Positions 1 through 64,000 of a stretch of 64,000 nt of DNA are shown piece after piece. Every line of letters begins with the position of its first letter. Within the stretch, counting starts at the first letter, position 1. The translations under genes and the position numbers were made by a program. Origin of the DNA: Betaproteobacteria bacterium (lineage in GTDB: Bacteria; Pseudomonadota; Gammaproteobacteria; Burkholderiales; Casimicrobiaceae); contig BOKS01000001.1 in assembly GCA_016861105.1 (NCBI GenBank), positions 1 to 64,000 on the forward strand, read 5' to 3'. Under the pieces are notes generated by a model. The model had not been told where the DNA came from, made no database searches, and saw only the letters and a program-made list of their open reading frames with translations.

Positions 1-45
1 AAAGGCCTTCTTCTCATCCATGGCACAGGTCTCCTTCCACGGCAT
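1..45 (-). CDS. IS481-family transposase, N-terminal fragment
   Basis: Only 15 codons lie in the window, reading MPWKETCAMDEKKAF from an ATG at 45. A good Shine-Dalgarno (AGGAGG, 54-59) lies 8 bases upstream. The MPWKE..-MDE start is characteristic of IS481-type DDE transposases, in which it precedes a helix-turn-helix. The rest of the gene lies outside the window. An internal ATG at 21 also has an AAGGAG site, but the longer start matches the family better. Confidence 0.55.
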   Translation of the reverse strand, partial: MPWKETCAMDEKKAF

Positions 46-131
46 GGCGGCATCCTCCTAGCCGCCACGCTAACCCTGTAAACCATGTCCCCGGTTTCAC
101 CTGTAAAGGATGCGCCCGGTTCATACCGGGG
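1..131 (-). mobile_element. IS481-like insertion sequence end (truncated by window edge)
   Basis: The transposase reads off the left edge, so only the upstream end of the element is in the window. Between about 75 and 128 two imperfect copies of a repeat of the form CTGTAAA..ATG..CCCGGTT.CA follow each other, which I recognise from the ends of IS481-type elements whose transposase begins MPWKE. The outer boundary near 128-134 is an estimate: no target duplication can be seen without the other end. Confidence 0.55.
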
Positions 132-143
132 AAGGTGCTGGCC

Positions 144-161
144 CCCCGCCTCCGCGGGGGC
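144..161. other. Short GC hairpin in the gap between IS end and deacetylase operon
   Basis: CCCCCGC (144-150) and GCGGGGG (155-161) form a 7-bp stem with a 4-base loop downstream of the minus-strand operon that ends at 295. There is no T-tract on either side, so it is at best a weak terminator. I see nothing else in 132-294. Confidence 0.3.
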
Positions 162-294
162 GACGACGGTCGTGGCTGCGGGTGCGTGGACGACGACGTC
201 GAGGTCAGCGGTACGACGCGGGCAGTCCGGCGTCAGGGCGACTTCCCGCGCCGTCGATGCGGAAAGGCACGACCCCGTGCGAGGGCGTGCGGCG

Positions 295-1194
295 CTACCG
301 GCGACGCCACGCCTGGGCGATGGCGCCCGGCGTCGCCTGCCAGAACGCGTCGGCGGGCGTAACCGCGAGGGCCCGGCGCAGCGGGGGCGCGCGGTGCGCC
401 GCGCCGGCGACCCACGCGTGCAGCGGCAGCGCGAGCACGGAACCGGGAAGCGCGCGCTCGCGCCACCAGTCGAGCGCCGTGGCGAGCGTCGCGCCCCACG
501 CGCGCGGCTGCAGCCTGCGTGCCAGCATCGATTGCGCGTCGTCGAGCTCCGCCGCAGCGGGCAGCATGACGATGCGGCGCCGCGGCCCGAACGCGTAGGG
601 CAGCTCGTCGTTCGGCCAGTCGACGGCGTGGTCGACGCCCAGGTCCTCGAGCATCGCCGCCGTGCGCATCGAGTACCCGTAGTCCTGGCTCGCGTACCCG
701 CGCGGCCGGGCACCGGCCGCCTGCGCCAGCGCGTCGAGCGAGCGCGCCAGCAGGCCGCGCTCCTCGTCCGGCGGCATCGCGCTGGTGATCATGCGCGACG
801 CCGACCAGCCGCTCGCGAGGAGCTCGACGCCGCGCGCCGCCAGCGCACGCACCAGCGCGGGCCGCTCGTGGGCGACGAGCCCGTCGACGGCGGCGGCCAC
901 GGTCCAGCCGAGCGGCTGCAGCAGGTCGAGCAGGCGGTACACGCCGATGCGGTTGCCGTACTCGACGAGCGAGTGCGAGCGGTAGTCGGGGAAGAAGCTG
1001 CCGAACTCGCCGCGCAGGCCGGGATCGCGCAGCGCGCCGGGCGGAGGATCGATCTCGACGGCTTCGACGTGCACGAGCACGAACGCCGCCGCCGCGCGAT
1101 CGCCGGGCCAGCGCGGCGCAGCGGTGCGCCACGCGTGACGAGCGTCGTAGAGGTCGTGGTCGAGCCGCGCGGGCTGCGGCGGGCGCGGCAGCAT
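295..1194 (-). CDS. Polysaccharide deacetylase family protein (PuuE-like), second copy
   Basis: This 299-residue protein is a paralogue of the gene just upstream. Both have an EYGNR(I/V)G(V/L)xRLxD block after the first strand, followed by a decapping-type layout of a (beta/alpha) deacetylase barrel. This family includes the metal-independent PuuE allantoinases and cyclic imide hydrolases as well as sugar deacetylases. Its ATG at 1194 overlaps the TGA of the upstream gene by one base (TGATG), so translation is probably coupled. The copy is more divergent than its neighbour: the conserved MCHG-type stretch is replaced by LLASG, so activity may differ. It is the last gene of a four-gene operon with a lyase and a cysteine hydrolase. 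That context suggests breakdown of a nitrogenous or cyclic amide compound (inference). The substrate is unknown. Confidence 0.8.
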   Translation of the reverse strand: MLPRPPQPARLDHDLYDARHAWRTAAPRWPGDRAAAAFVLVHVEAVEIDPPPGALRDPGLRGEFGSFFPDYRSHSLVEYGNRIGVYRLLDLLQPLGWTVAAAVDGLVAHERPALVRALAARGVELLASGWSASRMITSAMPPDEERGLLARSLDALAQAAGARPRGYASQDYGYSMRTAAMLEDLGVDHAVDWPNDELPYAFGPRRRIVMLPAAAELDDAQSMLARRLQPRAWGATLATALDWWRERALPGSVLALPLHAWVAGAAHRAPPLRRALAVTPADAFWQATPGAIAQAWRRR

Positions 1195-2087
1195 CAGCGT
1201 GCCTCCAGCCAGGCCTGCACCTCGGCGAGGTGCCGCTCGCGATACCACTGCGCGATCTCGGCGCCGGTGGCGCACCACACGTCGTCGTGGGCGAGCACCT
1301 CGCGCAGCGCGCGCTCGAACGAGCGGATGCGGTGGGCCTGTCCGGTGATGTACGGGTGGCAGGCGATGCACATGACGCGCCCGCTGCGCCGGCTGTCGGC
1401 GTGCAGCGTCTCGAAGGCGTCGCCGATCACGTCGGCGAAGGCGTCGCCGTCGGCGCCCGACACGTGCAGCACCGCGTCGTTGACGCCCATCGCGTAGGGG
1501 ATCGTCACCAGCGAGCCCGTGCGCGTGCGCACCGGGAACGGCTGGTCGTCGTGGTAGAGGTCGCAGTAGTACTCGATGCCCGCCTCGGCGACGAGGTCCG
1601 CCGTGTTGGGCGTGTGCGAGCAGGCGGGCGAGAACCAGCCGCGGATCGGCGCGCCGGCGGCCTCGACCATGCGCCGCTGGCAGTCAGCCACGAAGGCGCG
1701 CTCCGCGTCCTCCGGCAGGCTCCACAGGTAGTGCGTGTTGTAGAGGCCGTGGCACATGAACTCCCACTGCCGCGCGCGCATCTGCGCGAACGCGTCGGGG
1801 AACATCACTGGGACGGCCAGCGAGAGCGAGACCGTGCAGCGGATGCCCAGCCGGTCCGTCACGTCGAACAGCCGCGCGAGGCCGACGCGGTTGCCGTACT
1901 CCTTGCGCGGGTAGTTGAGCGCGTCCGGCGGCGCACAGCGCGGCCACGGGTCGCGCGGGCCGACCGCGGACGGCTCGTATTCGTAGTGCTCGACGTTGGG
2001 CACCACCCACAGCGCGAGCCGGCGCCCGCCCGGCCAGCGCAGCACCGGCCGCCCCTCGATCGACGCGTAGGCGAAGCGGTCGAGCAT
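1194..2087 (-). CDS. Polysaccharide deacetylase family protein (PuuE-like allantoinase/imidase type)
   Basis: This 297-residue protein resembles the PuuE branch of the polysaccharide deacetylase superfamily. It starts with a WPGGRRLALWVVPNVEHYE stretch and carries the EYGNRVGLARLFDV block near residue 60. It then has EFMCHGLYNTHYLW and RGWFSPACSHTPNT, the latter of the type seen in PuuE-like proteins, and CHPYITGQ near residue 245. These proteins hydrolyse cyclic amides such as allantoin or imides, generally without the zinc site of the sugar deacetylases. The ATG at 2087 lies 31 bases after the preceding lyase gene. The gene forms a tandem pair with its paralogue downstream, and the pair may act on different intermediates or form a hetero-oligomer. 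A sugar deacetylase role is less likely because no polysaccharide genes are nearby. Confidence 0.85.
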   Translation of the reverse strand: MLDRFAYASIEGRPVLRWPGGRRLALWVVPNVEHYEYEPSAVGPRDPWPRCAPPDALNYPRKEYGNRVGLARLFDVTDRLGIRCTVSLSLAVPVMFPDAFAQMRARQWEFMCHGLYNTHYLWSLPEDAERAFVADCQRRMVEAAGAPIRGWFSPACSHTPNTADLVAEAGIEYYCDLYHDDQPFPVRTRTGSLVTIPYAMGVNDAVLHVSGADGDAFADVIGDAFETLHADSRRSGRVMCIACHPYITGQAHRIRSFERALREVLAHDDVWCATGAEIAQWYRERHLAEVQAWLEAR

Positions 2088-2117
2088 CGCGCTAGGGCCG
2101 GCACGCGCCCGTGGCGC

Positions 2118-3041
2118 TCACCGATCCGCGCGCGCGGGCGGCCCGGCGAAGCGACGCTCGAGCGCGTACCACGCCGCGCTCTCGAACAGCGACCACAGCT
2201 CGTCGTGGTCCAGCATGCGCGAGCGCCACTCGGCCGTCCCGCCGGTGGCGGCGAGGCTCGCGAGCATGTCGAGGCCGGCGCGCGCGAACGTGCGGGTGAG
2301 CGCGTTGGGGTAGATCGCGAACGCGTAGCCCAGCGCCGCCAGCTCGTCGCGCGGCAGCAGCGGCGTGCGGCCGCCCTCGACCATGTTGGCGAGCAGCGGC
2401 GCGCGCACCTCGCGCGCGACGCGCGCCAGCGCCTCGCGCGTCGGCGGCGCCTCGACGAAGATCACGTCCGCGCCCGCCTCGACGTACGCGTGCGCGCGGT
2501 CGAGCGCGGCGTCGAGCCCCTCGACCGCGACGGCGTCGGTGCGCGCGACGATCACGAGGTCCGCGTCGGTGCGCGCGTCCAGCGCCGCCGCGAGCCGGCC
2601 GGTCATCTCGGCGACGTCGACGAGGCGCTTGCCCGGCTCGTGCCCGCACTTCTTCGGCCACGCCTGGTCCTCGATCTGCAGCGCGCCGACGCCGGCGCGC
2701 TCGAGGTCCTTCACGGTCCGCATCACGTTGAGCGGGCCGCCGTAGCCGGTGTCGATGTCGGCGATCAGCGGCAGCGACGTGACGTCGGCCATGGCGGCGA
2801 TGCGCTCGCGGATCTCGGCATACGACACGAAGCCGACGTCGGGGGCCCCGAGCGTGGACAGCGACAGCCCGGACCCGGTCACGTACGCCGCGGGGAACCC
2901 GCTGACCTCGACCAGGCGCGCCGTGATGCAGTCATAGGCGCCTGGCGCGACGAAGAAGCGCTTGGCGCGGAGCAGCGCGCGCAGCGCCGCCGGGCGCGAG
3001 GCGCGCGCGGCGAAGGCGCTGGGCCGGGCGTCGTCCGTCAT
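2118..3041 (-). CDS. Isocitrate lyase/PEP mutase family protein (C-C bond lyase)
   Basis: This is a 307-residue (beta/alpha)8 enzyme of the isocitrate lyase/phosphoenolpyruvate mutase superfamily. Metal-binding DIDTGYGG (about residue 93) and EDQAWPKKCGH (about 129) are present. The KKCGH loop holds the catalytic cysteine of the lyases, which argues against a phosphonomutase. Relatives cleave 2-methylisocitrate, 2,3-dimethylmalate or oxaloacetate. The start ATG at 3041 overlaps the stop of the upstream hydrolase by four bases (ATGA), showing a shared transcript. In this operon it may act on the carbon skeleton left after amide hydrolysis (inference). The exact substrate cannot be read from the sequence. 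Confidence 0.88.
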   Translation of the reverse strand: MTDDARPSAFAARASRPAALRALLRAKRFFVAPGAYDCITARLVEVSGFPAAYVTGSGLSLSTLGAPDVGFVSYAEIRERIAAMADVTSLPLIADIDTGYGGPLNVMRTVKDLERAGVGALQIEDQAWPKKCGHEPGKRLVDVAEMTGRLAAALDARTDADLVIVARTDAVAVEGLDAALDRAHAYVEAGADVIFVEAPPTREALARVAREVRAPLLANMVEGGRTPLLPRDELAALGYAFAIYPNALTRTFARAGLDMLASLAATGGTAEWRSRMLDHDELWSLFESAAWYALERRFAGPPARADR

Positions 3042-3685
3042 CGGGCGCCCCACGCGGCGAGCACCGCCTGCGACGCGGCCACCGGATAGCGCTGGCGCAT
3101 CAGTCGCAGCGATCCCTCGTGCAGCTCGCGGTTCGGGCTGAACACGAGGTCCTCGACCACGGTGACGTAGAAGTCGCGGTACGAGGCGCTGCGCACGCTC
3201 GACTCGAGGCAGCCCTCGGTCGTGGTGCCGACGAACACCAGCGACTCGAGCCCGCGCGCGCGCAGCAGCGCCTCCAGCGGCGTGCCGAGGAAGGCGTCGG
3301 GCCGGAACTTGTCGACGACGAGGTCGGCCGCGCGCGGCGCGAGCCCGTCGACGAGCTCTGCGCCCCACGATCCCGGCAGCGTGTAGTCGGCCGACTTGCC
3401 GTCGCGCGTCTTGAGGCGCAGCCACGCCGGCGAGTCGCTGAGGCCGCCCGGCAGCGTGAGCTGGCGCACGAACACGCAGGGGACGCCGCGCGCCTGCGCA
3501 TCGCCCACGAACGCGACCAGGCGCGGCAGCGCGGCGCCCGCGCTCGCGAGGTCCTTGCCGTGGCGGGCGAAGTGGCCGCCGGCGTGGCAGAAGTCGTTCT
3601 GGACGTCGATGACAACCAGCGCGACGGGGGGCGCGACGACCTCGGCGAGGGTGTCGCGGACGGCGATGCCGTTGACGATGCGCAC
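3038..3685 (-). CDS. Isochorismatase family cysteine hydrolase
   Basis: This 215-residue protein has the catalytic triad of the family: Asp in VVIDVQNDFCH, Lys in VVDKFRPDAF and Cys in GTTTEGCLESS. These enzymes hydrolyse C-N bonds (nicotinamide, N-carbamoylsarcosine, ureidoacrylate), as well as isochorismate. The family-like sequence begins at a GTG at 3685 (VRIVNGIAVRDT). The frame is open further upstream but without protein-like composition, and the ribosome site before the GTG is weak, so the start is tentative. It is the first gene of the minus-strand operon. The preceding 3686-3885 is a 200-base divergent spacer shared with the antiporter gene; I see no clear promoter in it. Confidence 0.87.
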   Translation of the reverse strand: MRIVNGIAVRDTLAEVVAPPVALVVIDVQNDFCHAGGHFARHGKDLASAGAALPRLVAFVGDAQARGVPCVFVRQLTLPGGLSDSPAWLRLKTRDGKSADYTLPGSWGAELVDGLAPRAADLVVDKFRPDAFLGTPLEALLRARGLESLVFVGTTTEGCLESSVRSASYRDFYVTVVEDLVFSPNRELHEGSLRLMRQRYPVAASQAVLAAWGAR

Positions 3686-3885
3686 GGTCGGGAGCGGGGC
3701 GGCAGTCGAGGATCGTCCATTATGCGCGATCGCCTGCGAAGCGCGCGTCGTGCGACGCGCCCCTGACCAGGGTCGTCGCGCGCCGGCGTGCGCCGTGGTA
3801 TGAGACGGGCGAGGGCGACGCCGGGCGTGAGGCCGGCACGGGGCCGGTCCGGCCGGCGGCGCCCGCCGGAGCCTCGTTCGCACGC

Positions 3886-5853
3886 ATGGATCAACTGGGC
3901 CAGGTGCTGCTGCTGCTCGGCGTCGCGGTCGCCGTCGTCGTCGCCTTCCAGAGGCTGCGCATCCCGTCGAGCCTCGCCTATCTCCTGACCGGCGTGATCC
4001 TCGGCCCGCACACCTGGGGACCGGTCTTCGACGTGCCGGCCGCGAAGGCGCTCGCCGAGTTCGGCGTCGTCTTCCTGCTGTTCACGATCGGGCTCAACTA
4101 CTCGCTGCCGCAGCTGCACGCGCTGCGCCACCAGGTGCTGGCGCTGGGCACCGGCCAGGTTGTGTTCACGACCGTCGTCGTCGGGGCGATCGCGTGGCTG
4201 GCGGGCGCCGCGCCCGCGGAGGCGTTCGTGATCGGCGCCGTGTTCGCGCAGTCGTCGACGACGATCATCGGCCGGCAGCTCGCCGAGCAGGGCGAGGAGA
4301 ATACGCGCCACGGCCGCCTCGGGCTGGCGATGTCGGTCTTCCAGGACGTGACGGCGGTGCCGTTCGTCGTCGTGATCCCGGTGCTGGGCGCCGCGGCGGG
4401 CGCCGAGGCGCTCGCCGGTGCGCTGGGCTGGGCGATCGCGAAGGCCGCCGCCGCCTTCGCGCTCGTGTTCGTCGCCGGCCGCTGGGCCCTGCGGCCGCTG
4501 TTCCACGCGGTGGCGGAGCGGCGCTCGCCGGAGCTGTTCACGCTGACCGTGCTGCTGGTGGCGCTGCTCGCGGCCTGGACGACGAACAGCCTCGGCCTGT
4601 CGCTCGCCTTCGGCGCGTTCCTCGCCGGCATGATGCTCGGCGAGACCGAGTTCCGCCACCAGGTGGAGTCGACGATCCGCCCGTTCCGCGACGTCCTGCT
4701 CGGCCTGTTCTTCATCGGCATCGGCACGCTCGTCGATCCGCCCGCGATGCTGCGCGTGTGGCCGTGGGCGCTGCTCGGCGCCGCGATCCTGATGGCCAGC
4801 AAGACGGTGCTGGTCGCACTGATGGTCGGCCGCAGCGGCGTCGACATGCCGACCGCGTGGCGCACCGGCCTGATGCTCGCGGTCGGCGGCGAGTTCGGCT
4901 TCGCGCTGCTCGCGCTGGCGCTGGGCGCGGGCGTGCTCGACGCCGGGATCGGGCAGATCGTGCTGTCGTCGGTCCTGTTCTCGATGGTCGCCGGGCCGCT
5001 GGTGATCCGCTTCAACGACGCCATCGCCGGCGTGCTCGTGCGCGCCCCCGGTGCGATCGACGAGGCGCGCGACGCCCCGCGGCTGTCGCCGGAGGCCGCG
5101 GCGCACCTGCAGGGCCACGTGATCATCTGCGGCTACGGGCGCATCGGGCAGAGCGTCGGGCACTTCCTCGACGAGGAGAAGATCCCGTTCATCGCGCTCG
5201 ACCTCGACCCGGTGCGCGTGCGCGAGGCGCACACGGCCGGCGAGCCGGTCTATTATGGCGACGCGACGCAGCGCGACATCCTCGAGGCGCTGGGGCTCGA
5301 CCGCGCGCGCCTCGTGGTGATCAGCCACGACGACGTGCCGGCCGCGCTCAAGGTGCTCCAGCACCTGCGCTCGGTGCGGCCCGGCCTGCCGGTGATGGCG
5401 CGCACGCGCGACGAGCGCTACATCGACGAGCTGCAGGCGGCCGGCGCGCTGGAGGTCGTTCCCGAGACACTGGAGGCGGGGCTGATGATCGCGTCGGAGG
5501 CGCTGCTGCTGCTCGACGTGCCGCTGTCGCGCGTGATGCGGCGCATCCAGGAGCAGCGCGCCGGCCGCTACCGCCTGATGCGCGAGTTCTTCCGCGGCGA
5601 CGAGTGGACGCTGCGGCCGGAGGAGAAGGACGCCTACCGGCTGCGCTCGGTGGTCGTGCCGCCGGAGAGCCCGGTCGTCGGCCGGTCGCTCGGCGAGCTC
5701 GGCCTCGACGGCGTCACGGTCACCGCGCTCGTGCGCGCGGGCGGGCGGCGGCCGACGCCGTCCGCGCAGACGCGGCTGCAGGCCGACGACGTCGTCGTGC
5801 TCTACGGACAGCTCGACGACCTTCAGCGCGCGGGACGCACGCTGCTGGGATAG
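3886..5853 (+). CDS. CPA2 monovalent cation:proton antiporter with RCK (TrkA) domain, KefB/YbaL type
   Basis: This is a 655-residue inner-membrane transporter. Residues 1-385 hold about 12 membrane segments of the Na+/H+ exchanger fold (for example FGVVFLLFTIGLNYS, AFGAFLAGMMLGETEFR). From about 410 there is a Rossmann TrkA-N domain (HVIICGYGRIGQSVG) that binds NAD(H) or a similar ligand. A TrkA-C domain follows at about 565-655. The architecture matches YbaL/KefB-type potassium efflux or K+/H+ exchange proteins gated by a nucleotide. The ATG at 3886 directly precedes the first hydrophobic helix. The stop codon (TAG, 5851-5853) lies inside the left arm of a 148-bp inverted-repeat element, so the end of this gene may have been shaped by that insertion. 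A UspA gene follows on the same strand. Confidence 0.92.
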   Translation: MDQLGQVLLLLGVAVAVVVAFQRLRIPSSLAYLLTGVILGPHTWGPVFDVPAAKALAEFGVVFLLFTIGLNYSLPQLHALRHQVLALGTGQVVFTTVVVGAIAWLAGAAPAEAFVIGAVFAQSSTTIIGRQLAEQGEENTRHGRLGLAMSVFQDVTAVPFVVVIPVLGAAAGAEALAGALGWAIAKAAAAFALVFVAGRWALRPLFHAVAERRSPELFTLTVLLVALLAAWTTNSLGLSLAFGAFLAGMMLGETEFRHQVESTIRPFRDVLLGLFFIGIGTLVDPPAMLRVWPWALLGAAILMASKTVLVALMVGRSGVDMPTAWRTGLMLAVGGEFGFALLALALGAGVLDAGIGQIVLSSVLFSMVAGPLVIRFNDAIAGVLVRAPGAIDEARDAPRLSPEAAAHLQGHVIICGYGRIGQSVGHFLDEEKIPFIALDLDPVRVREAHTAGEPVYYGDATQRDILEALGLDRARLVVISHDDVPAALKVLQHLRSVRPGLPVMARTRDERYIDELQAAGALEVVPETLEAGLMIASEALLLLDVPLSRVMRRIQEQRAGRYRLMREFFRGDEWTLRPEEKDAYRLRSVVVPPESPVVGRSLGELGLDGVTVTALVRAGGRRPTPSAQTRLQADDVVVLYGQLDDLQRAGRTLLG

Positions 5854-5999
5854 TGTCCCGAGTCGGAGGTTCGTTGAAGAATGCATCGATCGCGATCGAG
5901 CCGGCGGCGCAAAGGCGACGAAAACGGATGCGCTGTGCGACACTGGAGCGTGCCGTTTCTCGCTCGCCTTTGCACGACGAACTTCCGACTCGGGACACT
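5852..5999. repeat. 148-bp nested inverted-repeat element (MITE-like)
   Basis: Outer arms AGTGTCCCGAGTCGGAGGTT... (5852-5874) and its reverse complement (5977-5999) match at 22 of 23 positions. An inner pair, GCAAAGGCGACGAAAACGG (5909-5927) and the complement of 5953-5973, matches apart from small indels. The right arms are almost contiguous, whereas a 34-base stretch separates them on the left. No obvious target-site duplication is visible. It could be a miniature transposable element or a large transcribed hairpin that ends the antiporter mRNA. Confidence 0.7.
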
Positions 6000-6010
6000 G
6001 AGGCATCGAC

Positions 6011-6949
6011 ATGGAGGATCGGACCGTGACAGCGCTCGAGCGGATCGTGGTGGCCACCGACTTCTCGGAGACGTCGCTGCACGCCGTCGACCGCGCCTTC
6101 CTCGCCGCGCGCGCGGCGGGCGCGCGCGTCACGGTCGTGCACGCGCTGGGGATGGACGCGCTGCAGCCGTTGCAGCCGCTGCTGGGCGGCGACCGGCTCG
6201 GGGAAGTGACCGCGACCGTGCGCGACGCGGCGCTCGCGGGCCTGGCCGACCTCGTCGCCGACCCGGAACGCACGCAGGGGGTTGTCGCGCAGGTCGAGCT
6301 GCTCGAGGGTGCGGCGGCGGAGGCGGTGCGCGAAAGCGCGGCGCGCGCGCGGGCGGACCTGCTCGTCGTCGGCGCGCGCGGGACCGGCCTGCTGCGCCGG
6401 CTGCTGCTCGGGTCGACGGCCTCGCGCCTGCTGCGCCGGTCGGGATGTCCCGTGCTGGTCGTGCGGCGGCGCGCGCGCGACGCCTACCGGCGGGCGCTGG
6501 TCGCCCTCGACTTCTCGCCGTCCACCGCCTCGACGCTGCGCCTCGCGCGCGCGGTCGCGCCGCGCGCCGAGCTGACTCTGCTGCACGTGTTCGCGGTGCC
6601 CTTCGAGGACAAGCTGCGCCGCGCGAGGATCGGGGAGGACGTGATCGAACGCTATCGCGCCGACGTGCGGGAGCGCGCGACGACGCGGCTGCATGAGGCG
6701 GCACGCGCGGCCGGCCTCGCGCCGCGCGACTATGCCGGCATCGTGCTCGACGGCGACGCTGCGCGCCAGATCGTGCTCTACGAGGGGCGCTGCGGCTGCG
6801 ACCTCGTGGTCATGGGCAAGCACGGCACGCACGTCACCGAGGAGCTGCTGCTCGGCAGCGTCACGCTCGACGTGCTCGCGGAGTCGCGCTGCGACGTGCT
6901 CGTGGTCGTGGACCCGCGCGCAGCGGCGCCGGCGCTCACGGCCGGGTAG
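6011..6949 (+). CDS. Universal stress protein, tandem UspA domains
   Basis: This 312-residue cytoplasmic protein has two UspA domains (about 8-150 and 160-305). Each ends in the ATP-binding G-x2-G-x9-G-(S/T) motif: GARGTGLLRRLLLGST in the first and GKHGTHVTEELLLGSV in the second. This places it in the ATP-binding class of USPs, which act in stress survival and often under low oxygen or starvation. The ATG at 6011 is chosen because the first strand (ERIVVATDFSE) follows soon after; an in-frame GTG at 6026 is possible. It sits just behind the 148-bp repeat and converges with the hydroxylase gene, with only 18 bases between them. Confidence 0.92.
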   Translation: MEDRTVTALERIVVATDFSETSLHAVDRAFLAARAAGARVTVVHALGMDALQPLQPLLGGDRLGEVTATVRDAALAGLADLVADPERTQGVVAQVELLEGAAAEAVRESAARARADLLVVGARGTGLLRRLLLGSTASRLLRRSGCPVLVVRRRARDAYRRALVALDFSPSTASTLRLARAVAPRAELTLLHVFAVPFEDKLRRARIGEDVIERYRADVRERATTRLHEAARAAGLAPRDYAGIVLDGDAARQIVLYEGRCGCDLVVMGKHGTHVTEELLLGSVTLDVLAESRCDVLVVVDPRAAAPALTAG

Positions 6950-6967
6950 CCTCCTCCGCAGCCGCCG

Positions 6968-7801
6968 TCAGCGCGGCGCGGGCGTCGCGCCGCCGGAAGC
7001 GCGGTTGCGCAGGAACGGGGCCGCGAGCAGCCAGCGGAGGTCGCGCGCGCGGGCGTCGCGCACGTCCGCGAGCCCGATCGGCATCGCGTCCTCGTCGCCG
7101 AGCGGCGCCGCACGGTAGGTGCGCAGCAGCCGGTCCCAGCAGGTGAGCACGCTGCCGTAGTTCGTGCCGGACTCCGCGAGGCGCGCCGAGTGGTGGATGC
7201 GATGCATCCCCGGCGTGACGATCGCGTGACGCAACGCGCGGTCGACCGCCGCCGGCAGGCGCAGGTTGCCGTGGCTGAACAGCGAGACGAACGCCGTGAC
7301 CACCTCGTAGGCGAGCACGGCGGCTGCCGGCGCCCCGAGCGCTGCGACCAGCGCGAGCTGCGCCGACACGGTGACCAGCCCCTCCAGCGGGTGGAAGCGC
7401 AGCGCCGTCGAGCAGTCGAAGGCGACGTCGCTGTGGTGCACGCGGTGCAGCCGCCACAGCAGAGGCACCCGATGCAGCAGCGCGTGCATCGCGTAGCGGC
7501 CCGCATCGATGGCCACGAACGCCACGACGAACGCGAGCCAGCCCGGCACGCGGACGACGTTGAGCAGGCCGAACGACGCGCGCTCGGCGGCGAGCGCGAC
7601 GCCCACGGCGAGCAGCGGGAACACCAGCGCGACGACGACGCTCAGCAGCAACGCGAGGCCGACGTTGATGCCCCAGCGTCCCGCCACGCTCGCCGTGCGC
7701 CCCGGGTGCGGGGCCAGCGCCTCCCAGACGGCGACGAGGCCGAAGCTGCCGATCAGCGCGTAGTAGCGGACGGCCGCCTCATGGCCGATCCACGCCTCCA
7801 T
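6968..7801 (-). CDS. Fatty acid hydroxylase/sterol desaturase family membrane protein
   Basis: This is a 277-residue integral membrane protein. The di-iron histidine boxes of the superfamily are present: HALLHRVPLLWRLHRVHHSD near residue 105, HGNLR near 172 and HRIHHS near 195. At least four hydrophobic segments surround them. Members hydroxylate or desaturate lipids and sterols, but the substrate cannot be inferred here. It converges with the UspA gene and precedes nothing obvious downstream. The PEP-CTERM peptide gene ends 9 bases upstream of its start, so the two may share a transcript from the sigma-54-like promoter at 8045-8060. Confidence 0.88.
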   Translation of the reverse strand: MEAWIGHEAAVRYYALIGSFGLVAVWEALAPHPGRTASVAGRWGINVGLALLLSVVVALVFPLLAVGVALAAERASFGLLNVVRVPGWLAFVVAFVAIDAGRYAMHALLHRVPLLWRLHRVHHSDVAFDCSTALRFHPLEGLVTVSAQLALVAALGAPAAAVLAYEVVTAFVSLFSHGNLRLPAAVDRALRHAIVTPGMHRIHHSARLAESGTNYGSVLTCWDRLLRTYRAAPLGDEDAMPIGLADVRDARARDLRWLLAAPFLRNRASGGATPAPR

Positions 7802-7810
7802 CGGCGGCGG

Positions 7811-7972
7811 TCACTTGCGCCGGTTGCGCGCCCAGACGATGGCGCCGGCGATGGCGCCGGCGGCGAGGAGTTCGAAGACGCCGGGTTCGGGGACCGGCAG
7901 CGGGACCGTGGCGAGCGCGGGGCTGCTCGCGAGCAGCCCCGCGAGCGCGGCGAATCGGCGGTGAATGCGCAT
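7811..7972 (-). CDS. Minimal PEP-CTERM sorting peptide (53 aa)
   Basis: This 53-residue ORF has a complete PEP-CTERM tail. A signal peptide covers about residues 1-21 (RRFAALAGLLASSPALA). VPEPG follows at 27-31, then a hydrophobic segment (FELLAAGAIAGAIVWA) and a basic end (RNRRK). PEP-CTERM tails are recognised by exosortase, which cleaves at the PEP motif during export in exopolysaccharide-producing Gram-negative bacteria. Here only about five residues separate signal peptide and tail, so almost nothing would remain after both cleavages. The ATG at 7972 is preceded by an AGGGAGA ribosome site. A sigma-54-like promoter lies about 70 bases upstream. It may be a degenerate leftover of a larger PEP-CTERM gene or a deliberate small peptide. 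Confidence 0.72.
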   Translation of the reverse strand: MRIHRRFAALAGLLASSPALATVPLPVPEPGVFELLAAGAIAGAIVWARNRRK

Positions 7973-8044
7973 GGATCGTCTCCCTCGGGGCGGCCGGCGC
8001 GCAGGGCCGCCGCAGCGCGACGGTGTGCCGGACGTCCGGTTGCC

Positions 8045-8060
8045 AGCACGCTCCGTGCCC
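8045..8060 (-). promoter_or_regulatory. Sigma-54 (-24/-12) promoter for the PEP-CTERM gene
   Basis: On the minus strand this reads GGGCACGGAGCGTGCT, against the consensus TGGCACG-N4-TTGCW. The invariant GG and GC are exactly 10 bases apart and two consensus positions differ. PEP-CTERM genes of betaproteobacteria are known to be controlled by RpoN together with PrsK/PrsR, which supports the call. The -12 element lies about 72 bases before the ATG at 7972. Confidence 0.6.
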
Positions 8061-8210
8061 GGTTGCACAAGCCATTGAATCGCCGGCGGGCCGGCCATCG
8101 TGCGGGTCGCGGGTGTCATCGATTCCGACACTCCTGGCCCTCCGGCCCCGGCGTCGTCGCCGGGTCGCCGGCGTCCGGGCACCGGGCGTTCCCGCGGGCC
8201 GGCTGAGGGG

Positions 8211-8226
8211 TGGCCCGGCGCTTGCA
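8211..8226 (+). promoter_or_regulatory. Sigma-54 (-24/-12) promoter for the DUF305 gene
   Basis: TGGCCCGGCGCTTGCA matches TGGCACG-N4-TTGCW at all but one position, with GG-N10-GC spacing. It ends 35 bases before the ATG at 8262, giving a leader of about 25 bases. It faces away from the sigma-54-like site at 8045-8060. The 150 bases between them could hold a shared activator site, which I cannot define. Confidence 0.6.
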
Positions 8227-8261
8227 TCGGGCACGGCTCGTCCACCGCAGCGGGTTCGTCG

Positions 8262-8705
8262 ATGAGCGCTCCCTACGCAAGGCTCGCCGTCGCCGTCGCG
8301 ACAAGCACCGTCGTGATGTTCCTCCTGACCTACGCGATGCTCGCAACGTTTGACCACTTCTACGCGAACCTCAATCGCGCCTACATGGCCGTGCTGATGG
8401 CCGCACCGATGGCCGTCGTGATGATCGTCGTGATGGGACACATGTACGCGGATCGTCGCCGCAACGCCGCCATCGTCGGCGCATCGGCGGCGGTCTTCGT
8501 CCTCGTGCTCGCGCTGATGCGTACCCAGTGGCCGATCGCCGACGCCCAGTTCCTGCGCTCGATGATCCCGCATCACTCCAGCGCGATCGTCATGTGCGAG
8601 AGAGCGCGGCTCGACGATCCGCGGATCGTGGCGCTGTGCCGCGACATCGTGGACACCCAGCGGCGCGAGATCGCCCTGATGCGCGAGCTGCTGCGCTCGC
8701 GCTAG
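8262..8705 (+). CDS. DUF305 domain membrane protein
   Basis: This 147-residue protein has three hydrophobic segments (about 8-30, 38-58 and 68-84) and a C-terminal DUF305-type block with MIPHHSSAIVMCERA at about 102 and DIVDTQRREI near 130. DUF305 proteins are ferritin-like helical proteins, often tied to copper or other metal handling, with no agreed function. The ATG at 8262 lies close behind a near-consensus sigma-54 promoter. The membrane-embedded version with an MIPHH motif close to the last helix is a common subfamily in proteobacteria. Divergent from the PEP-CTERM gene. Confidence 0.82.
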   Translation: MSAPYARLAVAVATSTVVMFLLTYAMLATFDHFYANLNRAYMAVLMAAPMAVVMIVVMGHMYADRRRNAAIVGASAAVFVLVLALMRTQWPIADAQFLRSMIPHHSSAIVMCERARLDDPRIVALCRDIVDTQRREIALMRELLRSR

Positions 8706-8820
8706 GACGCGCGCACCCGGGCGTCGACTGCCCCACGGGCGCGCGCGCGCGAAGCGCACGCCGGCGCGGCGCGACCGGACGGCGGTGTTCGCGGGCGCGC
8801 GGGCGGCGCATACTCCCTTC

Positions 8821-10305
8821 ATGGGCTGGGCCGGACGCCTTCGTAGGACAAGGCCGTCGTCACGCGACGTTCCTTCGCGCCCGGGGGCGCCGATCGACCA
8901 ACCCCGGTCCCCGGGCGGCATCGCGCGACGCTGCCTGGCCACAGCCGCGGCGGCCCTCCTTCTCGTCGCGAGCCACGCTGGCGCCGCCGGACTGGTCGTC
9001 ACCGGCGAGGTCCGCGGCGGCATCGGGCCGGCGAGCGCCGCCTACGTCGAGCGGCTGCTCGTGACCGCGGCCGAGCGCGAGGCCGACCTCGTTGTCCTGG
9101 CGCTCGACACGCCGGGCGGACTGGACACGTCGATGCGCGAGATGATCCAGGCGATCCTGGGCTCGCCCGTGCCCGTGGCGATCTACGTGTCGCCGCGCGG
9201 CGCGCGCGCGGCGAGCGCGGGGACGTACCTGCTGTACGCCGCGCACCTCGCGGCGATGGCACCGGGCACCAACGTCGGTGCGGCGACGCCGGTCGCGATC
9301 GGCATCGGCGGCGGCGGCGACGACGAACGGGGACGCAAGCCGTCGCCGCGCGACCCGGCGGCAGATCGGAGCGACGGGCCGCGCCCCGACGAGGGCGCAG
9401 CCGCGCGCGACCCGTCCCGGCAGAAAGCCGTGCGCGACGCCGTCGCCTACCTGCAGGGGCTCGCCGACCTGCGCGGCCGCAACGCGGAGTGGGCGCGCAA
9501 GGCGGTGGAGGACGCCGACAGCCTGCCCGCGCGCGAGGCGCTGAAGCAGGGCGTCGTCGACATCGTGGCGGTCGACCTCGCGGACCTGCTGCGCCAGGCG
9601 GACGGACGCAGCGTCGAGGCGGGCACGTCGACGCGCGTGCTGGCGGTCGCCGGCGCGTCGGTCGAGGCGGTCGCGGCCAACTGGAAGGAGCGCCTGCTCG
9701 CCGCGATCTCGAACCCGAACCTCGCGCTGCTGCTGCTGATGGCGGGCCTCTACGGCCTGCTGATCGAGTTCTACGTGCCCGGCACCGGCGTGCCCGGCGT
9801 GATCGGCGCGATCGCGCTGCTGCTCGGGCTCTACGGGCTCGCGCTGCTCCCGGTGACGCTCGCCGGCGCGGCGCTGCTGCTGCTGGGGATCGCGCTGATG
9901 GTCGCCGAGGGGTTCGCCCCGAGCTTCGGCGCGCTCGGGATCGGCGGCGTGCTCGCGTTCGCCGCCGGCGGCGTGCTGCTGCTCGACGACGTCCCCGGGT
10001 TCGAGGTGTCGTGGCAGGTCGTCGTGCCACTGGCCGTGGCCAACGCGCTGGCGGTGGCGGCGGTCGCCGCGCTCGCGCTGCGCGCGCGGCGCCGCCCGGT
10101 GGTGTCCGGCGTCGAGTCCATGCTCGGCACGACCGTCGAGGCGCTCGAGGACTTCGAGCGCGACGGGTGGGTGCTCGCCCACGGCGAGCGTTGGCACGCG
10201 CGCACCAGCGCGCCGCTGCGGCGCGGCGGGCGCGCGCGCATCACGGGCGTCGACGGCCTCCTCGTATCGGTCGAGCCCTGCGGGAACGACGGGAAAGGAG
10301 CCTGA
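8821..10305 (+). CDS. nfeD: NfeD family membrane-bound ClpP-class serine protease
   Basis: This roughly 494-residue protein has an N-terminal hydrophobic signal/anchor (about 40-58). A ClpP-class protease domain follows at about 60-270, with the serine loop [15 protein letters not shown] and a lysine in [13 protein letters not shown]. Four or five membrane helices cover about 300-430, and a C-terminal OB-fold NfeD domain covers 440-494. An acidic, Gly-rich insertion (about 160-210) interrupts the protease domain, as in other long NfeD proteins. These proteases cleave the C-terminus of partner stomatins. The partner slipin starts 2 bases after this stop. The start at 8821 is chosen over 8785 because the latter adds only a weak extension. 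It is within a few bases of CATACT, a possible -10, so a short or missing leader is possible. Confidence 0.9.
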
Positions 10306-10307
10306 CC

Positions 10308-11078
10308 ATGGCGTGGACGATCGGATGGGGAGGCCTGGCGCTGCTGCTGGTGGTCCTCGCGGTGGCGAGCCTGCGGATCCTTCGCGAGTACGAGCGCGGC
10401 GTCGTGTTCCTCCTCGGGCGGTTCTGGCGCGTGAAGGGGCCGGGGCTGGTGGTGCTCGTGCCGCTCGTCCAGCAGATGGTGCGGGTCGACCTGCGCACGG
10501 TCGTGATGGACGTGCCGAGCCAGGACGTCATCTCGCGCGACAACGTCTCGGTGAAGGTGAACGCCGTCATCTACTTCCGCGTCGTCGACCCGCAGCGCGC
10601 GATCATCCAGGTCGCGAACTACTTCGACGCGACGTCGCAGCTCGCGCAGACCACGCTGCGCTCGGTGCTCGGCAAGCACGAGCTCGACGACATGCTCGCC
10701 GAGCGCGAGCGCCTCAACGCGGACATCCAGCAGATCCTCGACGCGCAGACCGACGCGTGGGGCATCAAGGTGTCGACGGTCGAGATCAAGCACGTCGACA
10801 TCAACGACACGATGGTGCGGGCGATCGCGCGCCAGGCCGAGGCCGAGCGCGAGCGGCGCGCCAAGGTGATCCACGCGGAAGGCGAGCTGCAGGCCTCGGA
10901 GAAGCTGCTGCAGGCCTCGCGCGTGCTGGCCGAGACGCCGCAGGCGATGCAGCTGCGCTACCTGCAGACGCTGACGTCGATCGCCGGCGACCGCTCGTCG
11001 ACGATCGTGTTCCCGGTGCCGCTGGACACGCTGGCGTCGCTGCTCGACCGGGCCGGCACGCGCGCGCCCGACCGGTAG
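10308..11078 (+). CDS. Slipin/stomatin-like SPFH protein
   Basis: This 256-residue protein has one N-terminal membrane helix (about 6-24) and an SPFH/band-7 domain beginning [14 protein letters not shown]. The hallmark sequences [21 protein letters not shown] and [13 protein letters not shown] are present, followed by an Ala/Glu-rich coiled-coil end (about 170-215). Slipins form membrane-associated oligomers thought to organise membrane microdomains. The gene lies 2 bases behind nfeD, the standard NfeD-slipin operon, and the partner protease recognises the hydrophobic C-terminal stretch. A GGAAAGGAG ribosome site inside the nfeD end drives its translation. Confidence 0.93.
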
Positions 11079-11118
11079 CCGGGCGGGACGCGGACGGCCG
11101 CGCCGCGCGCCGTGCCGC

Positions 11119-12354
11119 TCACGCCCGCGCGCGCAGCCTGCGGATCTCGCCGCGCCAGCGGGCGACCAGCGGATCGGCCTCCGGGTCGCCGCCGCGGTCG
11201 CGCACGCGGCGCTTGCGGAACGCGAGCTCGTGCTGCAGGCGGACGAGCGCGGCCGACACGCGCCGGTGCAGCCGGTCGATGCGCCGCGTGCGGAACGCGC
11301 CGTCGCGCGCGATCGCGTCGCGCTCCTCGTCGAGCACGATCGGCGCCGTCTCGCCGTCGAGCTCCGAGCGGATGACGAGCCGCTCGTACCGCCCGCTGCG
11401 CACCAGCATCCACCCCAGCAGCGCCACGAACGGCAGGAACACGATCAGGTCGAGCACGCTGGCCTGGATCCACGTCGCGACGAATCCCGCCGGCGGCGGG
11501 GCGCGGTCCGCGGCCGGCGGGGGCTCGCCGGCTGCGCGCAGCATCAGCGCGCCGACCAGCGGCAGGGCGTTGTTCGCGAGGTGCGCGGCCATCGCGAAGA
11601 GCAGCCCGAACGGCGGCGCGAGCCACGCGAGGCCGCGGCGCGCGGTCTCGCGCCCCAGCCCGACGAAGGCGCCGAAGAGGCCGGAGAAGAGGACGTGCCC
11701 GGCCATGCCGAAGAGCGCGTAGCGGGCGCCGAGCTGGAGTCCGTACGGCGCCCGGCCGTGCTCGGCGTAGCCCTGCGCCACGTACAGCGCGGACTCGGCC
11801 CAGGTGAAGCCCGCGCCGACCAGCGTGCCGTAGACGAAGCCGTCGCGCACGTTGTCGAACTCCGCGCGCAGCAGGAAGAAGAGCAGCAGGATGCCCAGCC
11901 CCTTGATCGTCTCCTCGACCAGCGGGGCCGCGAGCGGGGCGCCGAGCAGCAGCGCCGCGCCGTCGCCGAGGAGGTCGGTGACCGCCGGCTGGCCGGCGAC
12001 CCAGTGCTCGACGCGCAGCAGCAGCAGCGTGTTGAGCGGCATCGAGAGCCACGCCGCGATGACGCCGCCCCACAGGAACGCGATCGCGTAGAGCCACGGC
12101 GACTCGCGCTCGCGCCGGTCGAGCCAGGCGACGATCGCGACCGGCGCGGCCGACAGCACCGTCGCGGCTGCGAGCGCACGGAGGAAGACGCCGGTGCCGT
12201 CGCGACCCAGCCCGGCCATCGTGACCAGCGACATCGCGGCCGCCGCGGCGAGCAGCAGCGCCAGCACCGCGACGACCAGGCGTGCGACGGACGGCCGCCG
12301 CAGCGGCGATCCATGGAACAGCGGATCGAGCGACTCGCGCTGGAAGAGCTTCAC
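11119..12354 (-). CDS. PrsW-like intramembrane metalloprotease
   Basis: This is a 411-residue membrane protein with about nine hydrophobic segments. The PrsW-family glutamate motif is in PLVEETIKGLGIL (about residue 155). It is followed by FDNVRDGFVYGTLVGAGFTWAE and two later His-containing helices (GMAGHVLFSGLFGAFVG, AMAAHLANNALP) that would complete the zinc site. PrsW-type proteases cleave membrane-bound regulators such as anti-sigma factors. A basic, Arg-rich cytoplasmic tail (about 340-411) is additional. The start is a GTG at 12354 (VKLFQRESL) with no strong ribosome site and no nearby ATG, so it is uncertain. No anti-sigma factor gene is adjacent, so the target is unknown. Confidence 0.82.
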   Translation of the reverse strand: MKLFQRESLDPLFHGSPLRRPSVARLVVAVLALLLAAAAAMSLVTMAGLGRDGTGVFLRALAAATVLSAAPVAIVAWLDRRERESPWLYAIAFLWGGVIAAWLSMPLNTLLLLRVEHWVAGQPAVTDLLGDGAALLLGAPLAAPLVEETIKGLGILLLFFLLRAEFDNVRDGFVYGTLVGAGFTWAESALYVAQGYAEHGRAPYGLQLGARYALFGMAGHVLFSGLFGAFVGLGRETARRGLAWLAPPFGLLFAMAAHLANNALPLVGALMLRAAGEPPPAADRAPPPAGFVATWIQASVLDLIVFLPFVALLGWMLVRSGRYERLVIRSELDGETAPIVLDEERDAIARDGAFRTRRIDRLHRRVSAALVRLQHELAFRKRRVRDRGGDPEADPLVARWRGEIRRLRARA

Positions 12355-12932
12355 GGGGCGTCGGCGTGGCGAAACGGCGCCCAGTATTGGTGCGCCTCGG
12401 CGCGCGTGCAAGCGATCGTCCCGGACACGCGCTGGACAACCGGGGCAGCGGTCGCTGCGGCGCTGCCTGCACCGTGGCATCCCGAGGGGTCCGCGCCGCT
12501 GCGAAGACGGCGAGGTTCCCCGGATTCGTTGCGCCAGATCAAGGAACGTGATCGCGAAGCCCGGGTGTCGCATCGCCGCCACGCCTTGCCGAAAGCACAG
12601 CCGAAAGCGTCGCGCGCTGTTGTATCCGCGCATCGCCGGGGCTGCGTCAGGTCAAAACTCCGTCACGTCGTGCGGCGCATATGCGTGCCCGCTCGTAGAG
12701 TCGACTCCAAGTGCAGCCGGCTGGCGGCCCGACGTCCGTGGGCCGGGTCGAACAAGACCGGCGGCGCCCCTGCGCGGGCGCGCGAGCATCCGAAGCTGGA
12801 GTTGCGATGGCCCCCCGACTTCGAGGGCGCGGGCCGAAGGTGCAGGCCGGGACGGCCCGGCGGCGCCTGGTGCAGTGGGACGACAGCCGGCCACGGCGTC
12901 CCGGCCGGACGGTGCGACGAAAGGAACCTCAC
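12355..12932. other. 578-base intergenic region upstream of the decaheme cytochrome gene
   Basis: No gene-like frame is convincing here, although long open frames run through it because of the GC content. It separates the divergent PrsW-like and mtrA-type genes and should hold the mtrA promoter. I could not identify a -35/-10 pair, a sigma-54 site or either of the two operators seen at the hydrogenase. A purine-rich AAAGGAAC (about 12919-12926) serves as the mtrA ribosome site. Confidence 0.5.
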
Positions 12933-13880
12933 ATGTTGAATCGAATCCTGCTTGCCGCGGCGCGAACGGCCGCGCTCGCGGCGGCATGCCTCGCGCTCCC
13001 GGCGCTCGCGCAGCAGCCGGCGACGCCGGTGTGCGCCAACTGCCACGCCGAGGCGCACGAGTCCATCGCGCTCGGGCCGCACGGCGCCAAGAACGACGCC
13101 GCCGGCACGATGTGCATGGCCTGCCACGGCGACGCGGCCGCCCACGCCAAGGACCCGCAGAAGGTCAAGCCGACCAACCGGCTCGCCAAGGGCGTGCTGG
13201 CCGAGGAGAAGACCGCGGTCTGCATGACCTGCCACGCCGGCAACCGCCAGCTGACGTTCTGGGAATCCGGCAAGCACGCGAAGAACGACGTGGCGTGCTC
13301 CAACTGCCACAGCATCCACGGCGGCTCGAAGGACCCGCGCGTCGCGAAGTTCACGACGACGTTCCGCGAGAACGAGGCCGACATGTGCGGCAGCTGCCAC
13401 CAGCAGATCCGGGCGGCGACGCTCAAGCCGTCGCACCACCCGATCCAGGAAGGCAAGGTGAAGTGCAGCGACTGCCACAACCCGCACGGCGCGCTGACGC
13501 ACGCGATGGTGAAGCAGGAGACGGTGAACCAGCAGTGCTTCTCGTGCCACGCCGACAAGCGCGGCCCGTACGTGTTCGCGCACCCGGCGGTCGAGGACAA
13601 CTGCCTGTCGTGCCACAACCCGCACGGCTCGTCGCACACCTTCCTGCTGAACGAGAAGACGCCCAACCTCTGCCAGGACTGCCACGACTGGTCGCGGCAC
13701 CCCGGCACGTTCTACGGCGGCCAGCACGGCTGGACGATCCGCGAGGGCATGACCGGCACGCCCGGCGCCTACAACCCCGGCGCCAGCACCCGCTTCGTCG
13801 CACGCAACTGCCTCAACTGCCACAACGCGATCCACGGCTCGAACGCGCCCGGCAACCGCGGCAAGTTCCTGATCCGCTGA
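12933..13880 (+). CDS. mtrA: Decaheme c-type cytochrome, MtrA/MtoA (DmsE) family
   Basis: This 315-residue periplasmic cytochrome has a signal peptide (about 1-25, ending ALAQQP) and ten CxxCH motifs: CANCH, CMACH, CMTCH, CSNCH, CGSCH, CSDCH, CFSCH, CLSCH, CQDCH and CLNCH. Ten hemes in about 290 mature residues match MtrA, DmsE and MtoA, which sit inside an MtrB barrel and carry electrons across the outer membrane. The barrel gene starts 14 bases downstream. It lacks the long N-terminal extension of PioA. No MtrC/OmcA-type surface cytochrome is nearby, as in the iron-oxidising MtoAB and PioAB systems. Direction of electron flow (metal reduction or Fe(II) oxidation) cannot be decided from sequence. 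Confidence 0.92.
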   Translation: MLNRILLAAARTAALAAACLALPALAQQPATPVCANCHAEAHESIALGPHGAKNDAAGTMCMACHGDAAAHAKDPQKVKPTNRLAKGVLAEEKTAVCMTCHAGNRQLTFWESGKHAKNDVACSNCHSIHGGSKDPRVAKFTTTFRENEADMCGSCHQQIRAATLKPSHHPIQEGKVKCSDCHNPHGALTHAMVKQETVNQQCFSCHADKRGPYVFAHPAVEDNCLSCHNPHGSSHTFLLNEKTPNLCQDCHDWSRHPGTFYGGQHGWTIREGMTGTPGAYNPGASTRFVARNCLNCHNAIHGSNAPGNRGKFLIR

Positions 13881-13894
13881 GGCGAGGAGAGACC

Positions 13895-16126
13895 ATGACA
13901 CGCAAGCCCCTTTCCATCCTCATCGCGGGCCTGTTCCTGGCCGCGCCCGCCGCGGCGCAGAACCTCGGCGCGCAGTGGGTCCAGCAGGGTTCGGTGACGC
14001 TCGGCGGCATCTGGACCGACCTCGACGGGCAGGACACCGCGAAGGCCGAGCAGTACCGCGACCTGCGCGACGGCGTGATCTCCAACATCGACCTGCGCGC
14101 GCGCAGCGGCACCGGGCTGTGGCTCGACCTGTTCGGCGAGAACTTCGGCCGCGACGACATGTACGTCGGCCTGCGCGGCGGGCAGTACGACGCCTGGAAG
14201 TTCCGCCTGTACACCGACTGGCTGCCGCAGCACCGCGCGTTCGCGGCGCGCACGCCGTTCGGCGGCTCGGGGACGAACCAGCTGCGGGCGACGTTCCCGC
14301 GCCCGAACCCGGCCACGTGGGAGACCACGGACATCAGCTACCAGCGCAAGGACACCGGCGGCTTCTTCGAGTGGCAGCAGAACTCGCCGTGGTACTTCCG
14401 CGTGGACGCGAACCAGGTCGAGAGCGAGGGCACGAAGATCGGTGCCTCGTCGAACGGCACCAGCCCGGGCAACGGGTTCGTCGACCTCGCGATCCCGGTC
14501 GACTACCGCACCACCAACGTGTCGGTCGAGGGTGGCTACAGCACGACCAAGTACCAGTTCGCGGTCAGCTACACGCTGTCGGAGTTCGACAACGCGAACG
14601 AGACCGTCACCTGGAACAACCCGTTCTGGGCGAACGGCATCGACTCGTCGTACCTCGCGCCGGACAACGACTACCAGCGGCTCGCGCTCTCCGGGTCCGT
14701 GCGCCAGCTGCCGATGAACTCGACGCTGGCCGCCCGCGCCACGTGGGACCGGCTCGAGAGCAACGTCAACCTCGCCACCTCCGCGCTCAACGGGACCGGC
14801 GCGAGCGCGATCGGCGCGACCAATCCCAACGTCGGCACGTTCAACGGCGACGTCGAGAACACCACGTTCTCGGTCTCGCTGGCGTCGGCGCCGATGAAGG
14901 GCGTGGACACGCGCGTCTGGTACAACTACGCGGACCGCGACGACCAGTCGACGCACGTCGAGTACAACCCGGTGTCGGGCCTCGCCTGCGGCACCGTGGT
15001 CGTGGGCGGCGTCAGCCGTCCGGGCCCGTGCGACAACGAGCTGTACAGCTACACGAAGTGGAACGTCGGATTCGACGCGTTCTGGCGGTTCTCGCAGGGG
15101 CAGCGCGTCGGCGGCGGCATCGAGTACCAGGACGTCGACCAGGAGCGGCCGGACTACGACGAGGTGCAGAACACGAAGTTCTTCGTCGAGTACCGCAACA
15201 CGATGCTGCCGAACCTCACCGGCCGCATCAAGTACACCTACCTCGACCGCGACTCCAACTTCCTGCTGTCCGAGGAGGGCGCGAACACGAACGACGTGCT
15301 CTACATGGAGCGCTACATCGGCCGCTACGACGCGCAGCCGCTCGAGCGCCACGAGCTCAAGCTCACCGGCGACTGGTCGCCGATGCCGCTGATGGACGTG
15401 TCGGTCGAAGCGCTGTGGAAGGAGAACAAGTACAAGCGCAGCGGGCAGGCGATCGAGTACGCCGCGGCGTCGCTGCCGCCGTACGACGAGTTCCTCGGCC
15501 GCACCAAGGACAAGCGCTGGGAGATCTACGGCAGCCTGTCGTACGGCGATCCGTCGAAGGTCCGCGCGACGCTGTTCGGCGACTACGAGAAGGTCAAGTA
15601 CGACAGCTACCACCGCAACATCGGCGCGGGCTCGTGCCCGACGACCAGCGGCGGCGTCACCGCGACCAACTGCTTCGACCCCGGCACGCCGCAGAACTCG
15701 ATCGCCTACAACTGGTCCGCGCGCAACGAGGACGAGAACTGGGCGTTCGGCCTGGGCGTCGACTGGCCGGCGATGGCGAACCTGCTGGTCAAGGCGTCGT
15801 ACCTGTACGTCAAGACCGACGGCTCGGCGGACATCCAGTCGCAGAACAACTTCGGCAATCCGCTGCCGATCACGGCCTACGACGACACCAAGACGCAGTC
15901 GTTCAACCTCAAGGGCATCTACACCTACGACAAGCACTGGCAGTTCACGCTGGGCTACGCGTACGAGAAGTACACGTACAGCGACGACCAGTACAACGGG
16001 TTCCAGTACACGATTCCCTTCCCGGGGAACACGACGACGACGTCGCAGAGCTACTTCAACGGCTTCTCGGCGTTCACCAACTACAAGGCGAACATCGTCT
16101 ACCTGCTGGGCACGTACCGCTTCTAG
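13895..16126 (+). CDS. mtrB: MtrB/PioB-family outer membrane beta-barrel
   Basis: This 743-residue protein has a signal peptide (about 1-22, ending AAAQN) and a body rich in alternating aromatic/polar strands, many containing WYxYxDRD-like turns. It ends in an aromatic residue (YLLGTYRF), the signature of BamA-inserted barrels. The family forms a 26-28-strand barrel that encloses the decaheme cytochrome. The CxxC near the N-terminus that matters in Shewanella MtrB is missing here. Cysteines occur only in predicted loops (CGTVVVGG..PGPC near 365, and near 585), perhaps as disulfides. The ATG at 13895 has a GGCGAGGAG ribosome site. The gene ends just before a strong terminator, so mtrAB form a two-gene unit. 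Confidence 0.92.
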   Translation: MTRKPLSILIAGLFLAAPAAAQNLGAQWVQQGSVTLGGIWTDLDGQDTAKAEQYRDLRDGVISNIDLRARSGTGLWLDLFGENFGRDDMYVGLRGGQYDAWKFRLYTDWLPQHRAFAARTPFGGSGTNQLRATFPRPNPATWETTDISYQRKDTGGFFEWQQNSPWYFRVDANQVESEGTKIGASSNGTSPGNGFVDLAIPVDYRTTNVSVEGGYSTTKYQFAVSYTLSEFDNANETVTWNNPFWANGIDSSYLAPDNDYQRLALSGSVRQLPMNSTLAARATWDRLESNVNLATSALNGTGASAIGATNPNVGTFNGDVENTTFSVSLASAPMKGVDTRVWYNYADRDDQSTHVEYNPVSGLACGTVVVGGVSRPGPCDNELYSYTKWNVGFDAFWRFSQGQRVGGGIEYQDVDQERPDYDEVQNTKFFVEYRNTMLPNLTGRIKYTYLDRDSNFLLSEEGANTNDVLYMERYIGRYDAQPLERHELKLTGDWSPMPLMDVSVEALWKENKYKRSGQAIEYAAASLPPYDEFLGRTKDKRWEIYGSLSYGDPSKVRATLFGDYEKVKYDSYHRNIGAGSCPTTSGGVTATNCFDPGTPQNSIAYNWSARNEDENWAFGLGVDWPAMANLLVKASYLYVKTDGSADIQSQNNFGNPLPITAYDDTKTQSFNLKGIYTYDKHWQFTLGYAYEKYTYSDDQYNGFQYTIPFPGNTTTTSQSYFNGFSAFTNYKANIVYLLGTYRF

Positions 16127-16147
16127 CCGACCGTCGCTGCATCCGCG

Positions 16148-16183
16148 AAGGCCGCGCCCGCACGGGCGCGGCCTTTTCTTTCT
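16148..16183 (+). terminator. Rho-independent terminator after mtrAB
   Basis: AAGGCCGCGCCCG (16148-16160) pairs perfectly with CGGGCGCGGCCTT (16163-16175) and is followed by TTCTTTCTT. It is the clearest intrinsic terminator in the window and probably works in both directions, since the AA at the left base gives a short T-run for the converging cNMP gene. Confidence 0.9.
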
Positions 16184-16232
16184 TCGGGGTCCGGGCCGTC
16201 ATCTTCCGATCGGCTCTGACCCCGATCGGCGG

Positions 16233-16715
16233 TCAGTAGCGGCCGTGCTGCTTGTAGATGTAGTTCGACAGCTCGTTCTGCTGCATCGACAGCCGCCGCT
16301 GGATCTGGTGGGCGACGCGGACGATCGCGCGCATCACGCGGTAGACGATGCGCGGGTGCGTCTCGAGGATCGACTCGAGCTTCTCGCGGGCGAGCCCGAC
16401 CACCTGCGCGTCCGAGAGCGCGACCTTGGCGGCATAGTTCGGCGTGCCGTCCATGAAGCCGAGCTCGTCGACGAAGTCGCCGGAGGACAGCGTGTGCAGC
16501 GTGACGGCGTCGGGCGTCCCGGCGCCCTTGACGACGCCGAGCACGCCGCGCGTGACGACGTAGAGGTGGCTGTCGGTGCCGCCTTCGGCGACGAGGGTCT
16601 CGCCGGAGCGCAGGTCGCGGACGGTCATGAGGCGGGCGAGGACGGCGAGCTCGCCGTCGTCGAGCTCGCTCGCCAGCCGCGTCTGGCGCAGTGCGGTGGC
16701 CACGGGGTCGGTCAT
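16233..16715 (-). CDS. Cyclic nucleotide-binding domain protein without DNA-binding domain
   Basis: This 160-residue protein consists of one Crp-type cNMP-binding domain (about 10-130). The phosphate-binding cassette is visible as SSGDFVDELGFMDGTPNYAAKV, interrupted relative to the Crp consensus RAA(T/S). The protein ends in an amphipathic helix and a basic tail (SNYIYKQHGRY) with no helix-turn-helix, so it cannot be a Crp/FNR-type transcription factor. The ATG at 16715 has an AGGAG site and overlaps the stop of the upstream gene by four bases. It may regulate a partner by protein contact. It is the last gene of the V/A-ATPase transcript, or of a small sub-operon with the RatA-like gene. Confidence 0.85.
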   Translation of the reverse strand: MTDPVATALRQTRLASELDDGELAVLARLMTVRDLRSGETLVAEGGTDSHLYVVTRGVLGVVKGAGTPDAVTLHTLSSGDFVDELGFMDGTPNYAAKVALSDAQVVGLAREKLESILETHPRIVYRVMRAIVRVAHQIQRRLSMQQNELSNYIYKQHGRY

Positions 16716-17266
16716 CGGAGGTCTCCTGGGTCGGGCGGGGAAACGACGGGCGGGGCCGCGGGTGGCGCAGCGGGCGCTGCCGCGACCGGCCTCGTGGCGG
16801 CGCCGTCGACGGCGGTGACGCCACCGACCCGCGGGATGCGGTCGCCGAGCGCGTCCGCGCGGGCGACGAAGGCGTCGACAAGCGTGTTGGTGATGCGGTC
16901 GAACACGGCGCCGGCGACCGTGCGCAGCAGCGCGCGCTCGAAATCGTAGTCCAGCGCGAAGTCGATGCGGCAGCCCGCGTCGCCCAGCGGCCGCAGGTGC
17001 CACTCGCCGTCGAAGCGGCTGAACGGGCCCTCGTCGAGCGCCAGCCCCATCCACTCGGGGCGCCGCTTGCGGTTGCGCGTGACGAACTGGAAGCGCACGC
17101 CGCGCACCTCGACGGTGACGCGCGCGGCGACGACCTCGTCGGTGCGCTCGAGGATGGTCGCCGCCGCGCACCAGGGCAGGAACGCGGGGTAGTGCTCGGC
17201 GCCCTCGATCAGGTCGTACATGCGCTCGGCGGGGTGCGCGACGAGCAGCGTGCGGCGGACGTGCAT
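16712..17266 (-). CDS. RatA/COQ10-like SRPBCC (START-domain) protein
   Basis: This 184-residue protein starts MHVRRTLLVAHPAERMYDLI and contains EGAEHYPAFLPWC, the hallmark start of the COQ10/RatA polyketide-cyclase-like family. These proteins bind ubiquinone and support respiratory electron transfer; E. coli RatA also interferes with ribosome subunit association. A Pro/Ala-rich tail (about 150-184) extends beyond the fold. The stop overlaps the next gene by four bases. It begins 65 bases after the ATPase D subunit gene, so it may be co-transcribed with the ATPase. The usual smpB neighbour is not here. Confidence 0.86.
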   Translation of the reverse strand: MHVRRTLLVAHPAERMYDLIEGAEHYPAFLPWCAAATILERTDEVVAARVTVEVRGVRFQFVTRNRKRRPEWMGLALDEGPFSRFDGEWHLRPLGDAGCRIDFALDYDFERALLRTVAGAVFDRITNTLVDAFVARADALGDRIPRVGGVTAVDGAATRPVAAAPAAPPAAPPVVSPPDPGDLR

Positions 17267-17331
17267 GGGGCAAGTATCGCAGAACCTCCGCGTCCCGCGC
17301 GCCGGACGCTCGACCGCCGGAGCGAGGAGCT

Positions 17332-17931
17332 TCAGCCGCGCGGCCGGCGCCAGATCGCATCCTCCTGCTCCAGCTCGGCGAGGCGCGTGTCGAGCTCCGC
17401 GATGCGCCGGTCGGCCTCCGGCAGCAGCACGTCCGCGAGCGCGCGCGCGCGCCGGGAAGCCCGGTGGTACTCGCGCTCGAGGCGCTCGAGGTTGCCGTGC
17501 GACGCCGCCAGTGCGGCGCCGGCCTCGGCGAGCGCGCGGAACGCCTCGCGGCAGGCGTCGATCTCCGGCGAGCGGTCGAACGGAACGTCCGGCGGCGCGG
17601 CCACGGGCAGCGCGAGTGCGGCCTGCCGGAGCGTCACCCCCATCAACCCGCGCGCGGCGACGGTCACCCGCGCGTCGTGCGCCGCCGTCGCCGGGTAGGC
17701 CTGCAGCGCGTCGAGGCCGTGGCGCGCGACCGCCGCCGCGAGCGCTGCCAGCGCCGCGGCGTGCAGGTCCTCGACCGCGCGCAGGTACCCGCGGTGCCGG
17801 GCGAGCTCCTGCAGCATCGCGCCGGCGAGCAGCAGGCACTTCTCGTCGAGAAAGCCGTGGCCCTCGCGCATGGCGCGCCGCTCGTCGACGAGCTCGAGCA
17901 GCGCGCCGCGCGTGGGGGTGACGTCGGCCAT
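17332..17931 (-). CDS. ntpD: V/A-type ATPase subunit D (central rotor shaft)
   Basis: This 199-residue protein is mostly helical. The family start, PTRGALLELVDERRAMREGHGFLDEKCLLLA, is characteristic of V-type D subunits. A second long helix (about 130-195) forms the other half of the antiparallel coiled coil inside the A3B3 ring. The start lies 4 bases after the B subunit stop. It is the last ATPase gene in the operon order stalk-C-I-K-F-E-A-B-D. Confidence 0.9.
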   Translation of the reverse strand: MADVTPTRGALLELVDERRAMREGHGFLDEKCLLLAGAMLQELARHRGYLRAVEDLHAAALAALAAAVARHGLDALQAYPATAAHDARVTVAARGLMGVTLRQAALALPVAAPPDVPFDRSPEIDACREAFRALAEAGAALAASHGNLERLEREYHRASRRARALADVLLPEADRRIAELDTRLAELEQEDAIWRRPRG

Positions 17932-17934
17932 CGC

Positions 17935-19314
<1,380 letters not shown>

Positions 19315-19316
19315 CG

Positions 19317-21074
19317 TCAGCCTCCCGGCGCGGCGTCCGCGGTGCCCAGCGCCGCGAAGTCGCGCTCCAGCGCGCTCTCGAGCTCGCCGAAGCGCGCGAG
19401 CTCGTCGTCGCCGATCTCCTCGCCCATGCGCAGCAGCCGGCGCATCGACGGGACGCCCGCCACGCGGGACGGCGCGACGCCTGCCGCCAGCGCGTCGCCG
19501 GCGAGGTCGAGGAAGCGCGCGACCACGCGCATCATCGCGCCCTGCCGCGCCGGCCCGCAGCGGCGGTCGACCGGCGAGAACGCCGACTGCCGCAGCAGCG
19601 CCTCGTTGACGACGTCGGCGCACAGCAGTGCGAGCTGCTGGCGCGCCGGCAGCGCGTCCTTGCCGATGATGCGCGCCATCCGCTCGAGGCGCGCCTGCTC
19701 GTCCAGCAGCGTCAGGAAGCGCCGGCGCAGCTCGAGCCAGCGGCTGTTGCCCTGCGCCGTCCACCACGGCGCGAAGAGCGCCGCGTCCTCGGCGTAGGAG
19801 TGCAGCGGGTCGACGGCGGGGTAGAAGCGCGCCTGCGCGCGCTTGACGTCAAGCGCCCAGAACGCCTTGACGTAGCGCTTGGTGTGGCTGGTCACGGGTT
19901 CCGAGAAGTCGCCGGACGGCGGGCTGATCGCGCCGATCGCCGTCACGCTGCCCACGCGCCCGCACAGCGTGTCGACGGTCGCCGCCCGCTCGTAGAACTC
20001 GGCGATGCGCGTGGCGAGGTAGGCCGGGTACCCGCCCTCGCCGGGAAGCTCGCCGAAGCGGCCCGACACCTCGCGCAGCGCCTCGGCCCAGCGCGACGTC
20101 GAATCCGCCATCAGCGCGACGTGCAGCCCCTGGTCGCGGAAGTACTCGGCGACGGTGATCGCCGAGTAGATCGAGGCCTCGCGCGCCGCGACCGGCATGT
20201 TCGACGTGTTCGCCACGATCACCGTGCGCTCCATCAGCGGCCGGCCGCTGCGCGGGTCGGTGAGCTCGGGGAACTCCGCGAGGACCTCGGCCATCTCGTT
20301 GCCGCGCTCGCCGCAGCCGACGTAGACGATGATGTCGGCGCTGCAGCCCTTGGCCAGCGTCTCCTGAAGCACCGTCTTGCCGGTGCCGAAGCCGCCCGGG
20401 ATCGCGGCCTTGCCGCCCTGGGCGACCGGGAACAGCGCGTCGAGGATGCGCTGGCCGGTGACCAGCGGCACGCCCGGCGGCCGGCGCGCGAGCACCGGAC
20501 GCGGCGTGCGCACCGGCCACGCGTGCGTCATCGCGACGTCCTCGATCCGGCCGTCGGCGGTGCGCAGCGTGCAGATCGTCTCCGTGTCGAGCCGCTCGCC
20601 GCCCTCCACGACGGACAGCACGGTGCCGGCGAGCGTGGGCGGAAGCAGGCACGCCTGCGCGCGGCTGCCCTCGCGCGAGGCCTCGCCGAGGATCGCGCCG
20701 GGGCGAAGCGCGTCGCCGGCGGCGATCGCCGGCACGAACGCGAAGCGCTCGCCGGCGGCATGACGCAGTCCGGGCCGCACGAAGGCGGAGCCGGTGTGCT
20801 CGAGCGGGCGCAGCAGCCCGTCGAACATGCGGCCGAGCAGCGCGGGGCCGAGCGGGATCGACAGCGGCAGGCCGCGTCCGGTGACGGTCACGCCCGGACG
20901 CAGGCCGGTGGTGTCCTCGTAGACCTGCACGACGATCGTGTCGCCGTCGAGCTTGACGACCTCGCCGAGCAGCGCGCGCTCGCCGACCTCGACCGCCTCG
21001 CGCAGCGCGAACGGCCCGCTCGCCCGCGCGCGCAGCACCGGCCCGCCCACCGCGACGATCTCGGCGCGGCTCAC
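19317..21074 (-). CDS. ntpA: V/A-type ATPase subunit A (catalytic)
   Basis: This 585-residue catalytic subunit has the P-loop GGFGTGKT at about residue 232, followed by YVGCGERGNEMAEVL with the catalytic glutamate (GER). The non-homologous insertion unique to V/A-type A subunits lies at about 115-185. MADSTSRWAEALREVSGR and EGGYPAYL are strongly conserved. A GTG at 21074 (VSRAEIVAVGG) is the family-like start. Whether the enzyme makes or uses ATP is not evident from sequence. Proteobacteria normally rely on an F-type enzyme, so this is likely an accessory ion pump. Confidence 0.95.
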   Translation of the reverse strand: MSRAEIVAVGGPVLRARASGPFALREAVEVGERALLGEVVKLDGDTIVVQVYEDTTGLRPGVTVTGRGLPLSIPLGPALLGRMFDGLLRPLEHTGSAFVRPGLRHAAGERFAFVPAIAAGDALRPGAILGEASREGSRAQACLLPPTLAGTVLSVVEGGERLDTETICTLRTADGRIEDVAMTHAWPVRTPRPVLARRPPGVPLVTGQRILDALFPVAQGGKAAIPGGFGTGKTVLQETLAKGCSADIIVYVGCGERGNEMAEVLAEFPELTDPRSGRPLMERTVIVANTSNMPVAAREASIYSAITVAEYFRDQGLHVALMADSTSRWAEALREVSGRFGELPGEGGYPAYLATRIAEFYERAATVDTLCGRVGSVTAIGAISPPSGDFSEPVTSHTKRYVKAFWALDVKRAQARFYPAVDPLHSYAEDAALFAPWWTAQGNSRWLELRRRFLTLLDEQARLERMARIIGKDALPARQQLALLCADVVNEALLRQSAFSPVDRRCGPARQGAMMRVVARFLDLAGDALAAGVAPSRVAGVPSMRRLLRMGEEIGDDELARFGELESALERDFAALGTADAAPGG

Positions 21075-21135
21075 GCTTCCTCGCTCCGCGCCACGCGCTG
21101 CGGCGCTCTCGCGTCCTCGGAACGGTGTGTCCGGA

Positions 21136-21828
21136 TCACGCTTCGTCCTCCCGTGCCGCGGCGTCCGCGTGGTGCAGCAGCCGCGCGCCAATGCGCGCGC
21201 GATCGGCGAGCAGGCCGGCGAGCCGCGCGTCGACGCGCGTGCCCTGCGCGCCGATGGCGAGCCCGGCCTGCAGCGTCGCGTCGCCGGCCAGCGACGGTGC
21301 GTGACCGGTCGCGCGCTCGATCGCGTCGGCGAGCGCCGCACGCTCGGCGCCTGCCCACGCCACGGGATGGACGACCTCCCACGTCGTCCGCGGCAGCACG
21401 GCGCGCGCCTGCGCGAGCGCCTGCGCGACCCACGCGGCGCGTCCGCCGGCGTCGGCCCAGCGCGCGCGCAGCGCGCCGGGCAGCGCGGCGAGTCCGGCGT
21501 CCACGAGGGCGGCATTGCGCTGCTGCAGCGCGAGCCGACGGCGCGTGTCGAGCGCCGCCTGTGCGGCAGCGACGCGATCGCGGTGCCGCCGGCGCTCGTC
21601 CTCGTACGCGGCCTTCACCGTCGAGCGCGCCCGCGCATGTGCCTCGCGCCGGATGCGGGCGGCCTCGTCGTGTGCGGCCTGGAGCACGGTGGCGACGCGC
21701 GCTGCGGCGTCGTCGTCGACCAGGCGGATCAGCGCTCCGGCGTTGCGTGCGACTTCCTGTGCCGCCGCGTTCGCGCCCGCACCGGTGGCGACGAGGCGAT
21801 CGGAGCGGTGCGGCCCGGCGCCGCCCAT
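21136..21828 (-). CDS. V/A-type ATPase subunit E-like (peripheral stalk)
   Basis: This 230-residue protein has a long charged helix rich in Ala, Arg and Glu (about 40-110), followed by a globular C-terminal part. That is the layout of peripheral stalk subunit E. Sequence identity is too low to be sure of the letter, but the position between F and A and the size support it. It starts one base after the F subunit gene, and 61 bases separate it from the A start. Confidence 0.72.
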   Translation of the reverse strand: MGGAGPHRSDRLVATGAGANAAAQEVARNAGALIRLVDDDAAARVATVLQAAHDEAARIRREAHARARSTVKAAYEDERRRHRDRVAAAQAALDTRRRLALQQRNAALVDAGLAALPGALRARWADAGGRAAWVAQALAQARAVLPRTTWEVVHPVAWAGAERAALADAIERATGHAPSLAGDATLQAGLAIGAQGTRVDARLAGLLADRARIGARLLHHADAAAREDEA

Positions 21829-21829
21829 G

Positions 21830-22126
21830 TCAGCCCTCCAGCCCCAGCGTGCGGGCGATCCGCGCGCCGATGTCCGGCATGCGCGCGTCGCCCTGCGTGT
21901 CCGGCAGGATCGCGATCGGCGGATCGCCCGCGGCCACGGCGTCGCGCAGCGCCGCCACGTCGATGCGAGCGGCGACGCCGGCGCACAGCAGCACCAGCGA
22001 AGACTGCGAGCGCGCCGCGTCGAGCGCGGCCCGCTCGCCTCCCGCCGCAGGCACGATCGTGGCGAGGCCGGCCAGGCGGAAGCCGGCCGCCGTCACCTCG
22101 TCGCCGACGTAGCAGGGCGCGGGCAC
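21830..22126 (-). CDS. V/A-type ATPase subunit F
   Basis: This 98-residue protein has a YVGDEVTAAGFRLAGL start that matches the Rossmann-like F subunit, which docks on the D shaft. PPIAILPD near residue 70 fits the last strand. It starts 4 bases after the proteolipid stop. The short spacing on both sides shows tight co-translation with its neighbours. Confidence 0.82.
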   Translation of the reverse strand: MPAPCYVGDEVTAAGFRLAGLATIVPAAGGERAALDAARSQSSLVLLCAGVAARIDVAALRDAVAAGDPPIAILPDTQGDARMPDIGARIARTLGLEG

Positions 22127-22130
22127 CGGA

Positions 22131-22481
22131 TCACACGAGCTTGTTCAGGATCAGGATCGACACGATCAGGCCGTAGATCGCGATGCCCTCCGCGAGGCCG
22201 ACGAAGATCAGCAGCCGGCCGAACAGTTCCGGCTTCTCGGCCAGCGCGCCGATCGCCGCCGTGCCGACTTTCGCCACGGCGTAGCCGGCGCCCAGCGCCG
22301 CCAGCGCGGTGGACACGCTGGCGGCGAGCAGGCCGAGGCTCCACGCGTCGGCGGCCAGCCCGCCGGCGGCGGGGGCGGCCGCCGCGGCCGCCGGCGCGAG
22401 CGCGGCCAGCAGCGTGGCGGCGGTGGCGAGGACGAGCGTCAGCGCGACGAGCGCGGCGACGAAGCGGGGAACGGGTCTCAT
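22131..22481 (-). CDS. ntpK: V/A-type ATPase subunit K/c (proteolipid)
   Basis: This 116-residue protein has an N-terminal hydrophobic leader (about 8-40, ending AAAAAPAAGG). A single helical hairpin follows: SLGLLAASVSTALAALGAG, then the polar loop KVGTAAIGALAEKPELF, then LLIFVGLAEGIAIYGLIVS. The glutamate in AEGIAIYG is the ion carrier. A leader plus one hairpin resembles the Thermus L subunit rather than the four-helix Enterococcus K. I see no polar sodium-ligand glutamine in the first helix, so proton coupling is more likely (inference). Start and upstream stop overlap by four bases. Confidence 0.88.
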   Translation of the reverse strand: MRPVPRFVAALVALTLVLATAATLLAALAPAAAAAAPAAGGLAADAWSLGLLAASVSTALAALGAGYAVAKVGTAAIGALAEKPELFGRLLIFVGLAEGIAIYGLIVSILILNKLV

Positions 22482-24301
22482 CCGGCACTCCCGGTCGTGA
22501 TCGAAGGCGGCAGCGGCAGCGCGCGGAAGGCGCGGCCGCCGGCGGTGAGGAAGCGGGTGAAGAACTCGAAGAGCACGAGCCGCGTCGTCTGGATCGACAC
22601 GACCAGCGTCTCCAGCACGATGACCACGACGTTGCCCGCGACGAGCACGAGGCCCTTCACCGCGAGGCTGTCGCTCGCCGCCATGAGCGCGACGATCGCC
22701 GACGACAGCCCCGCGTGCGCGAGCGCGAAGGCTCCGACGCGCGCGAACGACAGCGTGTTGATGAGGAGCTGCAGCCCGCGCTCGACGAGCTCGGCGAGCG
22801 CGGCGGCCGCGCCGAGCGCGCGTCGCTCGACCACGGCGTGTCCCGCCGCGAAGGCGACCGCCCCGGCGGCCGCGAGCGCGAGCATGCGCGGGTCGACCCA
22901 CGCGCCGAGCAGCCCCGCGTACACGACGAGCAGCATCGCGTCCGTGGCGAGCCAGCGTGGCAGCGTGCCCCGCCACCAGGCCTCGAGGCCGGCGAGCGCG
23001 AGGCCCAGCGCCAGCAGCAGGGCGCCGGCGACGATCGGGGCGACCAGCACGTCGAGCGGACGCTCCAGCGGCGCGACCCACAGCGCCGGGAGCGCGTGCA
23101 GGCTGAACACGCTGCCGAAGGCGAGGCCGAAGAGCGCCGCCGACACCCCGCCGGCCACGAACAGCCGCGCGATCGGAAAGCGGCGCCGCAGCGCGAAGCC
23201 GAGCGCGGCGATGACCAGCCCCTGGCCGACGTCGCCGAACATGTAGCCGAACAGCAGCGGCACCATGATCGCGAGCAGCACGCTGGGATCGACCTCGTCG
23301 CCGGCCGGCATCCCCAGCGCGCGCGCGAACACCTCGAACGGCCGCGCCCACGACGGGTTGGCGAACAGCAGCGGCGCGTGCGCGTCGGCCGGCGGCGGCG
23401 GGTAGTGCAGCAGCGCGCGTGCGCCGCAGCGCTCGAGCGCGGCGGCGAGCGTGGAAGGGTCCTCGGCGCTCGTCCAGCCCGTGACGAAGCAGAAGTGCTC
23501 GCCGGCCTCCAGCGCACGCACGTTGGCGAGCAGCCAGTCGAGCCGCTGCGCGTCGCCGAGCGCCTCGTGCAGCCCGTGGCGGCGCGCCAGCGCGTCGAGC
23601 GCGTCGCGGAGCCCGCGCTCGCGCGCCGCGACGGCGGGCGCCTGGGCGGCGATGTCCTCGAGCGTCCGTTGCGCGCTTCCGCGCAGCCACGGCGGCAGTG
23701 GGTGCACGCGCCCGTTCGCCGCCACGGCGTCCTGCGCCAGCGTGTCGATCTCGCGCTGCGGGCCGACCGCGAGCGCGAGCGACGTCTCGCCGACCGCGAG
23801 CGGGCGCAGCAGCGTGCGCGGCGGAGCGGGGGGCAGCGGTGCGCCCCGCGGCAGCGCGAGCAGCCGCGCGCGCAGCGTCGAACCGTCGCCCACCAGCCGG
23901 TCGAGCGCCAGCGGCGGCGTCCCGAGTCCCTGCAGCGCGCGCTCCCACAGCGCGAACTCGGCGCGCTGCGCCTCCAGCGCCTGCAGCTGCGCGATCACGG
24001 GCTCGGCCTCGTCGCGCCACGCGCGCAGCCGCGCGAGGTCGCGCGCGAGCAGCGCGGCCGGCGCCCCCGGGAAGGCCGACGGCGCGAGGCCGGAGCGCGG
24101 CCAGTAGGCGCGGTAGGCGCGCGCGAGCTCGGCGAATTGCGCGAGCAGCGGCTTCACGTCGGCAAAGGCGGCGGGCAGGCCGGCGGCGGGGCGCGCCTCG
24201 AGCTCGACGGCGCCGGTCGCCGCGAGCGCCTCGAGGGCGATCGTCGCGTCGTCGCGTGCGACCAGCGCCTCGAACCAGCGGGCGGGACGCGGGCGGATCA
24301 C
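22478..24301 (-). CDS. ntpI: V/A-type ATPase subunit I/a (membrane stator)
   Basis: This 607-residue protein has a soluble helical N-terminal half (about 1-330) and a membrane half with seven or eight helices. The membrane part includes IMVPLLFGYMFGDVGQGLVI, the family signature before the channel helices, and LLINTLSFARVGAFALAHAG with the essential arginine of the ion half-channel. It starts at GTG 24301, overlapping the upstream TGA. It is slightly shorter than the usual 630-660 residues. With the K ring it forms the ion path. Confidence 0.92.
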   Translation of the reverse strand: MIRPRPARWFEALVARDDATIALEALAATGAVELEARPAAGLPAAFADVKPLLAQFAELARAYRAYWPRSGLAPSAFPGAPAALLARDLARLRAWRDEAEPVIAQLQALEAQRAEFALWERALQGLGTPPLALDRLVGDGSTLRARLLALPRGAPLPPAPPRTLLRPLAVGETSLALAVGPQREIDTLAQDAVAANGRVHPLPPWLRGSAQRTLEDIAAQAPAVAARERGLRDALDALARRHGLHEALGDAQRLDWLLANVRALEAGEHFCFVTGWTSAEDPSTLAAALERCGARALLHYPPPPADAHAPLLFANPSWARPFEVFARALGMPAGDEVDPSVLLAIMVPLLFGYMFGDVGQGLVIAALGFALRRRFPIARLFVAGGVSAALFGLAFGSVFSLHALPALWVAPLERPLDVLVAPIVAGALLLALGLALAGLEAWWRGTLPRWLATDAMLLVVYAGLLGAWVDPRMLALAAAGAVAFAAGHAVVERRALGAAAALAELVERGLQLLINTLSFARVGAFALAHAGLSSAIVALMAASDSLAVKGLVLVAGNVVVIVLETLVVSIQTTRLVLFEFFTRFLTAGGRAFRALPLPPSITTGSAG

Positions 24302-25029
24302 GGCGCCAGCGGCACGCGCGGCAGCGCGGCGCGCCGCAGCAGTTCGCCGCGCAGGCGCTCGCCGTCGAGCAGGCACTGCGCGAGGTGGACGAAGACGGCC
24401 GCGGGCGACGCCGTGGCGCGGCGGAACAGCGAGCGCAGGGCCACTGCGAAGGCAGCGCGCAGCGCCGGACCGGTGCCCGCGTCCGCCGTGCGGAAGGCGG
24501 CGACGTGCGCGGCCACCGTGCGGTCGAGCGCGGCGAGCGTCGCGTCGCGGCGTGGCCAGCGATGGCGCCACGCGTCCGACCAGGCGCGCGCGACGTCGCC
24601 GCCGACGCGCCATGCGGGGGCCAGCGGTGCGAGCGGCGAAGGCGCGCGCGGCGGGCCGGGCCGCGCGTCGTGCCAGGCCGGGTCGTCGACGCCGGCGGGC
24701 AGCGCGTCGCCGCGCGCCAGCGTGCGCAACAGCGGCAGGTCGGGCAGCCAGGCGCACCAACGGACCGCGGGACGCCACTCGTCGGGCATCCAGCGCGCGA
24801 CCTCGTCGACGCGCGCCCGCCACCGTGCGCGCAGGTGCGCCTCAATCGCGTGCGCGTGCGCGCGTCCGTCCAGTCCCTCGACCCACGGCTCCAGCCCGCC
24901 GCCGCGCGCGGCGTCGAGCACGCCGGCGAGCGAACGCGGCGTCTCGACGCGGTGCCACTCGGCGGCATCCGGCCGGCGCGACTGGCGCGCGGCCACGCGC
25001 GCCCACGCGTACTCGACGCTGCCCGTCAT
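24298..25029 (-). CDS. Probable V/A-type ATPase subunit C-like
   Basis: This 243-residue protein is Trp- and Arg-rich. It begins SVEYAWARVAARQSRRP, similar to the YxxARxxA start of AC39/C subunits, and has repeated short helices. Position (between the first stalk gene and subunit I) and size suggest the C subunit that links rotor shaft and proteolipid ring. Sequence support alone is modest. It overlaps both neighbours by four bases (ATGA and GTGA). Confidence 0.62.
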   Translation of the reverse strand: MTGSVEYAWARVAARQSRRPDAAEWHRVETPRSLAGVLDAARGGGLEPWVEGLDGRAHAHAIEAHLRARWRARVDEVARWMPDEWRPAVRWCAWLPDLPLLRTLARGDALPAGVDDPAWHDARPGPPRAPSPLAPLAPAWRVGGDVARAWSDAWRHRWPRRDATLAALDRTVAAHVAAFRTADAGTGPALRAAFAVALRSLFRRATASPAAVFVHLAQCLLDGERLRGELLRRAALPRVPLAP

Positions 25030-25370
25030 CGCCGCCCGCCCGTCAGCCCGGCCGCCACGGCGGCGGCGGCGCGCGCCACCAGCCGCGCGTCGACCGTCGC
25101 CGGGTCGCGCCCCGCGGGCGCATCGCGGTCCGTCGCGTCGAGGCGCGCGACGGCGCCGGCCGTGTGCGCCTCGAACACGCTGCGCATGGCGCGGATGCGC
25201 CGCTCGGCCCGCGTGCCGATCGCGCGCGCGTCGGTGCGTGCGGTGTCGATGATCGCTTCGGCGCTGCGTGCGGCATCGCGCATCGATGCCTCGGCCGCGG
25301 CCTCCGCGGCGAGCACGCGGCGGATCGCGTCGTCGACGCCGGCCGTGTCGATCCAGGGGCGCGCTTTCAT
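25026..25370 (-). CDS. V/A-type ATPase peripheral stalk subunit (G/H-like)
   Basis: This 114-residue protein has one long Ala/Arg/Glu-rich helix from about residue 14 to 80, without membrane segments. It matches the coiled-coil stalk subunit that pairs with E. It is the first gene of the ATPase operon, as the stalk gene is in Enterococcus ntpF. The ATG at 25370 faces a 353-base divergent region shared with the hydrogenase operon. Confidence 0.62.
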   Translation of the reverse strand: MKARPWIDTAGVDDAIRRVLAAEAAAEASMRDAARSAEAIIDTARTDARAIGTRAERRIRAMRSVFEAHTAGAVARLDATDRDAPAGRDPATVDARLVARAAAAVAAGLTGGRR

Positions 25371-25514
25371 CGCCGGCTGGGGGCGCCGGCGCGCCCTGCC
25401 GCGCCGCGTCGCGGCCGTCGGCGCGCCGCGCCCGGTGCACGTACGGGACGGACCTGGCTCGCGCGGGGCGGCGGCATCGGGGCTCCCCGGAAGGCCGGCC
25501 GCGGCGCGCCCACC

Positions 25515-25533
25515 TGTAACGGGTTCCGTTACA
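25515..25533. promoter_or_regulatory. Palindromic operator TGTAACGG-N3-CCGTTACA
   Basis: TGTAACGGGTTCCGTTACA is a perfect 8-bp inverted repeat with a 3-base centre. A close relative (GTAAC-N7-GTTAC with the same spacing) lies at 33646-33663, just before the maturation genes. I saw this pair nowhere else in the window. It is 190 bases before hoxK and 145 bases before the ATPase operon on the other strand, so it could serve either, but the second copy points to the hydrogenase. The regulator is unknown. Confidence 0.65.
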
Positions 25534-25599
25534 AGACGCTCGTCCGGCCGGACGTTGTGATGCGCACGGTCAAGCTTAGGCCGCAGGCGCCCGGTCCGA

Positions 25600-25648
25600 T
25601 TGACGAATGTCAACGAGGCCGGGTAGGGCGCGGTTCCTAATAGCCCCC
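25600..25648 (+). promoter_or_regulatory. FNR-type box and class II promoter for the hydrogenase operon
   Basis: TTGACGAATGTCAA (25600-25613) is a perfect TTGAC-N4-GTCAA dyad of the FNR/ANR type. CCTAAT at 25636-25641 fits a -10 element and would place the start site near 25648. That puts the dyad centre at -41.5, the standard position for FNR-activated class II promoters. The leader to the ATG at 25724 would be about 76 bases. Confidence 0.65.
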
Positions 25649-25723
25649 GACGCGGTCCGCCGGCAGCGGCGATCGCGCGATCCGAACCGCAGCTTTCGTC
25701 CCGGCGAGGGGAGAACCAGCCAA

Positions 25724-26830
25724 ATGTCCGACACCTACTACGACCTGATGCGACGGCAGGGCATCTCGCGCCGCAGCTTCCTCAAGTTCTGCAGCCTCAC
25801 CGCGGCCTCGCTGGGCCTGGGCGAGGCGGGCGCGCAGCAGATCGCGCAGGCGATGGAGACCAAGCAGCGCACCCCGGTCATCTGGATCGAGGGCCTCGAG
25901 TGCACGTGCTGCAGCGAGTCGTTCATCCGCTCGGCGCACCCGCTCGCGAAGGACGTCGTCCTGTCGATGCTCTCGCTCGACTACCACATGACGCTGTCGG
26001 CGGCCGCCGGCGAGCAGCTGCGCGCGAACGCGCACGAGACGATCAAGAAGCACAAGGGCAACTACATCCTCGCCGTCGAGGGCAACCCGCCGCTCGCCGA
26101 GGAGGGGAACTACTGCATCTACTACGGCAAGCCGTTCGTCGACGTGCTGCGCGAGTACGCGAAGGACGCGAAGGCCGTCATCTCGTGGGGCAGCTGCGCG
26201 TCGTGGGGCTGCGTGCAGGCGGCGAAGCCCAATCCGACGCGCGCCACGCCGATCCACAAGGTGATCACCGACAAGCCGATCATCAAGGTGCCCGGCTGCC
26301 CGCCGATCGCCGAGGTGATGACCGGCGTGGTGACGTACATGCTGACGTTCGACCGCCTGCCCGACCTCGACGCGCAGGGCCGGCCGAAGATGTTCTACGG
26401 CCAGCGCGTGCACGACAAGTGCTACCGCCGCCCGCACTTCGACGCGGGCCAGTTCGTCGAGGCCTTCGACGACGAGGGCGCGCGCAAGGGCTACTGCCTC
26501 TACAAGGTCGGGTGCAAGGGGCCGACGACGTACAACGCGTGCTCGGCCACGCGCTGGAACGAGGGGCTGTCGTTCCCGATCCAGTCGGGCCACGGCTGCA
26601 TCGGCTGCTCCGAGGACGACTTCTGGGACAAGGGCTCGTTCTACGACCACCTGACGACGATCCGCGCGCCGGGGCTCGCGAACCTCGGCGTCGAGGGCAC
26701 GGCGAACCGCATCGGCCTCGCCGCGCTGGGCGTCGCGGGCGCCGCGCTCGCCGCGCACGCGGCGGTGTCGGCGATCAAGCAGGCTTCCTCGCGCGGCCGC
26801 AACGACCGCGTGAGCGACGTGGAGAAGTGA
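25724..26830 (+). CDS. hoxK: Membrane-bound [NiFe] hydrogenase small subunit, O2-tolerant type (HoxK/HyaA)
   Basis: This 368-residue Fe-S subunit has a Tat signal ([12 protein letters not shown], about 14-25) and a C-terminal membrane anchor (about 328-350). The proximal cluster ligands are C60, C62, C63, C158, C163 and C192 (motifs [22 protein letters not shown]). C62 and C163 are the two extra cysteines known to make the [4Fe-3S] cluster of O2-tolerant group 1d enzymes. Medial and distal cluster motifs ([18 protein letters not shown]) are intact. The ATG at 25724 has a GGGGAGA ribosome site. The protein passes electrons from the active site to cytochrome b HoxZ in the periplasmic face of the membrane. 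Confidence 0.97.
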
Positions 26831-26831
26831 C

Positions 26832-28625
26832 ATGGCGACCTACCAGACACAGGGCTTCACGCTCGACAACAGCGGCAAGCGGGTCGTCGTCGATCCGATC
26901 TGCCGGATCGAGGGGCACCTCCGCATCGAGGTGAACGTCGACAAGGACAACGTGATCCGCAACGCGGTGTCCACCGGCACGATGTGGCGCGGCCTCGAGG
27001 TGATCCTCAAGGGCCGCGACCCGCGCGACGCGTGGGCGTTCGTCGAGCGCATCTGCGGCGTGTGCACCGGCGTGCACGCGCTCGCGTCGGTGCGCTCGGT
27101 CGAGGACGCGCTGGGCATCCGCATCCCGAAGAACGCGAACATCATCCGCAACCTGATGCACGCGACGCTGTACGCCCAGGACCACCTCGTCCACTTCTAC
27201 CACCTGCACGCGCTGGACTGGGTCGACGTCGTGTCGGCGCTCAAGGCCGACCCGAAGAAGACCTCGGAGATCCAGCAGGCGATCTCGCCGTGGCCGATGA
27301 GCTCGCCGGCGTACTTCCGCGAGGTGCAGAACCGCCTGAGGAAGTTCGTCGAGAGCGGCCAGCTCGGCATCTTCAACAACGCCTACTGGGGTCACCCGGC
27401 GTACAAGCTGCCGCCCGAGGTCAACCTGCTGGCGACGACGCACTACCTCGAGGCGCTCGACTTCCAGAAGGAGATCGTCAAGATCCAGACGATCTTCGGC
27501 GGCAAGAACCCGCACCCGAACTGGCTGGTCGGCGGCGTGCCCTCGCCGATCAACGTCGACGGCACCGGGGCGATCGGCGCGATCAACATGACGTCGCTCA
27601 ACCAGGTCAAGGAGATCTGCGACCGCACGATCGAGTTCATCGAGCAGGTCTACCTGCCCGACCTGATCGCCGTCGCCGGGTTCTACAAGGACTGGGCGAA
27701 GATCGGCGGCGGGCTCGCGGGCCAGAACGTGCTGTCGTACGGCGAGTTCCCCGAGATCGCGAACGACTACAGCAACAAGAGCATGTACTTCCCCTCGGGC
27801 GTGATCCTGGGCGGCGACCTCGCCAAGGTCCAGGACGTCGACCTCAAGGCGCCCGACCAGGTGCAGGAGTGGGTCACGCACAGCTGGTACAAGTACGCGC
27901 AGGAGCAGAACGGGCTGCACCCCTTCGACGGCGTCACCGAGCCGAACTTCGTGCTCGGGCCGAACACCAAGGGCGACCGCAAGGAGATCAAGGAGGTCGA
28001 CGAGGCCGCGAAGTACTCGTGGGTGAAGTCGCCGCGCTGGAAGGGCCACGCGGTCGAGGTCGGCCCGCTCGCGCGCTACCTCGTCGCCTACGCCCGCGGC
28101 CACAAGGAGGTGAAGGAGCAGGTCGACGCCGTGCTGAAGCAGCTGGACGTGCCGGTCGCGGCGCTGTTCTCGACGCTCGGCCGCACGGCCGCGCGCGGCC
28201 TCGAGGCGCAGCTCGCCGCGAGGAAGATGCGCCAGTACCACGCCGACCTGGTCGCCAACATCAAGGCCGGCGACCTCGCCACCGCCAACGTCGAGAAGTG
28301 GGAGCCGTCGACGTGGCCGGCCGAGGCGAAGGGCGTCGCGCCGTGCGAAGCGCCGCGCGGCGCGCTGGCGCACTGGGTGAAGATCAAGGGCGGCCGGATC
28401 GACAGCTACCAGGCCGTGGTGCCGACGACGTGGAACGCGGGCCCGCGCGACGCGCGCAACCAGATCGGTGCGTACGAGGCGGCGCTGATGAACACGCCGA
28501 TGGCCAGGCCCGAGCAGCCGCTCGAGATCCTGCGCACCGTGCACAGCTTCGACCCCTGCCTCGCCTGCGCGACGCACGTGATGTCGCCGGAGGGCGAGGA
28601 ACTCGTCGCGGTGAAGGTGCGCTAG
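26832..28625 (+). CDS. hoxG: Membrane-bound [NiFe] hydrogenase large subunit (HoxG/HyaB)
   Basis: This 597-residue catalytic subunit contains the four Ni-binding cysteines: C75 and C78 in [11 protein letters not shown], and C576 and C579 in DPCLACATH. After H582 a 15-residue tail (starting VMSPEGEE) remains for removal by the maturation protease, encoded here at 33673. The gene starts one base after the small-subunit stop. It splits H2 to protons and electrons, and is exported with the small subunit through its Tat signal. Length is normal for group 1d. Confidence 0.97.
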
Positions 28626-28650
28626 CGCCCCCGGGCAAAGGAGCCGGACA

Positions 28651-29358
28651 ATGAGGGTCAATCGCGTCTCCGGGCGGGTCCTCGAGGGCCCGTTCGAGCC
28701 GGTGTACGTCTACGAGGCGCCGGTGCGGTTCTGGCACTGGACGATGGCGATCTGCATGGTCGTGCTGGCGGCGACGGGCTACCTGATCGGCAGCCCGCTG
28801 CCGGCGATCGGCGGCGAGGCGACGTTCAGCTACTTCTTCGCCAACATCCGGATGATCCACTTCATCGCGGCGATGCTGTTCGTCGTGCTGTTCCTCGTGC
28901 GGATCGTCTGGGTGTTCCTCGGCAACCACCACGCGCGCTCGATCTTCGTGCCGCCGGTGTGGAGCGCGGAGTGGTGGAGCGGTTTGTTCAGCCAGGCCGC
29001 GTACTACCTGTTCCTGCGGCGCGAGCCGCACCACTGGGTCGGCCACAATCCGCTCGCGCAGTTCGCGATGTTCGCGATGTTCGTGCTCGGGTCGATCGTC
29101 ATCGTGCTGACCGGCCTCGCGCTGTACTCCGAGCAGTACGGCTGGGGATCGGTCTGGATGAACGCGTTCGGCTGGGTGAACGTGCTGCTCGGGGGCTCGC
29201 AGATGGTGCGGACGGTGCACAACCTCGCGATGTGGTACCTGCTGCTCTTCGCGATCGTGCACGTCTACATGGTGTTCCGCGAGGACATCATGAGCGGCGA
29301 GAGTGTCATCGGCACGATGATCAACGGCATCCGCATGTTCAAGCGCGCGCCGCGGTAG
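28651..29358 (+). CDS. hoxZ: Hydrogenase cytochrome b subunit (HoxZ/HyaC)
   Basis: This 235-residue protein has four membrane helices. Heme-ligand histidines lie in VRFWHWTMAIC, IRMIHFIAAM, and VRTVHNLAMWY together with FAIVHVYMVF. It anchors the hydrogenase heterodimer to the membrane and hands electrons to the quinone pool. An ATGA-type junction is absent; 25 bases with AAAGGAG separate it from hoxG. In Cupriavidus necator hoxM follows directly, but here four unrelated genes follow. Confidence 0.95.
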   Translation: MRVNRVSGRVLEGPFEPVYVYEAPVRFWHWTMAICMVVLAATGYLIGSPLPAIGGEATFSYFFANIRMIHFIAAMLFVVLFLVRIVWVFLGNHHARSIFVPPVWSAEWWSGLFSQAAYYLFLRREPHHWVGHNPLAQFAMFAMFVLGSIVIVLTGLALYSEQYGWGSVWMNAFGWVNVLLGGSQMVRTVHNLAMWYLLLFAIVHVYMVFREDIMSGESVIGTMINGIRMFKRAPR

Positions 29359-29391
29359 CGAAGGTCCGGGGAGGAGGGAAGGGAGGCGCGC

Positions 29392-29745
29392 ATGCTGGCC
29401 AGTGGCGGGGATGCGCGTCGGCGCGGCGCCGGGACGAAGGCCACAGCCCCTCGCCCGGCGCCCGCGCGGCTCCCGGGGCGCACGCCGCCGCACCCGGGGC
29501 AGTTCCTCGAGTCGCGGTTCCTGAAGCCGCTGGGGATCAGCCAGACCGAGCTCGCGGCGGCGCTCGGCGTGTCGCGCCGGCGCGTCAACGAGCTGGTGAA
29601 CGGCCGGCGCGGCATCACGCCGGACACGGCGGTGCGCCTGGCGCTGTACTTCCGCAACGACGCGGCGTTCTGGATGCACCTGCAGGTCGCGTGGGACATG
29701 CGCAACGCCGTGCGCGAGGTCCGCGGCCGGCGCGCGGCCGGGTAG
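29392..29745 (+). CDS. HigA-like XRE family regulator without a toxin partner
   Basis: This 117-residue protein has a disordered, basic N-terminal extension (about 1-35) and then a HigA-type core: HPGQFLESRFLKPLGISQTELAAALG, a helix-turn-helix continuing VSRRRVNELVNGRRGIT, and FWMHLQVAWDM. HigA antitoxins repress their own higBA operon and bind HigB. The 33 bases upstream have no room for higB and no downstream candidate exists, so it is an orphan. The helix-turn-helix is intact. It could regulate the neighbouring hydrogenase or transporter genes (inference), for example through the nearby palindromes. Confidence 0.85.
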   Translation: MLASGGDARRRGAGTKATAPRPAPARLPGRTPPHPGQFLESRFLKPLGISQTELAAALGVSRRRVNELVNGRRGITPDTAVRLALYFRNDAAFWMHLQVAWDMRNAVREVRGRRAAG

Positions 29746-29808
29746 CCGGGCGCCCGCGCGCGGCGGCGCGGACCGCCGCCGCACGCCCAAGGCGGCCGTG
29801 ACGCCCCG

Positions 29809-32346
29809 ATGGCCGTCGCGCGCGACTACTGGACGCAGGACGCCGCCGCGCTGTGCGGCGCGCTGCGTGCGGCGCTGTACGGCCTCGCGTCGGAGGAAGC
29901 CGCCAGGCGGCTGCGCGAGTCGGGACCCAATCGCGTCGCGCCCGACGGGAGCACCCGCGCCCTCGCGCTCTTCGGCCGCCAGCTGGCGAGCCCGCTGGTG
30001 CTGATCCTGGTGTTCGGCGCCGTCGTCTCGGCGCTGCTCGGCGACTGGCTGGACGCGTCGATCATCCTCGCGATCGTCGCCGGGAGCACGCTGCTGGGCT
30101 TCGCGCAGGAGTACCGCGGCTCGCGCGCCGTGGCGGCGCTGCGGGCGAGGCTCGCGCTCGCGACGCGCGCCTGGCGCGACGGCGCGCTCGCCGACGTGCC
30201 GGTCGCCGCCGTCGTGCCCGGCGACGTCGTCGAGCTGGCGGCAGGCAACCTGGTGCCCGCCGACGGCGTGATCGTGTCCGCGCGCGACTTCCTGGTCAAC
30301 GAGGCACCGCTCACCGGCGAGTCCTTCCCGGTCGAGAAGTCGCCGGCGCCGTGCGTGGCCGGGACGCCGCTCGCGCGTCGCACGAACTGCGTCTGGCTCG
30401 GCACGTCGGTGCGCAGTGGCACGGCGTGCGTGCTCGTCGTCGCGACGGGCCGGGCCACGGCCTACGGCGCGATCGCCGCGGGACTGCGCGAGCGCGAGGA
30501 GGAGGGCGAATTCGCGCGCGGACTGCGCCGCTTCGGCTACCTGCTGCTGCGCACGATGCTGGTGATCGTCGTTTTCGTGCTGGTCGTCAACCAGGCGCTG
30601 CACCGACCGGTCCTCGAGTCGTTGCTGTTCGCCGTCGCGCTCGCGGTCGGGCTGTCGCCGGAGCTGCTGCCCGCGATCGTGAGCGTGACGCTGTCGAAGG
30701 GCGCGCGCGCGATGGCCGAGCGCGGCGTGATCGTCAAGCGCCTCGAGGCGATCGAGAACCTCGGTGGCATCGACGTGCTGTGCACGGACAAGACCGGCAC
30801 GCTGACGACCGGCGCGATGGCGCTCGAGGCGGCCGTCGACCCCGACGGGGTCGCGTCGGCGCGCGTGCTGCGGCTCGCCTTCCTCAACGCGGCGCTCGAG
30901 ACCGGCATCGACAACCCGCTCGACGCCGCGCTGGTGGGGGCGGGGGAGCGCGCGTCACTGTCCGCCGCCGGCATCGACAAGATCGACGAGATTCCCTACG
31001 ACTTCATCCGGCGCCGCCTGACGATCGTGATCGCCGAGGACGGTGGCGCCACGCACCGGACGATCACCAAGGGTGCGGTGCGCGAAGTCCTGCAGGTCTG
31101 CGATCGCGTGGCGCGGCGCGACGGGGCGGTGCCGCTGGACGACGCGGACCGCGCACGGCTCGCGGACTACGCTGCCCGCCGGGGCGCCGACGGGCTGCGC
31201 GTGCTGGCGCTGGCTTCGCGCAGCGGACCGCCGCAGGCGGCCTACGGGCACGGCGACGAGCGGGGGCTCGCGTTCGAGGGGTTCCTGCAGTTCGTCGACC
31301 CGGTGAAGCCCTCCGCGCGCGGCGCGATCGCCGACCTCGCGGCGCGCGGCATCCGCACCCGGATCGTGACCGGAGACAGCCGGCACGTCGCCGCGCACGT
31401 CGCGCGCGCGGTCGGCCTCGATCCCCACGCGATGCTGACCGGCGAGGAGATCGCCGCGATGCGCGACGAGGCGTTGTGGCGCCGCGCGGAGGCGGCCGAC
31501 CTGTTCGGCGAGGTCGATCCGCAGCAGAAGGGGCGGATCGTGGCGGCGCTGCGCAAGGCCGGACACGCGGTCGGCTACCTCGGTGACGGCATCAACGACG
31601 CGCCGCCGCTCGCCCTCGCCGACGTCGGGATCTCGGTGCAAGGCGCCGTGGACGTGGCCCGGGAGTCGGCGGACGTGGTGCTGGTGCGCGCCGACCTCGA
31701 CGTCCTGCGCGACGGCGTCGAGGGCGGCCGGCGCGCGTTCGCGAACACGCTGAAGTACATCGCCATCACCACGAGCGCGAACTTCGGCAACATGGTCAGC
31801 ATGGCGATCGCGGCCCCGTTCCTGCCGTTCCTGCCGCTCGCCGCCAAGCAGATCCTTCTCAACAACCTGCTGTCCGACGTCCCGTCGATCGCCATCGCCT
31901 CGGACAACGTCGATCCCGCCCAGCTCGCGCGCGCCGAGCGCTGGGACGTCGGTCAGGTGCGGCGCTTCATGGTGGCCTTCGGCCTGGTGAGCACGCTGTT
32001 CGACCTCGCCACCTTCGCGCTGCTGCTCGGGGTCTTCCGGGCGGGCGAGCCGCTGTTCCGGACGGCGTTGTTCGTGGTGTCGCTCGCCACCGAGCTCGCC
32101 GTCGTCCTCGTGCTGCGCACGCCGGGGCCGTCGTGGCGCAGCGCGCCCGGGCGCTGGCTCGCGTGGACCACGCTGGCCACGCTGGTGGCCGCGGTGGCGA
32201 TCCCGTACGCGACGCCGCTCGCGGACCTGTTCGGCTTCGTGCCGCTGCCGCCGGCACTGCTAGCCGCCGCCGTCGCGATCGTCGCGGCGTACGTCGCGGC
32301 GACCGAGCTCGCCAAGCGCTGGTTCCACCGCGGTGCCGGCGGGTGA
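29809..32346 (+). CDS. P-type ATPase, MgtA-like (P3B magnesium-import family)
   Basis: This 845-residue cation pump has an actuator motif LTGES (about 164), the GLSPELLPAIVS helix 4, the phosphorylation site CTDKTGTLTTG (about 325), and a hinge GDGINDAPPLALADVGIS (about 590). Three pairs of C-terminal helices complete it. The helix-4 region followed by AERGVIVKRLEAIENLG resembles MgtA, the Mg2+ importer, better than Ca2+ or heavy metal pumps. No regulatory leader of the mgtL type is visible in the 63-base gap. It sits between hydrogenase structural and maturation genes; a nickel role would be speculative. Metal specificity is unproven. Confidence 0.88.
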   Translation: MAVARDYWTQDAAALCGALRAALYGLASEEAARRLRESGPNRVAPDGSTRALALFGRQLASPLVLILVFGAVVSALLGDWLDASIILAIVAGSTLLGFAQEYRGSRAVAALRARLALATRAWRDGALADVPVAAVVPGDVVELAAGNLVPADGVIVSARDFLVNEAPLTGESFPVEKSPAPCVAGTPLARRTNCVWLGTSVRSGTACVLVVATGRATAYGAIAAGLREREEEGEFARGLRRFGYLLLRTMLVIVVFVLVVNQALHRPVLESLLFAVALAVGLSPELLPAIVSVTLSKGARAMAERGVIVKRLEAIENLGGIDVLCTDKTGTLTTGAMALEAAVDPDGVASARVLRLAFLNAALETGIDNPLDAALVGAGERASLSAAGIDKIDEIPYDFIRRRLTIVIAEDGGATHRTITKGAVREVLQVCDRVARRDGAVPLDDADRARLADYAARRGADGLRVLALASRSGPPQAAYGHGDERGLAFEGFLQFVDPVKPSARGAIADLAARGIRTRIVTGDSRHVAAHVARAVGLDPHAMLTGEEIAAMRDEALWRRAEAADLFGEVDPQQKGRIVAALRKAGHAVGYLGDGINDAPPLALADVGISVQGAVDVARESADVVLVRADLDVLRDGVEGGRRAFANTLKYIAITTSANFGNMVSMAIAAPFLPFLPLAAKQILLNNLLSDVPSIAIASDNVDPAQLARAERWDVGQVRRFMVAFGLVSTLFDLATFALLLGVFRAGEPLFRTALFVVSLATELAVVLVLRTPGPSWRSAPGRWLAWTTLATLVAAVAIPYATPLADLFGFVPLPPALLAAAVAIVAAYVAATELAKRWFHRGAGG

Positions 32347-32428
32347 GGGGCCCGGCGCGCGCCGTGGAAGACCCGCCGGCTGCGCTCTGGTAGATTCCTG
32401 CTTCGTCCTCCCGGTCGCGTCGCGTCCG

Positions 32429-32953
32429 ATGCCCGTTGCGCTGCGCCTGCTCGTCGTGCTCCTGCTCGCCGGCCTGCCGGCGGCGGCGGGTGCGGCCGAT
32501 CCCGTCGCCGGCAGCCGCGGCCAGTGGAGCGGAAGCGTCACCGAGCGCACGCCCGGTCCGGCGCTGCCGGCGGACCGGGTCACGCTGCGCATCGACGGTG
32601 CGGCCGACCGCTTCTCCGTGCATCTCGCGGGCCCGGCCGGCGCGCTGCTCGCCGGCGAGTTCCAGGCGGGCGCGCGCAAGGACGTGTACGGGCCGCCCGC
32701 CGCCCGCGGCCTGATGTCGTTCCTGGGGCGGGGCAGCGCGGTCAATCCGGTCGAAGGCAAGCCGCTCGCGTGGGCGCGGCGCGACGGCGACGGGCTCGTC
32801 GTCTACAGGCTCGACCTCGGTGCCGGCGCGCACCGGCTCGACCGCCTGACCGTCGCGCCCGAAGGCACCCGGCTCGCGATCGCGTTCGAGCGCCGCGAGC
32901 ACGACCGGGCGGTCGAGCGCTTCCGGGCGACGCTGGAGCGGAGCGGGCCGTGA
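32429..32953 (+). CDS. Exported hypothetical protein
   Basis: This 174-residue protein has a clear signal peptide (about 1-22, ALRLLVVLLLAGLPAAAGAAD). The rest is predicted beta-rich (GQWSGSVTERTPG, VTLRIDGAADRFSVHLAG, GLVVYRLDLGAGAHRLDRL), which suggests a small lipid- or ligand-binding barrel in the periplasm. I do not recognise the family. It overlaps the next exported gene by four bases (GTGA), so the two probably work together. Confidence 0.72.
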   Translation: MPVALRLLVVLLLAGLPAAAGAADPVAGSRGQWSGSVTERTPGPALPADRVTLRIDGAADRFSVHLAGPAGALLAGEFQAGARKDVYGPPAARGLMSFLGRGSAVNPVEGKPLAWARRDGDGLVVYRLDLGAGAHRLDRLTVAPEGTRLAIAFERREHDRAVERFRATLERSGP

Positions 32954-33546
32954 GCGACGCGGACCGCAGGCGGCGGCCGGGGGCCGTGGCGGCGCTGGGC
33001 TCCCTCCTCCTCGTCGGGCTGTTCGTCGCGGCGGGTCCGGCGGCGGCCCAGCCGAAGTCCGCGCTGAAGGACCTGATGGGCGTGTACCTCGGGCGCGTCA
33101 CCGTGCGCGACCTCGATACGCAGAAGACCGAGGAGCGCGACATCGACGTCGAGGTCCGGCCGTTCGAGCGCAACGGCTTCCGCATTCGCTGGACCAACGT
33201 CACGCTCGTCGACGGTCGGCGCAACGTGCCGGGCGTCAAGCGACGCGTGAGCGAGCTCGCCTTCCGGCCGGCGAGAGGCGGCGCGTTCTACGTCGAGGCG
33301 CCGCAGGTGGACGTGTTCGTGGAGCGCGAGGAAACGACGCCGATGGGCGGCGACCCCGTGCGCTGGGCCGTGAACGACGCCGCCGGGCTCCACGTGTACT
33401 CGTTCACGATCCTCGACGACGGTCGCTACGAGCTGCAGTCGTACTCGCGGCGGCGCACCGCCGGCGGCATCGACCTGCGCTACGAGCGTGTCGTCGACGG
33501 CAGGACGCTGCGCACGATCGAGGGCGCGGCGGTCAAGATCGAGTAG
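32950..33546 (+). CDS. Exported hypothetical protein
   Basis: This 198-residue protein starts with GTG at 32950, overlapping the upstream stop. After an N-terminal arginine-rich stretch there is a signal peptide (about 14-34, ending AAAQP). The mature part looks beta-sheet-rich with repeated two-strand units (VYLGRVTVRDLDTQKTEERD, FYVEAPQVDVFVEREET, GRYELQSYSRRRT). I do not recognise the family. It is the last gene before the hairpin and second regulatory region of the hydrogenase locus. Confidence 0.72.
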   Translation: MSDADRRRRPGAVAALGSLLLVGLFVAAGPAAAQPKSALKDLMGVYLGRVTVRDLDTQKTEERDIDVEVRPFERNGFRIRWTNVTLVDGRRNVPGVKRRVSELAFRPARGGAFYVEAPQVDVFVEREETTPMGGDPVRWAVNDAAGLHVYSFTILDDGRYELQSYSRRRTAGGIDLRYERVVDGRTLRTIEGAAVKIE

Positions 33547-33562
33547 CGCCGGCGTCCGTTCG

Positions 33563-33596
33563 TCACGCGCGTCCCGGTCTTACCGGAAACGCGTGA
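33563..33596 (+). terminator. Possible hairpin terminator before hoxM
   Basis: TCACGCG (33563-33569) pairs with CGCGTGA (33590-33596). An inner stem, CCGGT/ACCGG, closes a CTT loop inside it. There is no T-tract, so it is weak as an intrinsic terminator, but it separates the insertion genes from the maturation promoter region. Confidence 0.4.
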
Positions 33597-33599
33597 TCC

Positions 33600-33665
33600 T
33601 TGACGCCGCTCAACCCCCGCCCGGGCCGGCTGCGTAAGCTCCGGCTGTAACGGAACGGGTTACGG
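33600..33665 (+). promoter_or_regulatory. Second hydrogenase regulatory region (FNR-like half box plus GTAAC-N7-GTTAC operator)
   Basis: TTGACGCCGCTCAA (33600-33613) matches the FNR-type dyad TTGAC-N4-GTCAA at all but one position. TGTAACGGAACGGGTTACGG (33646-33665) repeats the palindrome of 25515-25533, with 16 of 19 positions shared with its reverse complement. The second site ends 7 bases before the hoxM ATG and overlaps its ribosome-binding region, so a protein bound here could block initiation. No convincing -10 is visible. Confidence 0.55.
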
Positions 33666-33672
33666 GGAGCGG

Positions 33673-34299
33673 ATGGCGTCGACGCGCCGCGAGGCACTGG
33701 TGATCGGCATCGGCAACGTGCTGTGGGCCGACGAGGGCTTCGGCGTGCGCGCGGTGGAGGCGCTGCACGCCGCGTACGCGTTCCCCGCGGGCGTCGTGCT
33801 GATGGACGGCGGCACGCTGGGCCTCGCGCTGTACGAGGAAGTTGCGCGATCGCGCCGCGTGCTCGTGTTCGACGCCGTCGACTACGGCTTTCCCCCGGGG
33901 ACGCCGAAGGTGCTGCGCGACGGCGAGGTCCCGGCCTGGGGCCGCGCGAAGCTCTCGCCGCACCAGGTCGGCTTCAACGACGTGCTCGCCCTTGCCGCGC
34001 TGCAGGGCCGCGGCCCCGACAGCACCACGGTGATCGGCGTGCAGCCGCAGGTGCTCGACGACTTCGGCGGCAGCCTGCGCCCCGTGGTGCGCGCGCGGCT
34101 TCCCGAGGCCGTGGCGCTCGCCGCGGAGGAACTCGCCCGCTGGGGGCTGCCGGGCCGCCCGCGCGCGCCGGAGGAGCCGGTCGAGCCGCTGAACGACCGC
34201 TCGCTCGCGCTCGACGACTACGAGGCCGGCCGCCCGTCCGCGGACGACGCCTGCCGCATCGGCGACGCACGCGTGCTCGCGACGCGGGGGGCGCGCTGA
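33673..34299 (+). CDS. hoxM: Hydrogenase maturation endopeptidase (HoxM/HyaD)
   Basis: This 208-residue protease has the family start VIGIGNVLWADEGFGVRAVE with the nickel-sensing acidic residue, DGGTLGL near residue 45 and FDAVDYG near 70. It removes the C-terminal tail of the large subunit after nickel insertion, the step that needs the exposed tail at H582 of HoxG. The extra 30-40 residues at the C-terminus are not conserved. The ATG at 33673 follows GGGGAGCGG, which lies in the operator. Confidence 0.93.
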   Translation: MASTRREALVIGIGNVLWADEGFGVRAVEALHAAYAFPAGVVLMDGGTLGLALYEEVARSRRVLVFDAVDYGFPPGTPKVLRDGEVPAWGRAKLSPHQVGFNDVLALAALQGRGPDSTTVIGVQPQVLDDFGGSLRPVVRARLPEAVALAAEELARWGLPGRPRAPEEPVEPLNDRSLALDDYEAGRPSADDACRIGDARVLATRGAR

Positions 34300-34301
34300 C
34301 C

Positions 34302-34604
34302 GTGTGCGTCGGCCTGCCGATGCGCGTGATCGCGGTCGCCGACGGGATGGCGACGTGCGAGCGGCGCGGGGAGACCGCGCGGCTCGACGCGATGCTGCTC
34401 GCCGACGTGGCCCCGGGGGACTACGTGCTGGCGTTCCAGGGATCGGCCGTGCGCCTCCTCGACGCCGCCGAGGCCGCGCAGACGGACGCCGCGCTCGACG
34501 CACTGGCCGCCGCGATGCGCGGCGAGGGCGACCTCGACCGCCACTTCGCGGATCTCGTCGACCGTACGCCGCAGCTGCCGCCGCACCTTCGTGGAGGATC
34601 CTAA
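34302..34604 (+). CDS. hoxL: HypC/HupF-family hydrogenase chaperone (HoxL)
   Basis: This 100-residue protein starts with GTG at 34302, giving (M)CVGLPMRV. The cysteine right after the initiator is required in HypC-like chaperones to carry the Fe(CN)2CO precursor. The C-terminal half is longer than in HypC, as in HoxL/HupF, which serves the membrane-bound enzyme under oxygen. A second HypC paralogue occurs at 41531. The TAA overlaps the next start. Confidence 0.9.
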   Translation: MCVGLPMRVIAVADGMATCERRGETARLDAMLLADVAPGDYVLAFQGSAVRLLDAAEAAQTDAALDALAAAMRGEGDLDRHFADLVDRTPQLPPHLRGGS

Positions 34605-35146
34605 TGCCCCGCATCGGACGTTCGCGCGCTCGGCTCGCGTCCCCGCAGGGGGCCGCCGGCCCGTCGGGACCGCCGTTGCCGGCCGACGCGCCCGCCGGCA
34701 CGGTGCCGGCAGGCGGCGACCACCCGCTGCTCGCGCAGCTTCACGCCCGCCACGGCTTCGCCGTGCCGGACGCGTCGGCGTTCGACGGATGGGCCGCGCA
34801 GCCCGGGGCGGCGCTGGTCGCGTTCGTCGAGGAGCCGGTGCGCGTGAAGGAATCGCTCGACCTCGCGGTCATCGCGCCGCAGATCGCACGCGCGTTTCCC
34901 GGCGCGTTCCGCTGCGCCGTGCTGATGCCGGCGGCGGCGCGCGCGGTGGCCGTGCGCTACGGGTTCCGCCGCTGGCCCGCGCTCGTCTTGCTGCGCGACG
35001 GCGCGTACGTCGGCGCGATCGACGGGCTGCGCAACTGGGACGAGTACGTCGCCGAGGTCGCGCGCCTGCTCGCGGCGCCGGCGACGCGGCCGCCGTCGAT
35101 CGGCATCGCGGTGAGCGCGAGCGGCGCCGGCGCGCCCTGCCCATGA
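34604..35146 (+). CDS. hoxO: HyaE/HoxO-family hydrogenase maturation protein
   Basis: This 180-residue protein has a thioredoxin-like fold without the active-site cysteines: FDGWAAQPGAALVAFVEEP in the first strand and FRRWPALVLLRDGAYVGAIDG near residue 125. HyaE/HoxO chaperones bind the Tat-type small subunit precursor and protect its unusual proximal cluster. The basic N-terminal 35 residues are not conserved. Start ATG overlaps the hoxL TAA. Confidence 0.85.
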   Translation: MPRIGRSRARLASPQGAAGPSGPPLPADAPAGTVPAGGDHPLLAQLHARHGFAVPDASAFDGWAAQPGAALVAFVEEPVRVKESLDLAVIAPQIARAFPGAFRCAVLMPAAARAVAVRYGFRRWPALVLLRDGAYVGAIDGLRNWDEYVAEVARLLAAPATRPPSIGIAVSASGAGAPCP

Positions 35147-35168
35147 TCAGGCCCGAGGGGAGGTCACG

Positions 35169-36041
35169 ATGAACAGGCCGTTTCCGCTGCCGGTGATCGG
35201 CGCGGGCTCGCAACCGCCCGACGACGCGGAGCTGCAGGTGCTGGCGATGCCGCGCGAGATGGCGACCTTCGCCATGCCGAGCGTCCCGCAGGCGGCCGAC
35301 GACGGAGCGCTCGCCGCGGCACGCGACCTGCTGGCGCGGTTCCACTCTGCGTTTTGCGCCTGGGCTCCGGCCGGCGACGGCGCGCTGCCGCGCCTCGACC
35401 TCGCCGGGACGCCGGAGGCGACGCTGAAGGTCGTCGACGAGGTGCTCGGCGAGGGCGAGGTCGCGATCCAGGTCGCCGGCACGCCGGGGCTGCGCATCCA
35501 GGAGAGCGTGTTCGCCGGCGTCTGGCGCGTCTGCGTGCTCGGCGCGGACGGCGCGCTCGCCGCGGACTGGCTGGAGGCCTCGCCCGTGCCGCAGGTCGCC
35601 CTCGACGCGGCGCGCGCGGCCGCGGCGGACCGCCTGCCGCCGGTCGACGTGCCACAGGGGGCGATGAACTCGCCCGCGCTGATCGCCGAGCTCGGCGCGC
35701 AGCTCGCGCGACGCGCGCCCGGGGACCCGACGCACGTCGTCAACCTGACGCTGTTCCCGCTGACGGCGCAGGACCACCAGGTGCTGGAGCGCGCGCTGCC
35801 CGTCGGCCCGGTCGCGATGATCTCGCGCGGCTTCGGCAACTGCCGCATCACGTCGACGCTCGCGCGCGACGTCTGGCGCGTGCAGTACTTCAACAGCATG
35901 AACACGCTGATCCTGAACACGCTCGAGGTCGTCGACGTTCCCGAGGTCGCGCTCGCCGCGGCCGAGGACCTCGAGGACAGCCGCGCCCGGCTCGCCGAGC
36001 TCATCGACTGGATGGGCGACGGCCTCGACGGCGCGGCGTAG
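35169..36041 (+). CDS. hoxQ: HupH/HyaF-family hydrogenase maturation protein (HoxQ)
   Basis: This 290-residue protein shows the family's C-terminal signature VWRVQYFNSMNTLILNTLEVVDVP near residue 240. The pattern occurs again, weaker, near residue 115 (VFAGVWRVCVLG), reflecting the internal duplication of this family. With HoxO it acts on the small subunit and its clusters before export. It has an AGGGGAGG ribosome site at 22 bases from the hoxO stop. Confidence 0.9.
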   Translation: MNRPFPLPVIGAGSQPPDDAELQVLAMPREMATFAMPSVPQAADDGALAAARDLLARFHSAFCAWAPAGDGALPRLDLAGTPEATLKVVDEVLGEGEVAIQVAGTPGLRIQESVFAGVWRVCVLGADGALAADWLEASPVPQVALDAARAAAADRLPPVDVPQGAMNSPALIAELGAQLARRAPGDPTHVVNLTLFPLTAQDHQVLERALPVGPVAMISRGFGNCRITSTLARDVWRVQYFNSMNTLILNTLEVVDVPEVALAAAEDLEDSRARLAELIDWMGDGLDGAA

Positions 36042-36046
36042 CCGGC

Positions 36047-36262
36047 ATGGGTGCGGGGTTCGAGCACTTCGGCGAGCGGCACGACGTGCCCGCGGGCGCC
36101 CGGCTGGAGTGCAGGATCTGCTGGCACGTGTACGACCCCGCGGAAGGCGATCCGGTGTGGCAGGTGCCGCCGGGCACGCCGTTCGCCGCGCTGCCCGCGC
36201 ACTGGACCTGCCCGAACTGCGCCGGCGACCGGACCGGCTTCCTGGTGATCGACGATGCCTGA
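36047..36262 (+). CDS. hoxR: Hydrogenase-associated rubredoxin (HoxR/HupI)
   Basis: This 71-residue protein has two rubredoxin cysteine pairs, CRICWHVYDP and WTCPNCAGD, forming a mononuclear Fe(Cys)4 site. HoxR is needed for building the [4Fe-3S] cluster of O2-tolerant enzymes. It starts at ATG 36047 and overlaps the next gene by 8 bases. Confidence 0.93.
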   Translation: MGAGFEHFGERHDVPAGARLECRICWHVYDPAEGDPVWQVPPGTPFAALPAHWTCPNCAGDRTGFLVIDDA

Positions 36263-36800
36263 CGCGGCGCTGCTGCCCGACCCGTCCGCCGCGCTCGTGA
36301 CGGCCTTCCGTCGCGTGCGGGCGACGCGCATGGCGGGACTGCCGTTCCTCAACGACCGCCTCGACGTCGAGGCGGTCGGCTTCCGCCCGTGGAAGGCGCA
36401 CTGGCTCGGGGCGCTGGTGACGCCGTGGTTCATGAACCTCGTGGTCGCGCCGCGCGACGGCGCGCAGTGGCGGCCATTGCCGCCGGGCGACAAGCGCCGC
36501 TACGCGTTCCCGGCCGGCGACTACGACTTCGTCAGCGCGCACGAGGAAGGCGTGGGGCCGTTCTTCGCCTGCTCGCTGTTCTCGCCGGTCCTCGAGTTCG
36601 ACGACCAGCCGACGGCGCGCTACGTGGCGGCGCACGCGCTCGACGCGCTGCTCGATCCGGCGAACGACGAGCGCGCGCGCGAAGCGCCGGCGCCGCCGGG
36701 GCCGATCGCGCAGGTCCAGCGCAAGCTCGACGAGCCGATGTCGCGCCGCGACGTCCTGCGCGGCGGCTTCCTGCCGGACGTCCATGGGCCTGGAAGGTGA
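36255..36800 (+). CDS. hoxT: HybE/HupJ-family hydrogenase chaperone (HoxT)
   Basis: This 181-residue protein has FRRVRATRMAGLPFLNDRLDVEAVGF followed by WLGALVTPWFMNLVV and LPPGDKRRYAFPAGDYDFVS, which are diagnostic of HybE/HupJ. It interacts with the small subunit precursor. The last 18 residues overlap the next gene. Its length is normal. Confidence 0.92.
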   Translation: MPDAALLPDPSAALVTAFRRVRATRMAGLPFLNDRLDVEAVGFRPWKAHWLGALVTPWFMNLVVAPRDGAQWRPLPPGDKRRYAFPAGDYDFVSAHEEGVGPFFACSLFSPVLEFDDQPTARYVAAHALDALLDPANDERAREAPAPPGPIAQVQRKLDEPMSRRDVLRGGFLPDVHGPGR

Positions 36801-37944
36801 GCTGACCGTGCGGCTCGACTGGGACGGTGCTCGCGTGCGCCGCGTCGCGCTGCGATCGACGCGGCCGCACGCGCTTGCACGGGTGCTCGCCGGGCGCAGC
36901 GTGTGCGACGCCGCGGCGACGGTGCCGCTGCTCTACAGCGTGTGCAGCCACGCGCAGGGCGCGGCCGCGAGTTCTGCGCTCGGCGCCGCCGCGGGACGCG
37001 CGCCGCCGCCGGACGTCCTGCGCGCCCGCAGCCTGGCCGTTACGCTCGAGGCGCTGCAGGAGGACCTGCGCCGGCTGCTCGTCGACCTCCCGGCGATCGC
37101 AGGGCTGGCGCCGGCCGTGGCGCCGCTCGCGGCCGCGCGCACGGCCCTCGCGCCGGCGCTGCGCGAGCTGCGTGCAGCGCTCGACGTCGATGCCGCGGGC
37201 GGACCTCCCGTCGCCGCGGCCGCCGCACTCGGCGCCGCGCTGCGCGCCATCGTCGAGGACGCCGTGCTGGGCGGCGACGCCGACGCGTTCGCGTCGCTCG
37301 CCACGGCGGCAGGCTTCGAGCGCTGGGCGCGCGGCCACGCCGGCGCGCCGGCGGGCGTGGTGCGCTGCATGCTCGACGCGACGCCGCGCCTCGGCGCGAG
37401 CAGCGTGCGGACGATGCCCGAGCCGACGCGCGAGGCGGTCGATGCGGCGCTCGTCGCCGCGCTCGACGCGGATCCGTCGTTCGTGCGGGCGCCGCACTGG
37501 CACGGCGAAGCGGTGGAGACCGGCGCGCTGGCGCGCCTGCGCGGACACGCCGGGCTCGCCGACGTCGTCGCCGTTCACGGCAACGGCGTCGTCGCGCGCG
37601 TGTGCGCCCGCGTGGTCGACGTGGCGCGCAGCGTCGCAGCGCTCGCGCACGGCGCGATCGAGCCGCGCGTCGCCGCGTGGTCGCCACGGCCGGGCGAGGG
37701 GGTGGCGAGCGTGCACACGGCGCGCGGGCTGCTGGTGCACCGCGCGCGCGTGGCCGGCGGCCGCGTGCGCGACTATGCGATCGTGGCGCCCACCGAGTGG
37801 AACTTCCACCCCGACGGCGCGCTGGCGCGCGGCCTTGCGGACCTGGCGGCCGGGAGCGAGGCGGCGCTCGCGCGCGAGGCGGGCCTCGCCGTGCAGTCGC
37901 TCGATCCCTGCGTGGCCTGCCGCGTCGAGGTCGCCCATGCATGA
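36784..37944 (+). CDS. hoxV: HoxV/HupK-type hydrogenase scaffold protein
   Basis: This 386-residue protein is a degenerate relative of the large subunit. It keeps one cysteine of the first pair (YSVCSHAQG, C54) and both of the second (DPCVAC, C376 and C379), and has YAIVAPTEWNFHPDG near 335 as in true large subunits. HupK/HoxV is thought to act as a scaffold for metal cofactor assembly. The ATG at 36784 lies 17 bases inside hoxT. Confidence 0.9.
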   Translation: MGLEGELTVRLDWDGARVRRVALRSTRPHALARVLAGRSVCDAAATVPLLYSVCSHAQGAAASSALGAAAGRAPPPDVLRARSLAVTLEALQEDLRRLLVDLPAIAGLAPAVAPLAAARTALAPALRELRAALDVDAAGGPPVAAAAALGAALRAIVEDAVLGGDADAFASLATAAGFERWARGHAGAPAGVVRCMLDATPRLGASSVRTMPEPTREAVDAALVAALDADPSFVRAPHWHGEAVETGALARLRGHAGLADVVAVHGNGVVARVCARVVDVARSVAALAHGAIEPRVAAWSPRPGEGVASVHTARGLLVHRARVAGGRVRDYAIVAPTEWNFHPDGALARGLADLAAGSEAALAREAGLAVQSLDPCVACRVEVAHA

Positions 37945-38278
37945 GATGGCGCTCGCGCAGAGCATGCTCGAGATCGTGGAGGCCGCCGCCCGCGAGGCCG
38001 GCGCCACGCACGTGACCAACGTGCGGCTCGAGATCGGTGCCCTGTCGCACGTCGCCACCGACGCGCTGCGCTTCTGCTTCGACGCCGTCACGCGCGGCAG
38101 CCTCGCCGAAGGGGCCACGCTCGACATCGACGACGTGCCGGGCGAGGCGTGGTGCATGCCGTGCGGCGGCAACGTGCCGCTGGCGCAGGTCGGCGACCCG
38201 TGCCCGCGCTGCGGCAGCTTCCAGCTGGCGGTGGTGCGCGGCGACGACATGCGCGTCAAGGACATCGCGGTCGCCTGA
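37937..38278 (+). CDS. hypA: Hydrogenase nickel incorporation protein HypA
   Basis: This 113-residue protein starts [14 protein letters not shown], with the Ni-binding MHE motif. A zinc site is formed by CMPCGG (about 73) and CPRCGS (about 90). It delivers nickel to the large subunit with HypB. Start overlaps hoxV stop by 8 bases. Confidence 0.96.
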
Positions 38279-38304
38279 CCGCCGAAACCCCGGAGACGAC
38301 ATCC

Positions 38305-39192
38305 ATGTGCACGACTTGCGGCTGCGGCGGCCACGACGCCACGCTCGAAGGCGGCAGGACCTTCCGCCGCGCCGACGCGCTCGCGGTGGCGATCGGCGCC
38401 GTGCGATCGCACGCGCATGCGCATGCGGGCGGCGCGCCCGGCCACGGCCACGGCGAGGGCCACGGCCACGACCACGCGCCGGAGGCCGGCGCCGCGTCGC
38501 GCGTCCTGCAGGTCGAGCGCGACCTGCTCGCCAAGAACGACGCGATCGCCGCGTCGAACCGTCGCGTGCTGCGCGAGCGCGGCGTCTTCGCGCTGAACCT
38601 GGTGTCGAGCCCCGGCTCGGGGAAGACGACGCTGCTGGTGCGCACGATCGAGGCCTGGGCCGGGCGCAGCCCGCTCGCCGTCGTCGAGGGCGACCAGCAG
38701 ACCTCGTTCGACGCCGACCGCATCCGGGCGACCGGGGCGCCGGCCGTGCAGGTGAACACGGGCAAGGGCTGCCACCTCGACGCGGCGATGGTGCGCGGCG
38801 CGATCGCGCGGCTCGGCGTGGCGCAGCGCAGCCTGCTGTTCATCGAGAACGTCGGCAACCTCGTCTGCCCGGCCGCCTTCGACCTCGGCGAGGCGCACAA
38901 GGTCGTCATCCTGTCGGTCACCGAGGGCGAGGACAAGCCGCTCAAGTACCCGGACATGTTCCGCGCCGCCGACCTCATGCTGCTGAACAAGATCGACCTC
39001 GCGCCGTACGTGAGCTTCGACCGCGCGCGGGCGATCGACATGGCGCGCCGCGTGCGGCCCGGACTCGAGGTGATCGAGCTGTCGGCGACGACGGGCGCGG
39101 GGATGGAGCGCTGGCTCGGATGGCTCGAGGCCGGCTGGCGGCGCTGCGCGACCGCGGTGCCCGCCGCGTCGCCGGGAGCGCCGGCGGCATGA
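38305..39192 (+). CDS. hypB: Hydrogenase nickel incorporation GTPase HypB
   Basis: This 295-residue GTPase has an N-terminal CTTCGCGG nickel site, a histidine-rich stretch (about 36-58) for nickel storage, and a G-domain: P-loop SSPGSGKTT at about 102, NKID near 233. The [11 protein letters not shown] loop holds the metal at the dimer interface. It powers nickel insertion by GTP hydrolysis. It starts 26 bases after hypA and overlaps hypF by four bases (ATGA). Confidence 0.96.
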
Positions 39193-41519
39193 ACGCCTCC
39201 GCCGCCGCCGTGGACGCCGTGGCGAAGGCGCGCCGGCGCCTCGCGGTGCGCGGCATCGTGCAGGGCGTCGGGTTCCGGCCCTTCGTCCACCGGCTCGCGA
39301 CCGACCTCGCGCTCGACGGGGAAGTCCGCAACGACGCCTCCGGCGTGACGATCGTCCTGCAGGGTCCGGCGGCGGCGCTCGACGCCTTCGTCGCGCGCCT
39401 CGCCGCCGAGGCGCCGCGGCTCGCGCGCATCGACAGCGTCGAGGCGCGAGCGCTGCCGGTGGCGCCGGCGCTGCGCGGCTTCGCGATCGCGGGCTCCGCG
39501 CGCGGACGCGTGGCGACCGCCATCGGCCCGGACAGCGCGATCTGCGACGACTGCCTGCGCGACCTCTTCGAGCCGTCGAACCGCCGCTGGCGCTACGCGT
39601 TCGTGAACTGCACGAACTGCGGGCCGCGCTACACGATCACCCGCGCACTGCCCTACGACCGCGCGACGACGAGCATGGCGCCCTTCGCGCAGTGCCCGGC
39701 GTGCCTCGCCGAGTACCGCTCGCCGCAGGACCGGCGGTTCCACGCCGAGCCCAACGCGTGTCCTGCGTGCGGCCCGCGGCTCGCGCTCGCGTCGATCGAC
39801 GGCACGCCGATCGCCGGCGACGCGATCGCCGCGACGCTGCGGCTTCTCCGGGCCGGCCGCATCGTGGCCGTCAAGGGCCTCGGCGGCTACCACCTCGCGT
39901 GCGACGCCCGCAATGCGCAGGCCGTGGCGACGCTGCGCGCGCGCAAGTCGCGGGAGGCGAAGCCGCTCGCACTGATGGCGGCGAACGTCGCCTCGCTCGC
40001 CGCGTGGACCGTCGCGGGGGACGCGGAGGCCGCGCTGCTCGCCTCCGCGGAGCGCCCGATCGTGCTCCTGCGCAAGCGGCCGGGCGCCGACCAGGCCTTC
40101 CCGGGCATCGCGCCGGGCCTCGCGTGGCTGGGCGCGATGCTGCCGTACACGCCGCTGCAGTACCTGCTGTTCCACGAGGCCGCCGGGCGGCCCGCGGGGT
40201 GCGGCTGGCTGGGCGAGCCGCAGGCGCTGGTGCTCGTGATGACCAGCGCGAACCCTGGCGGCGAGCCGCTGGCGACCGGCGACGACGAGGCGTTCGCCCG
40301 CCTGCGCGGCATCGCCGACGCGGTGCTCGCGCACGACCGCGCGATCGTGATCCGCTGCGACGACAGCGTCGTGCGGCGCGCGGGCGACGGCGCGCCGCAG
40401 TTCCTGCGCCGCGCGCGCGGCTTCACGCCGCGCGCCGTGCGGCTCGCGCGACCCGGCCCGAGCGTGCTCGCGCTCGGCGCGTGGTTCAAGAACACCGCCT
40501 GCGCGACGCGGCACGACGAGGCATTCGTCACCGAGCACGTCGGCGACCTCGACAACGCGGCGACCTGCCGCGCGCTGGAACGCAGCGTCGAGCACCTGCT
40601 CGCGATCCTCGACGTGCGCCCGGTCGCGGTCGCCCACGATCTTCATCCCGACTTCCACAGCACGCGGCTCGCGCACGCGCTCGCCGGGCGCTGGGGCGTG
40701 CCGGCGCTGCCCGTGCAGCACCACCACGCGCACGTCGCCGCCGTGGCGGCCGAGCACCGCATCGAGCAGCCGCTGCTCGGCGTGGCGCTGGACGGCGTGG
40801 GCCTCGGCGTCGACGGGGCGGCGTGGGGCGGCGAGCTGCTGCGCGTCGACGGCGCGTCGTTCGCGCGGCTCGGCCACCTCGCGCCGCTGGCGCTGCCCGG
40901 TGGCGACCGGGCCGCGCGCGAGCCGTGGCGAATGGCGGCGGCGGCGTTGTTCCGCGGCGGACGCGGCGACGCGGTCGCGCGGCGCTTCGCCGACGAGCCG
41001 GGCGCGGCCACGATCGCGCAGATGCTCGCGCGAAGCATCCGCTCGCCGCTGACGACCAGCGCGGGACGCTGGTTCGACGCGGCCGCGGGGTTGCTCGGCG
41101 TGTCGCGGCGCATTGCCTACGAGGGCCAGGCGGCGATGCTGCTCGAGGGCCTCGCGGAAGCGCACGGACCGGCGGCGCCGCTGCGCGACGGCTGGACGGT
41201 GGACGACGAGGGCGTGCTCGACCTGACCGGCGTCCTGATGCACCTGGCGGACGAGCCCGACGCCGCCCGCGGGGCGAGCGTGTTCCACGCGACGCTGGTC
41301 GCGGCGCTCGCCGCGTGGATCGGCCGTGCGGCCGAGGCCACCGGGCTGCGGGTGGTCGCCTGCGGCGGCGGCTGCTTCCTCAACGCGGTCCTGGCGACCG
41401 GCCTGCGCGCGGCGCTGGCGGCGCGCGGGATCGCCATGCTCGAAGCCAACGCGGTGCCGCCGAACGACGGCGGCCTGAGCCTCGGCCAGGCGGCGATCGC
41501 GCGCCGCCTCGCCTCCTGA
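39189..41519 (+). CDS. hypF: Carbamoyltransferase HypF
   Basis: This 776-residue enzyme makes the cyanide ligand donor from carbamoyl phosphate. It has an acylphosphatase domain ([17 protein letters not shown], about 18-100), two zinc ribbons (CDDCLRD..CTNCGPR and [15 protein letters not shown], 118-195), a YrdC-like domain (GGYHLACDA, about 236), and a Kae1-like domain with [11 protein letters not shown] near 513. Thiocarbamate goes to the C-terminal Cys of HypE. It starts inside the hypB stop. Confidence 0.97.
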
Positions 41520-41530
41520 AGGAGCGGATC

Positions 41531-41761
41531 ATGTGCCTCGCGCTGCCCGCGCGCATCGTCGAGCTGACCGGAGCGGACACGGCCCGGATCGACCTCGGCG
41601 GCGTCCGCAAGGAGATCTCGACGGCGCTCGTCGACGGCGTCGCGGTCGGCGACTACGTGATCGTCCACGTCGGCTACGCGCTCACCCGGCTGGACCCCGA
41701 CGAGGCGGAGCGCACGCTGGCCCTGTTCGCCGAGGCGGGTCTCGGCGCGACCACGCCGTGA
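41531..41761 (+). CDS. hypC: Hydrogenase maturation chaperone HypC
   Basis: This 76-residue protein starts MCLALPARIVELTG, with Cys2 for binding the Fe(CN)2CO unit and HypD. It differs from HoxL (34302) in being shorter. An AAGGAG site lies upstream (41518-41523). Its TGA overlaps the hypD GTG (GTGA). Confidence 0.96.
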   Translation: MCLALPARIVELTGADTARIDLGGVRKEISTALVDGVAVGDYVIVHVGYALTRLDPDEAERTLALFAEAGLGATTP

Positions 41762-42915
41762 AGTACGTCGACGAGTTCCGCGACGGCGCGACCGCGCGCG
41801 CGCTCGCCGCGGCGATCGCCCGCGAGGTCCGGCCCGGCCGGCGCTACCACCTGATGGAGTTCTGCGGCGGCCACACGCACGCGATCTCGCGCTACGGGCT
41901 CAAGGACCTGCTGCCGGACAACGTGGCGATGGTCCACGGACCGGGCTGCCCGGTCTGCGTGCTGCCGGTCGGGCGCATCGACGGCGCCATCGCGCTCGCG
42001 CGCGACCACGGCGCGATCCTGTGCACGTACGCGGACACGATGCGCGTGCCTGCCACGGGCGGGCTGTCGCTGCTGAAGGCCAAGGCGCAGGGTGCCGACG
42101 TCCGCATGGTGTACTCGTGCGCAGACGCGCTGCGCATCGCGCGCGCGACACCCGGCCGCGACGTCGTGTTCTTCGCGATCGGTTTCGAGACGACGACGCC
42201 GCCGACCGCGCTGGCGATCCTCGAGGCGCGGCGCGAGGGCCTCGCGAACTTCAGCGTGTTCTGCAACCACGTGCTCACGCCGGCGGCGATCACGCACATC
42301 CTCGAGTCGCCCGAGGTGCGCGAGCTCGGCATCGTGCCGCTGGACGGCTTCATCGGCCCCGCGCACGTGTCGACGGTGATCGGCAGCCAGCCCTACGACT
42401 ACTTCGCCGAGGAGTACCGCAAGCCGGTGGTCATCGCGGGCTTCGAGCCGCTCGACGTGATGCAGGCGATCCTGATGCTCGTGCGCCAGCTCAACGAGGG
42501 CCGGGCCTGCGTCGAGAACGAGTTCACGCGGGCGGTGACGCCCGAGGGGAACGCGAAGGCGAAGGGGCTGGTCGCGGAGGTGTTCGAGCTGCGCCGCAGC
42601 TTCGAGTGGCGCGGTCTGGGCGAGGTGCCGTACTCAGCGCTCGCGGTCAAGGCGGCCTACGCGGCGTGCGACGCCGAGCGCCGCTTCGGCCTCGTCTGCC
42701 GCAGCGTGCCCGACCACAAGGCGTGCGAGTGCGGCGCGATCCTGCGCGGCGTGAAGAGGCCGACGGACTGCAGGGTCTTCGGGACCGTCTGCACGCCGGA
42801 GAACCCCATCGGGTCCTGCATGGTCTCGTCCGAGGGCGCGTGCGCGGCGCACTACACCTACGGCCGCTTCCGCGGGCAGGCCGGCGTCGCCGCGCAGGCC
42901 CCGTCCCATGGCTGA
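41758..42915 (+). CDS. hypD: Hydrogenase maturation Fe-S protein HypD
   Basis: This 385-residue protein starts at GTG 41758 (VKYVDEFRDG). It has the catalytic motifs FCGGHTH, HGPGCPVCVLP and FETTTPPTA. A C-terminal cysteine set (CECGAIL, CTPENPIGSCMVSSEGAC) holds the [4Fe-4S] cluster. It builds the Fe(CN)2CO moiety with HypC and HypE. It overlaps hypE by 8 bases. Confidence 0.97.
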   Translation: MKYVDEFRDGATARALAAAIAREVRPGRRYHLMEFCGGHTHAISRYGLKDLLPDNVAMVHGPGCPVCVLPVGRIDGAIALARDHGAILCTYADTMRVPATGGLSLLKAKAQGADVRMVYSCADALRIARATPGRDVVFFAIGFETTTPPTALAILEARREGLANFSVFCNHVLTPAAITHILESPEVRELGIVPLDGFIGPAHVSTVIGSQPYDYFAEEYRKPVVIAGFEPLDVMQAILMLVRQLNEGRACVENEFTRAVTPEGNAKAKGLVAEVFELRRSFEWRGLGEVPYSALAVKAAYAACDAERRFGLVCRSVPDHKACECGAILRGVKRPTDCRVFGTVCTPENPIGSCMVSSEGACAAHYTYGRFRGQAGVAAQAPSHG

Positions 42916-43960
42916 CACCGCCCGCCGGGCCTACGTCCGGCCGATCGACTTCCGGCACGGCCGCGTCGACATGACGCACGGCAGCGGCGGGCGCGCGATG
43001 GCGCAGCTCATCGAGGAGCTGTTCGCGCGCGCGTTCGACAACCAGTGGCTGCGGCAGGGCAACGACGGCGCGGTGCTCGCCGCGCCGCCGGGACGCCTCG
43101 TGATGGCCACCGACAGCCACGTCGTCTCCCCGCTGTTCTTCCCCGGCGGCGACATCGGGGCGCTGGCGGTGCACGGCACGATCAACGACGTCGCCGTGAT
43201 GGGCGCGACGCCGCTGTGGCTCGCTGCCGGCTTCGTCCTCGAGGAGGGCTTCCCGCTCGCGGACCTGCGGCGCGTCGTCGAGTCGATGGCGGCCGCCTCG
43301 CGCGACGCGGGCGTGCCGATCGTCACGGGCGACACCAAGGTCGTCGAGCAGGGCAAGGGCGACGGCGTGTTCGTCACGACGACCGGGGTGGGCGTGGTGC
43401 GCGACGGCGTCGACGTGCGCGGCGACCGCGCGCGGCCGGGCGACCGGGTGCTCGTCTCGGGAACACTCGGCGACCACGGCGTAGCGATCATGTCGCTGCG
43501 CGAGAACCTGAGCTTCGAGACGACGATCGCCTCCGACAGCGCCGCGCTGCACGGGCTGGTCGCCGCCATGCTCGACGCCGTGCCGGACCTGCACGTGCTG
43601 CGCGACCCGACGCGCGGCGGCCTCGCGACGACGCTGAACGAGATCGCGCGGCAGTCCCGCTGCGGCATCGTGCTCGACGAGGCCGCGATCCCGGTGCGGC
43701 CGCAGGTCGAGGCGGCATGCGAGTTCCTCGGCCTCGACCCGCTGTACGTCGCCAACGAGGGCAAGCTCGTCGCGATCTGCGCGGCGGACGACGCGCCGCG
43801 GCTGCTGGCGGCGATGAAGTCGCACCCGCTCGGCGCGCAGGCGGCGGTCGTCGGCGAGGCCATCGACGATCCGCACCACTTCGTGCAGATGGACACGAAG
43901 TTCGGCGGGCGGCGCGTCGTCGACTGGCTCGCCGGGGAGCAGCTCCCGCGCATCTGCTGA
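42908..43960 (+). CDS. hypE: Carbamoyl dehydratase HypE
   Basis: This 350-residue enzyme of the PurM fold ends in PRIC: the terminal cysteine C350 accepts the carbamoyl group from HypF and becomes a thiocyanate. MTHGSGGRAM at about 22 and GNDGAV near 53 are the ATP-binding region. A 317-base spacer full of repeats follows before hypX. Confidence 0.97.
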   Translation: MADTARRAYVRPIDFRHGRVDMTHGSGGRAMAQLIEELFARAFDNQWLRQGNDGAVLAAPPGRLVMATDSHVVSPLFFPGGDIGALAVHGTINDVAVMGATPLWLAAGFVLEEGFPLADLRRVVESMAAASRDAGVPIVTGDTKVVEQGKGDGVFVTTTGVGVVRDGVDVRGDRARPGDRVLVSGTLGDHGVAIMSLRENLSFETTIASDSAALHGLVAAMLDAVPDLHVLRDPTRGGLATTLNEIARQSRCGIVLDEAAIPVRPQVEAACEFLGLDPLYVANEGKLVAICAADDAPRLLAAMKSHPLGAQAAVVGEAIDDPHHFVQMDTKFGGRRVVDWLAGEQLPRIC

Positions 43961-43974
43961 CACCACCCCTAAAC

Positions 43975-44260
43975 GAGGGTCAGACTCGCATTTCCCGGAC
44001 TGGAAACGGGGGTCAGACTGGAAACGGGGGTCAGACTCGCATTTCCCGGACTGGAAACGGGGGTCAGACTGGAAACGGGGGTCAGACTCGCATTCCCCGG
44101 ACTGCAACGCCGACAGTCGGTGTCCTCTGAGTGCGAGTCCGACCCTCGTTTCACTCGGCATCTCCCGAAACGGGAGTCTGACCCTCGTATTGGCACAACA
44201 GTCGGTGTCCTCTGAAATGCGAGTCTGACCCTCGATGGACGAAATGCGAGTCTGACCCTC
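43975..44260. repeat. REP-like repeat cluster between hypE and hypX
   Basis: A 51-base unit containing GGGTCAGACT twice is repeated in tandem from 43989 (copies start at 43989, 44040 and a partial copy at 44091). It begins with GAGGGTCAGACTCGCATTTC (43975). The right half has inverted copies: GAAATGCGAGTCTGACCCTC at 44214-44233 and again at 44241-44260, with degenerate ones near 44130 and 44167. CAGTCGGTGTCCTCTGA also occurs twice (44114 and 44200). The head-to-head layout could form long hairpins. The motif resembles REP/BIME sequences linked to RAYT transposases. No transposase gene is nearby. Confidence 0.8.
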
Positions 44261-44277
44261 GTCTTGCTCGTTTTGAC

Positions 44278-45981
44278 ATGCGCATCCTGTTCCTCGCCCA
44301 CGCCTTCAACAGCCTGACGCAGCGGCTGTGGGCCGAGCTGGAAGGCGACGGCCACGAGGTGACGCTCGAGCTGGACGTCAACGACGCCGTCACCGGCGAG
44401 GCCGTGGCGCTCGCGCAGCCGGACCTGGTGATCGCGCCGTTCCTCAAGCGGCGGATCCCGGACGCGGTGTGGCGCGCGGTGCCATGCCTCGTCGTCCACC
44501 CGGGCATCGAGGGCGACCGCGGGCCCTCCGCGCTGGACTGGGCGGTGCAGGAAGGCGAGCGCGACTGGGGCGTCACGGTGCTCGAGGCGAACGGCGAGAT
44601 GGACGCCGGCGACATCCGGGCGAGCGCGACGTTCGCGATGCGCGACGCGTCGAAGGGCAGCCTCTACCGCAACGAGGTGACCGAGTCTGCCGTCGCCTGC
44701 CTGCGCGAGGCGATCGACGGCGTTCGGCGCGGCGTGCGGCCGCGGCCGCTCGACCCGGCGCGCGCCGGCGTGCGCGGCCGCTGGCGGCCGGCGATGAAGC
44801 AGGCGGACCGCGCCATCGACTGGACGCGCGACGACACCGCGACGGTGCTCCGCAAGGTGCGCGCGGCGGACGGGGTGCCCGGCGTGCGCGACGCGATCCT
44901 CGGGCTCGCCTGCCACCTGTTCGATGCGCACGCCGAGCCGGCCGGTGCGGGCGGCGCCCCCGCCGGGGCCGTCGTCGCGCAGGGCGAAGGCGCGGTCCTG
45001 CGGGCGACGCGCGACGGTGCCGTGTGGCTCACGCACCTGCGCGCACTGCCCGGCGACGGCGCGCCGCCGCTCAAGCTGCCCGCGGTGCGCGTCCTCGGCG
45101 AGCGCGCGGCCGCGCTGCCGCCGTGCCGCCCGTCGGCGGCCGGCGCGACCTGGCCGGCCATCCGCTACGAGGAGGACGACGCGGTCGGCGTGCTGCACTT
45201 CGCCTTCTACAACGGGGCGATGAGCACCGACGCGTGCCGTGCGCTGCGCGACGCCGTGCTCGCCGCGCGCGCACGTCCGATCCGCGTGCTGCTGCTCGCC
45301 GGAGGGCCGGACTTCTGGTCGAACGGCCTCGACCTCGCCGCCATCGAGGCCGCGGACCAGCCCGCCGACGCGTCGTGGCGCAACATCGAGGCGATGAACG
45401 ACCTCGTGCTCGCGATCCTCTCCGCCGAGCGCCAGGTCACGATCGCCGCGCTGCAGGGCAACGCCGGCGCCGGCGGCTGCTTCCTCGCGCTCGCCGCCGA
45501 CCGCGTGCTCGCGCGCCGCGGGATCGTGCTGAACCCGCACTACAAGGCGATGGGCAACCTCTACGGCAGCGAGTACTGGACTTACCTGCTGCCGCGACGG
45601 GTCGGCCCCGCGCGCGCCGCGGCGATCGTGGCCAACCGCCTGCCGCTGACCGGCGCCCAGGCGGCGGCGCTCGGCCTCGTCGACGAGGCGTTCGGCGACG
45701 CTGCGCCGGCGTTCCTCGCGCAGGCGCGCCTGCGGGCGCACGCGGTCGCCGCCGACCCGCGCTTCGGGCAGCTGCTGACCGGGAAGGCGGCGCGCCGCGC
45801 GGCCGACGAGGCGGAGAAGCCGCTCGCGCGCTACCGCGACGAGGAGCTCGCCAGGATGAAGCTCAACTTCTTCGGCTTCGACCCTTCGTACCACGTGGCG
45901 CGGCACCACTTCATCCACAAGCTGCCGAAGGCGCGCACGCCGTCGTTCCTCGCGCGCCACCGGGCGCTGCGCGCGCGATGA
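44278..45981 (+). CDS. hypX: HypX: CO-ligand synthesis enzyme for aerobic hydrogenase maturation
   Basis: This 567-residue two-domain enzyme has a formyl-tetrahydrofolate-hydrolase-like N-terminal domain (about 1-235, with HPGIEGDRGPSALDWAV near residue 75). It is followed by an enoyl-CoA hydratase-like domain (about 295-520) with QGNAGAGGCFLALAADRVLA and ALNPHYKAM-like NPHYKAMGNLYGSEYW. HypX/HoxX produces CO for the active site from formyl-THF via formyl-CoA when oxygen is present. Its presence agrees with an O2-tolerant enzyme. The ATG at 44278 lies right after the REP-like cluster. The last gene of the hydrogenase locus; two near-identical GATGAGGGCAC units follow the stop. Confidence 0.95.
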   Translation: MRILFLAHAFNSLTQRLWAELEGDGHEVTLELDVNDAVTGEAVALAQPDLVIAPFLKRRIPDAVWRAVPCLVVHPGIEGDRGPSALDWAVQEGERDWGVTVLEANGEMDAGDIRASATFAMRDASKGSLYRNEVTESAVACLREAIDGVRRGVRPRPLDPARAGVRGRWRPAMKQADRAIDWTRDDTATVLRKVRAADGVPGVRDAILGLACHLFDAHAEPAGAGGAPAGAVVAQGEGAVLRATRDGAVWLTHLRALPGDGAPPLKLPAVRVLGERAAALPPCRPSAAGATWPAIRYEEDDAVGVLHFAFYNGAMSTDACRALRDAVLAARARPIRVLLLAGGPDFWSNGLDLAAIEAADQPADASWRNIEAMNDLVLAILSAERQVTIAALQGNAGAGGCFLALAADRVLARRGIVLNPHYKAMGNLYGSEYWTYLLPRRVGPARAAAIVANRLPLTGAQAAALGLVDEAFGDAAPAFLAQARLRAHAVAADPRFGQLLTGKAARRAADEAEKPLARYRDEELARMKLNFFGFDPSYHVARHHFIHKLPKARTPSFLARHRALRAR

Positions 45982-46003
45982 GGGCACCGATGAGGGCACG
46001 ACA

Positions 46004-46020
46004 GCGCAAGGACCTTGCGC
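46004..46020. terminator. Short palindromic hairpin after hypX
   Basis: GCGCAAGG-A-CCTTGCGC forms an 8-bp palindrome (46004-46020) after the hydrogenase locus. There is no T-tract, so it is at best a weak terminator. It sits 27 bases before the FNR-like box of the next operon. Confidence 0.35.
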
Positions 46021-46046
46021 GCGCCCGGCCCCGCGGGATTTGCGCG

Positions 46047-46060
46047 TTGACGCATGTCAA
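46047..46060 (+). promoter_or_regulatory. FNR-type box upstream of the multiheme cytochrome operon
   Basis: TTGACGCATGTCAA is a perfect TTGAC-N4-GTCAA dyad. It differs from the hydrogenase site at 25600 by one base in the centre. Its centre is 129 bases before the ATG at 46183. The expected -10 position (46083-46088) holds a poor match, so the start site is unclear. Confidence 0.65.
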
Positions 46061-46182
46061 TACTGCCGGATTCCGGGCATGTCACTGTCCGATCCGTGTG
46101 CGCGGCGCGCTGTCGCCCGCCTGCGCCAATCGTCCACCGCGTCGATGACCGGCGCCGGCGACGCCCCTGTGGATCCACTGCC

Positions 46183-47424
46183 ATGCCTGCCCCCTCCGTG
46201 CGCGCGCTCCTCCTCGTCCTGCTCCTGACCGCCGCGGGATGCGCGGCCGCCCAGGGCGCCGCCAAGGAGGAGGCCGCCGCCGGGCCGAACGACGGCTGCC
46301 TGATGTGCCACGCGGACCCGTCCGCCAAGTCGGCCGCGGGCAAGGCGATCGCCGTCGATGCGAAGAAGTTCGCCGCGTCCGTGCACGGCGCGATGTCGCT
46401 GCCCTGCACGACCTGCCACGCGGACGTCCAGGAGGGCGTGTTCCCGCACGGCGAGGTCAAGGCCGCGCAGTGCGCGAGCTGCCACGAGCAGGCGGTCAAG
46501 GACTACGCGGGGACCGCGCACGGCAAGGCGCGCAGCGGCGGTCGCGACGTCGCGGCGAGCTGCGCCGACTGCCACGGGGCCCACGACATCGCCAAGCGCG
46601 ACGACCCGGCCTCCCGCGTGCACCGCGCGAACCTCGAGAGCACCTGCGCGTCGTGCCACGGCAACGAGGCGCTGATCCAGCGCGCGAACCTGCCGGGCGG
46701 CAACGTGGCGAGCCGCTACCACGACAGCATCCACGGGCAGGCCATCGCCAACAGGACCTCGGCGCAGGGCGCTGCGCCCACCTGCACGAGCTGCCACGGC
46801 GCGCACGACCTGCGCGGGAAGGACGACCCGGCGAGCAAGGTGGCGCGCGCCAACATCCCGTCGACGTGCGCGACGTGCCACATGAACGCGAAGGCCGAGT
46901 GGGAGAAGAGCCAGCACGGGCGGATCGCCCAGTCGGCCGCCGGCGCGGCGCCGGGCTGCATCGACTGCCACACCGCGCACGACATCGCGCAGCACACCGA
47001 CCCCAAGTTCAAGCTCGCGGTGACCGACCGCTGCGGAACGTGCCACGCGGACTTCGCCGACACCTACCGCGACACGTTCCACGGCCAGGTGACGCAGCTC
47101 GGGTACGCGCAGATCGCGACCTGCGCGAGCTGCCACGGGGCGCACCAGGTGCTGCCGAAGGAGAACCCGCTGTCCAGGGTCTCCGACCAGAACCGCCTCG
47201 CGACCTGCCAGGCCTGCCATCCGAAGGCCAACGCGAACTTCGTCTCGTACGACCCGCACGCCAACCGGCACGTCCGCGAGCAGGGGCAGCTGCTCTTCTT
47301 CACCGGCAAGTTCATGGACTTCCTGCTGCTCGGCGTGTTCTCGGTCTTCGGCCTGCACACCGTCCTGTGGTTCGTCCGGTCGCTGCGCGCGATGCGCGAG
47401 CGGCGCGGCACGCCGCGGCACTGA
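46183..47424 (+). CDS. Undecaheme c-type cytochrome with C-terminal membrane anchor
   Basis: This 413-residue protein has an N-terminal signal (ALLLVLLLTAAGC, a possible lipobox at Cys17). Eleven CxxCH motifs follow: CLMCH, CTTCH, CASCH, CADCH, CASCH, CTSCH, CATCH, CIDCH, CGTCH, CASCH and CQACH. A C-terminal membrane helix (about 376-400, LLLGVFSVFGLHTVLWFVRSL) contains a histidine. Several repeats have CxxCHGAHD followed by HxxxHG motifs, the pattern of stacked bis-His hemes. The next gene is a cytochrome b, 22 bases away, so the two probably form a quinol:cytochrome complex on the periplasmic side. Terminal partner unknown. An FNR-type box precedes it. Confidence 0.88.
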   Translation: MPAPSVRALLLVLLLTAAGCAAAQGAAKEEAAAGPNDGCLMCHADPSAKSAAGKAIAVDAKKFAASVHGAMSLPCTTCHADVQEGVFPHGEVKAAQCASCHEQAVKDYAGTAHGKARSGGRDVAASCADCHGAHDIAKRDDPASRVHRANLESTCASCHGNEALIQRANLPGGNVASRYHDSIHGQAIANRTSAQGAAPTCTSCHGAHDLRGKDDPASKVARANIPSTCATCHMNAKAEWEKSQHGRIAQSAAGAAPGCIDCHTAHDIAQHTDPKFKLAVTDRCGTCHADFADTYRDTFHGQVTQLGYAQIATCASCHGAHQVLPKENPLSRVSDQNRLATCQACHPKANANFVSYDPHANRHVREQGQLLFFTGKFMDFLLLGVFSVFGLHTVLWFVRSLRAMRERRGTPRH

Positions 47425-47446
47425 ACGCTTCCGTAGGAGAGCATCG

Positions 47447-48307
47447 ATGGCTACCCCCGCAACCGCGCTTCCCCGCACGCAGGCCGGCGCCGGCGGCAGG
47501 CACTACCAGCGCTTCGACCTGCTCGACCGGGTCATGCACGGGCTGCTGATGGTCACTTTCATCGGCTGCGCGCTGACCGGGCTGCCGCTGATGGTCGCCG
47601 ACCACGCGTGGGCGCAGTCGTTCAGCCGGATGCTCGGCGGCTTCCAGTCGGCGATGCTGATCCACCGCATCTGCGCCGCGGTGATGATCGTCGTGTTCGT
47701 CGGCCACGTCGCGCGCGTGTTCCTCGACACCGCGCGCTCCGGGAAGTGGCTGGAGATGGTGTGGGGGCCGAACTCGATGGTGCCGAACCTGAAGGACGTG
47801 CAGGACATCGCCGGCCACGTCAGGTGGTTCCTCGGCAAGGGCGAGCGCCCGCGCTTCGACCGCTACACGTACTGGGAGAAGTTCGACTACTGGGCGGTGT
47901 TCTGGGGCATGTTCATCATCGGCGGCTCCGGGCTGCTGCTGTGGTTCCCGTTCTTCTTCGCGCAGTTCCTGCCGGGCTGGGTCTTCAACATCGCGATGCT
48001 CGTGCACGGCGAGGAGGCGCTGCTCGCCGTCGGGTTCATCTTCACGATCCACTTCTTCAACGGTCACGTCCGGCCCGAGAAGTTCCCGATGGACCCGGTG
48101 ATCTTCACGGGCCGCATCAGCGAGCACGAGATGCTCGACGAGCGCGGCGCCGAGTACGACCGGCTCGTCGCGCAGGGACGCCTCGCCGCCGTCGAGGCGC
48201 CGCCGCCGTCGCCGGGCCTTCGCGCGCTGGCCTACGCGATCGGCATTCCGGCCGTGGTGCTCGGCACCGTGACGATCGCGCTGATCGTCTACAGCTTCCT
48301 GTTCTAG
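47447..48307 (+). CDS. Cytochrome b (formate dehydrogenase gamma/b561-like) membrane subunit
   Basis: This 286-residue protein has five hydrophobic segments. Likely heme b ligands lie in DRVMHGLLM (about 27), [10 protein letters not shown] (77) and FVGHVARVF, and in [12 protein letters not shown] and [16 protein letters not shown] of the last part of the core. The set resembles FdnI/HybB-like di-heme b subunits. It would pass electrons between the quinone pool and the 11-heme protein encoded just upstream. A single C-terminal helix (about 260-284) is extra. No catalytic dehydrogenase subunit is adjacent. Confidence 0.85.
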
Positions 48308-48589
48308 CGTCGTGCGCCGCGTGCGAGCGGCTCGCGTGGCGACGTCGCCGGTGCGCCGGCGGGCGCGGCGGGGGGACGCCCGGGCACGAGGCGAGGCGGT
48401 GCCGGCGGCCGTGCAGGGCTCCCGCGACCGGCCGAGGGCACCGTACCCGTCGTGCAGGACGACGGCTGGACAGCGGCCCGGGGCGCCGGCCCCGCGAGCG
48501 CGAGGTCGAAGGGGGGCGCCGAATTGGGTAACATGCCGTCGGCGTCCGCAGGCTCGCGGGCCCGCGGGAACGGACGAGGGGGTGAGGCG

Positions 48590-50002
48590 ATGCTGAGGCT
48601 CAAGCTGGGACGCCGGACGCTGATGCTGGGCGCGGTCAGTTCGCTGCTGCTGGGACTGATCGCGGTGGGCGTGGTCGGCGCGCTGGGCATCGTCGGCTGG
48701 GAGTACTCGAACAGCAACCAGTTCTGCGCGACGATGTGCCACGCGGTCCACCCCGAGGAGATCGTCAACCACGCGGGGTCGTCGCACGCGCGCGTCAACT
48801 GCGTCGAGTGCCACATGGGGCGCACGTCGACGCTGCACCTGATGGCGCTCAAGCCGACGCACTTCAAGGAGCTGTGGGGCATGATCGTCGGCTACGAGCG
48901 GCCGCTGCACGGATCGACGCTGCGCCCGGCGCGCGAGGCCTGCGAGGCGTGCCACTGGCCCGAGAACGAGCACCACGACAAGATCGTGGTGCGCAAGCGC
49001 TTCGCGACGGACGCCGCCAGCTCGCAGCGCGACTACCGGCTCGTGCTGCACACCTCGGCCGGCGTGGATCGCGACGCGACGTGGAAGGCCAGCGGCATCC
49101 ACTGGCACATCGACAACGTGGTCGAGTTCGTGACGACCGACCCGCAGCGCCGCGAGATCCCCTGGGTGCGCATCGTCCGCCCGGACGGTTCGGCCGTCAC
49201 CTACGTCGACAAGGCCTCGAAGCTGTCGCAGGCCGAGCTCGCGAACCTGCAGCCGCGGCGGATGGAGTGCTTCGACTGCCACAACCAGGTCGGGCACCCG
49301 TTCCGCAACCCCGTCGACCTGGTCGACGAGGCGCTCGCGGCCGGCACCATCGACCGCAGCCTGCCGTCGGCCAAGGCCCGTGCCGTCGGCATCATCGACG
49401 CGGTCGGCGACCTCAAGGGGTCGCGCGAGGAGAACGCGGCGCGGATCGACGCGGTCATCGCCGCCGACGCCGCGAAGCATCCGGTGAAGCCGGAGGACCG
49501 CGAGAAGGAGCAGGCGTTCCTCGCGCGGATGAAGGAGATCCTGCTGCGCACGGCCGTGCAGCCGCACGAGGGGGAGTCGTTCACGTGGCGGTCGTTCCCG
49601 AACCACGCGGGGCACAAGGACTTCCCCGGCTGCTTCCGCTGCCACGACGGCAAGCACTTCAACGACAAGGGCGAGGCGATCCGCCTGCAGTGCACGCTGT
49701 GCCACGACCTGCCGCAGGTGAGCGTCGAGAACGGCAAGGGGTCGGTCCCCTCGGTCGTCGCGGCGGGGCTGACGCCGCCGCCGAGCCACAACGAGCCCAA
49801 CTTCATGCACGACCACCGCATGAAGATCGACGAGAGCTGCCAGATGTGCCACGGCAAGATCGAGTTCGGGCGCGAAGGCGGCGCGTTCTGCTCGAATCCC
49901 GCGTGCCACGGCCGCACGTGGCCCGAGGTCAACCTGAACGTCGCCCCGGCGGCGGCGGCGCCGCCGGCCGCGCCCGCACCGGCCACGAAGGCGAAGGGGT
50001 GA
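48590..50002 (+). CDS. NapC/NirT-like multiheme cytochrome with eight heme sites
   Basis: This 470-residue protein has one N-terminal membrane helix (about 12-36) followed by CATMCHAVHPEE (residue 46), a CX3CH site as in some NapC/NirT relatives. CVECH, CEACH, CFDCH, CFRCH, CTLCH and CQMCH follow. The last site is CSNPACH, a CX4CH variant. So there are six standard and two variant heme sites. A 125-residue segment with few cysteines (about 245-345) separates clusters. NapC/NirT proteins oxidise quinol; the extended C-terminal half may contact a periplasmic partner. The ATG at 48590 has GAGGGGGTGAGG upstream. The Ala/Pro-rich tail is likely flexible. The 282 bases upstream show only a weak TAACAT -10 candidate near 48528. 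Confidence 0.85.
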   Translation: MLRLKLGRRTLMLGAVSSLLLGLIAVGVVGALGIVGWEYSNSNQFCATMCHAVHPEEIVNHAGSSHARVNCVECHMGRTSTLHLMALKPTHFKELWGMIVGYERPLHGSTLRPAREACEACHWPENEHHDKIVVRKRFATDAASSQRDYRLVLHTSAGVDRDATWKASGIHWHIDNVVEFVTTDPQRREIPWVRIVRPDGSAVTYVDKASKLSQAELANLQPRRMECFDCHNQVGHPFRNPVDLVDEALAAGTIDRSLPSAKARAVGIIDAVGDLKGSREENAARIDAVIAADAAKHPVKPEDREKEQAFLARMKEILLRTAVQPHEGESFTWRSFPNHAGHKDFPGCFRCHDGKHFNDKGEAIRLQCTLCHDLPQVSVENGKGSVPSVVAAGLTPPPSHNEPNFMHDHRMKIDESCQMCHGKIEFGREGGAFCSNPACHGRTWPEVNLNVAPAAAAPPAAPAPATKAKG

Positions 50003-50150
50003 CGTCGCCCGGGGCACCCGACATTCGCGTCAACGCCGCGGGGCGTCAGCCGTTGAACGCTTGCAGTCGACGCCGTCGCGGCCGCCGCATTCGTGGGGCG
50101 CGCGGCCGCATCTCCACTCCTGCCATCCCCGAACCGAGGAGCACACCGTC

Positions 50151-50438
50151 ATGAAACCGATCCTGATCGCGCTGGCCGCCGCCGCGAGCCTCGCCGTCGC
50201 GGGCGCCGCGAGCGCCCAGAGCGGCCCCGACCTGTTCAAGTCGAAGGGCTGCGGCACCTGCCACGCGCCCGACGCGAAGAAGATGGGCCCGTCGCTCAAG
50301 GACATCGCCGCGAAGAACAAGCCGGACGCCGCCGACAAGATCGCGGCCGCGCTGAAGGAAGGCAAGGGCCACCCGAAGGTCGCGGCCTCCGACGCCGAGA
50401 TCAAGGCGATGGTCCTCTACACGATCACCGGCAAGTAG
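50151..50438 (+). CDS. Small class I cytochrome c (c551/c552-like), first copy
   Basis: This 95-residue protein has a signal peptide (about 1-23) and one heme site, CGTCH at about 34-38. The axial methionine is probable in MGPSLKDIA or in the C-terminal AMVLYTITGK. It is a soluble periplasmic electron carrier. A close paralogue occurs at 59385: both share SKGCGTCH-like and GKGHPKVAASDAE stretches, so the two bracket the island. A GAGGAG ribosome site lies before the ATG at 50151. Confidence 0.92.
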   Translation: MKPILIALAAAASLAVAGAASAQSGPDLFKSKGCGTCHAPDAKKMGPSLKDIAAKNKPDAADKIAAALKEGKGHPKVAASDAEIKAMVLYTITGK

Positions 50439-50451
50439 CCGGTCGGCCGCC

Positions 50452-50484
50452 GCGAAGGGCCGGCGTGGAGCGCCGGCCCTTCGC
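50452..50484 (+). terminator. Hairpin terminator after the first small cytochrome c
   Basis: GCGAAGGGCCGGCG (50452-50465) pairs perfectly with CGCCGGCCCTTCGC (50471-50484) around a 5-base loop. The 14-bp GC-rich stem is strong, but no T-run follows. The next gene starts 19 bases later. Confidence 0.65.
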
Positions 50485-50503
50485 ATTGGCGCAGACGGTT
50501 CCC

Positions 50504-52168
50504 ATGCCGCCCGACCGATCGTCGCGGCGCTTCGCGCTGCGCCTCCTCGCGAGTGCCGCCGCGCTGCGGCTGTCCGGGGTGTCGCGCGCGCACGCGGTGG
50601 CGACGCAGCGAGTTCCGGGACCGCTGCTCGAGGGCATGGGCCGCTACACGCTGGCGGGCGCGGCGGCGGACGCGAAGGTCCAGCGTTACGTCGACCAGGG
50701 CATGGTCCTCGCGTTCGGCTTCAATCCGGCGGAGGCGGCGCGCTCCTTCGAGTCGGCCATCGCACTCGACGCGAAGTGCCTCGCCGCATGGTGGGGGCTC
50801 GCGTGGTCGCTCGGGCCGACGATCAATGCCGACATGGCGGATGCCGACCGGCCGCGCGTCGAGGCCGCGGTGGCGCGCGCGGCAGCGCTCGCGCGCCGCG
50901 CGCGATCCCGGTTTCGCGATCTCGCCGAGGCGCTCGCGGTGCGGCACCCGCGCGGACGTCCGCTGGACGAGGAGGCGTACGCATCACGCATGCGCGCGCT
51001 CGCGAAGCGCCACGCCGACGACGCCGACGTCCAGATGCTGGCCGCCGAAGCGCTCATGAACCTCCACCCCTACGACTGGTGGCAGCCCGACGGCCGGCCG
51101 CAGCCGTGGACGGAGGAGATCGACGCGCTGCTTGCGCGCGCCATCGCGCTCGATCCGGATCACCCCGGTGCGCTGCACTACCGCATCCACCTCCACGAGT
51201 CGTCGCCGCGCCCGGAGGCCGCGCTCGACGCGGCCGACCGGCTCGTCGCGCTGGTGCCGGGCTCGGGACACCTGCTGCACATGCCCGCGCACATCTACAT
51301 GCGCACGGGCCGCTACGCGGACGCGTCGGCCGCCAACCGCCGCTCGATCGCGGCCGACGAGCGCTACCTCGCGCAGGTCGACGCGCAGGGCGCCTACCGG
51401 GTCGGCTACGTCGCGCACAACCACCACTTCCTGTACGCGTCGGCGGCGATGCAGGGTCGTTCGGCCGAGGCGACCGCCGCCGCGCGCGCTGCGTGGCCCG
51501 CCGCCTGCGGCCCGCGGCCCGGCGATCGCAGCACGGCGATCCTGCAGCACTACTCGCTGCTGCCGCTCCACGCGCTGGTGCGCTTCGGGCGCTGGAAGGA
51601 GATCCTCGCCGGCACGCTGCCGCCCGACGTCGCCGAGCCTTATCCGCTGGCCATCTGGCACTACGCGCGCGGCACGGCGCTCGTGCGAAGCGGCGAGGCG
51701 CGCGCGGCGCGCGAGGCGCTGGCGCGCGTGGAGCGGTTCGCCGCCGATCCGGCGTTGCAGGCGGTGCGCGTCAAGAACATCAACGCGGCGGCGTCGCTCG
51801 CGCGCATCGCCGCGCTGACGCTGCGCGCCGACGTCGACCTGGCGGAGCGGCGGGCGGCGGACGCCGTCGAACGGTTGCGGGAGGCGGTCGCCGTCGAGGA
51901 CGCGCTGACCTACGACGAGCCTCACCTGTGGCTCGCGCCGACGCGCCACGCGCTCGGCGCGGCGCAACTCGCCGCCGGCCGCGGCGGCGACGCCGAGCGC
52001 ACCTTCCGCGCCGATCTCGCGCACTACCCGGAGAACGGCTGGTCGCTGATCGGGCTGGCGCGCAGCCTGCGCGCGCAGGGTCGCAACGAAGCCGCGAAGG
52101 ACGTCGACCGCCGCTTCCGCACCGCGTGGGCCGACGCGGACGTGCGCATCGACGGCTCGCGCTTCTGA
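50504..52168 (+). CDS. Exported TPR repeat protein
   Basis: This 554-residue protein has an N-terminal SSRRFALRLLASAAALRL segment that looks like a twin-arginine or Sec signal. Helical repeats follow, typical of tetratricopeptides: YVDQGMVLAFGFNPAEAARSFE, LLARAIALDPDHPGALHY, and C-terminal LGAAQLAAGRGGDAERTF. A histidine-rich block (LHYRIHLHESS, LLHMPAHIYMRTGRYADASA, HNHHFLYASAAM) at about 222-315 could bind metal or heme. Proteins with this HMPAHIY motif are widespread and uncharacterised. It converges with a rhodanese gene. Confidence 0.82.
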   Translation: MPPDRSSRRFALRLLASAAALRLSGVSRAHAVATQRVPGPLLEGMGRYTLAGAAADAKVQRYVDQGMVLAFGFNPAEAARSFESAIALDAKCLAAWWGLAWSLGPTINADMADADRPRVEAAVARAAALARRARSRFRDLAEALAVRHPRGRPLDEEAYASRMRALAKRHADDADVQMLAAEALMNLHPYDWWQPDGRPQPWTEEIDALLARAIALDPDHPGALHYRIHLHESSPRPEAALDAADRLVALVPGSGHLLHMPAHIYMRTGRYADASAANRRSIAADERYLAQVDAQGAYRVGYVAHNHHFLYASAAMQGRSAEATAAARAAWPAACGPRPGDRSTAILQHYSLLPLHALVRFGRWKEILAGTLPPDVAEPYPLAIWHYARGTALVRSGEARAAREALARVERFAADPALQAVRVKNINAAASLARIAALTLRADVDLAERRAADAVERLREAVAVEDALTYDEPHLWLAPTRHALGAAQLAAGRGGDAERTFRADLAHYPENGWSLIGLARSLRAQGRNEAAKDVDRRFRTAWADADVRIDGSRF

Positions 52169-52180
52169 AGCGCGCACGGA

Positions 52181-52207
52181 GCGCGGGCGCGGCGCTTGCG
52201 CCCGCGC
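52181..52207. terminator. Bidirectional hairpin between converging TPR and rhodanese genes
   Basis: GCGCGGGCGC (52181-52190) pairs with GCGCCCGCGC (52198-52207) around a 7-base loop between two stop codons of converging genes. No long T-run on either side. Confidence 0.55.
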
Positions 52208-52221
52208 GCTGTGCCTTACCC

Positions 52222-52737
52222 CTACTTCGCGACCGGGTAGGCCTTGGTGATCGAGCCGTTGATCGCGTCGAGCGTTGAGGCGGTCGGCGGCGCCGGCGAC
52301 CACGCCATGTAGCCCCACTTCATCGCGTACGCGTCGTAGCCGAGCAGGCGCAGCACGGTCAGCACCTTGTTCTGCTGCTGGCCGGTGTCGCAGTGCACGA
52401 TCACCTTCTTGTCCTTCGGCAGCAGCGCAAGCGACTCCGGCTTCGCGACGTCCTGCGCGGCGATGAACACCGCGTTCGGCAGGTGCGCGACGTCGAATTT
52501 CTTCGCCTTGGGCACGCGCACATCGACGATCACGAAGTCGGTCCGTCCTTCGCGGATCATCTTCGCGACGTCATCGGCCAGGAACTCGTAGTAGTTCTTG
52601 TCGGGCAGGCTGGACAGGTACTCGTTGCCGAGCTTCTGCACGATCCGGTACTCCTCCGGCGTGAGCGCGGCGGCGCTGCCGGCGCCGAGGGCGACGGCGA
52701 GCGTGCAGAGCGCGAGTCTGAGGGCGGGTCGCTTCAT
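52222..52737 (-). CDS. Exported single-domain rhodanese (sulfurtransferase)
   Basis: This 171-residue protein has a signal peptide (about 1-24) and one rhodanese domain (about 40-165), with the active cysteine C116 in HCDTGQQQN. Rhodaneses carry sulfane sulfur as a cysteine persulfide. The enzyme is periplasmic and divergent from the PsrA-like gene (268-base shared upstream region 52738-53004), so the two are likely co-regulated. An AAAGGAGG ribosome site (RC of 52743-52750) precedes the ATG. Confidence 0.88.
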   Translation of the reverse strand: MKRPALRLALCTLAVALGAGSAAALTPEEYRIVQKLGNEYLSSLPDKNYYEFLADDVAKMIREGRTDFVIVDVRVPKAKKFDVAHLPNAVFIAAQDVAKPESLALLPKDKKVIVHCDTGQQQNKVLTVLRLLGYDAYAMKWGYMAWSPAPPTASTLDAINGSITKAYPVAK

Positions 52738-53004
52738 CGGAAACCTCCTTTCGTGGCCTGCGCGCGGGGGCACGCGCCGCATCGAACATGACGCGCAGCG
52801 CATATCAACTGCGGCGCATGCGTGGACTTCGATCCCCACTCTACACAGTGAATCGGGCGAGTTTCTGATGCGGCGCAAGCATCCGTCGGCGTGGATGTGA
52901 GCGGGGTCAAGTCCGCATCCGTGCGCATGAAGCAAAGTGCTCACGTGGGCGGCGGCATCGGTTTTCGGCGTCGCCTGCCGGATGTCACCGTTCACGAGGA
53001 CGCG

Positions 53005-55200
53005 ATGGAACAGCTCTCACGCAGGCGCTTCCTGAAGATCTCCGCCGCCACGTTCACGGCCGCCGCCGCGGTGACGCGACTGCCTGACGCGGTGCGCGTC
53101 GCCGGCGCCGCGGAAGCCGAGAAGGGCGTCAGGACCGTTCCGACGTTCTGCGAAATGTGCTTCTGGCGCTGCAGCGGCATCGCGCACGTGCGCGATGGGA
53201 AGCTCTGGAAGTTCGAAGGCAATCCCAACGACCCGCAGAGCCGCGGACGCCTGTGTCCGCGCGGCACCGGCGCGGTCGGTGCCTACTACGACCCCGACCG
53301 GCTGCAGAAGCCGCTGATCCGCACGAGCGCGCGCGGCAAGGACGCGTGGAAGGCCGTGACCTGGGACGAGGCGCTGGCCTACGTCGCCGAGCGGATGCAG
53401 AAGATCAAGGCCGAGCACGGGGCCGAGTCGATCGCGATGTTCAACCACGGCATCGGCGTGCGCATGCTGCAGCACGTGCTGAAGAGCTACGGCTGCACGA
53501 ACTTCGCGGGGCCCTCGTTCGCCCAGTGCCGCGGCCCGCGCGACATCGGCTTCCTGCTCACGATGGGCACAGGGCTGGGCTCGCCCGAGCCCACCGACAT
53601 CGCGAACACGGACTGCCTCGTGCTGATCGGCTCGCACCTGGGCGAGAACATGCACAACACGCAGGTGCAGGAGTTCGCACAGGCCGTCGCGCGGCGCATC
53701 AGCATCATCGTCGTCGACCCGCGCTACTCGGTCGCGGCGAGCAAGGCGAAGCACTGGCTGCCGATCCGGCCCGGCACCGACCTCGCATTGATCCTCGCGT
53801 GGATGAACGTGATCGTCGCCGAGGGGCTGTACGACCGCGCGTTCGTCGAGCGCCACGGCCACGGCTTCGACAGGTTCGCCGCGGAGATCGCGGCCAGCAC
53901 GCCCGAGTGGGCGGCGGGCGAGACGGGCATCGACGCCGGCCTGATCCGGACGACAGCCCGCGAGATCGCGCGCCACCGCCCGGCGTCGCTCGTGCACCCC
54001 GGGCGGCGCGTCAACTGGAACGGCGACGACGCGCAGCGCAGCCGCGCGGTCGCGCTGCTCAACGCGCTGCTGGGCAACTGGGGTCGCAAGGGCGGGATCT
54101 ACCTGCAGGCGGGCATGCGGGTCGCGTCGTATCCGCTGCCGAAGTACCCCGCGTCCACGCGGCCGCTCGCCGACAACCCGAACCAGGAGCGCTACCCGTT
54201 CGCCGACGAGCCGGTCACGACGGGGCTGCGGGACGCCACGATCAGCGGCAAGCCGTATCCGATCAAGGCGTGGTGGGTGTACTCGACCAATCTCATGCAG
54301 GCGCTGCCCAACCCGGCCGAGACGCTGAAGGCGATCGACCAGCTCGACCTGCTGGTGGTGTGCGACACCGTGCCCTCGGACATCGCCGGCTACGCCGACG
54401 TCGTCCTGCCGGAAGTGACGTTCCTCGAGCGCCACGACGAGCTGCTCGTCGGCTGGGGACGGCAGGGATGGACGTCGCTGCGCCAGCCGGTGATGCCCGC
54501 CCCGGCCGACCAGAAGCCGGGCTGGTGGATCGCGAAGGAGCTCGCCGGCAAGCTCGGCATCGCGCAGTGCATGCCGTTCAAGGACATGGCGGAGTACCTC
54601 GCCACGCGCGTCGAGAAGTCGGGCCTGTCGTGGGAGACGCTGAAGAACGATGGCGTGATCATGGGCCCGAAGATGCCGATCACCGTTGAGGAAGGCGCGG
54701 AGTTCGCGTTCGACACGCCGTCCGGCAAGGTGGAGTTCTGGTCGGATCAGCTCGTGAAGGCGGGCTTCGACCCGGTGCCGAAGTACAAGGCGCCGGCCCC
54801 GCTGCCCGAGGGCTTCTTCCGCCTGGTCACGGGCCGCTCGCCGGTCCACACGTTCAGCCGCACGCAGTCCAATCCGCTGCTCGCCGGGCTGATGAGCGAC
54901 AACGAGGTGTGGATCAACGCCGCGACCGCCGCGAAGCTCGGGATCGCGAACGGGCAGTTCGTGACGCTGCGCAACCAGGACGGCGTCGCGAGCAACCGCG
55001 TGCGCGTCAAGGCGACGCAGCGCATCCGACCCGACACCGTCTACATGGTGTACGGCTTCGGCCAGACGAACCCGCGCAACCGGCGAACGTTCGGCAAGGG
55101 GGCCTCGGCGGCGCAGCTCAACACGCGCTACGCCACCGACCCGCTGATGGGCGGCACGAGCCTCCACGGCAACTACGTCGCGATCGAGCAGGAGGCTTGA
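53005..55200 (+). CDS. psrA: PsrA/PhsA-like molybdopterin oxidoreductase catalytic subunit
   Basis: This 731-residue Mo enzyme has a Tat signal (SRRRFLKIS, 5-13) and a [4Fe-4S] site at C49, C52, C56 and C84. Cysteine C175 in SFAQCRGPRD sits where PsrA/PhsA have the molybdenum ligand. A C-terminal Mo-bisMGD binding domain contains TGRSPVHTFSRTQSNP. The length (730-765 is usual) and PsrBC partners indicate a polysulfide, thiosulfate or sulfur reductase or the reverse reaction. Arsenate (ArrA) and arsenite (ArxA) enzymes are related but longer. The adjacent ArsR-like regulator keeps arsenic as an alternative. The start ATG at 53005 directly precedes the signal. Confidence 0.9.
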   Translation: MEQLSRRRFLKISAATFTAAAAVTRLPDAVRVAGAAEAEKGVRTVPTFCEMCFWRCSGIAHVRDGKLWKFEGNPNDPQSRGRLCPRGTGAVGAYYDPDRLQKPLIRTSARGKDAWKAVTWDEALAYVAERMQKIKAEHGAESIAMFNHGIGVRMLQHVLKSYGCTNFAGPSFAQCRGPRDIGFLLTMGTGLGSPEPTDIANTDCLVLIGSHLGENMHNTQVQEFAQAVARRISIIVVDPRYSVAASKAKHWLPIRPGTDLALILAWMNVIVAEGLYDRAFVERHGHGFDRFAAEIAASTPEWAAGETGIDAGLIRTTAREIARHRPASLVHPGRRVNWNGDDAQRSRAVALLNALLGNWGRKGGIYLQAGMRVASYPLPKYPASTRPLADNPNQERYPFADEPVTTGLRDATISGKPYPIKAWWVYSTNLMQALPNPAETLKAIDQLDLLVVCDTVPSDIAGYADVVLPEVTFLERHDELLVGWGRQGWTSLRQPVMPAPADQKPGWWIAKELAGKLGIAQCMPFKDMAEYLATRVEKSGLSWETLKNDGVIMGPKMPITVEEGAEFAFDTPSGKVEFWSDQLVKAGFDPVPKYKAPAPLPEGFFRLVTGRSPVHTFSRTQSNPLLAGLMSDNEVWINAATAAKLGIANGQFVTLRNQDGVASNRVRVKATQRIRPDTVYMVYGFGQTNPRNRRTFGKGASAAQLNTRYATDPLMGGTSLHGNYVAIEQEA

Positions 55201-55201
55201 C

Positions 55202-55741
55202 ATGGCCCGCTACGGAATGGTCATCGACACCCGCAAGTGCGTCGGGTGCATGGACTGCGTCGTCGCCTGCCAGACCGAGAACTCGGTGCCGCAGGGCTAC
55301 TGCCGCGACTGGATCACCACCGAGGTGCGGGGCGAGTTCCCGTCGCTGACGATGGAGATCCGCTCGGAGCGCTGCAACCACTGCGACAACCCGCCGTGCG
55401 TGTCGTGCTGCCCGACGGGCGCCTCGCACGTCGAGCCCGACGGCCGCTTCGTGCACGTGACGGCCAGCCGCTGCATCGGCTGCAAGGCGTGCATCGCGTC
55501 CTGCCCGTACGGCGCCCGCTTTGTGCATCCGGACGGCTACGTCGACAAGTGCACGTTCTGCGCGCACCGCGTGCGTCAGGGCCAGGACCCGGCGTGCGTC
55601 TCGGTCTGCCCGACGCGCTGCATGTACTTCGGCGACCTCGACGATCCGCAGAGCAAGGTGAGCGAACTGCTCCGCACGCGCAGGTGGCACGTCCTGCTGC
55701 CCGACGCCGGCACGAAGCCGCGCGTCTACTACCTGAGCTAG
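55202..55741 (+). CDS. psrB: PsrB/PhsB-like 4Fe-4S electron-transfer subunit
   Basis: This 179-residue protein has four [4Fe-4S] cluster motifs: KCVGCMDCVVAC, CNHCDNPPCVSCCP, CIGCKACIASCP and CTFCAHR..DPACVSVCP. It links the catalytic subunit to the membrane subunit. It starts 1 base after psrA. There is no signal of its own; such subunits are exported with the Tat partner. Confidence 0.95.
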   Translation: MARYGMVIDTRKCVGCMDCVVACQTENSVPQGYCRDWITTEVRGEFPSLTMEIRSERCNHCDNPPCVSCCPTGASHVEPDGRFVHVTASRCIGCKACIASCPYGARFVHPDGYVDKCTFCAHRVRQGQDPACVSVCPTRCMYFGDLDDPQSKVSELLRTRRWHVLLPDAGTKPRVYYLS

Positions 55742-55750
55742 GAGCCGACG

Positions 55751-56797
55751 ATGCTCGAGATCACCACGACGCGGCACAATCCGCTGATCGACCCGCAGCT
55801 GCACGTCTGGGGCTGGGAAATCCCGCTGTACCTGTTCGTCGGCGGCGTCGTCGCCGGCATGATGGTGATCGCGGGCCTCGCGATGCTGCGCACCGCGAAG
55901 GGCGAGGACACGGCGCGGTTCTTCTCGGTGCAGACGCCGCTCCTCGCGTTCGTGCTGCTCAACGTCGGCATGCTCGCGTTACTGCTCGACCTCGCGCACC
56001 CGCTCTACGTGTGGGCCGTCTACCTGACGTTCGAGCCGGCCTCGCCGATGTCGTGGGGCTCGTGGGTGCTGCTGCTCGTCTACGCGATCCTGCTGGTCTC
56101 CGCGCTCGTCCGGCTGCACGAGGCGTGGCCGTGGCTCGGCCGCACGCTTCCGGCCGTCGAGCGCTGGTCGGACGCGATCACGCGAAGCCCCGCGCGCCTG
56201 GCGCTGCTCGGCTGGATGAACGTCGTCTTCGGCGTGGCCGTGGGCATCTACACGGGGATCCTGCTCAACACGATGGTGGCGCGGCCGCTGTGGAACACCT
56301 CGGTGCTGCCGGTGCTGTTCCTCGTCTCGGGCGTGTCGGCCGGCGCCGCGGCTATGCACCTCGCGTCGCGCTTCTTCGGCCGGCGCCCGGCGCCGCAAGG
56401 CCTCGTCGCCGGCTTCCTGTCGGCGCTGGCGCAGCCGCTCGGACCGCAGCCGCCGGAGAAGTCGACGGTCGACACGCTGATCCGCGCCGACGTCGCGCTG
56501 CTCGCGCTCGAGCTCGTGCTGCTGGCGCTGCTGGTCCTCGGAATGCTCACGTCGACCGCCTCGCACGCGGCGGCCGCCGCGCTCGTCCTCGGCGGCCCGT
56601 ACACGCTCGCGTTCTGGGGCGCCATCGTCGTCGCCGGCATCCTCGTTCCGATCCTGCTGCAGTCGCTGGAGCTGTCGCGGCGCATCCCGCACACCGTGCT
56701 GCCGGCGCTGCTGGTCCTCGCCGGCGGCTACGTGCTGCGCTGGGTCATGGTCAATGCCGGCCAGGCTTCCGAAATCGTCCAGGCCGCGGCGCGCTGA
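55751..56797 (+). CDS. psrC: PsrC/NrfD-like quinol-interacting membrane subunit
   Basis: This 348-residue protein has about eight to nine membrane helices. Family signatures include WGWEIPLYLFVGGVVAGMMVIAG, HPLYVWAVYLTFEPASPMSWGSW and GVYTGILLN-like VGIYTGILLNTMVARPLWN. It lacks heme and exchanges electrons with quinones, coupling to PsrB. It completes the PsrABC complex. ATG at 55751 lies 9 bases after psrB. Confidence 0.93.
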   Translation: MLEITTTRHNPLIDPQLHVWGWEIPLYLFVGGVVAGMMVIAGLAMLRTAKGEDTARFFSVQTPLLAFVLLNVGMLALLLDLAHPLYVWAVYLTFEPASPMSWGSWVLLLVYAILLVSALVRLHEAWPWLGRTLPAVERWSDAITRSPARLALLGWMNVVFGVAVGIYTGILLNTMVARPLWNTSVLPVLFLVSGVSAGAAAMHLASRFFGRRPAPQGLVAGFLSALAQPLGPQPPEKSTVDTLIRADVALLALELVLLALLVLGMLTSTASHAAAAALVLGGPYTLAFWGAIVVAGILVPILLQSLELSRRIPHTVLPALLVLAGGYVLRWVMVNAGQASEIVQAAAR

Positions 56798-56852
56798 ACC
56801 GCGCCGCCGCAGTTTCGGTTCGCACCCTTTTCCCACCGCAAGGAGACGCACC

Positions 56853-57326
56853 ATGACCTTCCGCAAAACCTCCCTGGTCGTCGCGGTCGCCCTCGCCTCC
56901 GCGTTCGCGCTGTCCCCCGTCGTCCAGGCGCAGAACTACCCGCCGGCCGTGTCGCAGCTGGTCGCGGCGACGAAGAAGCAGGTGAAGACGATCAGCATGG
57001 CCGAGTTCAAGGCCGCGTTCGACCGCAACGCGCTGGGCACGATCGTCGACGTCCGCGAGCCCGAGGAGTACGCGGACGGCTTCATCCCCGGCGCCGTGAA
57101 CGTGCCGCGCGGCCTGCTCGAGTTCACGATCTGGAAGCACGTCGGCTTCCCTGACAAGACCGACATGGCCAAGCAGATGACGCTGTACTGCAAGACGGGC
57201 GGCCGCTGCGCGCTCGCGACGAAGTCGCTGATGGAACTCGGATTCACGAACGTCACGTCGGCCGACATGAAGATCGAGGACTGGCAGAAGGCCGGCTATC
57301 CGCTGGCGAAGCCCAAGGCGCAGTAG
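56853..57326 (+). CDS. Exported single-domain rhodanese
   Basis: This 157-residue protein has a signal peptide (about 1-26, ending VQAQN) and one rhodanese domain with VDVREPEEYADGFIPGAVNVP. The active cysteine is C113 in YCKTGGRCALA; a second cysteine (C119) closes the loop. It follows psrC by 55 bases with AAGGAG. It may hand sulfane sulfur to or from the PsrA-type enzyme. Confidence 0.92.
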   Translation: MTFRKTSLVVAVALASAFALSPVVQAQNYPPAVSQLVAATKKQVKTISMAEFKAAFDRNALGTIVDVREPEEYADGFIPGAVNVPRGLLEFTIWKHVGFPDKTDMAKQMTLYCKTGGRCALATKSLMELGFTNVTSADMKIEDWQKAGYPLAKPKAQ

Positions 57327-57354
57327 CGGAACCCGGCGGCACCAGGGCGAAGCG

Positions 57355-57774
57355 ATGTCCACCGAGCGCCAGGAGGCGACCCGCGTCGACGACGGCCGCG
57401 GGCCGCACGCGCCCGCCGGCGCGGGCCCGATCGGCGCGGAGCGGCTGTTCGAGCTGCTGGCCGACGGCACGCGCCGGCGCCTTCTCGCGCTGCTGCTCGA
57501 CCACCGCGAGATCTGCGTGTGCCGTCTCGTCGGCGCGCTCGCCAAGCCGCAGCCGAAGATCAGCCGGCACCTCGCGTTGATGCGCGAAGCCGGCCTGCTC
57601 ATCGCACGGCGCAAGGGCACGTGGATCCTCTATCGCTTCGACCCGCAGGTGCCCGGGTGGGCCATGCGGGTCGTGGCGACGATGGTCGACGGCACACGCG
57701 CCGATCCGCTGTGCGCGGCCGACAGCCGCAGGCTGGAAGAGCTTCGGCTCTGCGGCGAGGGCGGCTATCCATGA
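57355..57774 (+). CDS. ArsR-family winged-helix regulator with CVC motif
   Basis: This 139-residue DNA-binding protein has an N-terminal disordered stretch and a winged helix from about residue 28. The alpha-3 motif REICVCRLVGAL has the Cys pair C54/C56, as in As(III)/Sb(III)-sensing ArsR (ELCVCDL). The recognition helix is KISRHLALMREAGLL. It lies inside the sulfur operon between two rhodanese genes, so it may repress this island until a thiophilic metalloid or a reactive sulfur species binds the cysteines (inference). No ars detoxification genes are close. Confidence 0.9.
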   Translation: MSTERQEATRVDDGRGPHAPAGAGPIGAERLFELLADGTRRRLLALLLDHREICVCRLVGALAKPQPKISRHLALMREAGLLIARRKGTWILYRFDPQVPGWAMRVVATMVDGTRADPLCAADSRRLEELRLCGEGGYP

Positions 57775-57821
57775 CCGGGCGGCGCGTGGGCCGCCGACGA
57801 CGAACCAGAAAGGAGATGCGC

Positions 57822-59204
57822 ATGTCCCGCACGATGACCCTGGCGCTGCTCGCGACGCTGGCCGCGATGGCGGCGGCGCCGGCCGCCGCCCAGGCGCCGG
57901 CCGCGAAGCCGACGATCCCGCAGGTGTGCACGAACTGCCACCAGGCGCGGCCCGACGCCCTGCAGGGCATCTTCGAGAACGTCGCGTTCAAGAGCCAGGC
58001 GATCCAGCTCAAGATCGACGCGCACACCGAGATCGTCCGTTTCGACCCCAAGACACTCAAGGTGGTCGACGCCGGCGTCGCGAAGCCGGTCGACGCGCTG
58101 CGCGACGTGGCGAAGAACAAGGAGGCGCGCATCGACTACGTGATGCGTGACGGGCAGCGCTTCGCGGCGCAAATCACGTTCAAGGGCCCGATCAAGATCG
58201 CGCCCGAGAAGCTCGTCGCCTACGAGGAGGTCGAAAGGCTGGTCGCGCTCGGCCCGGACAGGGGCGGCTACACGCTGATCGACTCGCGCCCGCTGCCGCG
58301 CGTCCAGGAGGGCACGATCCCGGGAGCGATCAACCTGCCGTACCCGGCGTTCGACAAGTTCGTCGACCGTCTGCCGAAGGACAAGTCGCGCCTGACGATC
58401 TTCTTCTGCCAGGGCGTCACCTGCATGATGAGCCCGAACTCGCTGCGGCGCGCGGAGGCACTCGGCTACACGAACGTACGCGTCTACCGCGAAGGCTATC
58501 CCGAGTGGCAGGAGCGCAACGTCGGCGTGCTGGCCGCGCCGCACCTCAAGGAGGCGTGGATCGACAAGCGCATCCCGCACGTGCTACTCGACGTGCGCCC
58601 CGCCTCGACGGCCGGCGCGGGCTTCATCCCCGGCGCGGTCTCGATGCCTCCCTCGGGCCTGCGCGCCGCGCTGTCCGGCCTCCCCGATCCGAAGCTCAAC
58701 GCGCCCATCATCGTCTACGACGTCGACGGCAGCACGGCCGCTCTCCAGGTGGCGCGCGTGATCAAGGCCTCGGGCCAGGCGAACGTGACGATGCTCGCCG
58801 GCGGCTACGACGCGTGGGCGGCGGCGAAGCTCCCCGTCGCGACGACGCCGCTTCTCACCCGGGTCGCCTACGTGCCGAAGCCGCGGCCCGGATCGATCCC
58901 GAACGCCGAATTCCTGCGGCTTGCGAAGGAGACGCCGGCGAACGTGATCATCCTCGACGTGCGCAACAGCGACGAGGCCAACGCCGGCATGATCCGCGGC
59001 GCCAAGCTCATCCCGGACGAGGAGCTGGCCGCGCGGATGGCGGAGCTGCCCAAGGACAAGCGCATCGTCGCCCACTGCGCGACCGGCGTGCGCGCCGAGA
59101 TGGCGTATCACAAGCTCAAGGCCGCCGGGTACGACGCGGGCTTCGTCTACGCGGAGCTGGCCATCGACAAGCGCGGCGCCATTCGGCTGACGCCGAGGTT
59201 CTGA
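57822..59204 (+). CDS. Cytochrome c-triple rhodanese fusion protein
   Basis: This 460-residue exported protein has a signal peptide (about 1-24), a single heme site CTNCH (36-40), and a beta-rich linker domain (about 50-125). Three rhodanese domains follow: at about 130-235 (C196 in FFCQGVTCMMS), 240-340 (Asp300 in the catalytic position, IVYDVDGS) and 350-455 (C419 in HCATGVRAEM). So the first and third carry active-site cysteines and the middle one does not. The ATG at 57822 is chosen since AAAGGAG lies six bases before it. A heme next to sulfur-carrying domains suggests oxidation or reduction of bound sulfane sulfur coupled to a cytochrome chain (inference). Confidence 0.9.
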   Translation: MSRTMTLALLATLAAMAAAPAAAQAPAAKPTIPQVCTNCHQARPDALQGIFENVAFKSQAIQLKIDAHTEIVRFDPKTLKVVDAGVAKPVDALRDVAKNKEARIDYVMRDGQRFAAQITFKGPIKIAPEKLVAYEEVERLVALGPDRGGYTLIDSRPLPRVQEGTIPGAINLPYPAFDKFVDRLPKDKSRLTIFFCQGVTCMMSPNSLRRAEALGYTNVRVYREGYPEWQERNVGVLAAPHLKEAWIDKRIPHVLLDVRPASTAGAGFIPGAVSMPPSGLRAALSGLPDPKLNAPIIVYDVDGSTAALQVARVIKASGQANVTMLAGGYDAWAAAKLPVATTPLLTRVAYVPKPRPGSIPNAEFLRLAKETPANVIILDVRNSDEANAGMIRGAKLIPDEELAARMAELPKDKRIVAHCATGVRAEMAYHKLKAAGYDAGFVYAELAIDKRGAIRLTPRF

Positions 59205-59225
59205 CCGTCGCGGCCGGTCGGCGGT

Positions 59226-59246
59226 GCGGGCGCCTGCGGCGCCCGC
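59226..59246. other. Hairpin between the fusion gene and the second small cytochrome
   Basis: GCGGGCGCC-TGC-GGCGCCCGC forms a 9-bp stem just after the sulfurtransferase stop. There is no T-tract. A possible -10 (TAGGAT, 59267-59272) follows, but I see no good -35. Confidence 0.4.
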
Positions 59247-59384
59247 GCTGCGGTTTCCCGGCATGGTAGGATCATCGCGCTGTCGGCGAAAGGGGGGTGT
59301 CGCGCGTTGTGGGAGGGGCCGTCCGGCGAACCCTGCGCGCGACTGAGCCGGGACAGCGATGCCTACTTCAAGGAGAACCGGGAC

Positions 59385-59681
59385 ATGAAGTCGACGATGA
59401 TCGCACTGGTCGCGGCGGCAAGCCTCGTGGCGGCCGGAACGGTGCTGGCGGCGTCGGGGGCGGACCTCGCCAACGCCAAGGGCTGCGGCACGTGCCACGC
59501 CGCGGACGCGAAGAAGGTCGGGCCGTCGTGGAAGGACGTCGCCGCGAAGAACAAGGACAACAAGGGCGCCTCGGAGAAGGTCGTCACCATGCTGAAGGAC
59601 GGCAAGGGCCACCCGAAGGTGGCGGCCTCGGACGCCGAGCTGAAGGCGCTGGCCGCGTTCGCGCTGGCGGGCGGCAAGTAG
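59385..59681 (+). CDS. Small class I cytochrome c, second copy
   Basis: This 98-residue protein has a signal peptide (about 1-23) and one heme site, CGTCHAADAKKVGPS. It is clearly paralogous to the cytochrome at 50151, with GKGHPKVAASDAE identical in both. It lacks the methionine seen after AKK in the first copy (V instead of M), so the sixth ligand must lie elsewhere (for example in VVTMLKDG). Ribosome site AAGGAG (59371-59376) precedes the ATG. A terminator follows. Confidence 0.92.
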   Translation: MKSTMIALVAAASLVAAGTVLAASGADLANAKGCGTCHAADAKKVGPSWKDVAAKNKDNKGASEKVVTMLKDGKGHPKVAASDAELKALAAFALAGGK

Positions 59682-59710
59682 CGCCGGCAGGAATTGCCGA
59701 TCGCTGCATC

Positions 59711-59742
59711 GGGAGGGCCGGCGCCGCCGGCCCTCCCGTTTT
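59711..59742 (+). terminator. Rho-independent terminator after the second small cytochrome
   Basis: GGGAGGGCCGGC (59711-59722) pairs with GCCGGCCCTCCC (59726-59737) around a 3-base loop and is followed by GTTTT. It closes the island. Confidence 0.85.
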
Positions 59743-59840
59743 GTGCGGCAGCCAGGAGCGGGATCCCGCAATGGCGAAGGGAGGCCGCAGCCTCCCTTCG
59801 GCAGAGGCCGGCCGTGCGGGCCGGCCGTGCGGGCGGACGC

Positions 59841-60101
59841 TCAGCAGCCGCCCTTCTTTTCCTTCTTCGGCTTGTCGGCGGCCTTCGGGGCGGCCATCTT
59901 GGCCTTGTCGATCGCGGCTTTCTTGTCCGCGTCCGACATCTTGTCCCAGGCGTCCTGCGCGATGCCGGCGGGCTTGTCGAGCTTGGCGGCGGCGGCGGCG
60001 GCAGCGGGCGCGGCCGCCTTCGCCGGCGCCGGCGACTGGGCGAACGCGGCCGAGGACAGCGCGAGCGCGCCGGCGGCCATCAGGGTAACGAACTTCTTCA
60101 T
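59841..60101 (-). CDS. Small exported Ala/Lys-rich protein
   Basis: This 86-residue protein has a signal peptide (about 1-21, MKKFVTLMAAGALALSSAAF). The mature part is Ala/Lys/Pro-rich, with a helical IAQDAWDKMSDADKKAAIDKA centre and ends PKKEKKGGC, a single C-terminal cysteine after two glycines. I do not recognise the family. It could bind metal or form a disulfide dimer. It is divergent from guaD, with an AAGGAT ribosome site before the ATG at 60101. Confidence 0.75.
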   Translation of the reverse strand: MKKFVTLMAAGALALSSAAFAQSPAPAKAAAPAAAAAAAKLDKPAGIAQDAWDKMSDADKKAAIDKAKMAAPKAADKPKKEKKGGC

Positions 60102-60283
60102 GGTGACGATCCTTCCGAGGTGGTGGGCGGGCGTCGGCGCATCGCGGGCCTTCGTCCGGGGCCGGATTGTGCCACGGTGCGCGCGTTTCCCGGACGCTCA
60201 TCAACGCGCGACGGCCGGTCGCGGATGACAGCGCAGCAGGAGCGTGGTTTTCGGCAGTCGTGCCCGGCGGGCAGAATGCCGGG

Positions 60284-61627
60284 ATGCCGCGTTCCCCGCC
60301 GACGCCTTCGTTCGCCCTGCGCGGCGCGCTGCTGACCTCGATCGGCGATCCGTTCCGCGACGGCCTCGAGGGCACGCGGCGCTACGAAGGCGACGGGCTG
60401 CTCGTCGTCGCCGGCGGCGTCATCGTCGACGCGGGGCCGTACGTCGCGGTGCGCCGCCGCCTGCCGCCGGGCACGCCGGTCGAGCGGCTGCCGCGCAGCA
60501 CGCTGCTCGTGCCGGGGTTCGTCGACTGCCACGTGCACTACGCGCAGCTGCCGGTGGTCGCGAGCCACGGCACGCAGCTGCTCGACTGGCTGGATCGCTA
60601 CACCTTTCCCGCCGAGCGCGCCGCTGCGGAGCCCCGGCATGCGCGACGGCTGGCGAGCGCGTTCTTCGACGCGACGCTCGCCGCCGGCACGACGACCGTC
60701 GCGTCGTTCTGCACCGTGCATCCGGGCTCGGTCGACGCGTTCTTCGGCGAGGCGCGGCGGCGCGACGTGCGCGCGATCGGCGGCAAGGTGCTCATGGACC
60801 GCCACGCGCCGCGCGGGCTCGCCGACACCGCGCAGCGCGGCTACGACGAGTCGAAGGCGCTGATCGCGCGCTGGCACGGGCGCGGCCGGCTCGGCTACGC
60901 GATCACGCCGCGCTTCGCGCCGACGTCCAGCCCGGCCCAGCTCGCCGCCGCCGGCGCGCTGTGGCGCGAGCACCCCGACTGCTGGGTCCAGTCGCACCTC
61001 TCCGAGAGCCGGCAGGAGGTCGACCGGGTGCGCAAGCTCTTCCCGCGCGCGCGCGACTACGTCGACGTGTACGCGCGCGCCGGCCTCCTCGGTCGCCGCG
61101 CGATCTACGGCCACGGCCTGCACCTGTCGGAGCGCGAGTTCGCCGTGCTGCACGCGAGCGGCACCGCGCTCGCGCACTGCCCGACGTCGAACCTCTTCCT
61201 CGGCAGCGGCCTGTTCGCGTGGCCGCGGGCGAAGATGCCGGCGCGGCCGGTGCGCGTCGGCCTCGGCACCGACGTCGGCGGCGGAACGTCGCTGTCGCTG
61301 CTCGCGACGCTCGGCGAAGCCTACAAGGTCGCGCAGCTCGGTGGCACGTCGCTCGCGCCGGCGCAGCTCTTCCACCTCGCGACGCGCGGCGGCGCGCAGG
61401 CCCTCGACCTCGACGCGCACGTCGGCAGCCTGCTGCCGGGCATGGAGGCCGACTTCGTCGAGCTGGACTGCGAGGCGACGCCGCTGCTGGCGCAGCGCGT
61501 GCGCCACGCGGAGGGCATCGACGACGTGCTGTTCGCGCTCGCGGTGCTGGGCGACGAGCGCGCCGTCGCGGCGACGTGGGTCGCCGGCCGCTGCGTGCAC
61601 CGCCGCGCGGCCGCGCGGCAGGCGTGA
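60284..61627 (+). CDS. guaD: Guanine deaminase
   Basis: This 447-residue amidohydrolase has the zinc-binding PGFVDCHVHYAQL (HxH, near residue 84), the loop TTTVASFCTVHPGS, QSHLSE near 240 and GLGTDVGGGTSLSLL near 330. That sequence set is specific for guanine deaminases (GuaD), which convert guanine to xanthine. Start ATG at 60284. It converges with the AraC gene. The PuuE-like genes at the other end of the window also suggest purine use, but they are 58 kb apart. Confidence 0.92.
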   Translation: MPRSPPTPSFALRGALLTSIGDPFRDGLEGTRRYEGDGLLVVAGGVIVDAGPYVAVRRRLPPGTPVERLPRSTLLVPGFVDCHVHYAQLPVVASHGTQLLDWLDRYTFPAERAAAEPRHARRLASAFFDATLAAGTTTVASFCTVHPGSVDAFFGEARRRDVRAIGGKVLMDRHAPRGLADTAQRGYDESKALIARWHGRGRLGYAITPRFAPTSSPAQLAAAGALWREHPDCWVQSHLSESRQEVDRVRKLFPRARDYVDVYARAGLLGRRAIYGHGLHLSEREFAVLHASGTALAHCPTSNLFLGSGLFAWPRAKMPARPVRVGLGTDVGGGTSLSLLATLGEAYKVAQLGGTSLAPAQLFHLATRGGAQALDLDAHVGSLLPGMEADFVELDCEATPLLAQRVRHAEGIDDVLFALAVLGDERAVAATWVAGRCVHRRAAARQA

Positions 61628-61684
61628 GCGCGACTGCGCACCGCCTGTCGGCGGGCCCGTCGCGGCGCGAACGGTCCGCGCCGG

Positions 61685-62704
61685 CTACGCGGCGAGCGCG
61701 CCGCCGCGCGCGGCGCGCAGCGTCGCCGACGGCGGCTCGCCGTACAGCGCGCGGTAGTCGGCCGCGAAGCGGCCGAGGTCCCACAGTCCGTTGCGCGTGG
61801 CCACGGCCGTGACCGTGTCGCCCGGCTGCGCGTGCTTGAGTGCGCGGCGCGCCATCGCGAGCCGTCGGTAGACGAGGTAGCGCGTGGGCCCCACGCCGTA
61901 CACGCTGTGGAACGCGTTGCGCAGCGTGCGCTCGGACGCGCCGGTGACGCCGCACAGATCGGCGACGTACACGGGCGTGTGCAGGTGGGACTCGAGGTAG
62001 TCCTCCGCGAGGCGCACGAGCCGCGTCGCCGGGAGCTTCGCGCGATCCGGCGGCAGCGTGCCGTCGGCGGCGGTGACGGCGCGCGCGAAGGCGTCGAGCA
62101 GCGCGCGCTCGAGCGACGCGCGGGCCTGCGACGTGGCGAACGCGTCCGGATCGCGCTCCGCCGCGGCGAGTGCCCCGAAGAGCAGTTCGACGACGGTCGC
62201 GGCGGCCGGCGGCGGCGCGAGGACCGGACGGAACACCGTGCCGATCGTCGTCGACTCGCCTCCGCGCAGCGCGCCGAGCGCGTTGCCGAGGTCGACCGGC
62301 GCGAACGAGACGCTCGCCCAGCGCGTCGGTCCCTTGCTCGATGCGAAGTACGTGGCGCCGGGGCCGAACATCGCGAACACGTTGCCGCTCACCACGTGCC
62401 CGTTCATCCGGTAGCCGCTTGGCGCCGAGAGCGCGACGCCGAATCCGGCGATGTCGCGCGCGATGGTGCCGTACGTGAGCGAGGCCGCCGGCTCGTCGAC
62501 GAACTGGACGAACCCGCGCTCGAGGGCGACGGGGAGCAGCGCCCACGGGCCGTCGGCACGGGCGCTCGGGGTGACGCGGAGCTGCGTGCCCTGGATGGCA
62601 CGCGCGAGCTCCTCGGCTTCGGGGTAGGGCCGCCAGGCCGGTGCACGCGCTTCGCGCTGTGGCGCGGCGCTTGCTGCAACGTGAGTCGTCGACAGGCTGA
62701 GCAT
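61685..62704 (-). CDS. AraC family transcriptional regulator
   Basis: This 339-residue protein has an N-terminal sensor part (about 20-230) and a C-terminal AraC helix-turn-helix pair (VYVADLCGVTGASERTLRNAFHSVYGVGPTRYLVYRRL region, then TAVATRNGLWDLGRFAADYRALYGEPPSATLR). The fold of the sensor is not obvious. The ATG at 62704 is preceded by GGAAAG. A longer start at 62788 is possible. The target is unknown; guaD lies convergent next to it. Confidence 0.88.
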   Translation of the reverse strand: MLSLSTTHVAASAAPQREARAPAWRPYPEAEELARAIQGTQLRVTPSARADGPWALLPVALERGFVQFVDEPAASLTYGTIARDIAGFGVALSAPSGYRMNGHVVSGNVFAMFGPGATYFASSKGPTRWASVSFAPVDLGNALGALRGGESTTIGTVFRPVLAPPPAAATVVELLFGALAAAERDPDAFATSQARASLERALLDAFARAVTAADGTLPPDRAKLPATRLVRLAEDYLESHLHTPVYVADLCGVTGASERTLRNAFHSVYGVGPTRYLVYRRLAMARRALKHAQPGDTVTAVATRNGLWDLGRFAADYRALYGEPPSATLRAARGGALAA

Positions 62705-62965
62705 GGGACTTTCCGTATCGGGCGGATTCGGAGGCTGCGCAGGCCCATGCTGCGCGGAAACGGCAGTTCGTACGATGACCTGCGTCAAGGACCCCTCCTG
62801 CCCGCGGGGCTACGCGGGGGTGCCGCCGGCATGCGGTCTCGCGCCTCGGCCGGTCGCCCGGGATGCGTGCGCGCGCACGTGCCGGGGGTGCGGTGCACGC
62901 GCCCTCACCCGTCGCCGGGTAGACTGCGGCGCCATGGGACCGACCGGCCTGCCGCGGCGCCGCGC

Positions 62966-63706
62966 GTGAGCGACGAGCGCGACCCCTTCGCGCGGCGCTG
63001 GCGCGTGCGCTTCGAGTCGTTCGCCGCCGCACGCGACGACGACGCCGGGATCGCCGGCTGGTCGACGAGCGGGCTCGCGACGCGCTTCCGGTTCTTCCGG
63101 CGCCTGTGCGACCCGCCGGCGCCCGGCTCGCGCTGGCTGGACGTGGGGTGCGGCGCGGGCACGTACAGCGCGTGGCTCGCGGAGGCGGGCGCCGAAGTGA
63201 CCGGGCTCGACTACTCCCTCGTCACGCTGCGCAAGGCCCGCACGCGGCTGCCGGCGTCGATCAGGCTGTGTGCGGGCGACGCCACGCGGCTGCCGTTCGC
63301 CGACGGCACGTTCGACGGCGCGCTGTGCTTCGGCGTGCTGCAGGCGGTGTCGGCCTCCGATGGCGTCGTGCGCGAGATCGCGCGCGTGCTGAAGCCCGGC
63401 GCGACGCTGTGGATCGACGCGCTGAACGGCACCGCGCTGCACGCGCGCACGCGCGAGTGGCGGCGGCGCCTCGCCGGCAAGCCGCCGCACCTGCGCTACG
63501 AGTCCGCGCGGCGGCTCGCGCGCGAGCTTCGCGCCGCGGGCCTGCGCGACGTGCGCCGTCACTGGCTGCCGATCGCGCCGTCGCGCCTGCAGGCGCTGCA
63601 GCCGTGGCTCGAGACGGCCGCCGCGCGCGCGGCGTTCGCGACGGTGCTCGGCGCGGGCGCGCTCGCCGCGCACTCGGTGCTGATGCGCGCGACCAAGCGC
63701 GCCTGA
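62966..63706 (+). CDS. SAM-dependent methyltransferase (class I)
   Basis: This 246-residue protein starts at GTG 62966 (VSDERDPFARRW). It has motif I LDVGCGAGTYS near residue 58, the acidic end of strand 2 in VTGLDYS, CAGDATRLPFADGTFD (motif II) and LKPGATLWIDALN (motif III). It is a small-molecule type methyltransferase without a clear substrate. The fold is complete. The upstream ORF at 62935 is too short to be judged. Confidence 0.85.
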   Translation: MSDERDPFARRWRVRFESFAAARDDDAGIAGWSTSGLATRFRFFRRLCDPPAPGSRWLDVGCGAGTYSAWLAEAGAEVTGLDYSLVTLRKARTRLPASIRLCAGDATRLPFADGTFDGALCFGVLQAVSASDGVVREIARVLKPGATLWIDALNGTALHARTREWRRRLAGKPPHLRYESARRLARELRAAGLRDVRRHWLPIAPSRLQALQPWLETAAARAAFATVLGAGALAAHSVLMRATKRA

Positions 63707-64000
63707 GCGGCGCGCGCGCGACCCGGCGCCGCCGCGGCAGAGCACCGTCGCAGGCAGCGGTCGGTCTGACGGCGCTCGATGGCGCTCCACAGCGCGCCAC
63801 GGCGCGTTCGTCGAGGAACGCCGCGCGGTCGAGGGGGTCGCTGCTCGAAGCCAGCAGGCTGGCGATGTCCTCCGCGCGATGGTCCTCACGCTGCCCACCG
63901 TCGGCATCCGGTCCGCCTGCGCGCTTCGCGAGGCGACCGAGCGCGCCTGCGGAGTCGGCGCGGCATGCTGCTTCGTGGCGGCGCTCGCCGCGATCCTGCG
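63707..64000. other. Terminal 294 bases without a confident gene
   Basis: Two partial frames reach the edge. A + frame from ATG 63880 starts MVLTLPTVGIRSACALREAT with hydrophobic residues at the edge. A minus frame carries EDIASLLASSSDPLDRAAFL. Either could belong to a gene beyond the window, but neither can be called. Confidence 0.3.

Follow-up and report, generated by a model that had tools for sequence, protein, structure and literature searches.

The juxtaposition of multiheme cytochromes and a PsrABC-type sulfur enzyme within 13.7 kb of a betaproteobacterial contig (positions 46047–59742 of the 64,000-nt stretch analyzed here, herein the window) raises the question of whether the two form one respiratory system or simply lie side by side. 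The original prediction treated them as a single electron-transfer and sulfur island and, indeed, every element that it listed is present in the sequence (table 1); however, the region is not one transcription unit, because the rhodanese gene F, situated between E and G, is read from the opposite (minus) strand. It consists of two modules, the quinone-linked cytochromes A-B-C (46.2–50.0 kb) and a PsrABC-rhodanese sulfur module (~50.1–59.7 kb). Nor is the 13.7-kb island the natural unit, which is larger and includes a [NiFe]-hydrogenase and MtrAB-type genes. Genes were called with a codon-usage script, clusters were named by BLAST with representatives checked against Pfam, and membrane segments were taken from a simple hydropathy scan; an Rfam scan of 44–62 kb gave no matches.

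Table 1. Features of the window, in order of position.
Feature	Position	Strand	Remarks
MtrA-like decaheme cytochrome	12933–13874	+	TIGR03508, 230.9 bits (cut-off 192.2)
MtrB/PioB-like barrel	13895–16120	+	TIGR03509, 206.8 bits (slightly below cut-off 240)
Perfect FNR-type box ahead of hydrogenase operon	25600–25613	+	Exact; the only other such site is the one ahead of A
[NiFe]-hydrogenase operon: small, large and cytochrome b subunits, accessory genes	25724–43954	+	
Formyltransferase-crotonase fusion, HoxX-type	44278–45978	+	Pfam domains
Perfect FNR-type box upstream of A, TTGACGCATGTCAA	46047–46060	+	
A: 11-CXXCH cytochrome with C-terminal membrane segment, N-half of CbcL/MtrH/MtoC protein	46183–47421	+	
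B: cytochrome b, C-half of CbcL/MtrH/MtoC protein	47447–48304	+	
C: ImcH-like NapC-type cytochrome, eight heme sites, single N-terminal membrane segment	48590–49999	+	
D: small secreted cytochrome c	50151–50435	+	
E: TPR protein, Psr module member	50504–52165	+	In 7/22 Psr loci, window included
F: secreted single-domain rhodanese, divergent from PsrA	52225–52737	-	Same place in L047, 66%
G: PsrA-like molybdoenzyme with Tat signal	53005–55197	+	
H: PsrB-like iron-sulfur protein	55202–55738	+	
I: PsrC/NrfD-like membrane protein	55751–56794	+	
J: secreted single-domain rhodanese	56853–57323	+	In 1/22 Psr loci, window only
K: ArsR-family regulator with Cys-x-Cys pair	57355–57771	+	NF007528, 98.1 bits (cut-off 97)
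L: secreted, CXXCH/OB-barrel domain and three rhodanese domains	57816–59201	+	
Cys203 codon of L, sixth residue of rhodanese-1 loop	58422–58424	+	TGC in the window; nine homologues have TGA
M: small secreted cytochrome c, D paralogue	59385–59678	+	
T-tailed terminator-like hairpin, 13 pairs	59710–59738	+	

By their sequence traits, A-B-C belong with the quinone-linked cytochromes of extracellular electron transfer. The CbcL/MtrH/MtoC family is characterized, in the consulted part of its description (PMC6295460), as a single polypeptide with a heme-rich N-terminal half (3–23 CX2CH motifs) and a HydC/FdnI-like cytochrome b, whose relatives adjoin MtrAB-type genes. A has 11 CXXCH motifs and a C-terminal hydrophobic segment, which bears out the predicted 11-heme membrane-anchored protein, and its partner B, as anticipated, is a cytochrome b that aligns at 35–47% with the cytochrome b half of 15 relatives and scores just below the PF01292 cut-off (29.8 vs. 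30.1 bits). The pair differs from the described family in being split into two ORFs, in the window as in eight relatives (six others of the set are fused), and in lying 30 kb from the MtrAB-like genes of the window. The family has six membrane segments; the simple hydropathy scan shows four in B and one, C-terminal, in A. The predicted eight heme sites of C comprise six CXXCH, one CX3CH and one CX4CH. Like ImcH (CX3CH with 5–9 CX2CH in the consulted part of PMC6295460), C has a NapC/NirT-like core with the atypical CX3CH first and six CX2CH, and its heme spacing is that of three-segment relatives; unlike ImcH, it has one membrane segment, 470 aa and an additional CX4CH. We rejected C as a full ImcH on segment number and length (three segments and 495–519 aa in the Geobacter group); four C relatives from the Nitrospirota phylum have three segments and 502–511 aa. 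Whereas imcH genes are described without mtrAB alongside (PMC6295460, in the part consulted), C-type genes lie near MtrA-like genes at three loci (L134, L135 and L137). A-B and C look like the two quinol-linked multiheme routes that had been proposed. A plasmid search with C gave no match. The two small cytochromes, D and M, are paralogues as predicted and sit one in each block; D/M-like cytochromes occur in 13 of 16 A/B/C stretches, and relatives of D flank A-B-C elsewhere.

The sulfur module is built around PsrABC (G, H and I), as originally described. G has an RRRFLK Tat motif and Fe4S4, molybdopterin and dinucleotide-binding Pfam domains above cut-off, and H (Fer4_11) and I (NrfD), also above cut-off, have the traits of Psr/Phs B and C subunits. 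The PhsA equivalog model NF012032 scores G at 516.8 bits, below its cut-off of 694, and we therefore rejected an assignment as PhsA. Polysulfide and thiosulfate as Psr/Phs substrates are unreadable from sequence according to the consulted parts of two sources (PMC13047784, PMC7887784). PsrABC and periplasmic rhodaneses recur together as a module at other Psr loci, among them L039 of the cultured Rubrivivax sp. A210, and E supplies the expected TPR protein. Of the three rhodanese proteins and five rhodanese domains predicted, Pfam recovers all (one domain each in F and J, three in L), but the loop cysteine is kept in four only, the middle rhodanese of L being without it. A YeeE/YedE sulfur-transporter pair accompanies 16 of 22 Psr loci (fused to a rhodanese domain at one of them), a figure that, like those for L, represents no unbiased sample because most Psr loci were found through L (14 directly, with 6 more via PsrA in L-chosen genomes); none of the YeeE/YedE proteins of the source genome is the Psr-linked pair.

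L is the most unusual component of the sulfur module. A comparator is Sud of Wolinella succinogenes, which we take to be a periplasmic rhodanese-type protein that works with PsrABC and hands polysulfide sulfur to Psr, and which is presumably small, single-domain and free of heme, unlike L. The predicted cytochrome-rhodanese fusion holds insofar as CXXCH and rhodaneses are joined in L; however, the motif sits on a CusF/OB-like barrel and not on a recognized cytochrome c fold. Heme on L is suggested by the CXXCH motif, which is present in 30 of 30 aligned sequences (once as CX3CH); the domain has no second invariant His or Met, and Lys59 is invariant. Rhodanese 3 has a conventional transferase loop, and the loop of rhodanese 1 carries a C-x4-C pair that is probably C-x4-Sec elsewhere: position 203 is Cys in 21 homologues and an in-frame UGA in all nine others. 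We rejected frameshifts as the origin of the short split L genes at these nine loci, since every break is an in-frame TGA at the same codon. Each of the nine is followed by a SECIS-like hairpin with 6–7 of 7 pairs (Mann–Whitney 2.6e-5 with relatedness ignored; one of the seven pairs is broken in 3/9), and selA is present in eight of the nine genomes; the nine rows are mostly related Nitrospirota and not independent. The UGA homologues are probably a selenoprotein form of rhodanese that is so far unlisted. L of the window, with TGC at this site, is not a selenoprotein, and selA was not found in the source genome (85% complete). One further locus (L067), whose frame is broken without that TGA, was left out of the alignment, loop and hairpin counts and retained in neighborhood and genome counts, such that the sequence set covers 29 of 30 loci and the window. 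A plasmid search with L found no place covering 80% of the protein.

Two described proteins resemble L in part. TsoB, a rhodanese/DsbD-like selenoprotein (NF045694; PMC13188914, in the part consulted), also has two catalytic positions six residues apart in the rhodanese loop, tolerant of Sec (UxxxxU), whereas the loop of L reads CxxxxC or CxxxxU and the protein has two additional rhodaneses and a CXXCH/OB domain; we rejected L as TsoB, as it scores far below the model cut-off (57.5 bits, with 76.6 for P0001, against 805). A comparable Psr operon has been described in Desulfurivibrio dismutans (RS06465–06490; PMC12142623): its PsrABC-type enzyme and secreted three-rhodanese sulfurtransferase are upregulated during sulfur disproportionation, and a porin, YeeE/YedE and other secreted sulfurtransferases belong to the same physiology. 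The consulted part of that account calls the triple-rhodanese protein a predicted lipoprotein, likened to L here by description, and is silent on heme motifs, OB domains and selenocysteine. The claim that the combination has no named match fails for its parts, which CbcL/MtrH/MtoC and ImcH (PMC6295460) and this operon (PMC12142623) match, as far as the consulted sections of both sources go. Searches of the open literature turned up no account of a protein joining CXXCH to three rhodaneses, a CxxxxU rhodanese or the wider locus considered below.

Do the two modules belong together? Among 21 genomes with a PsrA orthologue, C is present in 16 and B in 16 (the five without C and the five without B are all drafts), although these genomes are mostly L-chosen and many are related betaproteobacteria, so that the co-occurrence may reflect shared ancestry. 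When up to five candidates were scored per genome, neither the 299 other genomes of the order sample nor the 298 of the phylum sample gave a match to C; B is present in 28 of the phylum-sample genomes. One outcome that was to refute the original prediction was that the blocks almost never co-occur, and the genome-level counts (16/21 vs. 0/299) contradict such near-absence. Direct adjacency is another matter: C lies near PsrA at 0 of the 17 other loci with enough DNA, and A/B/C adjoin PsrABC at one of 22 Psr loci, that of the window (upstream DNA was too short at 4 of the 21 other loci for C, 7 for B and 15 for the whole of A). Psr-L and A/B/C share a contig in 3 of 15 genomes with PsrA, B and C, the remaining drafts being broken, and are separated by 201 kb in G339 and by ~26–33 kb in G347 and G351.

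Two genomes, G347 and G351, each hold hydrogenase genes, A-B, C, HoxX, an MtrAB-like pair and Psr-L in a single cluster of ~47–57 kb, which resembles the 12.9–59.7 kb span of the window, where MtrAB, hydrogenase, HoxX, A-B, C and Psr-L follow one another. The link between the blocks therefore holds within a larger super-locus, as clustering in three genomes and genome-level co-occurrence rather than as direct adjacency elsewhere. The MtrA-like and MtrB/PioB-like pair is predicted to be its outer-membrane conduit. The hydrogenase operon has confirmed HypC, HypF and HypE-type accessory genes, in an order identical in G347; we presume that HoxX is the right name for the formyltransferase-crotonase fusion, relatives of which (57–64%) adjoin Hyp genes, A-B/C or L, and Hyp/HoxX genes adjoin A/B/C in 7 of 16 stretches. 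Such groupings in other bacteria suggest that there is a reason for the set being retained together.

Alternatively, the modules could be bystanders, with A-B-C serving extracellular electron transfer, Psr-L serving periplasmic sulfur respiration and a common anaerobic lifestyle favoring both. The absence of C from the 17 other Psr loci, a genome (G332) with C and no Psr orthologue, the separate strands and units around F, and the regulatory sites are what one would expect from this. The predicted FNR box at the start of the region is exact, one of two TTGAY-N4-RTCAA sites in 64 kb (0.03 expected), and the same scan found no exact box at the Psr unit. A start of A at 46054 was rejected because it falls inside the box; 46183 or 46198 fits. 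Seven of eight split-form relatives have an exact box 100–129 bp 5' of A, which counts in favor of the super-locus; exact boxes also precede 17 of 222 other genes in these stretches, some sharing the same gap; the hydrogenase of G347 has no FNR box upstream. The predicted terminator at the other end is the longest stem among eight terminator-like sites in the scan (5.0 expected). Set against independence are the one-cluster arrangement of G347, G351 and the window and the D and M paralogues in both blocks, and we regard bystander modules as possible but doubtful.

We consider it fairly probable that the 46–59.7 kb region is the downstream portion of a larger super-locus for respiration, in which each module is a branch of one quinone pool, with a direct Mtr route and a sulfur-shuttle route to outside acceptors. 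The hydrogenase would supply electrons; A-B, as a split CbcL/MtrH/MtoC complex, and the ImcH-like C would draw them from quinol for delivery to the MtrAB-type conduit, with D/M-like small cytochromes as the probable intermediates. PsrABC would exchange electrons between quinone and periplasmic polysulfide or thiosulfate, with the secreted rhodaneses bringing sulfane sulfur to PsrA, or taking it away, in the form of cysteine persulfide. L may be a specialized carrier in which the C-x4-C (or C-x4-Sec) pair of rhodanese 1 alternates between dithiol and disulfide states; a heme on the CXXCH of L, if there is one, could let electrons pass to the small cytochromes. Together, the modules would most likely serve to reach outside acceptors directly via Mtr and indirectly via a shuttle of Psr-made sulfide and polysulfide. 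Counting against this reading, D. dismutans carries its Psr/triple-rhodanese operon in an organism described, in the consulted part of the source, without an Mtr link (PMC12142623).

The direction of electron flow might also be the reverse, with Psr-L oxidizing sulfide or polysulfide and feeding the quinone pool or, through an L heme, the cytochromes, and the electrons ending up in A-B-C/Mtr or an oxidase. A sulfurtransferase that bears a cytochrome-type motif and adjoins small cytochromes would suit an oxidase-linked path, and the CbcL/MtrH/MtoC family is held to run in both directions (PMC6295460, in the part consulted). We think this rather unlikely: the nearest described system is interpreted as reductive (PMC12142623, likewise in part), the only strong solved match of PsrA is deposited as a thiosulfate reductase, ImcH is known only as a quinol oxidase in the consulted part of PMC6295460, and the hydrogenase in the same cluster suggests that a donor is already there.

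The presence of a hydrogenase, two kinds of quinol-oxidizing cytochrome, MtrAB and Psr-rhodanese together in several genomes points to a respiration that might have both a direct and a sulfur-mediated route to outside acceptors; if so, the debated sulfur shuttling in metal reduction gains a definite gene set. More tentatively, we envisage sulfur-shuttled extracellular respiration in which H2 electrons exit via A-B/C-MtrAB or as Psr-made sulfide and L catches returning sulfane sulfur; L might then be the founding member of a heme-wired redox rhodanese family whose C-x4-C/C-x4-Sec pair couples persulfide formation or cleavage directly to periplasmic electron transfer, and the Nitrospirota form would be a so far unlisted selenoprotein. 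L makes it testable whether rhodaneses exchange electrons besides carrying sulfur, and the natural Cys/Sec exchange at residue 203 singles out the residue to alter.

The predicted ArsR regulator is confirmed in K, above its subfamily cut-off and with a Cys-x-Cys pair, and PsrABC might on that account act with K on arsenic or thioarsenic compounds. Such a role is very improbable, and we rejected it as the main one: K occurs at just 1 of 22 Psr loci, PsrA matches ArrA at 109.5 bits vs. 634.8 for the Thermus enzyme, and the rhodanese and YeeE/YedE neighbors indicate sulfur. Separately, a CsoR-type regulator is found at six Psr loci, where comparison with solved relatives did not separate copper sensing from persulfide sensing.

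Every element of the inventory originally predicted at 46047-59742 is present according to gene calls, heme motifs and Pfam (see table), within a 64-kb stretch at the start of a 796-kb contig from a 4.49-Mb genome that is 85% complete. Because F lies on the opposite strand from its neighbors E and G, the island comprises at least two plus-strand units. GC content over F to PsrC (52001-56000) is approximately 0.69 versus 0.76 just downstream, a difference that alone says little on transfer, as 14-16 and 26-28 kb are equally low.

Features of the window, of one contig from each of two genomes named Rubrivivax sp. (G347, G351), and L homologues with a probable selenocysteine
Sequence	Feature	Position	Remarks
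Window	MtrA-type decaheme cytochrome	within 12.9-16.1 kb	score above family cut-off
Window	MtrB/PioB-type barrel	within 12.9-16.1 kb	score slightly below family cut-off
Window	[NiFe]-hydrogenase operon	25.7-43.9 kb	upstream of island, same strand; subunits, HypC, HypF, HypE-type protein identified
Window	formyltransferase-crotonase fusion	44278-45978	after hydrogenase operon; Pfam domains; presumably of the HoxX kind
Window	perfect TTGAY-N4-RTCAA box		110 bp upstream of hydrogenase small subunit
Window	perfect TTGAY-N4-RTCAA box		122 bp upstream of A
Window	A		11-heme cytochrome
Window	B		cytochrome b
Window	C		NapC-like cytochrome, eight heme sites
Window	D		small cytochrome c
Window	E		TPR protein
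Window	F		rhodanese; minus strand; between E and G
Window	G-H-I		PsrABC
Window	J		rhodanese
Window	K		ArsR family
Window	L		CXXCH and three rhodaneses
Window	M		small cytochrome c
G347 C30	L-PsrC-PsrB-PsrA-TPR	0.4-7.6 kb	
G347 C30	hydrogenase operon	from 19.4 kb	accessory genes and order as in window
G347 C30	A-B	33.9-35.9 kb	fused
G347 C30	C	36.0-37.4 kb	
G347 C30	HoxX	37.4-39.1 kb	
G347 C30	two small cytochromes, 10-heme cytochrome		after HoxX
G347 C30	MtrA-like	43.6 kb	
G347 C30	MtrB-like	44.6 kb	
G351 C126	hydrogenase accessory genes	from 31.4 kb	
G351 C126	A-B	41.1-43.0 kb	
G351 C126	C	48.6-50.0 kb	
G351 C126	HoxX	69.5-71.2 kb	
G351 C126	L-YedE-YeeE-PsrCBA-TPR	71.3-79.9 kb	
G351 C126	MtrB-like	84.8 kb	preceded by three small cytochromes
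G351 C126	MtrA-like	86.9-87.9 kb	
L049, L051, L053, L057, L058, L061, L063, L065, L066	L homologue		probable Sec (UGA) at sixth rhodanese-loop residue; SECIS-like hairpin

The original prediction joined the cytochrome block A-B-C (46.2-50.0 kb) to the PsrABC-rhodanese part (the Psr module, about 50.1-59.7 kb), a link that is supported in a wider form, as a super-locus with hydrogenase, HoxX and MtrAB, but not as an adjacent pair. In a census of 22 PsrABC loci (14 reached via L, the secreted triple-rhodanese protein, 6 via PsrA in L genomes, the window and its same-genus relative G010), A, B, C, J and K were found in the window alone; C was absent from all 17 of the 21 other loci that hold enough upstream DNA, and B from all 14 and A from all 6 whose upstream DNA reaches that far. 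At the genome level, however, the two blocks co-occur: among 31 genomes searched (the 30 L genomes plus G010), B was found in 26 and C in 20 (with at least 55% identity over nearly full length in 10), and the 21 genomes with a PsrA orthologue include 16 with B, 16 with C (one a fragment) and 15 with both. C was found in none of the 299 other genomes in the order sample and none of the 298 in the phylum sample; against this background its association with the PsrA orthologue is strong, although the genomes carrying both were chosen through L and are related to one another. The window holds MtrAB, V/A-ATPase, hydrogenase, HoxX, A-B-C and Psr-L within 47 kb, and the occurrence of the same modules in three independent layouts (window, G347 and G351) is hard to put down to chance. 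PsrA and B share one contig in G339, 201 kb apart, and lie on separate contigs of drafts in the remaining genomes with both. Between C and HoxX-L in G351 (C126:55322-65280) are multiheme cytochromes with 11, 5, 9, 4 and 4 CXXCH motifs and a barrel-like gene.

Of 16 fetched A/B/C stretches, 8 have A and B as separate genes (split form) and 6 as one fused gene; in one of the other two a contig end truncates A, and the last contains only C. Every complete A (14 of 14) carries 11 CXXCH. C is present in 15 of the 16 stretches, and 13 include a small cytochrome of the D/M kind. Genes for hydrogenase accessory proteins or HoxX occur in 7, and an MtrA-like gene and V/A-type ATPase genes resembling the set at 17-25 kb of the window occur in 3 each. 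The two perfect FNR boxes (see table) are the only ones in the 64-kb window, versus 0.03 expected. Among split-form loci, 7 of 8 have an exact box 100-129 bp upstream of A. None of the 6 fused-form loci has one; in four of them a site with one mismatch is found at 90-109 bp. Exact sites within 400 bp also precede 17 of 222 other genes. The V/A-type ATPase operon of the window (17335-25370, minus strand; ATP-synt_D, two ATP-synt_ab and V_ATPase_I by Pfam) resides in a betaproteobacterial-type genome, and its relatives adjoin A-B-C in L128, L131 and L132. In L138 (7317-10380) and L139 (9985-13045), A-B and C are separated by genes for a 6-heme cytochrome, a membrane protein and an iron-sulfur protein that is PsrB-like (36-37%), which make up an additional complex of the quinone type within the cluster. 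A tandem repeat array (43971-44104; 51-bp unit, 2.6 copies, 97% matches, also with an 18-bp period) separates the HypE-type and HoxX genes of the window.

The claim that the island has no textbook counterpart holds for the combination only, as each single module is a variant on a known type; neither the combination of modules nor L was found described in the literature searched. B has matches in 29 of 299 genomes of the phylum sample (own genome counted), and 36 of 38 non-own matches fall in open frames 634 aa or longer. Among 15 fetched relatives, 14 combine A and B in a single protein that pairs a cytochrome b half with 8-9 CXXCH (the fifteenth, L101, has only 3 CXXCH in 487 aa), and MtrA-like and MtrB-like genes adjoin 4, with Pfam MtrB_PioB confirmed in both MtrB-like genes tested. 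In the available part of PMC6295460, such fused proteins are the family described as CbcL/MtrH/MtoC, and ImcH, a NapC/NirT-like cytochrome, has three membrane segments, a CX3CH and six CX2CH; C shares this heme pattern but has one membrane segment. Matches to C in 4 of 148 genomes of the Nitrospirota (34-37% identity), the phylum of the L locus L053, fit that description of ImcH in both segments and hemes (PMC6295460).

A search of 84,980 species genomes gave 30 L loci: 8 from Nitrospirota, 2 from Deltaproteobacteria and 20 from genomes that mostly bear betaproteobacterial names (Rubrivivax, Leptothrix, Burkholderiales). PsrABC lies within 10 kb of L in 14 of them. A PsrA orthologue (at least 51% identity, E limit 1e-150) is encoded by 20 of these genomes, all belonging to the 21 whose L lacks UGA, and by none of the 9 with UGA; in a sample of 61 relatives, such a PsrA occurs only in the window's own genome and G010 (next best 36% identity). 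Across the 22 Psr loci we found L in 15, a YeeE/YedE transporter pair in 16 (a seventeenth, L060, is cut by a contig end), a FadL-type porin in 8, TPR in 7, a CsoR-type regulator and a Psr-linked ArsR in 6 each, a two-domain rhodanese in 5 (two more entries are L itself), and an F-like rhodanese and D/M-like cytochrome in 2 each, with gene groups confirmed by Pfam on representatives. The window's version of the module is missing the YeeE/YedE pair. In a deltaproteobacterial psr operon (L112:6895-8088), a YedE half-transporter is fused to a rhodanese domain (Pfam). In six betaproteobacterial loci (L040-L043, L045, L046), the neighborhood of L presumably includes iron-sulfur-cluster genes (IscU, IscS, HscA and others, recognized from sequence clusters), and PsrABC sits elsewhere in 5 of the 6 genomes.

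We propose that a quinone would be reduced by H2 and the quinol oxidized by A-B and C, with electrons passing towards the small cytochromes and MtrAB, and that PsrABC would spend quinol on reducing sulfane sulfur delivered by L and other rhodaneses. Sulfide made by Psr could pass electrons to acceptors outside the cell and come back as sulfane sulfur; we note that a FadL-type porin recurs near the Psr module. The described operon closest to this one, which includes a secreted protein with three rhodaneses, is read as reductive in the available part of its source (PMC12142623).

Thirty aligned L sequences keep C38, C41, H42, K59, C198, C/U203 and C421, with CX3CH in place of CXXCH in L052. The rhodanese 1 loop reads C198-x-G-x-T-C203, that of rhodanese 2 is without cysteine and that of rhodanese 3 is conventional. 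The full model has a mean pLDDT of 84.6 and is weak in the CXXCH stretch; the isolated N-terminal domain reaches 93.2, and its best solved match is CusF, of OB-type fold (E 5.7e-4; TM-score 0.50 by query, 0.64 by target).

Nine L genes are apparently split, each by one in-frame TGA at the C203 codon, which is TGC or TGT in the 21 others. Counted from the U of UGA, positions 18-36 hold a hairpin of seven pairs, of which the nine sequences form 6-7 and the 21 form 1-6 (mean 4.0). Mean folding z is -1.86 versus -0.18, and selA scores above cut-off in 8 of 9 UGA genomes versus 9 of 22 others (one-sided Fisher 0.018). Because a residue that alternates between Cys and Sec is usually redox-active, we view rhodanese 1 of L as doing redox chemistry; through the predicted heme and the C198/C203 pair, L could couple electron exchange to the release or loading of sulfur. 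The available text of a 2026 review lists five rhodanese selenoprotein forms, including TsoB (UxxxxU), with CxxxxU absent from that text, and the UGA form of L therefore looks like an unlisted one (PMC13188914). Genes of this type are easily misannotated as two genes.
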